DNA from: Cyanobacterium sp. HL-69
GTDB taxonomy: Bacteria; Cyanobacteriota; Cyanobacteriia; Cyanobacteriales; Cyanobacteriaceae
Direction: 5' to 3'
NCBI GenBank assembly: GCA_002813895.1
Contig: CP024914.1
Coordinates: 1-55,266 of the forward strand
DNA length: 55,266 nucleotides
Both the position numbers and the translations under genes were made by a program. Every line of letters starts with the position of its first letter. Within the stretch, counting starts at the first letter, position 1. Positions 1 through 55,266 of the stretch are shown piece by piece. Below the pieces are notes generated by a model. It was not told the origin of the DNA, did not search any database, and saw only the letters and a list, made by a program, of their open reading frames with translations.

Positions 1-759
1 ATGACCAGTATTATTGCTTTATTTAACCAAGCGGGAGGGGTGGGCAAGACCACTATTACCTATAATCTTGGCTATCATCTCTCTCTTTTAAACCATCGTG
101 TTTTACTCATTGATTTAGATCCTCAATCCTCATTAACGACTTTCATGGGTATTGAACCCGAAAATCTCGAGAAAACACCCTTTGATGCACTCATCAATGA
201 AGAACCATTATTTATCCTCCATGATATTCATGGACTTGATTTAGCACCTACTAATATTACTTTATCAGTTGCTGAGGTACAGCTAGTCAACCTAGATTTT
301 AGAGAAGTGAGATTAAAAGAAGCTATTGCCCCTCTCACGGACTATGATTTTATTTTGATTGATTGTCCCCCTAGCTTAGGATTATTAAGCTATGGTGCAT
401 TGGTGGCATCAACCCATGTATTAATTCCCATTGAAACTCACTTCAAAGCATTTCAGGGTACTAACTTACTGTTAGAAACCATTGCGAAGGTAAAAAAACG
501 TGGTAACAGAGGACTACAGATAGGAGGATTTATCCCTTCCCGTTATAGTAAGGCTAATTCTCAAGATAAAAGAACCCTTCAGGCAATCACAGATGAGTTT
601 GGAAAGGTGTCCACCGTTTATCCAGCGATTCCTCGTTTAACTGCTTTTGCGGATGCTTCTGAAGATGGACTTCCCCTTATGCTCTATGACCCCAAGTCTC
701 CTGCTGTAAAAATATATAATGAACTTGCCCTTAGTATTGCCAAACTAACTCATGCCTAG
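1..759 (+). CDS. parA: ParA-type plasmid partition ATPase
   Basis: A 252-aa P-loop ATPase that would move plasmid copies to daughter cells by cycling on the nucleoid with ParB. The N-terminus carries the deviant Walker A motif (AGGVGKTT, signature Lys about residue 16), DLDPQSS follows near residue 40, and the IDCPPS Walker B-type motif lies near residue 120. There is no N-terminal HTH, so it is the short form (type Ib/Soj-like). Its last codons overlap parB by 8 bp, which implies translational coupling. The window begins at its ATG, so its promoter must lie at the far end if the molecule is circular. Confidence 0.95.
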   Translation: MTSIIALFNQAGGVGKTTITYNLGYHLSLLNHRVLLIDLDPQSSLTTFMGIEPENLEKTPFDALINEEPLFILHDIHGLDLAPTNITLSVAEVQLVNLDFREVRLKEAIAPLTDYDFILIDCPPSLGLLSYGALVASTHVLIPIETHFKAFQGTNLLLETIAKVKKRGNRGLQIGGFIPSRYSKANSQDKRTLQAITDEFGKVSTVYPAIPRLTAFADASEDGLPLMLYDPKSPAVKIYNELALSIAKLTHA

Positions 760-1660
760 AAAATCAGATAAGCCTTATCGTGCCCAAGCAAATCTCTCTG
801 TTTTATTCGGGGATGAATCGTCTTCTGGTGAGACTATTAACATTAGCCAAATTATTTTACCTTCTTCACAGCCTAGAAAATACTTCGACCCTGAGAAGTT
901 GGAACAATTAGCGTCTTCTATAAAAGCGCACGGTGTAATTGAACCTCTGCTGGTGCGTCCATTGGGAAACAAGTATGAGTTAGTGGCGGGGGAGAGGCGG
1001 TATCGTGCTTGTCAGATGGCAGAAATTAATGATATTCCTGTCACTATCAAAGAGTTATCTGATGAATCTGCTTTTGAGTTAGCCCTTGTTGAAAACTTGC
1101 AAAGAGAAGATTTAAATCCTGTAGAAGAAACTGAGGGGGTGTTATTTCTTCTTGCTCAGAAACTTACAATGTCAGTGGAATCAGTGGTTAACCTGCTCTA
1201 TAAGATAAATAATGAGAGTAAAAAAGAATTTAACCATAACGTTATGGTTAACTCAGAAATTGAGGTGATTGAATCGGTTTTTAAAGACTTAGGGCGCGGT
1301 CGTTGGCAATCGTTTGTGGTTAATCGTCTTCCTTTACTCAAGCTACCAGAAGATATATTAACGGTACTAAGAGAGGGAAAAATTGCTTATACAAAGGCGA
1401 TCGCCCTTAGTAAAATAAAAGACGATACCGCTAGACAAGAATTACTCAAGAAGGTAATTGAGAATAATTTATCCCTATCTCAGATTAAGGAACAGGTAAA
1501 GTTATGTAATAGCAACCAACGAGATAATGAGTCTCCCCAATTGAGAGTTAAGGAAATCACTAAATCTATTAACAAAGCAAAACTATGGGAAAAAGAACCC
1601 AAGAAATGGCAAAAGGTAGAAAAACTCTTAGCTAAGATTGAAGAATTAATCTCTCCTTGA
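752..1660 (+). CDS. parB: ParB-type centromere-binding protein
   Basis: A 302-aa ParB/Spo0J-family protein, partner of ParA. Residues about 30-110 form the ParB/Sulfiredoxin-like N-domain with SQPRKYF, the CTP-binding AGERRYRA motif and VENLQREDLNP. The middle should be the HTH that reads parS; the C-terminal third is charged and probably dimerises. ATG overlaps the end of parA by 8 bp. The coding sequence holds a 22-bp perfect palindrome (1230-1251). One GCGATCGC motif lies near 1398. The length is normal for plasmid ParB. Confidence 0.95.
   Translation: MPRKSDKPYRAQANLSVLFGDESSSGETINISQIILPSSQPRKYFDPEKLEQLASSIKAHGVIEPLLVRPLGNKYELVAGERRYRACQMAEINDIPVTIKELSDESAFELALVENLQREDLNPVEETEGVLFLLAQKLTMSVESVVNLLYKINNESKKEFNHNVMVNSEIEVIESVFKDLGRGRWQSFVVNRLPLLKLPEDILTVLREGKIAYTKAIALSKIKDDTARQELLKKVIENNLSLSQIKEQVKLCNSNQRDNESPQLRVKEITKSINKAKLWEKEPKKWQKVEKLLAKIEELISP
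1230..1251. promoter_or_regulatory. 22-bp perfect palindrome in parB, candidate parS
   Basis: The two 11-bp halves (TTAACCATAAC and GTTATGGTTAA) are exact reverse complements with no spacer, centred between 1240 and 1241. ParB proteins bind palindromic centromere sites that often lie in or next to the par operon. That this is the site is inference: it does not match the chromosomal parS consensus. Confidence 0.45.
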
Positions 1661-1815
1661 GAATTAACACCAACGCAAAGGAAGAAAAAGAAGAGAAAAA
1701 AATACACCTTAAAAATAAGGTTCTTGCAGGAAAACGAAAAAAGCGACCAAAAATTAACTCTCCCAAAACTATTTCTTCACCTGAGTTCGGGATAAGCTCA
1801 AAGCTTTATTTTTTC

Positions 1816-1845
1816 CTAAAAAACCCCAATAGCTTCGTAGGGGTT
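1816..1845 (-). terminator. Possible minus-strand terminator
   Basis: AACCCC (1822-1827) and GGGGTT (1840-1845) form a six-pair stem. Read on the minus strand the stem runs into a T-tract (complement of the A-run just left of 1822). It lies between parB and the TnpB scar. The remaining 1661-2029 stretch shows no convincing gene. Confidence 0.3.
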
Positions 1846-2029
1846 CGTAGAAATAACAATAAAATGACCTTAACCCGAATGGACTTTAAGTGCCAGGGGA
1901 TGTTGTTGATTAGGTTCTCTCCTCACCAAAAACTGCTGTTCTATCAATCTGATCATGACAATATGATAATCGTGACCAGTGATTTAAACCTTGGATGTCA
2001 AAACATCAAATAAATAAGGAAATATCAAC

Positions 2030-2270
2030 ATGAAAAAATACTTATCTGAGAGGGTGCATAAATGCGAAAAATGTGGTTTCACTATGAATCGAGATACTGC
2101 TTGCCGTAATGGTCATAGAAAACTACATCAGGGGTATGGAACGTACCTCTTTAGACGCAGAGTCGTCAAGCTCTACCGAATGCGGAAGTATGAGGCAACT
2201 TGGGGCGAAAAAGCAGATGTCTGCAAAGAAGCGTCAGAAACGCATTTTCGCTACGCTAAGAAATGCGTAG
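2030..2270 (+). pseudogene. TnpB C-terminal remnant (IS200/IS605 type)
   Basis: The first part encodes KCEKCGFTMNRDTACRN, the second CxxC knuckle and following Asp-containing block of the TnpB zinc-ribbon/RuvC-III region. After about codon 27 the TnpB-like reading moves to another frame (beginning near 2109), where a Ser-rich tail with SSTECGSMRQL, typical of cyanobacterial TnpB ends, runs to a TAG at 2268. So the piece lacks the whole N-terminus and carries a one-base indel. It is a scar of an RNA-guided-nuclease transposon, not a working gene. Confidence 0.7.
2240..2268 (+). repeat. IS200/IS605-type right-end hairpin
   Basis: ACGCATTT (2240-2247) and AAATGCGT (2261-2268) are a perfect 8-bp inverted repeat with a 13-nt loop, overlapping the end of the TnpB remnant. 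Subterminal hairpins in this place are what TnpA-Y1 recognises, and the same region forms the scaffold of the TnpB guide RNA in active elements. Confidence 0.5.
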
Positions 2271-2297
2271 TTCATTAGAAAATAATTATGATTCGAT

Positions 2298-2582
2298 TTA
2301 TAAATTCTGCCATGCGTTATCCTCTTCTTCTGTTAACCAATCTTTTGCTAATAATGATTCACTTAATAAAGTAGTGTCTGATATACTTCCAGTCATTTTT
2401 TTTAACGTATCAGAACCATTGGCAAGTTGTTCTTTACTTTCTATACTTATCATAATCATTTGTGCGATCTCTTCTAGCTGTGCTTCTGATAACTCTGATA
2501 GCTTATTAATTACTTTTTCTAGTTGCTTAATCATGGTCTTACTCAATGGGAAAACTAAGTATGTTTCATCAATTATAGTCAT
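2298..2582 (-). CDS. Orphan antitoxin-like protein
   Basis: About 94 aa when started at the ATG at 2582 (MTIIDETY). It has a helical middle (KQLEKVINKLSELSEAQLEE) and ends with KDWLTEEEDNAWQNL, a tail common in small cyanobacterial antitoxins that are encoded before a MazF/PIN-type toxin. No toxin follows: the next downstream sequence is the TnpB scar on the other strand. The reading frame stays open upstream to 2798 but that part is antisense to the HNH fragment, so the internal start is preferred. No strong RBS. Confidence 0.5.
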   Translation of the reverse strand: MTIIDETYLVFPLSKTMIKQLEKVINKLSELSEAQLEEIAQMIMISIESKEQLANGSDTLKKMTGSISDTTLLSESLLAKDWLTEEEDNAWQNL

Positions 2583-2703
2583 TAACTTAATGGCATTATT
2601 CGTTAGGGAGAATATAACGCAGAGGGGTCTAGGCAGATCTTGAAAATTGATGAGTATTAGATTCCCTTTAGTGTAAAGGTTGTTATTTATCTTGCACTCT
2701 TGT

Positions 2704-2728
2704 GACAGCTTCGCTAGTTTTACCCCAA
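2704..2728. repeat. Arm of the AAAGCTAGGG repeat family
   Basis: The sequence AGCTTCGCTAGTTTTACCCC closely matches the right arm of the 350-bp MITE at 10393-10742. It ends just where the HNH fragment starts, so the repeat probably replaced the missing 5' part of that gene. Confidence 0.45.
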
Positions 2729-2855
2729 TTATCAACCAGAGGATAACAGAGAAGAAAACTTGGTTTGCCTTTGTACCGCTTGTCATTTGAGTTACCATAC
2801 CCGCAAACGTGGGAATATCAGCATCGGTCAGTTATCCCTAGATTTAGACTTTTAG
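2727..2855 (+). pseudogene. C-terminal fragment of a small HNH endonuclease
   Basis: This encodes NYQPEDNREENLVCLCTACH and then SYHTRKRGNISIGQLSLDLD before a TAG. It is almost identical to the C-terminal ~40 residues of the intact HNH gene at 54696-55010 (minus strand). The N-terminal half with the first Cys pair and catalytic His is missing. It is a partial duplication or the relic of a second copy, truncated at a repeat arm. Confidence 0.8.
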
Positions 2856-2949
2856 ATTATTTGGTGATAGCTTACAGCCCTTACCTATGCTTACCTCAAA
2901 TGTGTGAGAAAATATACACTCTATCAATTACAGCCAGTGCCATTAACTC

Positions 2950-4110
2950 ATGAGAGAAGAAGTAACGCTTATATATTACATCTCGCCTACCAGTAAAATT
3001 CACTCTAACCAATGCCGTCACTTCAAGGCGGATACTGACGGGTGGCAAAAGATGGATTCATACTCGGATGCCCTAGCTACTGGTGCTAAACCTTGTAAGA
3101 TTTGTTGTCCTAAAACCTCGCCAATAAACATTGATGAGTTAGAAAATAAAGCTGATTTATCAGCAAAAGAAGTCAAGCAGACTACCACAGAAGATAAGCA
3201 GGAAACTACGAGTAATCCCCCTGCTAAACCAGAGGAAACGTTAGATAATTCAGATACCATAACCCCTAAGCAACAGGATTTATTTGCACAGTTAAGCACA
3301 GACAAGCAACCAGAATTCTCTGAACTCACCAAGGAGGACGGTAAAACAAGCGAACAATCAGAATCTTCCACCAAAGAGGATGATAAAACATCTGAGGTTA
3401 AGGATAAGAAAACCAAGTCAAAGAAAAAGAAGAAAGATAAAAAACCCCCTGCTAAAAAGTATAAAATCCTTGCAGGTAATGGATGTCATCAGGCGATCTC
3501 AGAGGTGCAAGGTATCTTAGTACCCCCCATTGATGATGAAAGTAGCTACGAGTTGATATTACCCGATGGTTTAGCTCTTGAAGCCACTTTTACCCGTCCT
3601 TATCTTGAGTCGTTAGTTCTTAAGCAACCTGATATTTTAGGGGTGCATTGGTTTCGGGGTTATCCCAAAATGCAAGATAATAAATTAGTCGCCTTTCAGA
3701 TTGTGGGATGGGATGGCAATATGCCCACTAATGAGCAAGGTTGGGAAAGATGGGAATTTATTGGACTTTGGGCATTACAAAAAAATCTCACAGTTCAACG
3801 TTCCATCGCAGACCGAACGGTTAGAAAAGAAGCTAGAAAAACAGGATTTATTACAGAATTTAAGTTTACTTTTAGCAATACCGAGGATTGGGTTAAACAA
3901 AAGAAACTGTGGATTGGTTACGTTTATAAACTACTGTGTCGCAGGGAAGGGGATACTCTCAAAATACAAAAGGTAATCCCCTATGCTTGTCCTAGGAAAA
4001 AACCAATACCGAAACCTCAGCTTGTCAAGAAAAAAGCTTCACAGAAAGCAACTAAACCAACACAACACTCCCAGACTCATAGCGAACCACAAGTAGAAAA
4101 AGAGAATTAA
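2950..4110 (+). CDS. Unknown protein with N-terminal Cys/His zinc-ligand motif
   Basis: I do not recognise this 386-aa protein. Residues ~8-55 carry a likely metal site: YYISPTSKIHSNQCRHF followed by KPCKICC (His, Cys, His, then CxxCC). Residues ~60-165 are a low-complexity Lys/Asp/Glu/Ser/Thr linker ending in a run of lysines. Residues ~170-350 form a compact Trp/Tyr-rich domain (VHWFRGYPKM, GWERWEFIGLWAL) and the tail is basic and Pro/Lys-rich. Zinc-like head, flexible linker and basic tail suggest nucleic-acid binding, but this is inference. The ATG is the first in the frame; the gene stands alone between two scar regions. Confidence 0.75.
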   Translation: MREEVTLIYYISPTSKIHSNQCRHFKADTDGWQKMDSYSDALATGAKPCKICCPKTSPINIDELENKADLSAKEVKQTTTEDKQETTSNPPAKPEETLDNSDTITPKQQDLFAQLSTDKQPEFSELTKEDGKTSEQSESSTKEDDKTSEVKDKKTKSKKKKKDKKPPAKKYKILAGNGCHQAISEVQGILVPPIDDESSYELILPDGLALEATFTRPYLESLVLKQPDILGVHWFRGYPKMQDNKLVAFQIVGWDGNMPTNEQGWERWEFIGLWALQKNLTVQRSIADRTVRKEARKTGFITEFKFTFSNTEDWVKQKKLWIGYVYKLLCRREGDTLKIQKVIPYACPRKKPIPKPQLVKKKASQKATKPTQHSQTHSEPQVEKEN

Positions 4111-4189
4111 ATCATTTTCCTCTTTGTAACGCTATCTATATAATCTCATCAAAAAAATTATGCCAGAAATGCAACAGATGAGAGACTTT

Positions 4190-4560
4190 AATTGAACGCT
4201 CGGACTATCCCTGTATCCGTTATCCTCAAACGACTTGATTAAATCCGTGCTAAGGGTTACTGCATTTTCATGTTAAAACTTTATCAAAACTATGCAGAAC
4301 AAGATGTCTGGAGATTAACTAACTCTTATCCTCAATAAATGACTAACCCTCAAATCTATTGCCCTATATACTTTTAAAGCTATTCTTAACATGAATTTTA
4401 AATAACCCTTAGCACGTTTTGAGAAAACACCCAACCCATAACGCTCTCGTTGAAGCCATAACGAATGTAGCCATAACGCTTCTGTGAGGGAAGAGCCGTT
4501 TCGTTGCTTTGTCTTTTAACGCCACCAATGGTGGCAGGACAAAGGTTGAATAATAACAAT
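4190..4560. repeat. Structured non-coding repeat, copy A
   Basis: No gene is visible from 4111 to 4811; this element fills most of it. Imperfect arms at 4247-4278 and 4383-4415 are inverted (shared core GTGCTAAGGGTTA) around ~104 bp. A conserved block follows with three CCATAACG/CCCATAACG units (4436-4476) and the hairpin GCCACC-AAT-GGTGGC (4521-4535). The whole arrangement recurs at 54050-54415 with compensatory changes in the hairpin. It may be a structured RNA, a replication or recombination site, or a relic of a mobile element; no known family was recognised. Confidence 0.7.
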
Positions 4561-4811
4561 TAAGGAACAGCCTGTAGAGTGGCTAAAAGAGCAAATCGCC
4601 TACACGTCTCTTGCATCAACCGAGTTCTAACCAACAAACTTAGTAACAAGCAAATACTCAGAAATCATAATACAGACTAAGGATTAAGAAAACGATCGCC
4701 CCGGCATCATACAATCATTTTCCTAATTAACTTTCTCATGGTTGATAAAGTGATGGATACACTCACTAGAGTTTGTGACAATTGCTAGTGTAACCTCTTT
4801 ATTTTTACTCC

Positions 4812-5198
4812 TTAAAATCCTAAACCTTTAAACTTTGGCGATGAATCATCATCTTTTTTCTTCTCATTGACTTCCTCATCTACATTTGAGAATGAAGATA
4901 GCAAATCTGAAAGGTCAAATCCTAAGTCAACCTGATTCGTTATTAGTCCTATCTGAGAACTTAAAGCACCTACTGATTGCCATGCCGATTCTTCTAAATC
5001 AAACGAATCTGATAATCCGATATTATCTTCATCTTGTAGATTATTAAGAGCAATAGGCAACCAATGATTTCTTAAAGTGTCCAATATAACTTCCGTTATA
5101 GTTTTTCCTTTTCTTTTTGAATAACTTTTTAAAAACTCCATCAATACTTTATCGTTTGAATCTGGAGAATAGTAAAGTTTGAATGCTAATTTTGACAT
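4812..5198 (-). CDS. Small plasmid protein, possibly ribbon-helix-helix
   Basis: 128 aa, unrecognised. The N-terminal ~50 residues (FKLYYSPDSNDKVLMEFL then KGKTITEVILDTLRNHWLPIA) have a strand-helix-helix look like RHH DNA-binding folds. The rest is acidic and Ser/Asp-rich, ending in a Lys/Asp stretch. ATG at 5198 follows a good GGGGAG RBS. It is divergent from the mobilisation genes across the 5199-5606 repeat region, so it may be a relaxosome or copy/partition regulator; this is inference. Confidence 0.65.
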   Translation of the reverse strand: MSKLAFKLYYSPDSNDKVLMEFLKSYSKRKGKTITEVILDTLRNHWLPIALNNLQDEDNIGLSDSFDLEESAWQSVGALSSQIGLITNQVDLGFDLSDLLSSFSNVDEEVNEKKKDDDSSPKFKGLGF

Positions 5199-5304
5199 AA
5201 TCTCCCCATTATTTTCATCTTACTAACTAAAAAGTTCAACATCAGCCTTAACTGTTGTTGTTTTTTATAATCAGCCTTGAAGTAATTTTGTTCTACTTTT
5301 ACAA

Positions 5305-5411
5305 TATACCCTACTAAGGGTCTGTTAAGGGTTTAAAAAATGGGTTTTTTTACCCTTTTTCACTGTCTTTTTTACAAAAAGGCATCCCTTATTAAGGGTC
5401 TATTAAGGGTC
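5305..5411. repeat. Iteron-like repeats and hairpin, candidate oriT
   Basis: Two ~24-bp direct repeats of the form CCCTNNTAAGGGTCTRTTAAGGGT lie at about 5308-5332 and 5386-5410. Between them AAAAATGGGT and ACCCTTTTT (about 5336-5360) form a hairpin. The position just upstream of mobC-like and relaxase genes, and the mix of short repeats and hairpins, fit an origin of transfer or an operator for the accessory protein. No nic site was assigned. The rest of 5199-5606 shows nothing else. Confidence 0.5.
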
Positions 5412-5606
5412 ATTTTCTGATTTTAACCCATTTTCAATCATCAAAATTCTCCATTTCTCCACACAATCGCTACACCCACGAGGACTCGTTTAAACAAGCC
5501 ATTTTTGCAAATTGTTAACTTTTTAATCCAATTTTCATTGGTAGGCAATAAAATAGGGTTATTTGTTGTGGATTTAGCCAAAAAATGACGTTTTGAGGGA
5601 AAAAAC

Positions 5607-5900
5607 TTGCCTAGAAAAATTATTTGTTCAGTTTACCTTAATGAAGATGAAAAGGAAAAAGCAAATGCCCTTAGTGAAGAAAGAGGGATAACCCTATCAG
5701 ATTTATTTAAGTCAGTATTGTATAGAAAGATTCCCAAGACACCAAGCCAAGTAAAAGTGAAAGCAATCTTAAAGTTAGGAGAGGTGAGGAATCAGATTGA
5801 AGAATTGATGGAATATATACCATTGGAGCAACAAAAGAAGTTTAAAGATTTTTCAAAAGTGTTAGAAGAAGTAGAGGAAGAAATTGAACTATGCCCGTAG
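5607..5900 (+). CDS. MobC-like relaxosome accessory protein
   Basis: 97 aa. The N-terminus (RKIICSVYLNEDEKEKANAL, then GITLSDLFKSVLYRKIP) is a strand followed by two helices, as in RHH accessory proteins that bind oriT and help the relaxase nick. The C-terminal half is a charged helix. The start is TTG at 5607, preceded by GAGGGA 7 nt upstream. The end overlaps the relaxase by 10 bp, so the two are translated together. Confidence 0.8.
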   Translation: MPRKIICSVYLNEDEKEKANALSEERGITLSDLFKSVLYRKIPKTPSQVKVKAILKLGEVRNQIEELMEYIPLEQQKKFKDFSKVLEEVEEEIELCP

Positions 5901-7099
5901 CAAAGCAAATAAAAGGAAGTGACTTCTACCGATGTATATCGTACTTACTTGATAGGGAAGAAAAAGAAATCATAGAAAGTAACCTGTCAGGTAAAACAGC
6001 GATCGCCCTTAGTAAAAGATTTGAATTATGTTGTCAGTTAAATGGGAGGATGAGAAAACCTGTATATCACGCCACAATCTCATTTAACCCGAATGAAGGT
6101 GAGTTGGATAATAGAAAGTTAAGGGCAATCTCCTATGATTATTTATATGGCATGGGCTTTGGGGAAGAAGAACCTGATTTAGATAAGTTGGAGAAGGAGA
6201 AAAGGAAGGGTGAAGGGCGAATGTTTGGTAGGGAATCCCTTGCTGTACCTTATGTGGTAGTGAAACATGATGATACGGAACATCAGCATATCCATATTGT
6301 GGCAGGTAGAGTAAGACATGACGGAAGCTGTGTGTCTAGTTATTGGGATTACCGTAAGTCTGAAAGGGTATTGAGGATGTTGGAAAACTACCATGGATTA
6401 TCAAGCCCTGAAGGCACGGAAGTATTACAAGAGTTGAGAGATATTTTAGATAGGAGTAAGGAGCAATGTAAGGATTTTCAAGAATTAGATTTAGCCCTAA
6501 ACCAAGAGGGAGTCAAAGTTTACAAGAAGAAGAGCGGTATTGTTTATGGTTACAAAAATAGTCACTATAAGGGTAATACTTTAGGAGCGAAATATACTCT
6601 ACAGGGGATGAGTAAGGTGTTGGATATAAAAGGGTTAGAGGACTATCAAACCACTACTCCTAGTTTTGAATTTGATGATGAGTTTATCAAGAGGTTAGAG
6701 CAGTATAGGAATACCATGGAACAACTACTCAAAAATCAGGATACTGAGAGTTATAAGGGTGATTATTATGCCATTGAAAGGAGTAAGAAAAGTTTGGTGG
6801 TGAGTAAGGTTGATAATTCTGATGAGATGATTAAGTGGATTAAACCTGCACCTAATAAGCCATGGATTCTTAATAACTTTAGGTTTACAAGGGATACCTA
6901 TGATGATTTTGAGGAGAAGACAATAGGAGTAAAAAACACCCTTGAGGTGCAGGAGAAAGAGAGGATTAAACAACTCGAAGCCGTTGAAAAACAGCAGGAG
7001 ATTCAAAAGAAATTAATGGAGCAGATACCCTCGTCACAATCAGCTTCGGGAACTATCACTACTAACTCAGGAACTAACAGAAGGAGACGAGGCAGATAA
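5891..7099 (+). CDS. HUH relaxase (mobilisation nuclease)
   Basis: 402 aa. Relaxases nick the transferred strand at oriT and stay bound to it. The three-histidine HUH motif is clear in EHQHIHIVAGRV (His131, His133, His135), with a Tyr-containing N-terminus (DFYRCISYLL) for the covalent link and a following G-rich strand. This matches the Relaxase/MobA nuclease fold, closest to MOBP/MOBV groups. The C-terminal half is charged and helical, ending in an Arg-rich tail; no primase or helicase domain, so it fits a mobilisable rather than self-transferring plasmid. No type IV secretion genes are present. 7100-7249 shows no gene. Confidence 0.88.
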   Translation: MPVAKQIKGSDFYRCISYLLDREEKEIIESNLSGKTAIALSKRFELCCQLNGRMRKPVYHATISFNPNEGELDNRKLRAISYDYLYGMGFGEEEPDLDKLEKEKRKGEGRMFGRESLAVPYVVVKHDDTEHQHIHIVAGRVRHDGSCVSSYWDYRKSERVLRMLENYHGLSSPEGTEVLQELRDILDRSKEQCKDFQELDLALNQEGVKVYKKKSGIVYGYKNSHYKGNTLGAKYTLQGMSKVLDIKGLEDYQTTTPSFEFDDEFIKRLEQYRNTMEQLLKNQDTESYKGDYYAIERSKKSLVVSKVDNSDEMIKWIKPAPNKPWILNNFRFTRDTYDDFEEKTIGVKNTLEVQEKERIKQLEAVEKQQEIQKKLMEQIPSSQSASGTITTNSGTNRRRRGR

Positions 7100-7249
7100 C
7101 CAGTGCATCTTAACACCAGAAGGAGAAGGAGGAGGTAACGAGCGCACCTTTGAAGAATATTTTTTATAGAGGTAAAAATGCAGAGAGCTGAAACCATTGC
7201 AGAACAGTTATTTTGGACATAGATTACCCCAGTCAAAGCAACCCTCGAT

Positions 7250-7669
7250 TTAAATGGAAATGAGTAGATTTTCAAAAGGATAGGTTTGCTTCCAACGATA
7301 CGTGTTAAAGTCTCGTTGATCTACTGAAAAAATACGTCCGTGTCCCAAATGTTCTGCTAACACAACAAGGGAAGCATCTGCTAAGTCCATTGGGAGATTT
7401 TGATATTGTTTCATCAATTGAGTAATACGAATTGTATGGTCAGGTTGTAAGTCAAAAACTGTAAACAAACCTTGATGAAAACTATTCAAAAAAATAATTT
7501 GAGCATCAACTCCTTTTCTCTTTAAAAGAAGATAACAAGTTTCTGTGATAACACACCATGTAGTCATGAGAGGCTCATTATATTGTTTTAAGGCTTGTTT
7601 CGCTCTTGGATGATAAGAGTCTTTCTGATCTATCAAAGCTAACCAAAATCCTGTATCAACAATGATCAT
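7250..7669 (-). CDS. PIN-domain toxin (VapC-type)
   Basis: 139 aa PIN RNase. The acidic metal ligands are all visible: Asp5 (MIIVDTGFWLALID), Glu43 (ITETCYLL), Asp95/Asp98 (PMDLADASLV) and Asp117 (SVDQRDF). Such toxins cut RNA when freed from the antitoxin. The gene overlaps the end of the antitoxin by 14 bp and is translated after it, the usual order. Confidence 0.9.
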   Translation of the reverse strand: MIIVDTGFWLALIDQKDSYHPRAKQALKQYNEPLMTTWCVITETCYLLLKRKGVDAQIIFLNSFHQGLFTVFDLQPDHTIRITQLMKQYQNLPMDLADASLVVLAEHLGHGRIFSVDQRDFNTYRWKQTYPFENLLISI

Positions 7670-7913
7670 ATTTAGTTTCTAATGTTTCTGCTAGAACTTG
7701 TTTATATGTGGTTGATAAATCTTCTTCAACGGAACAAAATCCAATTAATCCAATGGCTTCAAATTTGTCATAGAGGGTTTTTTCTGACTCAAGCTCTTGT
7801 TTTTCAGTTATGGAATAGCGTTTTTTTAATGACTCAATAAAATCAGTAACTAAAGTTTGTGCCTCTTCTGGTAATTCACTTATATCATGTTGTATTTGCT
7901 CAAGATTAACCAT
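7656..7913 (-). CDS. Antitoxin of the PIN toxin (DUF2281-like)
   Basis: 85 aa. Its start (MVNLEQIQHDISELPEEAQTLV) has the ELPEEA..LVTDFIESLKKRY pattern of DUF2281/VapB-like cyanobacterial antitoxins; the acidic tail would wrap the toxin. The ATG at 7913 is chosen because AAGGAG lies 8 nt upstream; the frame is open further up to 8105 but that part does not look coding. Confidence 0.85.
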   Translation of the reverse strand: MVNLEQIQHDISELPEEAQTLVTDFIESLKKRYSITEKQELESEKTLYDKFEAIGLIGFCSVEEDLSTTYKQVLAETLETKYDHC

Positions 7914-8107
7914 GATAGTTACTCCTTTATGGTAATTTTCACGTTTGCTGATCCCATCATATCCTACATCGCCAAAACAAATCCTCTGGTCATTCTCCTT
8001 ATCAAACAGCATAAATCTCATGCCTTCAATTATGGGGTAAAGCTGAGATACGTACAAAATAGTGCGAGATAAGCTAAAACTTTTACTATGAAATAGTTTC
8101 AGCATAG

Positions 8108-8137
8108 ATCCCCTCTCGTTGTGCGAACCCTATGTTT
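8108..8137. repeat. Solo Tn3-type terminal inverted repeat
   Basis: Read on the minus strand this gives AACATAGGGTTCG and, after a short variable part, GAGAGGGG. It matches the outer ends of the 422-bp element at 51699-52120 and, less closely, the transposon ends at 37255 and 41262. No partner end lies nearby, so it is a single remaining end. Confidence 0.5.
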
Positions 8138-8154
8138 ATTCTTGTCGTTGTCTC

Positions 8155-9075
8155 TTACCCTAGAGGTTGCCAAGCCTTTCCCTGATGACCAAAATTAAAG
8201 CCATCTGGATGGATAATTTCAGCCAATATTTCCAAAGAATCAACTAAACGAGGACCGGGACGGTTAAAATAAGCATTCCCATCAGTGATGAAGACTTTTC
8301 CTTGCTTGACCGCTTTTAAATTGTTCCAGTCAGGGTGTTTTGTCAACACTTGGGATTCCTGACGAGTCCTCTCTAAATCAAAGCCACAGGGCATTATAAT
8401 AATGACTTCAGGATCAGTCTGAGATAACGTATCCCAGGTTAGATAAGGTGAATGTTCCCCTTTCTTCCCCAATAAGGGTTTGCCCCCAGCCATTTCCATC
8501 AATTCTGGAATCCAATTTCCCCCTCCCATTAAAGGTTCAGTCCATTCCAAAGCCACCACAGTCGGACGGTTATCTTCTGACAAGGTTTTTGTTTGAGAGA
8601 CTATCTTTTGCACTCTTCCCTGTAATTGTTGTAAAACCGGTTCACAAGGAACATCTAATACTCGGGCAACTCGTTCAATATCTGCCCAAACCTCTTTGAG
8701 TAAATTCGGTTGTAGGGAGATGATTTGAGGTTGACTGGAAATCAGGGAAGCAACTGCCTTTTCCACTTCTGGAAAACTGACAGCGCAGACATCGCACTGA
8801 TCCTGAGTAATAATGTGAGTCGGTTGTAGTTGTTCTATAACATCTGTTTTCAATTGATAGATACTTAAGGCTGATTGTAAGAGAGATTGCACGTCAGCAT
8901 CAATTTCCCCACTGGGTTTGTTGGAATTCAACCTCGCTTCAGTACAGATGGGCAAGTTGCCAACTTCCATTGGATAGTCACATTCATGGGAGCGCCCAAC
9001 TAAACTCTCCATTAATCCTAAAGCTTCGACAATTTCTGTGGCACTTGGTAGCAGTGAAATAATCTTTTTATCCAT
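8155..9075 (-). CDS. BtuF-like cobalamin/metal-chelate binding protein
   Basis: 306 aa of the periplasmic-binding-protein-like family seen in ABC uptake of vitamin B12 and siderophores (COG0614). Typical points are IISLLPSATEIVEALGL at the N-terminus, GRSHECDYP, QDQCDVCAVS and the C-terminal lobe starting RPTVVALEWTEPLM. It has no signal peptide, as in many cyanobacterial members annotated as cobalamin-binding protein, so a cytosolic or undefined location is likely. No permease or ATPase genes adjoin. With the TspO-like gene upstream on the same strand it may form a two-gene cargo operon. Confidence 0.85.
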   Translation of the reverse strand: MDKKIISLLPSATEIVEALGLMESLVGRSHECDYPMEVGNLPICTEARLNSNKPSGEIDADVQSLLQSALSIYQLKTDVIEQLQPTHIITQDQCDVCAVSFPEVEKAVASLISSQPQIISLQPNLLKEVWADIERVARVLDVPCEPVLQQLQGRVQKIVSQTKTLSEDNRPTVVALEWTEPLMGGGNWIPELMEMAGGKPLLGKKGEHSPYLTWDTLSQTDPEVIIIMPCGFDLERTRQESQVLTKHPDWNNLKAVKQGKVFITDGNAYFNRPGPRLVDSLEILAEIIHPDGFNFGHQGKAWQPLG

Positions 9076-9088
9076 TAGTTAAGACTCA

Positions 9089-9259
9089 TTATTGGTTCAG
9101 GGCAATCAAAAATTTAATCTCATCGCCCCAAGTGAATAAACCCATACTGCCATAAAACCATGGACAGTTGGCTGGGAGTTTTCTGGATGTGATGCTGTGC
9201 CAATTCAAGCTACGCCACTGAAACTCCCAAATCTTGCGTAATGGCTTGATTTTCGCCCA
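9089..9259 (-). pseudogene. 56-codon open frame directly after the TspO-like stop
   Basis: Immediately after the TAA of the TspO-like gene, in the same frame, 56 codons stay open to a TAA at 9089. The translation is protein-like and aromatic-rich (WEFQWRSLNWHSITS, PWFYGSMGLFTWGDEIKF). It has no start codon of its own in that frame. It could be the tail of a lost gene or a read-through extension. The family was not recognised. Confidence 0.4.
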
Positions 9260-10036
9260 TTAAATTCTTTTCCTCTTTGCCTCAGCTTTTTTGCTGATAC
9301 TGATGATGATTACCAGAAGTCCAGCTAACACCCCGGCAATGACAGCAAGAGTGGGATTTTGTCCCTGTCGGAAGGCGATAGCGACTAAAGCCCAAACAAA
9401 CACCCAGCCATAAATGCTATCCCTGCGTTGCCAAATGACTATTACAGCTACAATCGCACCTATTACCATCATGATTGCTGTCCAAACTGGTGGACTAATT
9501 CCCCAGCCACTCCAATCTGCTATTTCCAAAGCCGAAGCCACGTTGACAATAGTCGCTACACTAATCCAGGCGAAATAGATGCTGATGGGAAAGTTAATCA
9601 ACCATCTTTGTGAGGAAGGAAGGTTTGTTAAGTTAATGCCTAACTTCAAGTAGAGAAGAATTAAAGGAACTAAAATTCCGACCATTGCCATAACCGATAG
9701 GGCAAACAATTGAGATTGAAAAAGGAATACCCAAATAATTTGGCTCAAACTGCTGATGGCTAAATAGTAGCCCATCTGGCGCAGACGGGGATTATTGCTT
9801 TGAGTTGGTAAAACTTGGTAAATAGCCAGACTGATTAATCCTAAATAAATGAGTCCCCAAATAGCAAAGGCATAGTTAGCGGGAATGATCAGTACATTGG
9901 GGAAAAAGGTAGTCGAAATTTCACCCATTGTTAATCCCCTCCAAGGGGCAATGTTAGCCCAGACATTAATGCCAAACGCAGCTAGAATGGCGATGAAATT
10001 AACCCATTGTCTCAGTCCATCTTGATTAACTTTCAT
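9260..10036 (-). CDS. TspO/MBR-related tryptophan-rich membrane protein
   Basis: 258 aa with about seven to eight hydrophobic segments, many Trp residues and a WANIAPWRGLTMGEIS loop. TspO/MBR proteins are five-helix outer or inner membrane tetrapyrrole-binding sensors; cyanobacteria also have this longer relative annotated as tryptophan-rich sensory protein. The motifs PANYAFAIWGLIYLGL and FAWISVATIVN support the assignment. The C-terminus is basic (KKAEAKRKRI). It lies upstream of the BtuF-like gene on the same strand; both ligands are tetrapyrrole-related, which makes a functional link attractive but unproven. Confidence 0.78.
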   Translation of the reverse strand: MKVNQDGLRQWVNFIAILAAFGINVWANIAPWRGLTMGEISTTFFPNVLIIPANYAFAIWGLIYLGLISLAIYQVLPTQSNNPRLRQMGYYLAISSLSQIIWVFLFQSQLFALSVMAMVGILVPLILLYLKLGINLTNLPSSQRWLINFPISIYFAWISVATIVNVASALEIADWSGWGISPPVWTAIMMVIGAIVAVIVIWQRRDSIYGWVFVWALVAIAFRQGQNPTLAVIAGVLAGLLVIIISISKKAEAKRKRI

Positions 10037-10239
10037 GATTTTCTAACCCAAATGTGGAATTAATCCTGTCAAAGTATCCTAACACAATGGTCACTAAATG
10101 ATTTTGATTTAATTCGCTGGATTTTGGGGTTTGATGGATAAGTAAAAGTACATAAACCAGAGCCATTAAAACACAAGATTATTGAACTATCAACTAATAC
10201 TATAAATGTTTATTAAATTGACAAATTATTTTTTTTTAC

Positions 10240-10392
10240 CTAATTTCTTACTTGTTCAGATTCATGGAGCATCAATCTAATTTCTTCATAATAATCACCA
10301 ACCTTGATAGGTTAAATTATAATTGAATCTGGACTATTAGTATTTACCCATAATAATATTTTATCAACGCATTTATAACCTAATTCTTGTTC
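10240..10392 (-). pseudogene. Degraded coding remnant beside a MITE
   Basis: On the minus strand two short frames read EQELGYKCVDKILLWVNTNS and, after a stop and frame change, KVGDYYEEIRLMLHESEQVR to a TAG. They look like pieces of one damaged gene cut off by the MITE that begins at 10393. The family was not recognised. 10037-10239 shows no gene. Confidence 0.3.
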
Positions 10393-10742
10393 TAGGGGTA
10401 AAGCTAGGGAAGCTGCAAGAAGCGTGCCAACTCGCTGAAATACAATTATTGTAAAGGTTTCACCCGTTACTGAAAGTAACTAAATATATTCTCTATAGAA
10501 CATAAAAAGTTCTGATTTTAGGTAGAGTCGGAACTTATTTATTATAACTATATCCCAAAAGGCTTTTTTTAACCTTTATATTTCAACGAAAATCATAAAG
10601 TGTCATCTCTAAATAAAATTCGGAACTTTGTCACAGTTAATCTGTAGTATTTAAGAAATATTGTAAAACTATTATATAACCTTTACTATTAGTTGGTTTC
10701 AGCTACTTTTCCGATTTTGCAGCTTCCCTAGCTTTACCCCTA
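10393..10742. mobile_element. 350-bp MITE with 26-bp perfect inverted ends
   Basis: The ends 10393-10418 and 10717-10742 are exact reverse complements (outer core TAGGGGTAAAGCTAGGGAAG). No coding frame lies inside. Related single arms occur at 2704, 25665, 51009, 51647, 53766 and 53895, so this is the best-preserved member of a repeat family. No matching transposase is present in the window and no target duplication is obvious. Confidence 0.75.
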
Positions 10743-10890
10743 ATACTAAATCCATTTTGTGTCACATCATGGAAAAAACAAGTTTAACAAAAATAATATA
10801 TTACAGGGCGATCTCGAAAGGATTTGCTACTCCGCCCATTATCAGAGCCTAAATAAATAGCCTCTAGTTATTTTAGGTAAACGTTTACAC

Positions 10891-11733
10891 TTATTGAATA
10901 GTCATAAAATCACTGCTACCTTCACGGGGATTAAGTCTCAAGTATCTCTCGGTGGTGCTAATATTACTATGACCAAGGGATTGTTGCAATAATCTGAGGT
11001 TGCAACCAGCTTCTAAAGCATGGGTAGCATGGGAGTGCCTTAACCAATGGCTGGAAAGTTCAGGGTTGATTCCCATTCTTTGAGCCGTCCTTTTTATCAT
11101 CGTGTGTACCATGGAACGGTGGAGCTTGTTACCATTCTTAGAGACAAATATAAAACTACTACCACCCCTTAACTGCTGTAATTGTTCTACCAACCAATCA
11201 GGTACTAACAATATCCTTGTTTTTCCTCCTTTACCAAATACGGTGAGCTTGTTTCTCCTTAAATCTCTCCATTGCAAAGCTATTGCTTCTGATACCCTTA
11301 ATCCGCAGACATAAATAAGTTTTAGCAGTAATTTATCCCTGAGCATCTTCGCTCCATTAATGAGTAACTGAACATCTTCTATCTCCAGAATTTTCTCTGA
11401 AATACGGTTTTTTTCTTTCCCTAGTTTGATGAGAGAACCAAAGTTATGCTCTAAGTAACCTATCTTGTAGCCATAGGAGAGTAGGCTTTTAATATGACGG
11501 AGTTTGTTATTTACTGTCACCTCACCATAGGTAAGCTGTAACCTTTGCCTCCACATCACCAAGTCTTCCAACCTAATCTCTTCCAAATCCTTCCCTACAA
11601 ACTCCATAAACTGCTTAATAGTATGTCTATAAGTGTTCACCGTAGTTTTGCTCTTATCGGAGAGCCATAGGTACATTAGTTCCTCTAAGGAGACAATTTC
11701 TGTTATATTATTCATAGTTGCGTTACCCCGCAT
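10891..11733 (-). CDS. Tyrosine recombinase / integrase (XerC/D-like)
   Basis: 280 aa with an N-terminal SAM-like core-binding domain (residues ~15-105) and a catalytic domain with all key residues: Arg146 (CGLRVSEA), Lys171 (GKGGKTR), His229 and Arg232 (HWLRHSHA), His255 (LGHSNI) and Tyr264 (TERYLRL). It could resolve plasmid dimers or integrate an element. A second in-frame ATG at 11715 is an equally plausible start; no strong RBS is seen before either. It stands alone and faces away from the next gene. Confidence 0.9.
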   Translation of the reverse strand: MRGNATMNNITEIVSLEELMYLWLSDKSKTTVNTYRHTIKQFMEFVGKDLEEIRLEDLVMWRQRLQLTYGEVTVNNKLRHIKSLLSYGYKIGYLEHNFGSLIKLGKEKNRISEKILEIEDVQLLINGAKMLRDKLLLKLIYVCGLRVSEAIALQWRDLRRNKLTVFGKGGKTRILLVPDWLVEQLQQLRGGSSFIFVSKNGNKLHRSMVHTMIKRTAQRMGINPELSSHWLRHSHATHALEAGCNLRLLQQSLGHSNISTTERYLRLNPREGSSDFMTIQ

Positions 11734-11844
11734 CCTAATAAAAGAGGTTGAGATATTGCCTTTATCTTTCCCTCAATTAATCATATCGTAACCTTGGTCT
11801 ATATATCTTAATCTTCCTTCCCTTAGAATTTCAGGAGCAACAAT

Positions 11845-12390
11845 GTGAAAAAACAATCAAAAGGTTTTGGTGATGTTGGTGAAAAAAGAAAAATAGCGAA
11901 GAAGTTAGGGGTGGAAAACATTTTTTGGAGACTGCCAAGAAGTGAACAGCCAGTGATTGAACGTAGTTGGGAAGACCAAGAGAAAACCATTGCTGAAATT
12001 ATTGGTGTTGACTCTGATGGTGAACTTCTATCAGTTGATAAAAAAACGTTAAATACTTATGCACAATATTTACAGAACAATTTAATAATGCCTTGTTATT
12101 TGACAGGAATAGAAGATTTTAGTTGGGAAGAATTTTACATTTTTGGCAATGGGTCAAAAAAAGAACATGAGCAGTTAAGAAAAACAAGAGCTTCATATTT
12201 AGATACGTTTAAACTCATTGAATTAAAAACAGACTTTAATGAGTGGAGTGAGATAGGAGTTTCTGTACAAAGAATGGAAGATGGGAAAAAGTTTGAACTA
12301 TGTTTGTCAGAATTGGAAGCAACGGAGCGGTTATCTAAAAATTATCAATTGCTCCATGATTACTCTTGTTGGTTTGTTAACTATCAATAA
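11845..12390 (+). CDS. Unknown soluble protein
   Basis: 181 aa, not recognised with certainty. It is rich in aromatic and acidic residues (TYAQYLQNNLIMPCYLTGIE, FSWEEFYIFGNGSKKEHEQL). The N-terminus is basic with KRKIAKKLGVENIFWRLP. It lacks a signal peptide or membrane segment. GTG start at 11845 follows AGGAGC with good spacing. Similar small proteins are often labelled calcium-binding or hypothetical in cyanobacteria; I would not assign a function. Confidence 0.65.
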   Translation: MKKQSKGFGDVGEKRKIAKKLGVENIFWRLPRSEQPVIERSWEDQEKTIAEIIGVDSDGELLSVDKKTLNTYAQYLQNNLIMPCYLTGIEDFSWEEFYIFGNGSKKEHEQLRKTRASYLDTFKLIELKTDFNEWSEIGVSVQRMEDGKKFELCLSELEATERLSKNYQLLHDYSCWFVNYQ

Positions 12391-12510
12391 ATATCTGAAG
12401 ACACTCTTTCAAAGTTCACCCATCATATCGTAACAGTGCGGGGAAGATGAATTGATTTACTATTTCGTATAATGGTAATTCTAATAAGTATTATAATCTT
12501 CATCCTTTCT

Positions 12511-12741
12511 ATGACTATGCACAAACTAAAACTCACCACGGTAGGTAGTTCTACAGGTACGGTAATTCCCAAAGAGATGCTCAGTAATCTTAAAGTAGAA
12601 AAGGGAGATAGCTTATTTGCTATTGAAACCCCTAATGGTTATTTACTAACTCCCTATGACCCTGAAATAGAGGAACAGTTAAAAGCTGGTAGAACGTTTA
12701 TGAAACAATACCGAGAAACTTTTAAAGCTCTAGCACAATAA
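12511..12741 (+). CDS. SpoVT/AbrB-type antitoxin of the Doc toxin
   Basis: 76 aa. KLTTVGSSTGTVIPKEMLSNLKVEKGDSL is a clear AbrB/MazE swapped-hairpin DNA-binding domain; the tail with DPEIEEQLKAG and FMKQYRETFKALA would bind the toxin. The ATG at 12511 (MTMHKL) or 12517 is likely; the frame is open from 12472 but starts with an unrelated hydrophobic stretch. A TATAAT at 12468-12473 fits a -10 box. The doc gene follows after 14 bp. Confidence 0.88.
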   Translation: MTMHKLKLTTVGSSTGTVIPKEMLSNLKVEKGDSLFAIETPNGYLLTPYDPEIEEQLKAGRTFMKQYRETFKALAQ

Positions 12742-12893
12742 TTACCTACTATTGTATGACCGAAATTAAATGGGTGAATAAAAAAGCATTAATTTACCTC
12801 CACGGGGAAAGTTTGGCAGAGCATGGGGGATTGGCTGGTATCAGGGATGAAGGCTTACTAGAATCAGCATTATATCGTCCTTTGAATTTATAT

Positions 12894-14395
12894 CTGTAGT
12901 TTAGACTAAATGGGGAGAGAAAGAAGGAAGGGCAAGACAGAAAAGAAAAATAGAGAGAAAATATAAATAAGCAAAAATATAGTTTTCTCTCCATGAACAA
13001 ATATAGCAGAATAGAAAAGTTCCGTGAAGATAGTTACTCAATGTTGGTCAAAAGTAAAGATGCAACTTTTGAGTTGATGGACAGTATAATGACCATGGAA
13101 AAAGTAGGAAGTGTAGCTCAACTATCCCTATCTCCATTTTTTCGGCGTCAATGGCATAGTACCTATGAAGCCATAGAAGATTGTCGGCTAAATAGTAACA
13201 AATTGATGAAAAGATGTATTCAAGAAATACCACCATTAGAATACATATTACTGGGTATAGACCACACTCCGTGGGCATTTAGAGATAGCCCCACCATGAA
13301 AGATAGAACTTATCAATACTCTAATTCATCGAGCAATTCATCGGTCATAGGACAAGGATATAGCACTATCGCTTGGTTACCACCATTGAATGAGAAAGGA
13401 AGTTGGGCATTACCTTTAAGACACGAAAGAATCACATCCTTTGAAAATCCTCTGGGTAAAGGGACATGGCAACTAAGGCAAGTGTGTAGAAAATTGCCAG
13501 AAAATAAACCGAAATTAGTAGTGTTGGATTGTGAGTATGGCAATGGCAAATTTATTAAGCAAACCGCAGATATTGAAATCAGTAAGTTGATTAGAGTACG
13601 TTCGAATCTATGTCTATATGGTAATCCTCCACCCTATAGCGGGAGAGGCAGACCGAAAAAACATGGGGCAAAGTTGAAATTAAATCAATGTGACCATTTT
13701 CCCCATGCCCATGAAATATTGGAAATGGAAGATTCATCCCTAGGAACAATACGTATGAGTAAATGGGAAGAACTTCATTTCTACAATGCCCCTTCACAAA
13801 AGCTAACTCTGTTTAAAATTGAACGATTAAAGCCGAAAAAAACTGGTGCTTTACATCGCCCACTGTGGTTAATCTGGGTGGGAGAGCAATTTTTATCTTC
13901 TTCCAATATTTGGATTCAATATAGCCGACGATTTGGTGTTGACCACTGGTATCGTTTCGCCAAACAAAGGTTACATTGGACTTTACCTCGTTTTCGCACT
14001 CCTGAGAGTTGTCAAAGGTGGAGCAATTTAATTGTCAATATCACTTGGCAGCTATGGTTATCCAAGGATTTAGTCAAAGAATATCATCTGCCATGGCAAA
14101 AACCTCAACAGAATTTAACCCCTGGAAGAGTTGCTCAGTCTATGATTTCATTATTGATGGATATTGGCAGTCCTACTCTTTCTCCTAAAAGTCGGGGAAA
14201 ATCTCATGGGTGGCCTAAAGGGCGAAAAAGAAACAAAGCTAAAGTTTATCCTACGGTTAAAAAGCGTTTATCTAAGACTAAAAAAAGACCAAAAAAATAA
14301 CTTTTAAGCCATTATTAAATTCATTTATCTTCTTTTTGAGCTAATCTTTGTTAGCTTACTTATTCTCTTACAATTTTTTTTAGTCTAAACTACAG
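12894..14395 (+). mobile_element. 1502-bp insertion sequence in doc
   Basis: The outer inverted repeats CTGTAGTTTAGACTAAA and TTTAGTCTAAACTACAG are exact over 17 bp. They enclose one transposase gene. A 6-bp direct duplication TTATAT flanks it (12888-12893 and 14396-14401). Ends, duplication and clean host-gene restoration all fit a recent insertion. Confidence 0.93.
12993..14300 (+). CDS. DDE transposase (IS701/IS4-like)
   Basis: 435 aa. Candidate acidic residues of the DDE site lie in GIDHTPW, LVVLDCEYGNGK and the late GVDHWYRFAKQRLHWTLPRF block, which resembles the signature of DDE superfamily transposases common in cyanobacteria (in relatives the last acidic residue is often Glu; here Asp stands in that place). 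The C-terminus is strongly basic. The frame is intact from the ATG at 12993, 99 bp inside the left end. Family assignment is tentative. Confidence 0.85.
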   Translation: MNKYSRIEKFREDSYSMLVKSKDATFELMDSIMTMEKVGSVAQLSLSPFFRRQWHSTYEAIEDCRLNSNKLMKRCIQEIPPLEYILLGIDHTPWAFRDSPTMKDRTYQYSNSSSNSSVIGQGYSTIAWLPPLNEKGSWALPLRHERITSFENPLGKGTWQLRQVCRKLPENKPKLVVLDCEYGNGKFIKQTADIEISKLIRVRSNLCLYGNPPPYSGRGRPKKHGAKLKLNQCDHFPHAHEILEMEDSSLGTIRMSKWEELHFYNAPSQKLTLFKIERLKPKKTGALHRPLWLIWVGEQFLSSSNIWIQYSRRFGVDHWYRFAKQRLHWTLPRFRTPESCQRWSNLIVNITWQLWLSKDLVKEYHLPWQKPQQNLTPGRVAQSMISLLMDIGSPTLSPKSRGKSHGWPKGRKRNKAKVYPTVKKRLSKTKKRPKK

Positions 14396-14662
14396 TTATA
14401 TAACTATGAGCAAGAAAAAGATATTGTTAGATTAGCTGCGGCCTATGGTTTTGGAGTAGTTCGCAACCATCCTTTTTTTGATGGTAATAAACGAGCTGGG
14501 TTTTTGGCGGTGGGTTTGTTTTTAGCACTAAATGGATTCAATCTCATAGCCTCTCAATTAGAAGCCACTAAAATAATACTAGCTTTAGCTGAAGGAAAAA
14601 TAGGGGAAGAAGAGTTTTATCAATGGCTCAAAAATTATGTTCAATAAAGCTAGGGGATAAAT

Positions 14663-14740
14663 ATGTTAGAAATTAACACTAAGTTAAATGAACACACAGC
14701 GGACAAGTTAGCTTATATTCAAACTGCTACAGGCGTTTGA
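14663..14740 (+). pseudogene. Truncated RHH antitoxin start
   Basis: An ATG 15 bp after doc opens a frame reading MLEINTKLNEHTADKLAYIQ, the typical start of cyanobacterial RHH antitoxins, but it hits TGA after 25 codons exactly inside the left end of the MITE at 14732. The rest of the gene is not found beyond the MITE. Confidence 0.5.
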
Positions 14741-14960
14741 GTAGCATTTGTACAAGAAACCCCGATAAGAACTGTACCAATTAAACCCTCTAAAAATTAT
14801 CACCCTCAAACGCTTGAAATCTCGTAGTAGATTTCTGTACCAAATAGACCTTAGTTTAATTAATACAGTGATCATGTCTAAAAAGTAGGTTCTTGAAACT
14901 TAGACAGAGAGAGAACTTTAGCCTTAGCGTGGTTTTCTGTACGGTTGCTACTCAAGCCCC
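14732..14960. mobile_element. 229-bp MITE-like element
   Basis: Ends of 22 bp are inverted with 17 matches; shared cores are TTGAGTAGCA and GTAC. No gene lies inside. It cuts off the RHH frame at 14740. A related right arm is seen near 52806-52854. 14961-15043 contains nothing else. Confidence 0.5.
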
Positions 14961-15043
14961 GTAACGCTTAGGTTATAAAAGATTCAGATATTTCTCTTCC
15001 ACTAGGGTATTAACCAGAGATTCAGTTACAATATAAAATGGTA

Positions 15044-15072
15044 TTGACATTTTAGAAATAAATAGATATATT
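15044..15072 (+). promoter_or_regulatory. Sigma70-type promoter for the MerR-vWA operon
   Basis: TTGACA (15044-15049), a 17-bp spacer and TATATT (15067-15072) make a near-consensus promoter. The ATG of the next gene lies at 15079, about where transcription should begin, so the mRNA may be leaderless. Confidence 0.6.
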
Positions 15073-15078
15073 AAGAAT

Positions 15079-15777
15079 ATGGATTTAAAAAGCCTAGAAA
15101 ACAGCCATCAAGAATGGCTAATCGATGAATTTGTGGAGGTAGCAAATCAATTATTACCCGACTATTTCCCTGAGATAAAAGGTAATACCAAAGTAAAAGA
15201 AGAAATTAACACCCGTCTGGTGCGTAGTTATACCAGTCAAAAATTAATGGATGAACCCATGCGCCAAAGTCGTTATGCTTTTTATAACTATCGTCATCTA
15301 TTACAGCTACTGTTAATCAAACGTTTATTGAGTGACGGTATCGGCACATCAGCCATTAACGATTTATTAACCTCGAAAACTAATGAGGAGTTAAAAAGTT
15401 TATTAGTTGGGGGTGTGCAAATCAATATTACTACAGCTCATCCCACCGTAAGTGATAATGCAAGTTCTCGCAACTCTGCATTGGATTTTCTAGCGGATTT
15501 AAAGAAAAACAAACCCTCTACTACCCTCCAATTTAGACCTTCTAATCAGAACGAGCGTACTATGTCTGCATTGGATAATTCTACTTCCCATAACGCTCCT
15601 TTGATGGGAGAGGAGTCTGATATATCGGAAGGGGAAAATTGGACTCGTTTAAAGGTTGTGGATGGTTTAGAGTTACATATTCGTGATGATTTTCTTTATC
15701 CCAATAGTATCAAGGAAAAGGAATCCTTGATGGAACATTTAAGCAATATTTTAAGTAAATGGTTTAAAAAGAGGTAA
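15079..15777 (+). CDS. MerR-like transcriptional regulator
   Basis: 232 aa. Residues ~40-100 resemble a MerR winged helix: INTRLVRSYTSQKLMDEP then RYAFYNYRHLLQLLLIKRLL, with the Arg-Tyr pair and the 'YRHLLQL' helix seen in cyanobacterial MerR-type proteins. The middle is a Ser/Asn/Thr-rich linker and the C-terminus (DGLELHIRDDFLYP) forms a second small domain. No Cys metal site. Its stop is 2 bp before the vWA gene, so the two are one operon and it probably controls it. Confidence 0.75.
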   Translation: MDLKSLENSHQEWLIDEFVEVANQLLPDYFPEIKGNTKVKEEINTRLVRSYTSQKLMDEPMRQSRYAFYNYRHLLQLLLIKRLLSDGIGTSAINDLLTSKTNEELKSLLVGGVQINITTAHPTVSDNASSRNSALDFLADLKKNKPSTTLQFRPSNQNERTMSALDNSTSHNAPLMGEESDISEGENWTRLKVVDGLELHIRDDFLYPNSIKEKESLMEHLSNILSKWFKKR

Positions 15778-15779
15778 TT

Positions 15780-17039
15780 ATGAGCAATGTTAAGCCCCAA
15801 GTGCAATTCATTTGTTTAAGGGATGCTATTTCTTCTGATAAGGTTACGAATCTTGATGTGGTTGTCAGGATAACAGTGCCTGAAATTAAAACGAATCAAC
15901 AACGTCCTCCCCTTAATTTAGGATTGGTAATAGATCGCTCTGGGTCGATGCACGGTGATAAAATGGAGTATGCCCGTCAAGCTGCCATTTATGCTGTACA
16001 GCAGTTGTCTAAGGGCGATGTTGAAACAGTACAGGGCGATCGCCTCAGCGTTACTATCTATGATGATGAAGTAGAAGTAATTATCCCCTCCCAGATAGTT
16101 ACGGATAAATCTAATATCATCAAGCGCATCGAAAAAATCCAGCCTGATGGTATGACAGCTTTATATGATGGTTGGTTAGAGGGTGCAACCCAAGTTAGTC
16201 AACATCTACAACCTGAGTATTTGAATCGAGTTATCTTGTTATCCGATGGTTTAGCCAATATAGGGGAAACTAATCCTGATGTTATTGGTAATAGCGTTCA
16301 TGGCTTAAGTCAACGGGGAGTTAGCACCACAACCATGGGTATCGGTGATGATTTTAATGAGGATTTGATGCAGGGAATGGCTCTTTCTGGGGATGGTAAC
16401 TATTACTATATCCAAAACCCTGAACAACTGCCGAATATTTTTACAGGGGAGTTACAGGGGATAATGGCAACCATTGGGCAGAAGGTGAGTTTAGGTATTA
16501 GAACTTTTGCAGGGGTAAAGGTAGTGGATGTTTTTAATGATTTAGAAAAAACTGAATTTGGCAATTATAAATTACCTAACTTGGTGGCAGGAAATGATAT
16601 TGATGTGGTGTTACGGTTAAAAATCCCTGCCATGGCAAAATCTGAGTGTTTAGTAAACTTCCGCTTGGCTTATGATGACGGTGAAACCCAATCAAGAAAG
16701 GTATCCCACCACAAGTTACAGTTACCCGTGGTTACATCAAGCCAGTTGAATGATTATCCTTTTAATGAGGAAGTTAAGGCAAAAGTAGCAAAGTTAATGG
16801 CTTCTCGGGCAAAGGAGGAGGCTATTAAAAACCTTGATAGGGGTGATATTGCTGGAACGAAGGAGCGTTTACAGATGGCAAAACAAGAGATGATGACTTC
16901 TGGTATATCCCTTGAGATGATGGCACCTGAAATGGCTGAAATGAATGATTTGCTTGATGATTTGGAAAGGGGTAAGACTAAATCTATGCGCAAAAATGCC
17001 CAATATCAAAATTATCAAAAACGCCGTAATCGTCCATAA
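15780..17039 (+). CDS. von Willebrand factor A domain protein
   Basis: 419 aa, no signal peptide or membrane helix, so probably cytosolic. The vWA domain (residues ~45-220) has the MIDAS motif DRSGSM (Asp52, Ser54, Ser56), a threonine in DGMTALYDGW and the LLSDGLAN strand; a beta-rich domain and a helical Met/Glu/Lys-rich tail follow. vWA proteins assemble complexes through a bound divalent metal. GAGG of the RBS overlaps the stop of the MerR-like gene. Its job here is unknown. Confidence 0.88.
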   Translation: MSNVKPQVQFICLRDAISSDKVTNLDVVVRITVPEIKTNQQRPPLNLGLVIDRSGSMHGDKMEYARQAAIYAVQQLSKGDVETVQGDRLSVTIYDDEVEVIIPSQIVTDKSNIIKRIEKIQPDGMTALYDGWLEGATQVSQHLQPEYLNRVILLSDGLANIGETNPDVIGNSVHGLSQRGVSTTTMGIGDDFNEDLMQGMALSGDGNYYYIQNPEQLPNIFTGELQGIMATIGQKVSLGIRTFAGVKVVDVFNDLEKTEFGNYKLPNLVAGNDIDVVLRLKIPAMAKSECLVNFRLAYDDGETQSRKVSHHKLQLPVVTSSQLNDYPFNEEVKAKVAKLMASRAKEEAIKNLDRGDIAGTKERLQMAKQEMMTSGISLEMMAPEMAEMNDLLDDLERGKTKSMRKNAQYQNYQKRRNRP

Positions 17040-17171
17040 ACTTTTGTTGTAGCCCAAGGGGCTTCATCAATAAATATTAACAATGTGCTACATCTATCTT
17101 GAAAATAAATATCATAAATGAGTAGTAAGCACAAAATATTAACCTTCTTCAAAATTAATAGGTATGACAAT

Positions 17172-17720
17172 ATGACAACCGTTCAATCAATGACATTAGA
17201 CAAAGAGCTTTATACTCTTCAAAACTGTTTAGAAAAAGCCAATTTTGGGGATAATGTACGAATTATCATCGGGGAAGGAGAAGTGCGCTTGTTATCGATT
17301 TCAGGTAACGTGTATTGGCATAATATTGGTTTTAATGAGCAGGAATGGTGGCAATACGTCAAAACTAATAATGTTTTAAGTTGTATTAATCCAGAAGATA
17401 GAAATGCGACCTATTGTAAAGGAGATACAATCATTGCTTACGCTAATGAATATGGAGCTTTAGGTTGGGGAATTATCAAAAAAGATACCACCTACAGAAA
17501 AGTTGATGAGGGTTCAATAGAAGATGTTAAAAATGGGACACATTTATATCGATTAGATTTGGAGTGGCAATGTGTAGCGGATAATATCGAAGATGGAATT
17601 AAACCAGCAGATATTCTGAGTAAATTTAAGATACATCATCCACTATCTGCTTTTTCTCCTATTAAAGATGATAAGGATGCGGAATTACTAATTCAAGAGT
17701 TAGAAAACAAGTTTAATTAG
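17172..17720 (+). CDS. Unknown protein, possible EVE/PUA-like fold
   Basis: 182 aa from the ATG at 17172 (MTTVQSMTLD); the frame is open from an ATG at 17118, 18 codons earlier. The middle segment KGDTIIAYANEYGALGWGII, then LYRLDLEWQC and a final HHPLSAFSPI recall the strand order of EVE/PUA-like modules that read modified bases or RNA. This is pattern inference only. It follows the vWA gene on the same strand. Confidence 0.6.
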   Translation: MTTVQSMTLDKELYTLQNCLEKANFGDNVRIIIGEGEVRLLSISGNVYWHNIGFNEQEWWQYVKTNNVLSCINPEDRNATYCKGDTIIAYANEYGALGWGIIKKDTTYRKVDEGSIEDVKNGTHLYRLDLEWQCVADNIEDGIKPADILSKFKIHHPLSAFSPIKDDKDAELLIQELENKFN

Positions 17721-17882
17721 TTTGAATCATACTGTGAGAAAACTAGGGGAAGTCATCTTTTCTCCTTTTTAAACTTCATCAAAAAATATTAAAGGCAAAC
17801 TGCACAAATGATCAAAGTGAATAGGACAAATAAGTAGTAAGTAGAAATTTGATCATCCATTAAAATAAAAGGAGTAAAAACA

Positions 17883-18842
17883 ATGGGGAAAACTAACCAT
17901 CATCAAAAAGAAAAATATTTAATCAATCAATGTTTAAATGTAAATTATCTCAGTGATGAAGAAGCGGGAAGGCTACATGGACAACTTTCTATGTATATAG
18001 AAGGATTGTTAATGCAAAATGAGGAAATTGGAGTTGCTCGATTAATAGGTAAAAATGATCAAGAGGCTTATTTATTAGATAGTGATTTCGTAGAATTTGA
18101 ATTTGTCGAACAATATTTAATTCCCCTTTGGCTTCGTACTTGGAAAGCTGATTGGGTTGATTATGAATCTGTATGGGGAGACGATGGTAGCGGTTTGACA
18201 GGTGGCATTGATATAATCCCCTTTGTTTATGCTTTATCATCAGCTAATTTTACAGAGGATTGTTTTTTTGGTCGTTTGAGCTATAACTCGGAGACTTATG
18301 CCGTGAATGGTAAAATCGCCGATGTACATGAATTTATGGCTTATGTGTTCAATACAATTCATAATTCTGGTAGTCTTAGTTTCGACTATCTAGGTTATTT
18401 TGAGGAGTCTGGCATCCCAGAACATATAATTGAATTACTTACAACTCCTGAAGATATACCAGATACAACGGATGTTCTATTTGAGATAGTTACTTGTTTT
18501 TCTGATTTTGATGGTTTGACCAGTAACAGAGATGCTATCTTAGGATTAATTAAATTAAATGAGTTAGACCGTTTACGGGAATGGACGGAAGATTTAGAAG
18601 ATATTGATTTAAGTGATACTGATTTAAGTAATCTTGATTTGAGTGGCTTTAATTTAACTAACGCTGATTTATCTGGTGCGGATTTAACGGATGCAAATTT
18701 AACCGATATTAATTTAACGGGGGCGAATTTGAGTAATGCAGATTTATCTGGTGCGGATTTGACGGATGCAGATTTAACTGATGCCAATTTAGAGGGAATT
18801 ATTACTGATGAAAATACCACAATAGAAATTCCTGAAGAATAG
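17883..18842 (+). CDS. Pentapeptide-repeat protein
   Basis: 319 aa. Residues ~1-230 form an unrecognised acidic, aromatic globular region ([20 protein letters not shown]); residues ~235-305 are about 14 pentapeptide units of the A(D/N)LXX type (e.g. [20 protein letters not shown]) that fold as a right-handed quadrilateral helix. The RBS AAAAGGAG lies 8 nt before the ATG. Such proteins can mimic DNA or act as scaffolds; here the role is unknown. Confidence 0.85.
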
Positions 18843-19040
18843 TGTTTTATGAGTAAAAGGTACGATTAGTGGTGAGCAATGTGCGTATTGGGTAGCAGCT
18901 CTTTTTGTGTACAAATTTCTCTTTTAAAAGACTAACACTAGATTAGATATAAACTATTCCATATAATTTTGTCGTTAGAGAAATATTAATAGTAATTGTG
19001 GGAATACTATTGATAGGGTAATTAATTTAACTCAATTTTT

Positions 19041-19160
19041 GGCGTTGCTGAATCAAGGTATGAGAATAAAAATCTAGCAATTCTAAATAACAGCCATTGA
19101 ATAAATAGTTTAGTGATTCGTACTCAATACCAATCATACTCAAAATCAGCAATGGCTGCC
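19041..19160. mobile_element. IS5/IS903-type MITE, first copy
   Basis: The sequence from GGCGTTGCTGAATCAAGG to the right end at GCC is the reverse complement, with small changes, of the element at 33486-33596. The ends resemble the IS903 group (GGC-TTG-TGAAT). No target duplication is visible here. The remaining 18843-19238 interval has no gene. Confidence 0.7.
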
Positions 19161-19238
19161 AAAAAATGAAATCAAAAGAAAAATTAACTATTAAAATAAT
19201 TTAATAATTTAATAATTTATAATATAGGGAAAAGTTTT

Positions 19239-22200
19239 ATGGAAAATATCACAATAAAAATAGAAAATAAAGAATGTTTTAACTTTGCTTTAGAACAGTG
19301 TGGAATACCATTAATTGAAGCTATTTATATCGAGAATCAAAATACTTTTCCCCTTGAAAATACTTTCATAGAAATAACTTTACATCCAGATTTTGAAGTA
19401 CCTCCAAAAACAATATCTTTACCCAGAATCCATGGTGGAGAACGTTATAAAATAGAAGAAAAAGAGTTGGATTTAAGACTACCAACTGCGAGAATGGAAA
19501 AAACTTTAGAAGCAGAAAGGATAATTTTAGAATGTAAGTTAAAAAAAGATGAAGAAGTTTTAGAGCAAGTCAAAAAAGATGTTATTTTATCTGCCTATAA
19601 TGATTGGAATTTAAAAGATTTTTATCCAGAACTATTAGCTTGTTTTATTACTCCAAATCATCCTGTCATAATGCAGGTACTTAAACAAGTTAGAGAAATT
19701 AAAAAACACAATACAGGGGATAATTCTCTACCTGGTTATCAACATAATGCTCAAACAGTTTATGAAATGACGAAAGCATTATATGAAACTTTTAAAGATT
19801 TTGGTATTTCTTATATTAATCCTCCTGCATCTTTTGAAGCAAATCAAAAAATTAGGTTGGCTGATATGGTGTTATATGACCAAATGGGTACTTGTCTTGA
19901 TTTAACGGTTTTAGCTTGTTCCTGTTTAGAACAAATGGGATTATATCCCCTCGTAGTCTTAGTTGAAGGTCATGCTTTTATTGGAGTTTGGTTACAAGAA
20001 GACATTATTAACTATAATTTAATTATTGAAGATAAACTAAAGCTAATTAACTTTATCGAGTCAGACAATTTATTATTATTCAACTCCAGTACCTATGCGT
20101 CTAATCCACAACCTCCTTTTGAACAAGCAGTAGAACAGGGTAAGAATATTCTCAATACTACACCCTTAACTGGTGCAGTTGATATTAATATCTGTCGGAA
20201 AAAAGGTTATAAACCTTTGCCTATTCGCATGGGTGCAATAAACACGGAAGTTAACGAAGAAGAAGTTACCAGTCTTGCCCAACAAATATTAAAACAGGCG
20301 GCTTTAGCTCAACAAAATATAAAATCAGAAGTAGAAGTAGAAGTAAAATCTGAAGAAAAAGAGCCTTTACCAAAAGTAGTAGAAAAACGCTTTAGTCGTT
20401 GGAAATCCAGTATGTTGGATTTATCCATGAGAAATAAATTACTAAATTTAGCAAATTTAAACATTACAAAAATTGTTGCTAATATCTTAATTGAAGAAGT
20501 TAAACAATGGTTAGTTGAACTACTGGCTCGTCAACAAAAAAACAATGAAGAAGATAACATAGATCCCCAATCCTTAATGGCATTGTTAGAGTTAGTCAGT
20601 GATCTAAGACCAGCAACAATTGTTGGGCATAATTTTAATCTAAGTGAGCAATTTAACCTAGGTTCTTATATTCAAGTAAAAGAGCCTTTTTTACAACTAT
20701 TATTAAGCCAAATATTACAACATCAACAAAGAGAAATCTATGGAGCGATAGGTCATTATCTTCACAAACAGCTAAAAAAACAACCATTTTGAATATTAGA
20801 TATTCCTTCAAAAATACTTGCACAATTTGAAGATTATTTAGCATCAGGTAAAAGTATTGAAATTATACCCGACGCATCAGATCAATCTGAATCGAGCAGG
20901 GCTAATTTACAAAACCGTATTGATGAAAATGAAATTTTAGCTAGAAAAACAACCGAATTAGTCAAGGGTAGATGTACCGCTATACAAGGAATCGGACTAG
21001 ACATACCCTTGGGAGAAGTTGAACTCTATTCCATTGGTAAAATGCTTGAAAGAGAAGCTCTTACAGCCCTAGAAGAAACAGGCTCTAGCACTCTATACCT
21101 TGCATTAGGATTATTACAATGGAGTGATCCCAAAGGCAATACCCCAATACTTGCCCCACTGTTTTTATATCCCATACAAATATCGATCAATCGAGCCAAT
21201 CGCCGAGTAAAAATAAAATTGGATAATGCAGATCCTGTTGGAAATGTTACTTTAGTCGAAAAAATACGTCAAGAATATGGAATTTATCTTGATGTAGTGG
21301 TATCTCCCCCAGAAGATGAAAGTGGATTTGATATTACAAAAGCTCTTACCCAGATAAGACAAATCATTGCCAATCAACCCGGATGGTTAGTCATTGATTC
21401 TTGTGTCATTACTACTTTCTCTTTCCGTCAATTCTTAATGTGGAAAGACTTACAAGACAATACAGATGCACTACTACAAAATAATTTAGTAAAGCAAGTG
21501 GCATCGGGAGGCTTACAACCTCTTGAAGATCCTTTAGGGGAACTAAATCCAGATGTGTTGGATCAGATTCCTATTTCTGATATTCCTGCGGTAGTTTCGG
21601 GGGATTCTTCTCAATTGTTAGCGGTTTATGCGGCTTTACAAGGACGTAGTTTTGTTTTACAAGGACCACCGGGGGCGGGAAAATCCCAAACCATCACTAA
21701 TTTAATCGCCGCTTTTTTAGCTAAGGGCAAATCCGTTTTATTTATTGCCGAAAAGATGGCCGCTTTAGAGGTAGTACAAAGACGTTTAAATGGCATTGGT
21801 TTAGGAGATTTTTGCCTGGAGTTACATAGCAGTGATGTCAACCGTAGGACAGTAATTGATTCTTTGATGGAATCATTTAATCAGCAACGTTTATCAAAGA
21901 TTGATGCTAGTGAATTATTAGCTGATTTAGAGGAGATTAAAGAGACGTTAGCTAATTATCCCATCGCTCTTCATCAAAAACAGTCTTTTGGTTTATCAAT
22001 GTATGAGATTATGGGAGAGTTAGAGGGGTTAGAGACAATGCCCACAGTTAGTTTACCCCCTTCTGTTATAAAGAATATTACTCCGAACCAATTTAAAGAG
22101 ATGAACCAAGCCCTAGAGGATTATGCTCGACGGGTTGAGTTAGTTGAACCTATTTCGGAGCATTTATGGCGTTTTAGCAATTGTAGTGAGTGGAGTTTAT

Positions 22201-25200
22201 CTTTAGAGTTAGAAATAACTAATTTGCTCAATCAATTAACTAACTATGTTTCGGAATTAGATGACAAACTATCATCATGCTTAAAAATGATGAACAATGA
22301 TAGTGCTAATCGTTCTAACTCTGAGAATAGATGGAAACCTTCTTGGAATGTCATAAAACAAATTTCCCAATTAGGTACGTTATTCCAAAATAATCTTCCT
22401 GAATGTGTTTATGACCAAAATAGTTGGGGCGAATACTCTCAAATAGCTAAAAAATGGCTAAATATATCCAATACATATTTTTACGGTAAAGAAAAACTGA
22501 GTAAGCATTGGAAGGATGATATTCATGAGTTGGATTTAACTTCTCAAATCAAAACTTTTGAAAAGTTAGAAAAAATGTTTCCTTTACTGCGTTGGATTAT
22601 GCAAATCATACCACGCTTTTCTTTACGTTCTATTGCCAAAGGTAAATTACCTTCTAATCAACAAATTTTAAAAAATTTGAAAGAAGCCCTAGAAGTTAAA
22701 AATTTATTATTAAAAATTGAAGGTGGCAAAAAAGAAATAGACCGTTTATTTAATCCTTATTGGCAATCTGACTATAATAGTTTAAATGAATTAGAGCTAT
22801 TAATTCAACAAGGGAATAACATTAATAATTATACATCCCAACTACACCCTCAATTATCAAATAAAATTGAATTATTAGTTCATCAAGATGATAATTTCAA
22901 GAATGAATATTTATCAAAAATAACTGAATTAAATGATTTAATTCACTCCTTTGAAAATGATTGGAGAAAATTTAATCAACTAATGGAAGCTAGTGGGGAT
23001 ATTATTTCTTTCCAAGAGGATAATTTTCTTGCACAAACGAAAACATTATTAAATAAATTAAGGACTGCTCAAAAAGATTTTCAGAATTGGTGCAGGTATC
23101 AAAAAAGTGTTAATAATTTAGAAGATAATCAACTTGATTCTATTATTAAAGCACATCATAAAGGAGAGATAGAACTAAACCAATTGGAGCAGATTTTACG
23201 CAAATCTATCCTTTATCCTTGGTTTGTGCAATATTTTGATAGTTTACCTATTTTACGAGAGTTTGATGGGACTAAACAAAAGGAATTTGTTACCAAGTTT
23301 AATCTTTTCTATAAGGAGTATTTAAAACTTAATCAAGAAATAATTAAAGCAGAACTTTGTCAAAATTTACCTTCTGGAAAAGTCATTTTTGAAGGATCTG
23401 AAATAGGTATTTTAAAAAGGGAAAGTCAAAAACAAAGAGGTCATATTCCTATTCGTGCTTTATTACAAAAAATACCAAACCTATTACCTAAATTAAAACC
23501 TTGTTTCTTGATGAGTCCTGCTTCTGTAGCTCATTTTTTACCTGCTGATGGTACTCCTTTTGATTTAGTTGTATTTGATGAAGCATCTCAAATTGAAACT
23601 CACAACGCTATTGGAGCTTTAGCTCGTGGTAAACAGGTTGTTATCGTTGGTGATTCTAAGCAAATGCCCCCCACTAGTTTTTTTGGTGGGGCTGGTGGAG
23701 GAGATACTATTATCGATGAAAATGATATTATCGAGATGGAAAGTTTTTTGACCGAGGCGATCGCATCTCAATTCCCTGAACAAATGCTCGAATGGCATTA
23801 TCGTAGTCGTCATGAGATGTTAATTCAATTTAGCAACCATAACTACTATAAAGGTAAACTAAATATTTTCCCCGCTGCCGAAACTAAAAGTAGTGAGCTA
23901 GGAGTAAAATGGCACCACATCACCGATGGCTATTATTTAAAAGGAGCAGAAAAAAATAACCCTCTCGAAGCAACTGCATTAGTAGATTATTTAGTAGAAA
24001 GACTAAAAACCTATCAACCTCAAGAACGTAGTTTTGGAGTAATTACTTTTAGTATGCCCCAAAAATTCCTCATCGATGAATTATTAGATGAAGCCCGTCA
24101 GAAATATCCTGAAATAGAACCCCATTTTAGTAAAGAATTTGACGAAAGCGTATTTGTAAAAAATTTAGAAAATGTGCAAGGAGACGAGCGAGATGAAATT
24201 TTATTCAGTATTTGTTACGCTCCTGACAAAAATGGCAATTTTTCAGTTAACTTTGGACCATTAAATCGTCAGGGAGGAGAAAGAAGGCTCAATGTTGCCG
24301 TTACCCGTGCGAAAGAATCGATGCACATTTTTTCAAGTATCACAGGCTCCCAAATCGATATAAATCGCACTAATGCCATAGGGGCGCTACATCTTAAAGA
24401 GTTTCTTGAATTTGCAGAAAAGTCTTCCCGTCAATCTGAGGATTTATTCTTAAAAACAAATGACTTTGATAGTGATATTGAAAAGCAAATATATCAAGAG
24501 ATAGTTAATATAGGTTATACCGTAAACTGTAAAGTCGGTTCAGGTAGTTATCGAGTTGACTTAGCCGTAGTTCATCCCCAACATCCAGGCATCTACGTTT
24601 TAGGAATCGAAACCGATGGAATTAGTTATCATCAAGCCCCTACAGTATTGGATAGGGAAGGAGTCAGACAAGTTGTTTTAGGGTTAATGAAATGGAATAT
24701 GTACAGAATTTGGTCACTAGATTGGAAATTTAGACGGGAGGAAGAAATTAGCAAATTAAAACAAGCAATAGAAAAAGCGATTGAACAATTTGATTTGACA
24801 AATACCCTATCTCAAAATAATAGTGAAACTATACCAAATATTGATTCATCTTCCATTTTAGAGTCAGAAAAAATTAAGCAAAAAAATTCACAAAAAACAG
24901 ATTACGAGCCACAATTTCAGTTAAGAACGAATGACAATCAACTTCCAACTACTGTAAGTAATTTTAAAAGAGCGAGTACTATTGGAAACACAAAAGAAGA
25001 AAATGGTCGCTTTCAAAATGAACAGAAAATAACAGACGTACAAGAATTAAATAAGGTAGAAGAGAGTCAATCCACTTTATTAGAATCTAGCCCCTTAATT
25101 CCTTATGTTACCGCTAATTTAGAAGTTGTTACCGATAATAAAGGGTTAATTTATGAAAAAGAATCAAAAGTTTTAGTCATAAGAAAAATCAACCAACTCA

Positions 25201-25649
25201 TAGAAGTTGAAGCTCCCATCTTACTCAATGATATGTTAAGACCTATAGCCCAATGTTGGTCATACTCTAGTATGAGTAAAAAATTAAAAACATATTTAAC
25301 CAATACTATTAAGCAACTTATAAAAGAAGGTAAATTATACTTAAATGATGAATTTGTTTGGCAAAGTCGCTTTCAATGTGAAAACTGGGATAAAACCAGA
25401 ACAAATAATGATGAATATAAAAGAAAAATAGAACAAATTTCTATTCAAGAATTAGCCGTAATATCAGAGTGGATTGTGCAGCAATCTTTATCTATTGATG
25501 AGGAAGGATTGATGAAAGAAGTTGCTAACATTTTAGAATTTAAACAACTTAATAAAAGTATTAAAACTCGTTTACAAAAAACGATCAAATATATGTATGA
25601 AAAAGGTAATGTAGACCATGAAAAAGATAGGATATTTTGGAAAATTTAA
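19239..25649 (+). pseudogene. DUF4011-helicase-nuclease defence protein with one internal TGA
   Basis: A 2137-codon frame broken only by TGA at 20790-20792 (codon 518). Domains in order: N-terminal beta region; transglutaminase-like core (DQMGTCLDLTVLACSCLEQM, GHAFIGVW); DUF4011 start (SRWKSSMLDLSMRNKLLNL); SF1 helicase with Walker A PPGAGKSQTITN, DEASQ box and RLNVAVTRAKE; a Vsr/MTES_1575-like nuclease (YRVDLAVVHP, LGIETDGISYHQAP); and a C-terminal DUF3320-like part. This is the architecture of the hhe defence family. The codon before I-L-D-I-P-S is probably an original TGG (Trp). RBS AGGGAAAAG precedes ATG. A downstream fragment could restart at the in-frame TTG 21009. Confidence 0.85.
20790..20792 (+). 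other. In-frame nonsense codon in the helicase gene
   Basis: TGA between QLKKQPF and ILDIPSKILAQF. Both sides continue in the same frame without any other defect, so a single G-to-A change of TGG is the simplest cause. Confidence 0.8.
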
Positions 25650-25664
25650 TACTTTCCATGTTGG

Positions 25665-25710
25665 TGTAAAGCTAGGGAAACTGTAAGAACCGTGCCAATT
25701 CGCTCAAAAT
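25665..25710. repeat. Arm of the AAAGCTAGGG repeat family
   Basis: GTAAAGCTAGGGAAACTGTA and the next ~25 bp match the left arms at 10399 and 53769. It lies between the helicase gene and the DUF4007 gene, i.e. at a module border. Confidence 0.6.
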
Positions 25711-25843
25711 AAGTCAGAGAGGGAACTTAGACATAACGTTAAAACCTATTTCGCAACAACTCTAATAAATAAATTGAATGTTGTCATGAAAAAGCATAAT
25801 ATTGTATTGCACAACAAAGTTAACCATAAACAACTAAGACTGA

Positions 25844-26755
25844 ATGATTCAAACTAACTTGGAGTTGAATCTGTTAGATAACCCTATAAATCCAATCTTT
25901 GCCCGTCATGAAACGTTCCATCCTCGATGGGGATGGTTAAACAAGGGTTTTGCTGCCGTTGATAAAGATAATAATATTTTTCAGGCGGATGATGCCCCTA
26001 TTCGTTTGGGAGTGGGTAAGAATATGGTGAGGAGTATTCGTTATTGGTGTAATGCTTTCAAAGTTACTGACAATGATGATAAACCCTCAGATTTCGGGCG
26101 AAGGTTATTGGGAGAGAAAGGATGGGATAAATATTTAGAAAATCCTGCTTCTTTGTGGTTACTACATTGGAATTTCCTTAAGCCTATTTGCACTGGAACG
26201 TCATGGTATTATGCTTTTAATCTTTTCAATGATACTGAATTTAGTCGGGATGACTTAGTAAATGGCTTGAAGGGTTTTCGGGATGAGATTAAGCCTAATA
26301 TTGCTGATTCTTCCCTTACGAAAGATGTTACTTGTATTTTGAGAATGTATGTGGACACTAATACAGATGGTTTTGTGGAGGACTCCATCGATTCTCCTTT
26401 TGCTGAGTTGGGGTTAATTTATCAACCTCTCAATGCTAAGAATTATCGTTTTCGTTTTGGAAATAAACCCAGTTTATCCCCTGAAATCGTTTTGGCTACT
26501 TGTTTGGAATATGCTAGTTGGGTAAGTGATAATCAGACAACCATTAGTATCAGCCGATTACTTTATGATTATGGTAGCCCTGGTTTAGTTTTCAAGTTCA
26601 CGGAGGAGGCTTTATTGAGTGCTATTGATACCATGATTCGGAAGTATGATAATCTTTTTTTGGCGGATACGGCTGGTTTAATTCAGCTATCTTTTAATGG
26701 TAATCCCCTTGATTTGGCTGATCAAATTCTTGATGATTTTTTTCTAAATAATTGA
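25844..26755 (+). CDS. DUF4007 protein of the phosphorothioation/BREX-like cluster
   Basis: 303 aa. FARHETFHPRWGWLNKGFAA at the N-terminus and the LGVGKNMVRSIRYWCNAFKV segment are hallmarks of DUF4007, a family linked in many genomes to PAPS-reductase-family DNA modification genes. The rest is helical (SLWLLHWNFLKPICTGTSWY). It is the first gene of the cluster, and a partner role in DNA recognition by the sulfur-inserting enzyme is the usual guess. 26756-27183 has no gene; TATAAT at about 26872 could be a -10 box. Confidence 0.82.
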   Translation: MIQTNLELNLLDNPINPIFARHETFHPRWGWLNKGFAAVDKDNNIFQADDAPIRLGVGKNMVRSIRYWCNAFKVTDNDDKPSDFGRRLLGEKGWDKYLENPASLWLLHWNFLKPICTGTSWYYAFNLFNDTEFSRDDLVNGLKGFRDEIKPNIADSSLTKDVTCILRMYVDTNTDGFVEDSIDSPFAELGLIYQPLNAKNYRFRFGNKPSLSPEIVLATCLEYASWVSDNQTTISISRLLYDYGSPGLVFKFTEEALLSAIDTMIRKYDNLFLADTAGLIQLSFNGNPLDLADQILDDFFLNN

Positions 26756-27189
26756 TGGTTTGTAATTGATAATTAATAGTTAATAATTGATAATAATTGT
26801 TAAACAAAAAGTATGGTTTTACCCCCTAAAATCCTTCAAAATTCGTGAACTTTCAGTTATTTAGATTTAGTATAATTACCAATGGCACCGTTTAATTTAG
26901 TTGAAAATCAGTTATTACCTTAAAATCAATTCTTTATCATAAATTATCTTTCATAACAATGCTATACATACCTATTTAACGTTATTTTACAACTATTTTT
27001 TGTTAGTTAAGCTAGGCTTTAAGTGGTAGTCTAAAAATTAGACATTACTTAATTAAACTATTAAATATACTTCCATGATCAAAATAATTGATTATTAAAA
27101 ATATAATCACTATTGACCATTCCCTGTTCCCTATTCCCCATCTTAACCAAAAATATTATCCCGAACTCAAGTTTTTTATACTGATGATT

Positions 27190-30100
27190 ATGAATTTATC
27201 TTCTTATTTTACTTTACAACGTCGTTATGGTCGCTCTATTAATTTAGAAAGGGATTTTAATGATGTTTCAGCTTTGAATGGTTATGTTTTAACGGATAAA
27301 TCTGTGGAAACTTTAAAGCGAATTTTGTTGGGTATTAGCGGGGATAATAAATATAATTGTTGGACTTTGACGGGGGTTTATGGTACTGGTAAATCTGCTT
27401 TTGTTCATTTTTTAATTTCCTTATTAGCTAATAGTAAAAATAAGTTAAAAAAGAAGGCTTTAGGAATAGCTAATAGTTCTTTAAATGATGATATTATTCT
27501 TAGTAATATTCCTGATGATGGCATGGTAAGGGCGATCGCCGTTAGTCAACGAGAAGCAATTAGTTTAACAATTATTCGGGCTTTAATTAATGGATTAAAG
27601 GATATTGGGGGTAAATTATCAAAGGAATTTATTTCTCAATTAGAGGATTTAGAAGGGCGAATTAAGGATAATAAAACAGTACAAAATACAGCTATTGTTA
27701 GCATTATTAAAGATATTCTTTTACAAACCAAAAAAGATATTATTTTAGTAATCGATGAACTAGGAAAAAACCTAGAATATGCCGTTTATAATCAAGGGGC
27801 AGAAGATTTATATTTATTACAACAATTAGCAGAATTAGAAGCGATTGAAGGTAAGAGAATTTACATTTTAGGTATCCTACACCAAGCCTTTACAGAATAT
27901 GGACAAAGATTGGCTACTATTCAACGGAATGAATGGTCAAAAATTACGGGAAGATTTGAAGATATTGCTTTTACTGAATCCACGGGGCAGATGATAAAGT
28001 TAATCTCTGAAGCTATTAGCCCAAATATTGATAATGATTTAGAGAAAAAAATTGACCGATATAGCTGTTATTGGTATCAAAAATTAGAATCTATTTTCAA
28101 GTTAGAAAAAATTGAACAAAGTTTAATTAAAAATATTTATCCCCTCCATCCCCTCAGTGCTTTAATTTTACCAGTCTTATGTGTAAAGTATGCCCAGAAT
28201 GATCGCACCTTATTCACTTTTATCACATCCGATGAGCCTTTTTCTTTCAAAAAGTTTTTAGAGGAGACGGTTATTAAAGATGATAACTTACCTACCTTAA
28301 AACTTGACCAAATCTATGATTATTTTATCTCTTCCGTGGGTATGGGTTTAACAAGGGTGGTAAATTTTCAACGATGGGTAGAAATTTATGACTTAATCAA
28401 CGATGCTAAACACCTCGATGAAGATAGTTTGCGGTTACTAAAGGCGATCGGTTTGCTAAACTTAGTTAGTATTACAGGCATTACAAGGGCAACCCGTAAC
28501 TTAGTCGCCCATAGTCTTTGTGATGGCGATGATGACGATAAATTTAACTATTGGCAAGAAAAAATTGACACATTGTTAAGACAAGGGTTAATTACCCATC
28601 GTAAACAAATTGATGAGTTGAGAATCTGGAAAGGCTCAGACTATAATATTGATGCTCAACTAGAATCTTATCTTAAACAAGAGCAGTCTAGTTTAGCAAA
28701 ACTTTTGTCTCAATTACGCCCTTTAAAACCAATTATCGCCCAGAGGCATAGTTATCAAAAAGGCACATTACGTTATTTTGAAAGACATTATCTTGATTCC
28801 TCTGTTGATTTGACTAACCTTGAGTGTGAAGACAATTCGGCAGATGGTTGGTTAGGTTATTGGTTAGGAGAAGAGATTCCTTCCTCTTTTCCTCAAAAAA
28901 CGGTTAATGGCTTACCTGTTATTTTTATTGCTGCGAATAATTTACAGGTTTTGCGATTACAAGCCCAAGAATTTAGCGCTTTGAATAGGATGAATAATGA
29001 GGCGAAGGAGTTGCAGTCGGATGGGGTGGCAAGAAAAGAAGTGCGTTATCGTCTTATTGAAGCACAAAAGGCTTTGGATGACACTTTAAATAGTGTTTTT
29101 GATTTTAGTCGGGGTGAGTGTCGATGTTGGATTGGGGGAAATTTAACCAAGATTGACAGTGTGAGGGAGTTGAATAGTTATTTGTCGGTGTTGTGTGATG
29201 AAACTTTTAGCAAAAGCCCTATTTTGTGGAATGAGTTGATAAACCGTCGCAACCTTACTTCTCAGGGTAGCAAGGCAAGGAGGGAATTAATTACAGGGAT
29301 GATTAACCACTTTAGTTTACCTAAATTTGGTTTTTCTGGTTATGGCCCTGAGGTTACCATGTATTATTCTTTATTGCAAGAAACGGGTATCCATCGCCCT
29401 ATATCTTCGGCTGAAAATACTCTCAAACCTAGTGATAGTAAAGATTTTGCACTACATACTACCCCCCCCCTACGTAGGTACTACAGATTTAGTGGAAGAA
29501 GAGTGGGGTATTTATGCGCCGATGGGTGGGGATAATCCTAATATAGATGAGGTGTGGAGTGCGATCGCCCTTTTCTGTACATCCGCCACCGAAAATCCCC
29601 AAAATATCGCCCAACTATATCAGAAGTTATCTCTTCCCCCCTACGGAGTAAAAGAAGGAATCATCCCCATAATTCTTACCGCCGTATTACTGTATTACAA
29701 AGAAGAAGTAGGGGTATATCAAGATGGTACATTTATACCAGTATTAGGAGAAGAACATTTAGAATTATTAGTCAAAAATCCCGAACGTTATGCCGTAAAA
29801 TATTTTGCCATAGAAGGATTAAGGGGAGAAGTATTCCAAGAATTAGAAGCTATTCTGCGTAATCCCCAAACCAAAGCCAAAAGTAACATTCGTAACGCCA
29901 CCCTCCTAACCGTTGTCACACCCCTATATCAATTTGTCAAACAACTTCCCCGTTATACCCTACAAACCAAAAAATTAAGCCCAACAGCCCTCAAGATTTT
30001 AACCATTTTACAAAAAACTGCCGAACCTGACGAACTATTATTTAAACAACTACCCCAAGCCTGTAATTTACCCCCCATCACCGCCGACAAAGAAAAAGAC

Positions 30101-30688
30101 GGCATTACCGCTAAAGAGTTAAAAACTCAATTAATCAAAGCATTAAGAGAAATTAACCTCGCCTACGAGAATCTCTTGAGTGAATGTCAATCCTTATTAT
30201 ATTCTGCCTTTGGGGTAAGAAACGAAGCCACAAAACTCAGGGAAGACTTACGGGTAAGGGCATCTTACCTTAAAAATAAATGTGTTGAGCCAATTTTGAA
30301 ACGTTTTACCCAAGCGGTATGTGATGAAACCAAAAATGATAAACAATGGTTAGAGGCTTTAATGATGATTATCGCCGACAAACCAGCGGAATCGTGGAAA
30401 GACGAAGATGTTAGTTTATTTCAAAGTAAACTTGCCGAATTATCCCGTAAGTTTAGTAATTTAGAAGCTATCCAAGAAGAAGTAAAAGTAAAAGGTGAAG
30501 GATTATCCGCCAGAAGGATTACCGTTACCCGCAGTGACGGGGAAGAAACCAATCACATGATATGGATAGATAATCAAAGGGAGTCGGAAGTTAATCAAAA
30601 AGTTGAAGAAATTTTGGCTATGTTACCGAAGGATAAACAGTTAAGGGAGACTATTCTTGCTAAACTTACGGAAAAGATTTTAAAGTAA
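27190..30688 (+). pseudogene. Large BrxC/PglY-like P-loop ATPase, frameshifted at a C9 run
   Basis: Start at MNLSSYFTLQRRYGRSINLE (27190; ATG 27184 is 2 codons earlier). Walker A is GVYGTGKSAFVHF near residue 75 and Walker B is IILVIDELGKN near residue 190. The frame is open to the nine-C run at 29462-29470; there it runs into an unrelated tail, while the true protein continues one frame over (YVGTTDLVEEEWGIYAPMGG) to 30688. With eight C the product is ~1165 aa, the size of BREX ATPases. The HNH gene follows after 4 bp. By size and context it stands in the BrxC place; a firm subfamily call needs profile searches. Confidence 0.82.
29462..29470 (+). repeat. Nine-cytosine tract in the ATPase gene
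   Basis: A run of nine C in an AT-rich gene, at the exact point where the reading frame changes. Loss of one C (or gain of two) joins the two halves. Such tracts slip during replication and can switch a gene on and off; a sequencing error is the main other explanation. Confidence 0.85.
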
Positions 30689-30692
30689 TTTT

Positions 30693-31817
30693 ATGTTTGC
30701 GGATAATAAATCTTTACCTCCTTCTTATTCTCTGAATATTTCAGTTTTAAGTCAATTATTTAACTCCACGACTAACTCCTATAAGTATCTTTTTTTTAGT
30801 GCTTTATTAGACATTTTGGAAAGAAATTTATTTGATTATCAACCAATCCACTTTCGAGAATTAGTCATTGAAATGTTGGCAAATGCTTGGTATCCCCATG
30901 TATTTTTTAAGTTATCTTTTGGTAAACAGGATCAAATTTCTCTTAAGTTAGATAGGCTTAATATACAGTCAGGAAAAGAAGCCATTACAAGAAAAGATGT
31001 ATTAATTTCTATCATCAATGGGTATGATGTGGATGATGTTATTAATAGTTTAATGCGTTATGTTCCTTTTCGTTTAATTAGACCTTTTTTCGCTGAAGAA
31101 TTACGGGGAATAAAAGATGGTGAGGTGAATAGTAGTATTATTATGTTATCGAAAAATTGTTTTAAGAAAAAAAAGCCCTTATATTGCTTTAATTTTGAGA
31201 ATTATAAATTAGTCGATAATATTATTGTTCATCCTGAATGGATTAATTATATCAAGGAAAATTTTGTCATTCTTAAGGGTTGGGTTGCTTGGGAGTGGTT
31301 AAATTATATGCAAAAAAATAATCCTAACAGTCCTAATTTAGCAAGAAAGTTATTTCCTTTAGTACAAAGAAAATCTCTTATTCAACAGGCAAAATACTGG
31401 AAATTAATTATGGAAAAACAGCCTTTAAAATGTATTTATTCCGATAATATTTTGGATAAACATAGTATTTCTGTAGATCATTATTTACCATGGTCATTTG
31501 TTGCCCATGATCAATTATGGAATTTAATTCCTAGTATTCATCATGTTAATTCAGCTAAATCTAATAATATTCCTGCCTCTGATTATTTGGATAAGTTTAT
31601 TAGTTTGCAACATCAAGGTTTAATTATTTCTTCTCAAATTTTACCTAAAAAAAAGTGGTTGAATTATATTGACTGTTATCTAAGTGATTTAAGAATAAAT
31701 GAGCCGAATGATTTATTAAAATTAGAGATTTTGATGAAGGCTTATCAAAAAACTTTTAAACCTTTGATTTCTTTGGCACAAATACAAGGGTTTTCTACTA
31801 ATTGGCATTATGGTTAA
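30693..31817 (+). CDS. HNH-type nuclease of the defence cluster
   Basis: 374 aa. The C-terminal half has the HNH core: CIYSD, then SVDHYLPWSFVAHDQLWNLI and IHHVNSAKSN, giving the His/Asn/Asn-Lys metal site. The N-terminal ~230 residues are helical and may recognise modified or unmodified DNA. It starts 4 bp after the ATPase stop, so co-translation is likely. In this setting it is the best candidate for the restricting nuclease. Confidence 0.82.
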   Translation: MFADNKSLPPSYSLNISVLSQLFNSTTNSYKYLFFSALLDILERNLFDYQPIHFRELVIEMLANAWYPHVFFKLSFGKQDQISLKLDRLNIQSGKEAITRKDVLISIINGYDVDDVINSLMRYVPFRLIRPFFAEELRGIKDGEVNSSIIMLSKNCFKKKKPLYCFNFENYKLVDNIIVHPEWINYIKENFVILKGWVAWEWLNYMQKNNPNSPNLARKLFPLVQRKSLIQQAKYWKLIMEKQPLKCIYSDNILDKHSISVDHYLPWSFVAHDQLWNLIPSIHHVNSAKSNNIPASDYLDKFISLQHQGLIISSQILPKKKWLNYIDCYLSDLRINEPNDLLKLEILMKAYQKTFKPLISLAQIQGFSTNWHYG

Positions 31818-31962
31818 AAAAATTTACAAACTACTGGGGATTACCGAGGGGATTAGTTTTGAGTTCAATTATCTTTGATTTGATAAAAATTCCCCCAACC
31901 GCCCTGAGTTTAATCTTGCTATTCTATGGGTAGAGATACAATTTACTGTTGAAATATAGTTG

Positions 31963-32763
31963 ATGACAGGGAAGAAAACTAGGCACGTTTTAGGGCTTTC
32001 AGGGGGTAAGGATAGCACGGCGTTAGCTATTCTTTTGCATAAGGAAATCCCTGATATTGAGTATTTTTTTTGTGATACTCATAAGGAGTTACAGGAAACT
32101 TACGATTACCTCGATCGCATTCAGGCTCGTTTAGGTATTAAAATAAATTATCTTAGCGAAAAAAGGGGTTTTGATCATTGGTTGGCGATTCATGATGGTT
32201 TATTGCCTTCTCCTCAGATGCGCTGGTGTACGGTGAAAATGAAGATTAAGCCTTTTGAGGAATTTGTGGGAGATGATGAGGCTATCAGCTACATAGGCAT
32301 TCGTGCGGATGAAAATAGGGAAGGTTATATCTCTACAAAACCGAATATTAAGCCCGTTTTTCCTTTCAAAGAAAGGGGTTTGGTAAAGGCTGATATTATC
32401 CGTTTACTGGAAGAAAGCGGTATCGGTTTACCTGAATATTATAAATGGCGTAGTCGCTCTGGTTGTTTCTTTTGTTTCTTTCAGCGCAAGTATGAATGGG
32501 TGATGTTGGCGGAAAATCATCCTGATTTGTTTGCGAAGGCGGTGGAATATGAGTCAAATCATCGGGATGGTAGGACATATACTTGGACTCAAGGAGAGAC
32601 GTTATTAGAGCTTTTAGAGCGTAAAGATGACATCATAGCACAACATCAAAGGGCGATCGTCCGTAAACAAGAAAAAGCACCGAATCGCCCTCTAGCAGAA
32701 GCCTTGGAGTCTGTCTTAGATGAGGAAGATTCAACCCTACCCTGCTTAGTGTGTAATTTGTAA
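31963..32763 (+). CDS. DndC-like PAPS-reductase-family protein
   Basis: 266 aa. The PP-loop motif LSGGKDSTALAI binds ATP or adenylated substrate; DTHKELQETYDYLDRI follows. Cysteines in MRWCTVKMKIKP and the RSGCFFCFFQRKYEW pair are candidates for Fe-S cluster ligands. DndC and BrxP proteins of this family activate DNA backbone phosphate for sulfur insertion. Start ATG 31963 (a TTG lies just before). A DndA-like sulfur donor is encoded at the far end of the cluster. Confidence 0.85.
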   Translation: MTGKKTRHVLGLSGGKDSTALAILLHKEIPDIEYFFCDTHKELQETYDYLDRIQARLGIKINYLSEKRGFDHWLAIHDGLLPSPQMRWCTVKMKIKPFEEFVGDDEAISYIGIRADENREGYISTKPNIKPVFPFKERGLVKADIIRLLEESGIGLPEYYKWRSRSGCFFCFFQRKYEWVMLAENHPDLFAKAVEYESNHRDGRTYTWTQGETLLELLERKDDIIAQHQRAIVRKQEKAPNRPLAEALESVLDEEDSTLPCLVCNL

Positions 32764-32778
32764 TTGGAATTAGGAATG

Positions 32779-33111
32779 ATGCTATTACTATCTCATAGTG
32801 AAATTGAACAACGTTTAAAGATTTCTCTTAATCAACTTTTTGATATTTGTCAACAATATAATATCAAAGAAATGGCTTTATTTGGGTCAATTTTAAGAGA
32901 TGATTTTAATAACAAAAGCGATATTGATTTTCTCATTTCTTTTCAACCTAATACACCTCAAGGTTTACTAACTATTTCTAAACTTAAATCTCACCTAGAA
33001 TCATTACTTAATTATCCCGTTGATATTACGATTAAAGATTCTCTTAAAGACGGTGATAATTGGATTCGTCGTAATGAAATTTTAAACACTGCACAGACTA
33101 TTTATGAATAG
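32779..33111 (+). CDS. mntA: MNT-type nucleotidyltransferase antitoxin
   Basis: About 110 aa. ALFGSILRDDFNNKSDIDFL carries the GS and DxD signature of minimal nucleotidyltransferases. In MntA/HepT pairs this protein blocks the HEPN toxin by adding AMP. ATG at 32779 or 32776 after AGGA. It overlaps the HEPN gene by 8 bp. Confidence 0.85.
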   Translation: MLLLSHSEIEQRLKISLNQLFDICQQYNIKEMALFGSILRDDFNNKSDIDFLISFQPNTPQGLLTISKLKSHLESLLNYPVDITIKDSLKDGDNWIRRNEILNTAQTIYE

Positions 33112-33451
33112 AGATAAGGCTTTTTTACTTGACATTTATAATGCTATTAATCGTATTGTATTATTTTCAAAAGATTTGACAAAATCAGATTTAAAAAGCA
33201 ATGAAGAAAAACAATCCGCTATCCTCTATCAAGTAATTATTATTGGTGAAGCTGTTAAACGATTATCAATAGATTTTCGTAATAGTAATTTAGCAATTCC
33301 TTGGAAAGAAATTGCAGGAATGAGAGATATTCTTGCTCATCAATATGACAAGGTGAATATTGATACTTTATGGGACGTGGTTAATCGTGATATTCCAGAA
33401 TTAAAAATAATGATTAGCCCTTTATTATCTGACTTAATAGATACAACTTAA
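33104..33451 (+). CDS. hepT: HEPN toxin (HepT-like)
   Basis: 115 aa, all-helical. The Rx4-6H motif is GMRDILAHQY (Arg and His six apart), the RNase site of HEPN toxins; VIIIGEAVKRL is the conserved helix before it. It is paired with the MNT gene and lies inside the defence operon between the DndC-like and DndB-like genes. Confidence 0.87.
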   Translation: MNRDKAFLLDIYNAINRIVLFSKDLTKSDLKSNEEKQSAILYQVIIIGEAVKRLSIDFRNSNLAIPWKEIAGMRDILAHQYDKVNIDTLWDVVNRDIPELKIMISPLLSDLIDTT

Positions 33452-33485
33452 ACAAATTTTATAATTTACTGAACTATCTATTTTT

Positions 33486-33596
33486 GGCATTGCTGATTTT
33501 GAGTATGATTTGTATTGAGTACGAATCACTAAACTATTCAATTACTGTTATTTAGAATTGCTAGATTTTTATTCTTATACCTTGATTCAGCAACGC
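33486..33596. mobile_element. IS5/IS903-type MITE with 9-bp target duplication
   Basis: 111 bp with ends GGCATTGCTGAT and ATTCAGCAACGC (inverted). TCTATTTTT stands directly before (33477-33485) and after (33597-33605), a 9-bp duplication as made by IS903-group transposases. The same element in opposite orientation lies at 19041-19160. It separates the HEPN gene from the DndB-like gene. Confidence 0.8.
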
Positions 33597-33733
33597 TCTA
33601 TTTTTTTAAGGATGTTAATAGATAATTAAAAAAATTAATTGACTTTCAGTTATTTTATCAAATCTCCATCACAAAGTGGCATTATGGGATCCCATCTTTA
33701 CTAACTAAATCAAATAGAGAAAAATAATCAATC

Positions 33734-36094
33734 ATGAATTTAAACTTTGGTGTGCAAAAACAAGATGTTTACGGTACCTATGGAGAATTTACCATTGAGT
33801 CAGAAAATAAACATATTACCGCCCAATATTTACTTACAAAAATGAAGCCAGGGGTAGAAAATAGTTGGGAAAATAGTCTAGCAGATCAAATGGTGCCTTG
33901 GCGAGAAATTTTCAAAATTGATGAATTAACCTTCGACGAATTACTACAAAGAGACTTAGATGATTCTAGGGTAGCTAACGACTTGATTCCTTATCTACTC
34001 GGTGAAAGTGGCTCTAATGCTCGTTTTTTCCCGCCTATATTAGCAGTTTTAGCACCCAAAAGAATTGATAAATCAGGTATATTACCCTATTATCCTGCCC
34101 TTACCCATCAAAGCGATACATCCATGAGTTTTGGTAATTTATTTGAATTTGAAAAACATACCTTAAATGGACAATTAACCCCTTTAGGAGTGTTGAAATA
34201 TAACCAAAAACAGAGTGCTTTAATAATTGTTGATGGGCAACATCGAGCCATGGCAATTTTAGCCCTTCATCGCACCATAAATCAAAAATGGGGAGATAAT
34301 AAATACGCATCTTATTATAATCATTTACAAGTAAATCAACAGCAAATAAAAAACTTAGAATTACCTGTTTGTATCGTCTTTTTCCCTGATTTATATGAGG
34401 GGAATCAGGCTTTACAAACTCAAGGCATCGACTTAAAAAGTGTCTGTCGAGAAATCTTTGTGGTAGTAAACAAAAATGCTAAACGCATTAGCCCATCAAG
34501 GGAGTTATTATTAGATGATGAAGATTTAGCCGCCCGTATGATGCGTAATACCCTATCCCAGTTAAAAGATAGGGGGGAAGATAATTCTTCGGTGGCGCGT
34601 ATTTACTCCTTTGCCTTTGGTGATAGTCTTTCCGATGCCGATACTCGTAAAAGTGAAGTGGTTACAGGGCAATTGGAATATTGTACCGCTGTAGCATTAC
34701 ATAAAATTCATTGTGCCATTAGTTTTGGCATGAAGGATGCTTTTAATCTTGATGAGTCAACGAAAGATATTACCCATAGTCGTCGCACAAAAAATAAAGA
34801 GCGTTGCGAGGATTTATTAAGGGGTACAGAATTAGAGCAAAAATGGAATTATTATGATCGTTTTTCCGGAAAATATCACCCTTTACAACAGGTACAATTA
34901 GCAGTTAATTTATTGGGTAATTTAACGGATGTGGTTTTGTTACCTTTATTTGATCAATTTACTCCCTTTGCGGTTTACAATCAAGCCATGAGGGAAGTTT
35001 ATCAACAACTACAAACTCCTTTATTACGCACTGAAGAAATTCACATTAAATCTTTTAATTTATTATTTGAAGGTAGCGCAGTTCAAGCAATTTTTGAAGA
35101 TCATATTCATCGTCTCAAGGATAAACTTAATAAGTATCAGGAAGAAGGTAAACCGATTAGTGATTATCTTCATAATCAGTTAAAAGATGCAAAAAATACC
35201 TTAAAAGCGGTAGAAAGTTGGGAAGATAAAATAAAGCTAAATACTGCTTGTAAATTATTTAGTATAGAGTGCGATCGTTTTTTAGACAATAATAGCGAAA
35301 ACGAAAAAAAAGAGTTATTAGCCAAAGCAAAATCTATTTTAGATGCCATTTCTACTCAGGCTTTTCAATTAGGTTATCCCATGACAATTCATTCTATTGT
35401 GGAGTTAATGATTGCAAATAATCAATATACATCCTATGAAGAAAGACTAAGAGTTACTAAGTTTATTTCTCAATTATATTTAAAGGCTTTAAACAAATAT
35501 TTTTCATCATCATCCGATAGTTTACACCATACCCTAACTGGTTTAATAACTGAATCCAGAATAAATGTATTTAATCCTAGTGAGTTAGGTTTAAGAGGTT
35601 TGTTGCATCTCCATCTTAAAGAATTAAATGAGAGTCAATGGATATTTTTCCGTTATGCCATCTTAGAAATCGTCCATTGTAAATATAGTTATCAAGGATT
35701 ATTAGAAGAATTAAATTCTCCAGAAAATCAAGATTTAGCTCAGAAATATTTAAGAATATTACCTAGTATTATTGACTCCATATTAAATCTAAGAAAAGAA
35801 TTTATAAATAAAGGTATTGATACCAGTATTAAATCCAAAGAATTTAATAATCAATTGGAATTACAAAAAGCACAACTAAAAGGGCAAGGTTTATTAGATG
35901 AAAATATAGAAACACAAGTCGCCACAATTATTAAAACAAAACAAATTGAAGTTGAAAAACTAGCAAAAGAAAATATTAAAGCTAGTTTAGGGGAATTAGC
36001 CGATAAAAATAAAATTCTTGTTCGACTAACTACCAATCATAATAAGACTGAATATAATAGCGGATTTGTCACAGGAATTGACGAATTTTTATAA
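33734..36094 (+). CDS. DndB-like DGQHR-domain protein
   Basis: 786 aa. The motif IIVDGQHRAMAILALHR near residue 165 is the DGQHR signature of DndB and related proteins; DndB represses dnd transcription and binds DNA in known systems. It is about twice DndB size: residues ~1-420 carry the DGQHR core and the rest is long, helical and Lys/Glu-rich. No RBS of note. The brxL gene begins 82 bp downstream. Confidence 0.8.
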   Translation: MNLNFGVQKQDVYGTYGEFTIESENKHITAQYLLTKMKPGVENSWENSLADQMVPWREIFKIDELTFDELLQRDLDDSRVANDLIPYLLGESGSNARFFPPILAVLAPKRIDKSGILPYYPALTHQSDTSMSFGNLFEFEKHTLNGQLTPLGVLKYNQKQSALIIVDGQHRAMAILALHRTINQKWGDNKYASYYNHLQVNQQQIKNLELPVCIVFFPDLYEGNQALQTQGIDLKSVCREIFVVVNKNAKRISPSRELLLDDEDLAARMMRNTLSQLKDRGEDNSSVARIYSFAFGDSLSDADTRKSEVVTGQLEYCTAVALHKIHCAISFGMKDAFNLDESTKDITHSRRTKNKERCEDLLRGTELEQKWNYYDRFSGKYHPLQQVQLAVNLLGNLTDVVLLPLFDQFTPFAVYNQAMREVYQQLQTPLLRTEEIHIKSFNLLFEGSAVQAIFEDHIHRLKDKLNKYQEEGKPISDYLHNQLKDAKNTLKAVESWEDKIKLNTACKLFSIECDRFLDNNSENEKKELLAKAKSILDAISTQAFQLGYPMTIHSIVELMIANNQYTSYEERLRVTKFISQLYLKALNKYFSSSSDSLHHTLTGLITESRINVFNPSELGLRGLLHLHLKELNESQWIFFRYAILEIVHCKYSYQGLLEELNSPENQDLAQKYLRILPSIIDSILNLRKEFINKGIDTSIKSKEFNNQLELQKAQLKGQGLLDENIETQVATIIKTKQIEVEKLAKENIKASLGELADKNKILVRLTTNHNKTEYNSGFVTGIDEFL

Positions 36095-37437
36095 CTTAAA
36101 TTTTGCTGATTATTATGTCTATTTTTTGAAAAATAATCACTTTCTAATATTATTGAACAATTACAAAAAAACAATTATGCACCACATGAATCCCTATCAG
36201 AATGATTTAGTAAATCAAATATTTAGCGACTATTCCATTGATAAAACAAGATTACCCTCTAGCGGATTAAATAAAGTAGGAGTCCCTAGTTTTGTGGCTG
36301 AATGGATACTAGATAAAATTGCACCGGGTAGAGGGGATTTAAGTAATGCAGAACATGACAAGGTGAATAGTTTAGTTATGAAAGCCTTTCCGAGAAAAGA
36401 TGATAAGGAAAGAATTAAGTATAAAGTATATCAGGGAGAAGAATATCAGTTAATTGCTGAATTAAAGGTAAGAATACCCCTCGAAAAGGCAACGGACGAA
36501 ATACAAAAACCCTTGGCAAGTATCCCTATTTTGAACCTTACAGAATGCGATATAGAGCCTGATATTCTTGAAAAATATACCTTATTATTAGGTAGAGGAT
36601 TATGGGGAAAAATTACTCTTAATTATAGTATCAATGAACAGGGAAAATATAACATTAATATTTGTAATTTTGACCCCTTTCAATCTTCAGAAGTAGATTT
36701 AAGATATTATGCCCAGTGTCGTGATAAATTTAGCTTTGAAGAATGGCGAGATTTAATGTTTTGTTCTATGGGTTTAAACCCTGAAGATTCTGCCTATAAT
36801 AATGAGGCAAAAATCTGGGTTTTGAGTAGATTATTACCCCTAGTAGAATCTAATTATCATGTCATGGAATTGGCACCTAAAGGCACGGGAAAAAGTTTCT
36901 TTTATGAGAATGTTAATAATAAGGTAATGGTGGTAAGTGGAGGGAAAATCACGGCACCACGTTTATTTTTTAATGGTAGAACTGGGGAAATAGGTTTATT
37001 GGGTACTTATGATGTCACTGTGTTAGATGAGGTTCAAAGTTTGACTTTTGATAATCCTGATGAAATGATTGGCCCTTTAAAAACTTATTTGGCAAATGGG
37101 CGTTATAATCGTGCGGGGTTTGCGGATATAAGTAGTGATTGTAGTTTGGTATTGTTAGCTAACATTGAATTAGATGCTTATCAACGTCCGAAAAATGAAG
37201 ATAATTTAATTAAAAATCTGCCTAAATTCTTTTCAGAAACAGCTTTGTTAGATCGGCCTAAATAGAAGGTTCGTGTAACGAGGGGCAATCAGTATAGAAG
37301 TACTACTAAAAAGAGGATTTTTTTGTATTGAATGATAAGAAAATTAAATAATAAACATTGCCTAGTTCGTCTTCTTTTAGGCAAAGTATAATGGAAAAAT
37401 ATATGCAACCATAGAGACTTGATGGACATAAGTAATC

Positions 37438-38037
37438 ATGGCTCAACTTTCATTTTCGGCAAAGATTTCAAATCCTCCTCCAAAAAAACTACCATCACTT
37501 GGTAGAGAATATCTGCGTCCATTAGAAGTCCAATCCCTGATTCAGGCTGCCAGAAAAGTAGGTCGTCATCCCCATAGAGATAGTTTGATTATTTTACTAA
37601 TGTTTCGTCATGGACTCAGAACAGCTGAATTAGTAGCTCTCAAATGGTCACAAATTGATTTATCAGAGGGTTATATAGAGATACATAGAGTTAAACAAGG
37701 ACATGATAGTATTCATCCTCTACGTTCACCTGAATTGAGGGCTTTACGTCAAATACAAAGAGATTATCCCGAAACTCAATATGTTTTTGTATCGGAATAC
37801 AAAGCCCCCTTATCAACCAGAACCATTCGTCATATTATAGCCAGAGCTGGGGAACTAGCTAAAATACCCTTTAGAGTACACCCCCATCAACTACGTCATG
37901 CCTGTGGCTACTATCTAGCATCACTGGGCCATGATACTAGAGCTATTCAAGATTATTTAGGGCATAAAAATATTCACCATACAGTTCACTATACCCAAAT
38001 GTCTCCCCATAGGTTTGAGAACTTCTGGAGAGACTAA
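37438..38037 (+). CDS. Tyrosine recombinase (TnpI-like resolvase)
   Basis: 199 aa, only the catalytic domain with a short N-terminus. All active residues are visible: Arg61 (RHGLRTAEL), Lys86 (HRVKQGH), His150 and Arg153 (HQLRHAC), His176 (LGHKNI) and Tyr185 (VHYTQMSP). This FimB/E-like form serves as cointegrate resolvase in some Tn3 transposons. Its start MAQLSFSAK is echoed by a remnant at 52904. Confidence 0.9.
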
Positions 38038-41008
38038 GCAATTAATAATTGCTCTAAACCAGCAATTCTTTGAGAAAGATCGAGCTTAAAAGTACCATAA
38101 GGATTAACGTGACTGAAAATTAAAGGAGTAATCGCTCTTTTATCAATTTCAGTGAGTTGTTGTTGCCATTGATCCTGTTTTAATATTTTTTGAATCATTA
38201 AAGTATTGACATAAACGAGACATATCTGCAACAAATGTAAAGATAAAACGGATAATTCCTGACTCTCCAAACGATTTGAGGCAAATTCTCCACCTTTACC
38301 ATAAAAAATAAAATCATTAACCCCATTCCAGCGTTCTACTACATTTAAACCTTCATTAATCTCCCTTCGTACATCCTCTGAACAAAGATATTGACATAGG
38401 AATATTGTTTTAATAGCTCGACCTAATTCAAGTAAAGCCAAATATGTAGGATGTTTAAAAGAATTTTTACTAAAACGTCTGAGAATAGCCTCAGTTTCTG
38501 CTGTCCCTAACCTTAAAGCTGTGGCATACTTCACCATCTGGTCATACTGTTGACGAATCAAATCCCAATTAATCGGACGGGTTAGAATCGGCTGTAAATG
38601 AGGATAAGCATTACTGACTTTGGTGAATGGACGATATAACTTCTGTACCTTAATTCGTTTTAATCGGGGCATCAACTGAAACCCCAACAAGTGAGTAAAG
38701 GCAAATGCTATTTCACTTTGACCATGACTATCAACATAGTTTTTCTGCACATCCATATTAGTACAATGGCGTAATACCCCTTCAATCATAGCGGCAACCT
38801 CGCTACTAGAACAGGTTTGAGTTGTGAATAGATACAAGTCGATTTCCTCTCAACGTGCCAATAAATCATGACTCCTCGACCACCATAGCGTAAATGATAC
38901 TGGGTCATCAGGTTTTGATCATAAGCTCCAAAATGTTTGCTATCACTAGCACAAGTAGTTGTTCCCTCTCCCCAGACATGAGGATTACGAATCTCAAAAA
39001 TGGCATTAATGACATCCCCAATGGCACTTCTTAGCTGATCTTTATGGATGTAGCGACGACGTACATAGAGCAAATCTTGATATTTTTCACCATTTATACC
39101 TGTATTAATTCTTTTTAACCCGGTATTAGTTCCCATACCATAAATACATAGTAACAATCGCTTTTGCAATGAAACTCTATCAATAATCTCCCTTGTACCC
39201 ATGGTTTTGAAGTTACGAGTAAAATCAACTCTTAAATCTGTCTCCTTGAGAATATCTAAAAGACTGGTATTCGCCCAAGTTTCATTGATTTCAGCCTTAA
39301 GTCGATTCAGATTTATTGGTTCAGGTACTGCTTCAAAAGGACTAAGTCTAATCAGTCCATTTCCTTTACTGATAATGGCAACATTTTTATTTTTTGGCAT
39401 CCCTTGATCCAACTTATCCAATCCTTCTGCCATTTCTTGTTGTAACTTGGAAATAAAAGTTTCTACATCCTCGGGAAGAGTTAGAGCTTGGTAGTAAATT
39501 TGACGGTATTGTTCAAAATCTGTAGGTAAATCATGATCTGGATTACCATAACGTGATGCACCAACTACCCAAATTTCTTTACAACTGAGTCTTTCTCTAA
39601 GGGCTTGTAAAACACTTATTTCATAGTTAATCCGGTTAATTCGTTCGTTTCCGTCTTTATCAGTTTCCAAAAGAATATCTTTCCAACCACTTTTGACAAC
39701 TCCATCAATGGGTATTTCTTCTGTGACATCATAATATTTGGACTTACTTTCTGTGTATTTTTTGAGTAATTCTAAAGATTTAATCACAGGGCGATGAATG
39801 TCATTATTAGAGCGAAATTTTAATACAGATAGAAAAATGGGAATCATCCGACGGTAGTGATTGGCAAAGGATGCACGCATTACTTTATGAACTCTTTGGC
39901 GATAGGCTATACCTGTAGCTTTGTACTCAGTGACCAAATCTTTGAGAGTTTTTTGAGAAACGACTGGATAGATTACTTTTTCTATTATTCCTTCTGGTTC
40001 AGCGGCGGCTACTTCAGCAATACGGAATAAGATGTTGGTTTTTCCTGTTACAAGTTGAAAATCGGCGACTAATTCTTTGTTAATACGTCTTTCTGCTCTT
40101 GTACCTATACGTTTGATAATGTTTATTAGTAGCTCGATCAGATTGTCCGTAATTTCTTGAGTGCGTTCCACAAGGAAGGCACTCATTAAAGTGTAGCGAA
40201 TAGATGATGGATGTTGCCGTAAATGATAAGGGGTTTCAGTTGCTGCTCTATGACGGTAATTTTTTATTAGTTTTGGTGAAATTCCCTCAAATAAATCAGA
40301 AGGTAAACCTACACTTATAATTCGTTTGAGTTTTTCAATTTCTGTTAAGAAAGTGCCTAAACCTACAGGACCTGGATCTGTTTTAAGAAAGGCAAAGTCA
40401 GATATTTTAAATGTAGATGAATCTGATGAGGTAGTTTTATTTTCTTCAATTGATGTGTTTAATATGATGTCAATTTCAGTTATAGTTTCAGCTGATAATT
40501 TAGTAAATATTTGATTACAAAAGTTACTTTCATATTGATTTACGGTGCGACGAATTAAACGTTCTAATTGTTTTGTTGTTGGAGGTTCAATTTGTAATAG
40601 GCGAAATCTTTGATATATTTCTTCTTTCAGTGCTTCAAATCTTTGCTTAAACGGTAAAATATGAACCATTAACCAGTCCGATGCTTCAGATGAATCTGAT
40701 AATGTAGCTGTCCGAAATCCAAACAATTCACGAATTTCAGCACGATGATTTTTGATGGTACGTCCTTGCCAATTATATTGAGAATATAATGAAGAATTTA
40801 TTTCTAGTTGTAACCCAATGTAGTCAATAATTGTTTGCGGTATTTCAGCCCTATCATCTGGAAAACGAGCCATTAATTGAAAATATTTAAGGAGAATTGC
40901 AAAGCCTATCTGCCCCGCACCTAGTTTCTTTTTGACTAGTTCTAATTCTTGGGGAACAAGAGTCCAATTTTCGACTAATTCCTGCGTGTTCCAATCGAGC
41001 TTTACCAA
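38034..41008 (-). pseudogene. tnpA: Tn3-family transposase with a single-base frameshift
   Basis: The N-terminal 740 codons (from 41008) and the C-terminal part (to 38034) are in different frames; the shift lies at an AAA run (complement of 38816-38818). Adding one A gives 992 codons, normal for Tn3 TnpA. The DDE residues are in [21 protein letters not shown] and the [10 protein letters not shown] region. The joint should read [17 protein letters not shown]. Either the gene is dead, the run slips, or the sequence has an error there. Confidence 0.9.
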
Positions 41009-41693
41009 AATATGTTTCTCCTTGTAAGTTAATCTTGACCAGAAAAAAGCATAAACGAATTTAGCCTTATAATTTTACCTAATTTTAAATGTACATCAAG
41101 ACATTTTTGTCAACTATTGTTCGTTTAATACATTAGATATACTTATATTTGCTCCATGAAAATAGAATTTTTGTATTGTCAAGAAAAAATCTCTGAAATC
41201 TATGATTAACAAGCATTTCATTCATAGATTGCCCCTGGTTGCACGAACCTTCTATTTAGGCCTAGATCGTTTTGCGGGAATTATTCCAGGGTGGAAAATT
41301 CCTAAGTTTCAATCGAAAATGACGGCTCATCAGATAGGTTTAAAAACTGATTTTTTTGGGGATGCTTTATTAAGTTTGAGGAAGGATAATCGTTTTTATC
41401 ACTATGCTAAATCTCATACTAATTTTATTTCTAAGGTATCTATAAGAGATGAAAATGCAATTTTAAAAAGTGCTTCTGGTTTTTTGAAAATACTTTATCC
41501 TAGCCTTAATTTAACAACGGAGGAGTATTTATTTAATTGTTTAAAACCTGCCCGAGAGTTACGGCAGAATATTCATGGTTTACTGTACAATCTGGATGAT
41601 GAATTTAAACAGTATGAGAGGGATATTATTGTTGATGTGATGTAGGGGTTAAATTCTTATTAATATATTGCTTAATATGGAGATTATTATACA

Positions 41694-43310
41694 TTGAAAA
41701 TATACGATTTACTACTTAACAGTAAACAGAATAAATTAGAGTACTTATTAAGTATTCCTATATTTAATCTTTTAAAATTATCGGATAAAAATTTAACTAA
41801 CGAAGAACAGTTGATAGAGGCATTACTTACTCTATATACTCCAGAAGAGTTATTAAGATCTAAATATCATAGAGATTTAATAATAGAATTTCTTACCCCT
41901 GAACAAGCCAATATTTTAGCCACTGTTTGGGATGCACCCCATGATAAAGATGTATATAAAAGACTAAAAAAAGTAGCCATCAAACAAAACTCGGAGGCAG
42001 AAAAATATTTATTTAATTTCTTTGAAATTCCTGTTTATCGTCAAACAAATATTACTGTAGAAAAATCCTCTTTTGTCGAAATTAGTCCTCAATATCCTTT
42101 GTTCAATCATCAAAGAAATGCCGCTCAAAGGGTGCAAAAATATTTATATGATCCTCCCTATCGAGGACTTTTGCATATGCCTACAGGGGCAGGAAAGACC
42201 CGTACAGCGATGAATATTATTGCGGATCATCTGCGGAATAATGAACCTACTTTGGTGGTTTGGTTGGCGTATAGTGAGGAGTTGTGCGAACAGGCTGTTA
42301 ATGAGTTTGAAAAGGCTTGGGGGTATTTGGGCGATCGCCCTTTAACTGTTTATCGATTTTGGGGAGAGCATGATTTAGCCATAGAAGAAGTAAACGATGG
42401 CTTTGTGGTAGCAGGATTGAGTAAAACCTATAACGCCCTCAAAAAAAGTATCCGCTTTATCAATCAATTGGGGGTGCGTACCTCCTTTGTGATTATCGAT
42501 GAAGCTCATCAGGCGATCGCCCATACCTATAAATTAGTGCTAGATAGCCTCGTCATTCCCTACGAAAAAACCGCCCTACTCGGATTAACCGCCACCCCTG
42601 GACGCACATGGGCAGAAATTGATCAAGATGCCCAACTAGCAAATTTTTTCGCCCAACAAAAAGTAACCCTCGAAATAGAAGGTTATGATAACCCCGTGGA
42701 TTACCTCGTAGAACAACAATACCTCGCCCAAGCCATTCATCGCCCCCTATTTTATGACAGTGTCTTGACACTTACCCCCAAAGACATCCGACGCATTAAC
42801 CAAGATTTGGATATTCCCCCCTACATTCTCCATCGATTAGAAGAAGACGAACAACGTAACCTCCGCATCATTCTTGAACTAGAAGCCCTAACCCACCGTC
42901 ATCATCGCATTATCGTCTTCGCCATCTCCGTTAACCATGCTCAAATCCTCACCGCTGTTTTAAAGTTGAGAGGGTATAGTGCGATCGCCCTTACAGGAAA
43001 AACCCCGAAACCAGAAAGAGAGGCAATTATCAAGAGTTTCAAAGACGACAACCCCGAACCACAAATATTATGTAACTACGGCGTATTAACCACTGGATTC
43101 GATGCACCAAAAACCAGTGCCGCCGTTATCGCCCGTCCCACCAAATCCCTTGTACTGTATAGCCAAATGGTAGGACGAGCTATTCGAGGACTCAAAGCAG
43201 GAGGCAACGCTACCGCCGAAATTATCACCGTAGTCGATAGTCAAATGCCCGGTTTTGGGTCTGTGTCAGATGCTTTTAACAATTGGGAAGACGTTTGGAG
43301 GAAAAACTAA
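41694..43310 (+). CDS. DEAH-box SF2 helicase
   Basis: 538 aa. Motifs: MPTGAGKTRTA (Walker A), FVIIDEAHQAIAH (DEAH), GLTATPGR (motif III), YGVLTTGFDAP and SQMVGRAIRG (motif VI). The N-terminal ~140 residues are a cluster-specific extension. Start is TTG at 41694 with GGAG upstream. The stop overlaps the start of the GHKL ATPase gene (TAATG), so both are coupled. It begins 48 bp after the brxL stop. Confidence 0.9.
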   Translation: MKIYDLLLNSKQNKLEYLLSIPIFNLLKLSDKNLTNEEQLIEALLTLYTPEELLRSKYHRDLIIEFLTPEQANILATVWDAPHDKDVYKRLKKVAIKQNSEAEKYLFNFFEIPVYRQTNITVEKSSFVEISPQYPLFNHQRNAAQRVQKYLYDPPYRGLLHMPTGAGKTRTAMNIIADHLRNNEPTLVVWLAYSEELCEQAVNEFEKAWGYLGDRPLTVYRFWGEHDLAIEEVNDGFVVAGLSKTYNALKKSIRFINQLGVRTSFVIIDEAHQAIAHTYKLVLDSLVIPYEKTALLGLTATPGRTWAEIDQDAQLANFFAQQKVTLEIEGYDNPVDYLVEQQYLAQAIHRPLFYDSVLTLTPKDIRRINQDLDIPPYILHRLEEDEQRNLRIILELEALTHRHHRIIVFAISVNHAQILTAVLKLRGYSAIALTGKTPKPEREAIIKSFKDDNPEPQILCNYGVLTTGFDAPKTSAAVIARPTKSLVLYSQMVGRAIRGLKAGGNATAEIITVVDSQMPGFGSVSDAFNNWEDVWRKN

Positions 43311-45133
43311 TGAATAAACCCCATGATATAGTTCCAGCACATCTAGCCGTTCAAGCCATGCGCGATAACGGTTATAAAAATGCCGCCTATGCCATCGCCG
43401 AGTTGATGGATAATGCTATTCAAGCAGGCGCATCCCAAGTTGAATTACTCTGTGGGCAAAGGATGAAACAATTAACATCCCGCAAAAGCTCCCATATCGA
43501 ACAAATCGCCGTTTTAGACAATGGTTGCGGTATGGATGCCACCGTTTTACGTCTAGCCCTGCAATTTGGTAACGGTACTCACCTAGACAAAGATCAACAT
43601 ACTGGCATCGGGCGCTTTGGTATGGGTTTACCCTCATCATCGATTTCTCAATGTCAAAGAGTTGATGTTTGGTCATGGCAAAATGGAGTAGAAAATGCCC
43701 TTTATACTTACCTTGACCTCGATGAAATCAAAACCCGTCAATTAAACGAAGTACCCGAACCTATTCCGAAATCTGTACCCCATAGATGGCTAAAAGTAGG
43801 GCAAAGTTTTGGTTATAGTGGCACATTAGTAGTATGGTCAAAAATTGACCGTTGTATGTGGCGCACAGGTAAAACCATCATTGAGCATTCCGAGTTACTC
43901 ATTGGTAGAATGTATCGTAAATTCTTGGAACATGACCGAGTTAAGATACGAATGTATGCCTTTGATTTAGATACCCATGGGGAAATCTTGGAAAAATATG
44001 CCCTACCAAATGATCCTCTATATTTGATGAGTAAAACATCTTGCCCTCCTCCTTTTGATAATCAACCCATGTTTCAGCTATGGGAAGGAGATGTAAATCC
44101 AGAGATTACCTTTATTATCAATTTTCAAGGAAAAGATCATGAAGTGAAACTTCGTATTGCTTATGCCACCGAAGAAGCGAGGAAAAGTGAAAATGGTAAA
44201 CTACCAGGGGCATTACCTCACGGAAAACACGCTGCTAAAAATGTGGGGATTTCTGTAGTTCGGGCAGGACGAGAATTGGAATTAGATCAAACTTTGGTTA
44301 ATACTTATGATCCTACAGAGAGATGGTGGGGGGTAGAAGTGGAGTTTCCGCCCTCCCTTGATGATATTTTTGGGGTGACTAATAATAAACAATCTGCTCG
44401 TAATTTTGCTGAAGTTTTAGCCCTTGATATAGAATCCCTTTTAGAAAATGGTAAGACTATTACTCAGTTAAAAGAAGAATTAAGAGAAGATCAAGATCCT
44501 AAATTACCACTACTCGATTTAGCTGACAAAATTAATTCAATCCTAAGTCTTATTAGAAGGTTGATTAAAGATCAAACTAAGGGCGATCGCACTTCTGGCT
44601 TAAAACGTCACGAAAACTATAAACCCCAAAAGGCTGCCACCTATATCACCAAAGAAAGACAAAACAACGGTTATACAGGAGAAAGCGATAAAGATGAACA
44701 ATTACCCAAACAGCAAAGAAAACAAGCTATCCAAGAAACACTAATAGAAGAAGGAATGCCTCCCACCCAAGCGGAATTACTCGCCGCCACCACCGTCGAT
44801 GATGGCTTAAAATATACCTTTGTAGAAGCCTCCCTCGATACCCCGGCTTTTTTCTCCGTCAAACCCAAAGGAGGTGCAATCATCGTCACCCTTAATACCA
44901 AACACCCCGCTTATCAAAACCTTGTGGAAGTTTTAGAGGATAACATTGAAGATGCCGATATAGATACCTTACGCAGTCGTTTAGCTAATTCCTTAGATGC
45001 TCTCAAATTACTCTTGATGGCGTGGGCAAGATACGAAGATGAACAACCCGAAGGAATACGCAAACAAAATGCTCAAGATGCCCGTATTGACTGGGGCAGA
45101 TTAGCTCGACGATTCTTAGAAAATGAGGAATAA
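43310..45133 (+). CDS. GHKL (Hsp90/MutL-type) ATPase
   Basis: 607 aa. The Bergerat fold is clear: AELMDNAIQAGA (Glu31/Asn35), VLDNGCGMD and GIGRFGMGLPSSSIS. The rest is a transducer-like beta region and a charged helical C-terminus. GHKL ATPases clamp on DNA or remodel partners. The ATG shares an A with the helicase stop; GGAGG precedes it. It was started at 43310 because this matches the conserved N-terminus (MNKPHDIVPAHLAV). Confidence 0.88.
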   Translation: MNKPHDIVPAHLAVQAMRDNGYKNAAYAIAELMDNAIQAGASQVELLCGQRMKQLTSRKSSHIEQIAVLDNGCGMDATVLRLALQFGNGTHLDKDQHTGIGRFGMGLPSSSISQCQRVDVWSWQNGVENALYTYLDLDEIKTRQLNEVPEPIPKSVPHRWLKVGQSFGYSGTLVVWSKIDRCMWRTGKTIIEHSELLIGRMYRKFLEHDRVKIRMYAFDLDTHGEILEKYALPNDPLYLMSKTSCPPPFDNQPMFQLWEGDVNPEITFIINFQGKDHEVKLRIAYATEEARKSENGKLPGALPHGKHAAKNVGISVVRAGRELELDQTLVNTYDPTERWWGVEVEFPPSLDDIFGVTNNKQSARNFAEVLALDIESLLENGKTITQLKEELREDQDPKLPLLDLADKINSILSLIRRLIKDQTKGDRTSGLKRHENYKPQKAATYITKERQNNGYTGESDKDEQLPKQQRKQAIQETLIEEGMPPTQAELLAATTVDDGLKYTFVEASLDTPAFFSVKPKGGAIIVTLNTKHPAYQNLVEVLEDNIEDADIDTLRSRLANSLDALKLLLMAWARYEDEQPEGIRKQNAQDARIDWGRLARRFLENEE

Positions 45134-45190
45134 TCATATATGGGTGGGTGTATCTCACCCAAAAACTTTAAAAATATCTTATGGCTAATT

Positions 45191-45520
45191 ATGAATAATT
45201 TAACCAAGAAAAAACAACAAATATTAACAACAGAAATTATTGTAAAAACATTAAAAAATCAAAGTGATTTTTTTGATAAATATGATATAAAAACTTTCGC
45301 CCTATTTGGTTCAACCGCCAGAAATGAAGCCACAGAAAATAGTGATCTTGATTTTTTAGTGGAGTTTAATCATTCAGCAACATTAGATGGCTATATGAAT
45401 TTAAAATTTTATCTTGAAGAATTATTCAATAAATCCGTAGATTTAGTTACATTAAAATCAATTAAACCTATCATTAAAAATTTTATCTTAGCTGAAGCAA
45501 TTTATGTCAAGAAATCTTAA
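45191..45520 (+). CDS. mntA: MNT-type nucleotidyltransferase antitoxin, second pair
   Basis: 109 aa. ALFGSTARNEATENSDLDFL has the GS and DxD signature. Start at MNNLTKKKQQ (45191); the frame is open from 45140. It overlaps the following HEPN gene by 17 bp. The sequence differs strongly from the pair at 32779, so it is an independent module rather than a recent duplicate. Confidence 0.86.
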   Translation: MNNLTKKKQQILTTEIIVKTLKNQSDFFDKYDIKTFALFGSTARNEATENSDLDFLVEFNHSATLDGYMNLKFYLEELFNKSVDLVTLKSIKPIIKNFILAEAIYVKKS

Positions 45521-45848
45521 ACTTTATCTTAATGATATACTTAGTAGTATCAAAAAAATACAATTATATACTGAAAATATAACAGAATCACAATTATTAG
45601 AAGATGAAAAAACATTAGATGCTGTGACTCATAATTTAATGATTATTGGAGAAGCTACTAAAAATATTCCTTCTGAAATAAGACAAGAATATAAATATAT
45701 CCAATGGAAACAAATTATTGGTTTAAGAAACATTATTGCTCATACTTATTTTTCTTTAGATTACGAAATCATTTGGGATATTGTAAGCAATAAAAAGCTA
45801 GATGAATTTAAACAGGTGATTTTAGTTATTTTAAAAAAACAAATATAG
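45504..45848 (+). CDS. hepT: HEPN toxin (HepT-like), second pair
   Basis: 114 aa, helical. The catalytic motif is GLRNIIAHTYF (Arg-x4-His) and NLMIIGEATKNIP is the conserved second helix. It sits between the GHKL ATPase and the PLD gene. Confidence 0.87.
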   Translation: MSRNLKLYLNDILSSIKKIQLYTENITESQLLEDEKTLDAVTHNLMIIGEATKNIPSEIRQEYKYIQWKQIIGLRNIIAHTYFSLDYEIIWDIVSNKKLDEFKQVILVILKKQI

Positions 45849-45886
45849 CAATTATCATGGTTACGGGGTACAAAACGATCCCCCTA

Positions 45887-45913
45887 AATCTCCCTTAATA
45901 AGGGGGACTTGAG
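45887..45913. repeat. Cyanobacterial REP-like palindrome
   Basis: TCCCCCTAAATCTCCCTTAA with the following TAAGGGGGA forms a stem of C- and G-runs around the TTAA. This resembles the widespread cyanobacterial repeat of this type. It may act as a terminator or mRNA end after the HEPN gene. Confidence 0.5.
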
Positions 45914-45959
45914 AATAATAAATGTATCTCATAATTATAAAAAATGCTATATATAATTT

Positions 45960-46892
45960 ATGAATTTTGGTCGTCAACTTAAAAACTTATGCAAAACAGC
46001 CGAAAATGAAATTATTTTAGTTGCTCCCTTTATCAAAAAATCAATCTTCAAAGAACTGTTAGAGTTGACTAATCCAGAAATAGAAATAACCTGTGTAACT
46101 CGTTGGCGTATTGAAGAAATTTTAACAGGAGTTAGTGATATAGAAATTTGGGAAACTATCAAATCTTTCCCTCAAGCTAGTTTATGGTTAAAAAATAATT
46201 TACACGCTAAATATTATCGAGTAGATAAACAATGCTTAATCGGTTCAGCAAATTTAACAGCAAATGCTCTAAATTGGTCAAAGACTCCTAATTTTGAGTT
46301 AATGATTTCTGTTGATTCAGATAATAATGAGTTAAAATATTTTGAGCATCAATTATTTGATAATTGTATTAAAGTAGATCAAGTATTGTTTAATTTATAT
46401 CAAAGTACGCTCGCAAAACAAAAAGAAGCAATACCCTTAAAAATAGATACTGATAATATATATGAATTAGATAATTATCATAATTCAGAAATAGATATAA
46501 TGTGGTTACCTAGTCTAAGAAATCCAGAAGATTTATATTTAGCTTATAAAAATAAATTTAGTCAATTAACTAAAGTTTCTTGGGAAAATGCCATCAAAGA
46601 TTTATCTATTTTTAAACTTCCTCAAAATCTTGATAAGCAAATATTTAATAATTATATTGGGCTTCAACTGTTAGAAAAAACTTTAATACAAAAAATAGAT
46701 AATTTTGTCATCATTCCTCGTAGATTTGGAGAAGTTTGTGACTATCTTCATCAACAAACAGAAGGATATATTAATAATATTAAAATAAAAGAACAATGGC
46801 AAACTTTAATGCGCTGGCTTCTATATTTTTTACCCTCACGTTATGGTTTATCTATACCAAACTACTCAGAAGTTTTTTATCGGCATTATTAA
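45960..46892 (+). CDS. PLD-fold protein with one HKD motif
   Basis: 310 aa. The phospholipase D/nuclease motif is NNLHAKYYRVDKQCLIGSAN (His-Lys-Asp and GSAN). Only one HKD is present, so a dimer would complete the site, as in PLD-type nucleases. The N-terminus (EIILVAPFIKKS) fits the fold. It lies in the defence operon and may be a nuclease or a DNA-end sensor. Confidence 0.83.
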   Translation: MNFGRQLKNLCKTAENEIILVAPFIKKSIFKELLELTNPEIEITCVTRWRIEEILTGVSDIEIWETIKSFPQASLWLKNNLHAKYYRVDKQCLIGSANLTANALNWSKTPNFELMISVDSDNNELKYFEHQLFDNCIKVDQVLFNLYQSTLAKQKEAIPLKIDTDNIYELDNYHNSEIDIMWLPSLRNPEDLYLAYKNKFSQLTKVSWENAIKDLSIFKLPQNLDKQIFNNYIGLQLLEKTLIQKIDNFVIIPRRFGEVCDYLHQQTEGYINNIKIKEQWQTLMRWLLYFLPSRYGLSIPNYSEVFYRHY

Positions 46893-46964
46893 CTAATTGA
46901 ATAACACTTGATGAGTTCTTCAAAATATGAACTATACTTAAGTTAGTCTATTAAACTAAGTTTG

Positions 46965-47204
46965 ATGAAGAATATAGTCAATATACACGAAGCAAAAACA
47001 CAACTTTCCAAACTCTTGTCTAGGGTTGAGAAAGGAGAAAAAATAATTATTGCTAATCGAGGAAAACCAGTAGCTTTTTTAAGCCCTTATATAGAATCAT
47101 CCCCAAATCAACGTACCCCCGGAAGATTAAAAGGGAAATTTACCGTGCCTGAAAGTTTTTATCGATGCGATGAAGAAATTATCAAGTTATTTGAAGGGGA
47201 ATAA
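46965..47204 (+). CDS. Phd/YefM-type antitoxin
   Basis: 79 aa from ATG 46965 (a TTG lies just before it). VNIHEAKTQLSKLLSRVEKG and IIIANRGKPVAFLSP are classical Phd/YefM features; the acidic tail would bind the PIN toxin. The next gene starts 2 bp after its stop. Confidence 0.9.
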   Translation: MKNIVNIHEAKTQLSKLLSRVEKGEKIIIANRGKPVAFLSPYIESSPNQRTPGRLKGKFTVPESFYRCDEEIIKLFEGE

Positions 47205-47206
47205 GA

Positions 47207-47593
47207 TTGAAAATATTATTAGATAGTCATTGCTGGTTATGGTGGTTATTTGAACCTGAAAAATTGAGTAAAATTGCCATAGAGACAATAAGTAGTAGTC
47301 AAAATGAATTATATTTGTCTGTAGCGAGTATTTGGGAAATGGGAATTAAGTTTAAGTTGGGTAAGTTAAATTTGCCTGTATCTCCAGAGATTTTAATTCC
47401 TCAACAAATGCAAATTGATAATATTTTTCCTTTATTTATTTCAGTTGATCATGCTATTACAGCATCTACTTTACCTTTGTATCATAAAGATCCTTTTGAT
47501 CGAATGTTAATCGGACAAAGTCAATTAGAATCCATGATAATCATAACTAATGATTCTGTTTTTAGTTCTTATGATGTTGATATTCTGTGGTAA
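47207..47593 (+). CDS. PIN-domain toxin
   Basis: 128 aa. Acidic PIN residues are in LLDSHCWLWW (Asp6), ASIWEMGIK and DPFDRMLIGQ, with ITNDSVF at the end. TTG start at 47207, with GAAGGGG upstream. Usual partner of Phd/YefM antitoxins in cyanobacteria. Confidence 0.9.
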   Translation: MKILLDSHCWLWWLFEPEKLSKIAIETISSSQNELYLSVASIWEMGIKFKLGKLNLPVSPEILIPQQMQIDNIFPLFISVDHAITASTLPLYHKDPFDRMLIGQSQLESMIIITNDSVFSSYDVDILW

Positions 47594-47638
47594 AAAAAAT
47601 TTCCTAAATAGTTAATGTCAACCATGAGAGAATAAAAA

Positions 47639-48775
47639 ATGTCTAATCCTATCTACCTAGATTATCACTCCACTACCCCAGTCGATCGCCGCTTAATCGA
47701 TGTAATATATGACTCGATGATCGATAATTTTGGTAATCCTAGTAGTATAGATCATCTATGGGGAGATCGCTCCTCAACCGCCATCAAAAAAGCAAAACAA
47801 CAAATAGCTGACTTAATTCAGTGTCATCCCCAAGAAATCATCTTCACCTCTGGGGCAACAGAAAGCATTAATACCGTCATCCAAGGATTAACACCTCCTC
47901 ACCATTTCATCGTCTCACCCCTCGAACATAAAGCCATCATTGATACCTGCGAAGCCATGGTAAAACGAGGATTCGCCCAGATAACTTGGTTGAAAGTAGA
48001 TACTAAAGGGAGAATTGACCTAGAATATCTTGAAAAAGTATGTAGCCAAGGCGCATCCTTACTCTGTGTCATGGCGGCAAACAACGAAATTGGTAACATT
48101 TACCCCATCCAAGAAATTGGTAAAATTGCCCAAAAATATCATATCCCTTTCTTATGTGATGGCTCTCAGGCAGTGGGTAAAATTCCTCTCAACTTTGAAG
48201 ATTGGGGTATTACCTTCTTAACCATTTCTGGACATAAATTATACGCCCCGAAAGGTATAGGTGCATTAATTATCAAACAAGGATTTTCCATCAAACCCCT
48301 AATTTATGGAGGAGGACATCAAAACGGAATGCGCTCAGGTACACTCAATGTATCGGGAATAGTAGGTTTAGGAGAGGCTTGTTATCTCAGACAATCAGAA
48401 ATGACAGAAGATGAAAGGGCGATCGCCCTTAAACGAAATCAACTACAATCATTATTACAAGCCCAAATCCCCTCATTAATCGTCAACGGTGATACAGATA
48501 ACCGCCTCGCAGGAAACCTCCATATATCTATCCCCGATGTTCCCAATAGTGCCATGATTGCTAGGGTAAGAGATAAACTAGCCATCTCCACAGGCTCAGC
48601 TTGTACCTCAGAAACCTTTGCCCCGTCCCACGTATTGAGGGCAATAAACCTAGAAGATGAATTGATAGAAAGCGCATTGAGAATTGGCATTGGCAAATTT
48701 ACCACCCATGAAGAAATAGAAAAAAGTGCAACTATCCTCATCAATACCATCAATCAAATTTGTTTAGTAAATTAA
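47639..48775 (+). CDS. Cysteine desulfurase, DndA/IscS type
   Basis: 378 aa PLP enzyme. LDYHSTTPVDRR is the N-terminal substrate strand, ISPLEHKAI holds the conserved His, TISGHKLYAPKGIG holds the PLP lysine and STGSACTSETFAPS holds the loop cysteine that carries persulfide. It would take sulfur from cysteine and give it to the DndC-like protein. It is the last gene of the cluster, 46 bp after the PIN gene. Confidence 0.92.
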   Translation: MSNPIYLDYHSTTPVDRRLIDVIYDSMIDNFGNPSSIDHLWGDRSSTAIKKAKQQIADLIQCHPQEIIFTSGATESINTVIQGLTPPHHFIVSPLEHKAIIDTCEAMVKRGFAQITWLKVDTKGRIDLEYLEKVCSQGASLLCVMAANNEIGNIYPIQEIGKIAQKYHIPFLCDGSQAVGKIPLNFEDWGITFLTISGHKLYAPKGIGALIIKQGFSIKPLIYGGGHQNGMRSGTLNVSGIVGLGEACYLRQSEMTEDERAIALKRNQLQSLLQAQIPSLIVNGDTDNRLAGNLHISIPDVPNSAMIARVRDKLAISTGSACTSETFAPSHVLRAINLEDELIESALRIGIGKFTTHEEIEKSATILINTINQICLVN

Positions 48776-48787
48776 AATTTAACGTAA

Positions 48788-48922
48788 GCAGAAGGCCTCA
48801 GAATAATACAAACGGATGGAATAGCCGTTTCTGCATCAGGAGGCACAGTAAGACCAAAAGGCGGACGTAAATCTGTCTTGAGGCATGATCTGTTGAATGA
48901 TGAAGCTCCCGACGAGAGCTAA
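48788..48922 (+). pseudogene. TnpB C-terminal remnant, second scar
   Basis: A 44-codon frame reading GLRIIQTDGIAVSASGGTVR and then PKGGRKSVLRHDLLNDEAP to TAA. It is the usual C-terminal tail of cyanobacterial TnpB after the zinc ribbon. Everything upstream (RuvC and zinc finger) is gone. It lies just after the cysteine desulfurase gene and marks the island edge. Confidence 0.75.
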
Positions 48923-48932
48923 AGCTGTCGGG
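48908..48932 (+). repeat. TnpB right-end hairpin
   Basis: CCCGAC (48908-48913) and GTCGGG (48927-48932) pair around a 13-nt loop, and GTAGTCGTTCAC follows. In IS200/IS605 elements this is the right-end hairpin and the 3' part of the TnpB guide-RNA scaffold; the target-derived guide would start directly after about 48942. Confidence 0.5.
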
Positions 48933-49069
48933 TAGTCGTTCACCAGTCAATAGTCTGTAACTATGGGAAAATATGGGGATTGGGTGGGAATATGTTGTTA
49001 TTTCTATCTATTTAGTAAGACATAACAAAGCCTTTTGTTCTACTCATCTGTAAACCTTTGTAACAAAAA

Positions 49070-49101
49070 AGAAAGACACCTTGTTGATATGGTATCTTTC
49101 T
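49070..49101 (-). terminator. Hairpin with minus-strand T-tract upstream of rep
   Basis: AGAAAGACACC (49070-49080) and GGTATCTTTCT (49091-49101) form an 11-bp stem with one G-T pair. On the minus strand it is followed by TTTTTTG. Nothing on that strand is encoded nearby, so it could end an antisense transcript of the rep leader. Further short inverted repeats lie at 49185-49208 and 49224-49241. Otherwise 48933-49380 holds no clear gene. Confidence 0.45.
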
Positions 49102-49380
49102 ATAAAGACTATTTAATTCAATAAAAATTCTTTTTGGAGTTTTTCCGAAGAGTCCGAGTTTTAAACCTCAAACAACAACGAAAAAACATCTCATCGCAAT
49201 TTGATGTTAACACGTTTGGTCAAGGTTTGAAAAGATAAACCTAAAACAAAAGCCAAAAATGTTCAAATTAAACAACAAAACCACCAACCTAGCCACCGCC
49301 AACAAGGTGCTACAAGGTGCATTGGCTCAAGGGTTACAGGACTTCTTCGGTGACTCTCCAAAGGGAAAAGGAGAGAAACA

Positions 49381-51564
49381 ATGCAAAACCAAAACCAAGA
49401 AAAACTGTTACAAATCTTTACCTACCGCTGGAACTGGATCATCAAAGAGCATGGCTCATGGAAAACCGTCAAAACCCGTATAAGTGACCCCACCCTCATA
49501 AAGATTTATGAAGACCCTACCAAATTGATAGGAGTAGGGTTTGATAAACACACAAAGTATTTGATGCTAGACATCGATAAAAACTCCCCCTACCACCCCA
49601 AAAACGACCCCAACGGCATCCCACTACTAGAACTAACCCTATACAAAATAGGACTAAAAGAAAACATCAAAATTCAATCCAGCCAGAGTGGAGGAATACA
49701 TATATACTATCCATTCAGCCATAAACTAAAAAGTTACAAGATAGGAGCAAAAATAACCCAATACCTAGAAATAAATGGTTGGACAGTAAAAAATGGCACA
49801 CTAGAAATCTTCCCCAACCAAAAGAAAGATAACTATAGCCAAGACAAAAACCAATGGAAACTATACCAAAGGCATAGACTACCCCTACAACCAGAAAGCA
49901 GTAGTTACCTCCTAGATAGTCAATATCAGCCCATAATAGATCACCCCAAGCCCCTAGATAGTTTCCTAGAGCAGTGGGAAAATGTAGCCAAAGCCCAAGA
50001 CATAAAAGAACTAAAAAGATACCTCTACTTACAAAGCAAAAAAAGCCCAGTTTTAGCCCAGATAGAAAAAGAACTAAACCAAGTAATAACAGAAGGATTC
50101 ACAGGGCGTGGTCAAACCAACGACATTTTACTCGCCCTAGGAAGGAAAATAAGACTATGCAGACAACTAGGAGGAGTAGAACTAAGAGACACCATCAGAC
50201 ATACAGTAACCCACCTGAGAGGATACGAAGAATACTGTGGGCATCAATACGAAATCCATCAACGGAGTCAAGATATAGCCAGATGGGCAGAAACAACATA
50301 TCCTTTGGCATGGGAGAAAAAAAGCAAAAACCTACCCAAACCAAAAACCAACAACAACATAAAAACAAGAGATGCTTTAAATAGGATAATAGAAGCCCTA
50401 AAAATAGTAATAGGCAAAGAATATAAAAACATAACAGCCTTCGTAAAAGAAATATGTAGCATAGCCAAATGTTCAGCATCAACCCTATACAAACATCAGA
50501 AAATATGGAGAGAAAAAGTAAAACTAAAAATGGTGTGTAATAGTAGTCAGGGAGAGAGTTTGAGTGCCATAGAAGTACCCAAAAAAGAACAAGAGCAAAA
50601 CAACCTCAAACCTATAACCAGTAAAGAATTCAAACAAAAACAAGAACAACAAACAAAAAAAGACAAAAACGTGTGTAACGCAAGAGAGCGTAAAGGTTTG
50701 AGCTTAGATTTTTTAGAAAAGTATATACTAAGAATTTATATGCTTAGTTTATGTTCTCCCGAAAAAAAAGAAATTAAAAAGAACACACAAAAGGCGGTTA
50801 GGGGTAAATCAGAAGAATCCTGTTTCTTAATTGAGAAACTAGAAGTAGTTACTTTACGGGAGCATAATCAAACCATTGATGGGGAAACTAGAAAAATTAA
50901 TGGAGGAGAATCAGAAGCCTTAGAATCTGAACCAGCAAGATTAACCATCGAACAATCGGGGATGATAGGTGACTCTCCAGAATTAAAGCCATTAAATTCA
51001 GAACTAGGTGTAAAGCTAGGGAAGCCCTCATATCGGCAAAGTAGCTTAAGTGGTGGAAGTTCAGGGGATACCCCAACCGTCGCCCAGGAATCAGTTAACT
51101 CTTCTGCCCACAGTAATAACGACCTTGTTGCCGAGGATAAACTTATCCAAGAGCGTAGTAAATTCCTCAAGGGCTTAGGCATAGAGATACCTGAGAAATT
51201 AGCTGAGTTAGTTAATAAGGCAACCATGGAACAGGTAAATAACCTGCGACAGTTACTCAAGGAGAATAAAACTCTTAATAACCCCGTGGGCTTCCTCATA
51301 AAAGCCCTGAAGAATAATTGGCAACCCAAACAGAAAACCAGTACCCCAAGCAAACCATCATGGCAGGAGGAATTTGAGGAGTTTTATAATCAAGCTATTA
51401 AGGCAGGATACTGTGAGGATTTACCTATTAATTACCTATCGAGGAATCATCGTAATGAACCGATGGTAAGGGTAAATAAGCCAGATTCATGGTTAGGTGC
51501 ACCCTATACCCTAGTTTATTGGCGTGAGGCGATGCAGGAGTTTTGGGGGAATAATGATAAATGA
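49381..51564 (+). CDS. rep: Plasmid replication protein with primase-like domain
   Basis: 727 aa. KYLMLDIDKNSPYHP gives the DxD of archaeo-eukaryotic-primase-like Rep proteins and GGIHIYYPFSH a following His-containing strand; GTLEIFPNQ and GFTGRGQTNDIL are shared with other cyanobacterial plasmid Reps. The central part has an HTH-like segment (NITAFVKEICSIAKCSASTL). A low-complexity linker leads to a C-terminal domain (ERSKFLKGLGIEIPEKLAEL and following). RBS AAAGGAG precedes ATG. The linker contains an arm of the AAAGCTAGGG repeat (51009-51026), which has become coding. Confidence 0.82.
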   Translation: MQNQNQEKLLQIFTYRWNWIIKEHGSWKTVKTRISDPTLIKIYEDPTKLIGVGFDKHTKYLMLDIDKNSPYHPKNDPNGIPLLELTLYKIGLKENIKIQSSQSGGIHIYYPFSHKLKSYKIGAKITQYLEINGWTVKNGTLEIFPNQKKDNYSQDKNQWKLYQRHRLPLQPESSSYLLDSQYQPIIDHPKPLDSFLEQWENVAKAQDIKELKRYLYLQSKKSPVLAQIEKELNQVITEGFTGRGQTNDILLALGRKIRLCRQLGGVELRDTIRHTVTHLRGYEEYCGHQYEIHQRSQDIARWAETTYPLAWEKKSKNLPKPKTNNNIKTRDALNRIIEALKIVIGKEYKNITAFVKEICSIAKCSASTLYKHQKIWREKVKLKMVCNSSQGESLSAIEVPKKEQEQNNLKPITSKEFKQKQEQQTKKDKNVCNARERKGLSLDFLEKYILRIYMLSLCSPEKKEIKKNTQKAVRGKSEESCFLIEKLEVVTLREHNQTIDGETRKINGGESEALESEPARLTIEQSGMIGDSPELKPLNSELGVKLGKPSYRQSSLSGGSSGDTPTVAQESVNSSAHSNNDLVAEDKLIQERSKFLKGLGIEIPEKLAELVNKATMEQVNNLRQLLKENKTLNNPVGFLIKALKNNWQPKQKTSTPSKPSWQEEFEEFYNQAIKAGYCEDLPINYLSRNHRNEPMVRVNKPDSWLGAPYTLVYWREAMQEFWGNNDK
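51009..51026. repeat. Repeat-family arm inside the rep gene
   Basis: TGTAAAGCTAGGGAAGCC, read as part of the Rep linker (LGVKLGKP). It matches the MITE left arm at 10399. Confidence 0.5.
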
Positions 51565-51646
51565 AGGGATGAGTTGTGATGGAGTAGAGTGTTGTGGTCT
51601 ATAGATAGCAGTATGTATATTCTATCTTGCACTATTTTACAGACAT

Positions 51647-51670
51647 CTCGGCTTTACCCCTAGTTAGCTT
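51647..51670. repeat. Repeat-family arm after rep
   Basis: CTCGGCTTTACCCCTAGTTA, inverse to the arm in rep and like the arm at 53895. Together the two arms would bracket the 3' part of rep. Confidence 0.5.
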
Positions 51671-51698
51671 ATCCTACTGTGCTAATTTTGTACCTTCC

Positions 51699-52120
51699 GG
51701 CGGAAACATAGGGTTCGTGTCATGAGGGGCAGTGAGAAGCTAAAGGCTATATATAGCAATAGTTTCAGTCTTTTTTATTTCTTGATTGTTAAAGGTCTTT
51801 TTTCACGTCAAATGATAAGTTTTACAAATGGATTAATAAATAAGTATTTGACAAATATTAAATAGTATGGGGTTAAATATTAATAGAGGGGGTGCTGAGG
51901 GTGTCATAATCCAAACTTGCCCATTAATGATGTTTAGTAAGGCTATGCTTAGGAACAGTAAATTAAGTCTTTGCAATATATATTTAAAATAACTTCCCCC
52001 TTTTTGACCATTTATGGGGAAGTTTGATTTAAATAACTTATCAATCGAGGCTAAAAAATAGTTTATTTGTACTTATTTTTTAACCACTGCCCCTCATGAC
52101 ACGAACCCTATGTTTCCGCC
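51699..52120. mobile_element. 422-bp Tn3-derived miniature element
   Basis: 36-bp ends (51699-51734 and 52085-52120) are perfect inverted repeats. They share the core GGTTCGTG....GAGGGGCA with the ends of the 4-kb transposon at 37255. There is no gene inside, only AT-rich sequence and a CTTCCCC/GGGGAAG hairpin near 51992-52024. No target duplication is visible. This is what is called a TIME (Tn3-derived inverted-repeat miniature element). Confidence 0.85.
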
Positions 52121-52167
52121 ATGATGCAGGTTTTAGACCTCTGTTTTCAGGAGGGTTTAATTGGTAC

Positions 52168-52782
52168 ATGAAAATTGCGATTTATTGTCGAGTTTCTACT
52201 TCTGATCAGTCTTGTTCTCGTCAAGAGCGAGATTTACTTGACTATGCTCACCAAGCAGGTTATGAGGTGGTAGGGATTTGGAAGGAAACGGTTTCTGGGG
52301 TTAAAAGTCAGCATCAAGAAAGAAATAAGGTGATGGAATTAGCTCAACATCGTCAGATTAGGGGAATTTTGGTGACAGAATTAACTCGTTGGGGTCGTAG
52401 CACTTTAGATTTAATTTATACTTTACAGGATTTGAGTCATTGGGGAGTTTCTTTAATTGCTCAAACGGGTATTCAGTTTGATTTGGATACTCCTCAAGGA
52501 AAGTTAATTGCTTCAATTATGGCTTCCATTGCTGAGTTTGAAAGAGATTTAGTACGAGAAAGGGTGCGTTCGGGATTGGCCGATGCTAAAGCTAAGGGGA
52601 AAATCTTAGGTCGAAGACCTGGACAACGAATTAAGTCTGATCGTCTTGCCCCTCAAGTTTTAAAGATGGTTGCACAGGGCTATTCTTATCGTTCTATTGC
52701 CGAAAAACTACATCTGAGTAAGACTACTGTTTGTGTGATTATTAAGCGCCATCGCTCCTTGATGAATGTGGAGCAATTTTAA
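52168..52782 (+). CDS. Serine recombinase (resolvase/invertase)
   Basis: 204 aa from MKIAIYCRVS (ATG 52168). Ser10 in YCRVSTSDQS is the nucleophile; ILVTELTRWGRS and SIAEFERDLVRERVRSGL are the conserved arginine-rich segments, and the C-terminal HTH (GYSYRSIAEKLHLSKTTVCV) binds the site. The open frame extends upstream into the miniature element, but the start at 52168 fits the family. It could resolve Tn3-type cointegrates or plasmid multimers. Confidence 0.92.
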   Translation: MKIAIYCRVSTSDQSCSRQERDLLDYAHQAGYEVVGIWKETVSGVKSQHQERNKVMELAQHRQIRGILVTELTRWGRSTLDLIYTLQDLSHWGVSLIAQTGIQFDLDTPQGKLIASIMASIAEFERDLVRERVRSGLADAKAKGKILGRRPGQRIKSDRLAPQVLKMVAQGYSYRSIAEKLHLSKTTVCVIIKRHRSLMNVEQF

Positions 52783-52805
52783 AAGCTGAGAAGGTTGTGC
52801 AATAA

Positions 52806-52854
52806 AAGTTTTACTCTTAGCGTTGTTTTTCTCTCACTTGCTACTCAAACGCCT
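52806..52854. repeat. Arm related to the 14732 MITE
   Basis: The segment with TCTTAGCGTTG and TTGCTACTCAAACGCC aligns, at roughly two thirds identity by eye, with 14910-14960, the right part of the 229-bp element. Confidence 0.4.
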
Positions 52855-52948
52855 TTTAGGCAATGTACAATAGATAAAGGTACGATATTTAGAGGGTTAT
52901 AACCATGTTTATTTTAACCACTCAACTTCCATTTTCGGCAAAGTCAAA
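52855..52948 (+). pseudogene. 5' remnant of a TnpI-like recombinase gene
   Basis: TTTTAGGCAA, a following GTACAAT box, an ATG at 52904 and CAACTTCCATTTTCGGCAAA match the promoter and first codons of the recombinase at 37438 (TTTTAGGCAA, GTATAAT, CAACTTTCATTTTCGGCAAA). The rest of the gene is missing. Confidence 0.55.
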
Positions 52949-52980
52949 TTTCTGCTTTCCGTCAGTCAAAAAAAAATCAA

Positions 52981-53058
52981 AACGAGAAAGGGAATATTCG
53001 TCTTGATGAAATCAAACGCAAATATCCTCTAAGCAATTATCGGTACTTAAACTTCTAA
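52981..53058 (+). pseudogene. Short C-terminal coding remnant
   Basis: 25 codons reading NEKGNIRLDEIKRKYPLSNY and RYLNF to a TAA. It looks like the end of a protein, not recognised, left between the recombinase remnant and the TA pair. Confidence 0.3.
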
Positions 53059-53065
53059 TCTCTAA

Positions 53066-53281
53066 TTAAAAACTAGCGTCTAACTTGTCTAATAAAGCCA
53101 ACCCTTGTTGAATATCACCTTTACTTGCCATAACTTGAAAACGATTAAAAGTATCAAATTCAGCAATAGCTTTAGTAGAAAATTCCTCCATTAATTTATT
53201 AACACTAATTCCCCTAGTTTGTGCCAACTGTTTCAATCTTTCATGTTTATCATCAGGAAGTCGAATCGTTAAAGTTGCCAT
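53066..53281 (-). CDS. RHH/CopG-type antitoxin
   Basis: 71 aa. MATLTIRLPDDKHERLKQLA then GISVNKLMEEFSTKAIAEFD is a standard ribbon-helix-helix with the alternating strand. It begins 4 bp after the PIN gene on the same strand, so toxin comes first here. Confidence 0.88.
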   Translation of the reverse strand: MATLTIRLPDDKHERLKQLAQTRGISVNKLMEEFSTKAIAEFDTFNRFQVMASKGDIQQGLALLDKLDASF

Positions 53282-53285
53282 TACA

Positions 53286-53708
53286 TTATACCTCTAAAAA
53301 ATACTCTGGTTGAATAATTTGTAACTGAGGAAACAGCAATTCTGCACCTCGAAAATCTTTAATATTATTAGTTATAATAAACTGAGCATTACCAGCCAAT
53401 GCTAATTCTATTAAGTAATTATCAGCTTCATCTTTAAGATTCGGTCGCCATAAATAGTAAATTGAAGTCCAGCGACAAACACCCATAAAAGAAGCTAATA
53501 AAATTTCTATTTCAGCTACAGTTAAAGGAGACTTTTTGATAATGTCATCTCTATGAATTAAAGATTCATATTCAGCAAATAAACTATTACCCATTAAAGG
53601 TAAATATTTACCCTCTAAACATCCCCTAATAACCCCTCTGGATGCCCCAGATTTACTAATAACAGCACTAATAAAAATATTTGTATCAACTACTATTTTA
53701 ACAGTCAT
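53286..53708 (-). CDS. PIN-domain toxin (COG1569-like)
   Basis: 140 aa from ATG 53708 (MTVKIVVDTNIFISAV). PIN acidic residues: Asp8 in VDTN, Glu in LFAEYESL, Asp-Glu-Asp in LKDEADNYLIELAL and Asp in NNIKDFRG. The frame is open to 53804 but that part runs into the repeat at 53764. Partner is the RHH gene downstream. Confidence 0.88.
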   Translation of the reverse strand: MTVKIVVDTNIFISAVISKSGASRGVIRGCLEGKYLPLMGNSLFAEYESLIHRDDIIKKSPLTVAEIEILLASFMGVCRWTSIYYLWRPNLKDEADNYLIELALAGNAQFIITNNIKDFRGAELLFPQLQIIQPEYFLEV

Positions 53709-53763
53709 AGGTAAATGATAGCATATATACTGCCACTTTGCCCTGACTTTCAACCTGTAACAA

Positions 53764-53914
53764 GGGAGAAAGCTAGGGAAACTGTAATAACCATGCAAAT
53801 TCACTGAAACTGAATCAGAGCAAATGTTTTAACTTATTCTGCGTACTTTAATCGTTACAAAACTTAAGACGACTGTTCGATTTCGCGCTTATCTCGGCTT
53901 TACTCCTAATTGGC
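53764..53914. mobile_element. ~150-bp member of the AAAGCTAGGG repeat family
   Basis: Left arm GAAAGCTAGGGAAACTGTAA (53767-53786) with the following ~30 bp as at 25671; right arm CTCGGCTTTACTCCTAATTG (53893-53912) as at 51647. No gene inside. Confidence 0.55.
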
Positions 53915-54049
53915 TATATTTGGCTTAGTAATTGGTTATTTTATGGATATTAATGAAATCTCAACGAGACTGAATATAAATTAAGAAACTGTTGAATAAA
54001 TGGTACAGATAGGGTTTATATCAGCAATGGGCGATGCAATCACTGAATT

Positions 54050-54415
54050 AAATGCTCGGAAACTACCTGTCTCTCTTATCCTGAAACGACTTGATTAATT
54101 TTTTTACTACGGGTTATCTACAATTTATGTTAAAACCTACTTCAAAAACATATCCTGTAAAGGTTTGGGAGAATGGCAATCCCTTGAAATCAAGAAAATA
54201 AGAACGCTCAAATCCATTGATATATATAGCGTATAGCCTATTTTTAACATGAATTTTGCATAACCTGTAGTAAAGTTTTGGAGGAAACACCCTACCCATA
54301 ACGCTCTCGTTAAAACCAAACCAAGGGTAGCCACAACGCCCTTGTGGGGGAGGAGCGTTACGTTGTTCCGTCTTTCAACACCATTCATAATGGTGAAGGA
54401 ATATAACATGATACC
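54050..54415. repeat. Structured non-coding repeat, copy B
   Basis: Arms 54105-54135 and 54242-54272 are inverted with 26 of 31 matches. The block CCCATAACGCTCTCGTT (from 54295) and the hairpin CACCATT-CAT-AATGGTG (54379-54395) correspond one to one to copy A at 4190-4560. Three stem pairs differ from copy A in both partners and stay paired. Confidence 0.7.
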
Positions 54416-54480
54416 GATCTATTTGAAGTTAAACCGCATGGCTTAAAGACTTCACGCCTTCACGCTCCCTATATTTATTT

Positions 54481-54685
54481 GTACTACACCTTCTGCGTTT
54501 TCATGTTAAAAGACACCTCAAAATCATACGCTATAAGGTATCTAGGGGGTTGATTGAAAAATCATTTATTAACTTTCCGACTTGAAGGGGGGAGGTTACA
54601 CGAGCGCATATAATAACGCTTGAAACTATTTATATATATAGTTTAGATACCATTTCTAACATAAATTTTAGATAATACGCAGTAC
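54481..54685. repeat. Partial copy C of the structured repeat
   Basis: Arms 54481-54511 (GTACTACACCTTCTGCGTTT...) and 54654-54685 resemble those of copies A and B (shared TTTTCATGTTAAAA and TCTAACATAAATTTTA). The CCATAACG block and hairpin are absent. It ends 10 bp from the stop of the HNH gene. Confidence 0.5.
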
Positions 54686-54695
54686 ACTTTTGATG

Positions 54696-55010
54696 TTAGT
54701 TACTAAGGTTTAAATCAAGGGATAACTGACCGATGCTGATATTTCCACGTTTGCGGGTATGGTAGCTCAAATGACAAGCGGTGCAAAGGCAAACCAAGTT
54801 TTCCTTCCTGTTATCCTCTGGTTGATAATTAGAATGATGAACCACCATAGTTATTTTGGCACGGTCTGATTTACTAAGATGAGTCGTCTTATCCCCTGGC
54901 TTAATGCACTGCACACCACATTTTTGACACCGCCACTTTACTTTCTTCTTTTGTTTGAAGGCAATCTCATTCCAGTTATCGGGATAACGACTCTTACTCA
55001 TGGCGATCAT
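54696..55010 (-). CDS. Small free-standing HNH endonuclease
   Basis: 104 aa. Two CxxC pairs (WRCQKCGVQC and LVCLCTACH) hold zinc; HHSNYQPEDNRKENL and CHLSYH give the His/Asn/His of the HNH site. This family is frequent in cyanobacteria as single genes. Start may be ATG 55010 or 55001 (MSKSRYPDNW). A second, broken copy of its 3' end lies at 2727-2855. Repeat copy C lies directly downstream. Confidence 0.88.
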   Translation of the reverse strand: MIAMSKSRYPDNWNEIAFKQKKKVKWRCQKCGVQCIKPGDKTTHLSKSDRAKITMVVHHSNYQPEDNRKENLVCLCTACHLSYHTRKRGNISIGQLSLDLNLSN

Positions 55011-55127
55011 TGATTATTTTGTGAACCTTTAAAGTCAACATTTTGTTTCTACATTACCTGATAAGGAGCTTAAAATAGAATTAAATGACCTTAGTTTGTG
55101 GTAAATTTTGCGTAAATTTAAAGTGAG

Positions 55128-55158
55128 GATTATAGGAGAGAGTTTGGTTCCTATAATC
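55128..55158. promoter_or_regulatory. Inverted repeat upstream of parA (if circular)
   Basis: GATTATAGGA (55128-55137) and TCCTATAATC (55149-55158) are exact inverted repeats 11 bp apart, about 110 bp before the window end. If the molecule is circular this is the parA upstream region, a usual place for operators or centromeres. 55011-55266 has no gene. Confidence 0.4.
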
Positions 55159-55266
55159 TTTATGTTTCAATGCTTTAGAGATTTTTGTTTACTATTTTTT
55201 CTTTAAAAATACTGATAATTTTTGTCAATTTTATAGTAAACTAGAGTAGTTATTAATCACTCTGCA

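Follow-up and report, generated by a model that had tools for sequence, protein, structure and literature searches.

A helicase, a MORC-type GHKL ATPase and a PLD nuclease as the probable restriction half of an SspABCD phosphorothioation locus in Cyanobacterium sp. HL-69

Overview of the locus

The gene cluster described here, which is probably plasmid-borne, lies in a window of 55,266 nucleotides (the whole stretch of DNA analysed) and combines the genes of an SspABCD system with an SF2 helicase, a MORC-type GHKL ATPase and a PLD nuclease, which probably constitute its restriction half. The likeliest reading of this three-gene cassette is that of a further, so far undescribed restriction partner of phosphorothioation, PbeA- or SauUSI-like in its design and supplemented with a putative MORC clamp. 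The conserved unit is sspBCD together with the helicase and GHKL genes, mostly with the PLD gene and often with sspA; the HNH, DGQHR and BrxL genes are exchangeable extras, and the locus in the window combines cassettes in mosaic fashion (Table 1).

The initial annotation had listed ten genes on one strand, BrxL among them, as a hybrid of phosphorothioation and BREX. All ten are on the forward strand, and profile matches uphold the DUF4007, HNH, PP-loop/PAPS-reductase, DGQHR, helicase, GHKL, PLD and desulfurase identities, which support the predicted combination of sulfur modification with nucleases, a helicase and a GHKL ATPase and a layout that differs from those published for Dnd and BREX type 4. 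The listed genes are real, but two MNT/HepT-type pairs and a PHD/PIN pair within the cluster had been omitted, and the ten-gene order recurs in none of the 12 GHKL-bearing cyanobacterial relatives. The Dnd/BREX hybrid itself was rejected on profile scores, the absence of PglZ and the survey, as the modification genes are Ssp genes and BrxL is interrupted and does not share the conservation of the other genes.

Table 1. Features of the cluster, in window coordinates
Feature	Position	Strand	Evidence
SspB (DUF4007), putative DNA-binding subunit in the phosphorothioation complex	25844..26755	+	PADLOC SspB 3.5e-119; PF13182 6.5e-100
SspC, N-terminal part (ATPase)	27088..29535	+	PADLOC SspC 1.9e-289, profile 2-737 of 1104; out-of-frame end shortly 3' of C9
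C9 homopolymer in SspC linker, at the reading-frame break	29462..29470	+	
SspC, C-terminal part	29327..30688	+	PADLOC SspC 4.8e-147, profile 737-1104 of 1104
HNH (HNH_4) endonuclease protein	30693..31817	+	PF13395 2e-9
SspD (PP-loop/PAPS-reductase-family sulfurtransferase)	31960..32763	+	PADLOC SspD 2.2e-114
Nucleotidyltransferase (MNT)/HepT-like pair	32764..33451	+	PF01909 1.7e-13, PF01934 1.3e-25
DGQHR/DndB-like protein, 786 aa, exchangeable	33734..36094	+	PF14072 5.5e-9
BrxL, N-terminal part, interrupted	36066..37265	+	PF13337 3.5e-68
Tn3-family transposon in brxL	37255..41262		36-nt terminal inverted repeats at 37255-37290, 41227-41262
Tyrosine recombinase of the Tn3-family element	37438-38037	+	
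Transposase of the Tn3-family element, two frames	38034-41008	-	
BrxL, C-terminal part	41202..41645	+	PF13337 2.1e-30, profile 178-311 of 313
SF2 (DEAD/ResIII) helicase, conserved cassette	41694..43310	+	PF04851 1.8e-22; PADLOC PbeA 3.6e-28
MORC-type GHKL ATPase, conserved cassette	43283..45133 (probable start 43310)	+	PF13589 (HATPase_c_3) 4.5e-20
Second nucleotidyltransferase/HepT-like pair	45140..45848	+	first gene PADLOC PDC-S09 1.7e-29; second by similarity alone
PLD-fold nuclease, HKD-type motif, conserved cassette	45960..46892	+	PF13091 (PLDc_2) 7e-7
PHD-like/PIN toxin-antitoxin pair	46962..47593	+	PIN gene PF01850 6e-12; PHD by eye
SspA/DndA-type cysteine desulfurase (class V aminotransferase)	47639..48775	+	PADLOC DndA 2.6e-134, SspA 6.2e-134

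The modification genes

According to the PADLOC profiles, the modification genes are the Ssp phosphorothioation set, with sspB, sspC and sspD in one cluster and an sspA-type gene, and the cluster is predicted to put a phosphorothioate (sulfur) mark on host DNA. The gene formerly called a BrxC-like ATPase exists, but it is an sspC (1.9e-289 as opposed to 1.2e-95 for the top BrxC model) spread over two frames. Similarly, the sspD product is matched far better by the SspD model than by BrxP (1.1e-13) or DndC (3.7e-9) and contains a PAPS-reductase domain (Pfam, 4.9e-14), while the DndA and SspA models give no separation for the desulfurase. The sspB, sspD, sspA, helicase, GHKL and PLD genes have open frames in the window.

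The lack of dndD and dndE noted earlier holds for the cluster but not for the genome, where all matches lie on contig C1: the chromosome encodes a DndD/PbeC-type ATPase (2.1e-180) and, elsewhere, a solitary dndE (3.6e-35). In line with the reported absence of pglZ, a genome-wide search with PF08665 gave no match, the controls being positive in 2 of 14 cases, and none of the 19 scanned window proteins matches the PADLOC PglZ models; a very divergent PglZ could have escaped. The same 19 proteins match none of the PADLOC SspE-H models; genome-wide, the SspE model gives seven partial matches, which fall on contigs C1 and C2 but not on C3, and the SspF model has no match here or in the control genomes.

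These results bear on a BREX type 4-like hybrid, in which SspBCD and BrxL would form a BREX-type machine and the remaining genes would be accessory. The BREX type 4 core, in the available text of PMC12839542, includes SspBCD homologs and BrxL, and the window shares with it the SspB/C/D homologs, the cysteine desulfurase and pieces of BrxL. Two related loci also point in this direction: G388, from the same genus, holds a second SspB-like protein, PglZ (6.6e-18) and BrxL in the slot of the cassette, and G185 has the DGQHR gene and an intact BrxL beside sspBCD. However, PglZ, conserved in every one of the 457 type 4 taxa of that same text, is unmatched in the genome studied here, and SspD scores as SspD and not as BrxP. 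The BrxL identity is upheld by PF13337, but the gene is split by a Tn3-family transposon; moreover, BrxL is found in none of the 12 GHKL-bearing cyanobacterial relatives and, with a profile built from three sequences, at one of 79 wider GHKL loci. BrxL is thus outside the conserved set, a broken remnant of another cassette, and the hybrid is largely refuted and very improbable.

The helicase, MORC-type ATPase and PLD nuclease

The helicase matches the NCBIfam RadD model at 2.7e-35, which is under the model cut-off. For the GHKL ATPase, the closest solved sequences are MORC2/3/4, over about 90 positions, and the closest folds are MORC2, SMCHD1 and MutL; its core GHKL residues are invariant in 55 sequences, and GISVVRAGREL in A1 stands where the MORC S5 motif (GhXhhpXXRhl) is expected, by eye and one position off. 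MzaB matches its N-terminal half at 3.9e-20, below the NCBIfam cut-off; the other MZA genes were not seen beside it. The nearest solved sequence and the nearest fold of the PLD protein are both SauUSI (1.8e-6 and 2.8e-7), its residues H82, K84, S96, N98 and E113 are invariant in 45 sequences, and 48 of 50 PLD assignments held when rechecked by motif. Pfam scans of the cluster proteins gave no methylase, the other window ORFs having been scanned in part.

Several known systems resemble parts of this arrangement. In the archaeal DndCDEA-PbeABCD system, PbeA, the nearest PADLOC model to the window helicase (3.6e-28), is a PLD-helicase fusion, PbeC an SMC-like ATPase and the neighbours are Dnd genes (PMC6459918, available text), whereas the window has separate PLD and helicase genes, a MORC-type GHKL ATPase and Ssp neighbours. 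SauUSI, CglI and NgoAVII likewise couple a PLD nuclease to an SF2 motor, but have their own target-recognition domains, and a GHKL ATPase is absent from the domains described in the accessible part of PMC7913695. The MORC/paraMORC-SF2 restriction-modification systems unite a MORC-type GHKL ATPase, an SF2 helicase and a nuclease in one operon, as in the window, but are described with DNA methylase partners, which are frequent though not universal; a term search of the available text gave neither PAPS reductase nor phosphorothioation (Iyer 2008; PMC2292703). An HKD-SF2 helicase fusion, HNH and GIY-YIG nucleases are recruited to the phosphorothioation module in the systems of Rakesh 2024 (PMC10853773), which are Dnd and not Ssp systems and whose available description mentions neither MORC nor GHKL. 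GHKL ATPases also occur in tested or named anti-phage systems, namely VcSduA (Shedu with a GHKL domain, paraMORC3) and MzaB of MZA; VcSduA, however, has its own nuclease domain, and phosphorothioation genes are not described with it in the portion of PMC12137116 available.

Association of the cassette with sspBCD

A survey seeded by the GHKL protein alone yielded 79 loci from nine phyla, as given by record titles; it relies on a peptide pattern of the window's GHKL family, so remoter relatives lie outside the sample. SspB, SspC or SspD is present at 66 of the 79 loci. Of the 47 loci that are flanked by 8 kb on either side, 44 have at least one of them, and at least four arrangements occur; both are raw adjacency counts. 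The Ssp genes are placed upstream of the GHKL gene on the same strand (46 loci), downstream on the opposite (13) or same strand (4), upstream on the opposite strand (1) or in mixed positions (1). Where both were on the forward strand, the helicase lies within 300 bases of the GHKL gene at 73 of 74 loci, and the PLD gene does so at 45 of 48. An intact natural locus, with the order sspBCD-helicase-GHKL-PLD-sspA, is that of Nodosilinea LEGE 07088 (L133). The helicase and PLD genes are nevertheless not obligatory: PLD is missing from 19 of the 65 loci that combine SspB/C/D with a GHKL ORF, and the helicase genes of HNH-bearing Nostocales are shortened at the N-terminal end, matching from position 183-185 onwards in seven of ten and from 198-219 in three. 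In a fixed sample of 386 cyanobacterial genomes, an SspD ortholog was found in 23 and a full-length GHKL ortholog in 13, 12 of which also have SspD (hypergeometric 9e-16).

It could be argued that the cassette is a stand-alone defence that merely shares islands with sspBCD. The three fully flanked loci without sspBCD are L109, which has a GHKL-PLD fusion, and Microcoleus L111 and Chloroflexota L135, both with helicase-GHKL; the helicase-GHKL pair is also found without sspBCD in the shorter or one-sided stretches L110, L114, L134 and L138. Distances of cassette and modification genes are, in addition, partly decoupled: the correlation is moderate for GHKL-SspD (rho 0.34), whereas GHKL-helicase reaches 0.80 and SspD-SspC 0.77, which indicates that the two halves recombine. 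The GHKL-PLD value (rho 0.05) was discarded, as the PLD profile had presumably absorbed the fusion. The 44 of 47 adjacencies in at least four arrangements speak against mere cohabitation, as does the position of the cyanobacterial cassette inside the sspD-sspA interval, where other loci carry SspE or SspF/G/H, and we consider independent neighbours unlikely.

The sspD-sspA interval and its exchangeable genes

At sister loci, this slot is occupied by SspE (G205) or by SspF/G/H proteins (G118, G294). The SspABCD-SspE and SspABCD-SspFGH systems share sspA-D with the window, but their restriction genes are unrelated to its MORC-helicase-PLD genes. An HNH gene lies between sspC and sspD in all four related family loci holding sspD (G143, G185, G118, G388), irrespective of the restriction cassette, and the DGQHR protein is 82% identical to that of G185 and 59% to that of G143. 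HNH, as a fixed part of the cassette, and DGQHR, as a fixed part, were both rejected, each being present in 4 of the 12 GHKL-bearing cyanobacterial relatives. Two tested proteins of 221-228 aa, which we take to be GIY-YIG proteins from the motif, have no match in Pfam, and Rfam and tRNA scans of the window found nothing.

In a different reading, the cassette would service phosphorothioated DNA through repair, mark removal or tuning, without restriction; MutL-type ATPases, RadD-like helicases and PLD enzymes also work in repair. DndB proteins are reported modification regulators as well (PMC10853773, available text). Such a role is decidedly unlikely, as the cassette fills the slot of known restriction modules and PbeA and SauUSI, which likewise consist of PLD plus SF2 helicase, both give protection according to the accessible texts (PMC6459918; PMC7913695).

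For the preferred reading as a restriction half, SspABCD would place sulfur in host DNA, the helicase would be an ATP-driven motor moving on incoming DNA, the MORC dimer may form a gate or clamp that shuts on the DNA, and nicking or cutting of incoming DNA would fall to the PLD dimer after the phosphorothioate state has been read, with HNH and DGQHR as a possible further, exchangeable layer. According to the available text of Wang et al. (2021; PMC8092258), both SspE and SspFGH are missing from 2,211 of 2,678 sspBCD loci, which raised the question of additional restriction partners there; the listed partners in a 2025 review (PMC12707154, available part) are dndFGH with sspFGH, sspE and pbeABCD, and DndI is reported as a further one (PMC11662687). 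As far as the literature was available, subscription papers and preprints aside, we found no description of Ssp paired with a GHKL/MORC-helicase-PLD cassette. The cassette is a concrete candidate partner for part of these orphan loci. With it, the action on DNA of MORC-type ATPases, which are related to chromatin proteins of eukaryotes, could be studied in prokaryotes and in the presence of a defined DNA mark. We tentatively put forward three claims as one joint proposal: helicase-MORC-PLD may be a widespread undescribed phosphorothioate restriction branch found at part of the 'orphan' sspBCD loci, the sspD-sspA interval may be an exchange platform for restriction cassettes, and, in this cyanobacterial family, the sspC poly-C tract may be a contingency switch by which SspC is made either as a single fused polypeptide or as two split (or truncated) ones.

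The poly-C tract and frame break in sspC

In the window, sspC is split over two frames at the poly-C tract; conservation of the C-terminal part begins at about 29492, and a candidate start at 29522 overlaps the first ORF at its end. In all six family loci with sspC, a C8 or C9 tract stands at the same linker place, the frame states of G143 and G185 being taken from ORF coordinates. Like the window, the plasmid of Geminocystis sp. NIES-3709 (G143), from the same family, has a broken sspC next to an intact helicase-GHKL-PLD cassette. This combination suggests phosphorothioate-activated restriction in an SspE- or Pbe-like mode and not an SspFGH-like one harmful to unmarked cells. At G118, a C9 sspC occurs together with SspF/SspG, which fits poorly with C9 abolishing SspC. 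If switching takes place, it would keep marked and unmarked cells in one population; no report of phase variation of an Ssp gene was found in the literature as far as it was available, subscription papers and preprints aside.

G389, where no sspD was found in the sequence stretch examined around the locus, was excluded as switch evidence, since its frame break comes from a different shift (C8) and not from tract length. Such tracts are not unique to sspC, an idea rejected on the 78 overlapping C8 matches in the genome, which correspond to 65 separate tracts of C8 or longer, 12 of them of nine or more, as counted from the listing.

Modification genes and proposed restriction partner of the window locus

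The modification half of the window locus consists of SspB, SspC, SspD and SspA/DndA, as assigned with the PADLOC models: the DUF4007 protein scored as SspB (3.5e-119), SspC was split over two frames (1.9e-289 and 4.8e-147), SspD reached 2.2e-114, and the desulfurase scored as SspA (6.2e-134) and DndA (2.6e-134). The identities BrxC, BrxP and DndC gave much weaker scores (1.2e-95, 1.1e-13 and 3.7e-9) and were rejected, so that the "BrxC-like ATPase" of the initial annotation is replaced by SspC. All ten genes proposed there were found on the plus strand, the remaining ones encoding an HNH_4 protein, a DndB/DGQHR protein, BrxL, an SF2 helicase, a GHKL ATPase and a PLD protein. For pglZ, called absent there, PF08665 found no match in the HL-69 genome. 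As to dndD and dndE, likewise described as lacking from the cluster, the chromosome carries a DndD/PbeC-type ATPase and, at a separate place, a solitary dndE; no DndC occurred among the neighbours scanned of dndE and of the ATPase (8 and 7 proteins). Coordinates are compiled in the table.

Location of features discussed in the text (C1, chromosome of HL-69, genome G000; L, individual locus)
Feature	Location	Strand	Remarks
MobA/VirD2-type relaxase	window 5891-7099		
DUF4011-helicase-MTES_1575 nuclease protein	window 21009-25649		directly 5' of sspB; 1546 aa
poly-C run in sspC	window 29462-29470		
start codon overlapping end of first sspC ORF	window 29522		
Tn3-family transposase interrupting brxL	window 38034-41008	-	two overlapping frames, covering positions 1-148 and 148-389 of the Pfam profile
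resolvase	window 52096-52782		
solitary dndE	G000:C1:559172-559483 (L186)		glmS and a gene for serine hydroxymethyltransferase nearby
DndD/PbeC-type ATPase	G000:C1:1688699-1690672 (L188)		elsewhere on chromosome
GHKL-PLD single ORF	L109 9989-12646		uncultured Pleurocapsa record
GIY-YIG-like protein	L024 6807-7469	-	precedes DGQHR; labelled by eye
GIY-YIG-like protein	L023 6819-7502	-	precedes DGQHR; labelled by eye

The restriction branches described are dndFGH/sspFGH, sspE and pbeABCD (PMC12707154), with DndI as an additional one (PMC11662687), and many sspBCD loci remain without a known partner according to PMC8092258. PADLOC 2.0 gave weak matches for the window helicase and GHKL protein, the best being PbeA (3.6e-28) and MzaB (3.9e-20). 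On this basis, the window system is taken to combine a known mark with a probable restriction partner that is not yet described and is assembled from known parts.

The GHKL protein retains the core ATP-binding residues over 55 sequences; among solved sequences, nine entries for MORC2/3/4 come closest, together with SMCHD1, across about 90 positions, and the fold of its model (pLDDT 84.9, pTM 0.66) matches MORC2, SMCHD1, Hsp90 and MutL. For the PLD model (pLDDT 93.6), SauUSI ranked first (2.8e-7), a structural match that is partial because the TM score is 0.38 and the rmsd 17; SauUSI was again first with the sequence profile (1.8e-6). PbeA of an archaeal phosphorothioate system is described as a PLD fused to an SF2 helicase (PMC6459918); by its PADLOC score, the window helicase is PbeA-like. 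SauUSI uses an SF2 motor for translocation and a PLD domain for cutting (PMC7913695), and VcSduA is a GHKL-nuclease fusion whose phage defence depends on the GHKL site (PMC12137116). By analogy with these three proteins, the helicase would act as motor, the MORC ATPase as gate or clamp and the PLD protein as nuclease, all instructed by the SspABCD mark; how these steps are ordered, and in which sense the mark instructs them, is inference. Compared with the MORC-helicase-nuclease systems with DNA methylases predicted in Iyer et al. 2008 (PMC2292703), phosphorothioation would stand in for the methylase.

Distribution in cyanobacteria

As a fixed sample, 386 genomes from the phylum (G numbers) were searched with the window GHKL protein and SspD. 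At 1e-10, the GHKL protein matched in 20 genomes. A full-length ortholog with at least 64% identity occurs in 13, one of them the window's own genome, leaving 12 relatives. SspA is present in all 12, and SspB with SspC in the stretches fetched around GHKL in 11; in the twelfth, G131, both are on a different contig, close to its end. The helicase was found in 11 relatives (shortened in G042, in pieces in G282), and SspD as an ORF in nine, on another contig in G131 and as a fragment in G282, while it was not found in the stretch fetched in G195. PLD occurs in six of the 12. The proposal that the genes travel as one set therefore stands for Ssp and helicase, which accompany GHKL in most relatives, and fails for HNH (4/12), DGQHR (4/12) and BrxL (0/12 in the stretches fetched around GHKL). 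The smallest loci have the order SspB-SspC-SspD-helicase-GHKL-PLD-SspA (G008), with one additional ORF between SspC and SspD in G109.

Conversely, SspD matched in 39 of the 386 genomes at 1e-20, 16 of them with remote matches only (39-51% among the matches listed). An ortholog is present in 23 genomes, 22 of them with at least 65% identity and the remaining one, G282, with a fragment; 12 of the 23 have the GHKL gene (hypergeometric 9e-16; 386 genomes). Small genomes of family f31 (e.g. G061, G226, G003) carry SspD-like proteins of 39-51% identity in up to six copies per genome.

Distribution across bacterial phyla

Two peptide patterns from the GHKL alignment, scanned against 84,980 species genomes, yielded 79 GHKL loci; at least two of these genomes also belong to the fixed sample. 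Neighbours were annotated with profiles from the cyanobacterial loci that were then extended on the 79 loci themselves. SspB, C or D is present in 66 of the 79 loci. Where both flanks reach 8 kb or more (47 loci), the number is 44 (not found in L109, L111 and L135). By phylum, taken from record titles, such loci number 22/29 in cyanobacteria, 18/19 in Pseudomonadota, 8/8 in Bacillota, 6/6 in Actinomycetota, 5/9 in Chloroflexota, 3/3 in Bacteroidota plus one of doubtful title, 1/2 in Acidobacteriota, and 1/1 each in Armatimonadota and Chlorobiota. The association is not strict, however, as helicase-GHKL pairs without sspBCD were seen in Microcoleus and Chloroflexota. In L109, GHKL and PLD form a single ORF with SspA directly 3', and sspBCD is absent from the available stretch.

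Of 74 loci with both helicase and GHKL, 73 have them no more than 300 bases apart, and GHKL and a plus-strand PLD are this close in 45 of 48; the HxK...GSxN motif is kept in 48 of 50 ORFs assigned as PLD. Of the 65 loci with SspB, C or D plus a GHKL ORF, 46 have Ssp upstream and co-directional, 13 downstream in opposite orientation, four downstream and co-directional, one upstream in opposite orientation and one in a mixed arrangement. The lack of PLD in 19 of the 65 loci, with HNH in 10 of these 19, speaks against PLD as an obligatory part. Ten Nostocales loci (L094-L098, L100-L103, L166) have an HNH gene followed by the helicase gene, with no PLD assigned; their helicase match starts at profile position 183-185 (7/10) or 198-219 (3/10), which argues against an intact helicase in all loci. 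BrxL occurs in one of the 79 loci (L147).

Cassettes between sspD and sspA

Genes beside SspD were inspected in the 11 SspD-ortholog genomes lacking GHKL, one of which (G011) has no assignment. They encode SspE (G205), SspF and SspG (G118), SspF and SspH with one further gene between them (G294), a DndB-domain protein (G064), a DUF262-type protein scoring as NsnA (G004), DGQHR with intact BrxL (G185), or DGQHR with HNH (G114, SspB and SspC not recognised in the stretch fetched); G024 is decayed, with HNH and fragments of helicase and SspA. In G169 and G227, a GIY-YIG-like protein and DGQHR are the sole larger plus-strand genes of the sspD-sspA interval; the GIY-YIG-like proteins of L024 and L023 (221-228 aa) matched no Pfam family. 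In G388, of the same genus (L176/L177), the sspBCD...sspA frame encloses a second SspB-like protein, a 1566-aa protein, PglZ (6.6e-18) and BrxL, a BREX type 4-like cassette where the window has helicase-MORC-PLD.

A poly-C tract in sspC

The window sspC frame breaks at a poly-C run within a hypervariable linker, whose length and sequence differ strongly between relatives. Among 15 family genomes, sspC is present in six, each of which retains the run: C9 with two ORFs in the window, G143 and G118, C8 with a single open frame in G185 and G388, and C8 with a differently broken frame in the decayed locus of G389. The tract resembles a slipped-strand switch, and phase variation of this phosphorothioation gene is conceivable, if somewhat doubtful; runs of C8 or longer are frequent across the HL-69 genome. 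Transcriptional slippage could also operate at the tract, or a homopolymer assembly error may be present. A split SspC could equally be tolerated, in line with the start codon overlapping the end of the first ORF in the window and with the second part in G143, annotated as a separate gene 10 bases 3' of the first.

Mosaic origin of the window locus

Compared with relatives of the host family, the window genes have three different closest kin. SspB, SspC, HNH, SspD and SspA are closest to G388 (82-98%); for SspB and SspC, decayed G389 is about as close. G185 is the closest kin for DGQHR, BrxL and three of four MNT/HepT genes (80-85%), the exception being the HepT gene in the first pair, with only 39% identity to G185. 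Helicase, GHKL and PLD are closest to G143, plasmid pGM3709_04 of Geminocystis sp. NIES-3709 (86, 86 and 73%). SspD is 91-98% identical across G388, G143, G185 and G118 despite differing cassettes. From these kinships, the window slot is read as containing two cassettes, of which DGQHR-BrxL is broken: a Tn3-family transposon, bounded by inverted ends of 36 nt, splits brxL. The window, located on C3, one of three contigs, is probably a plasmid because a relaxase and a resolvase are present, together with the Geminocystis plasmid kin. The large protein directly 5' of sspB matches the PADLOC candidate PDC-S37 with 1202 bits.
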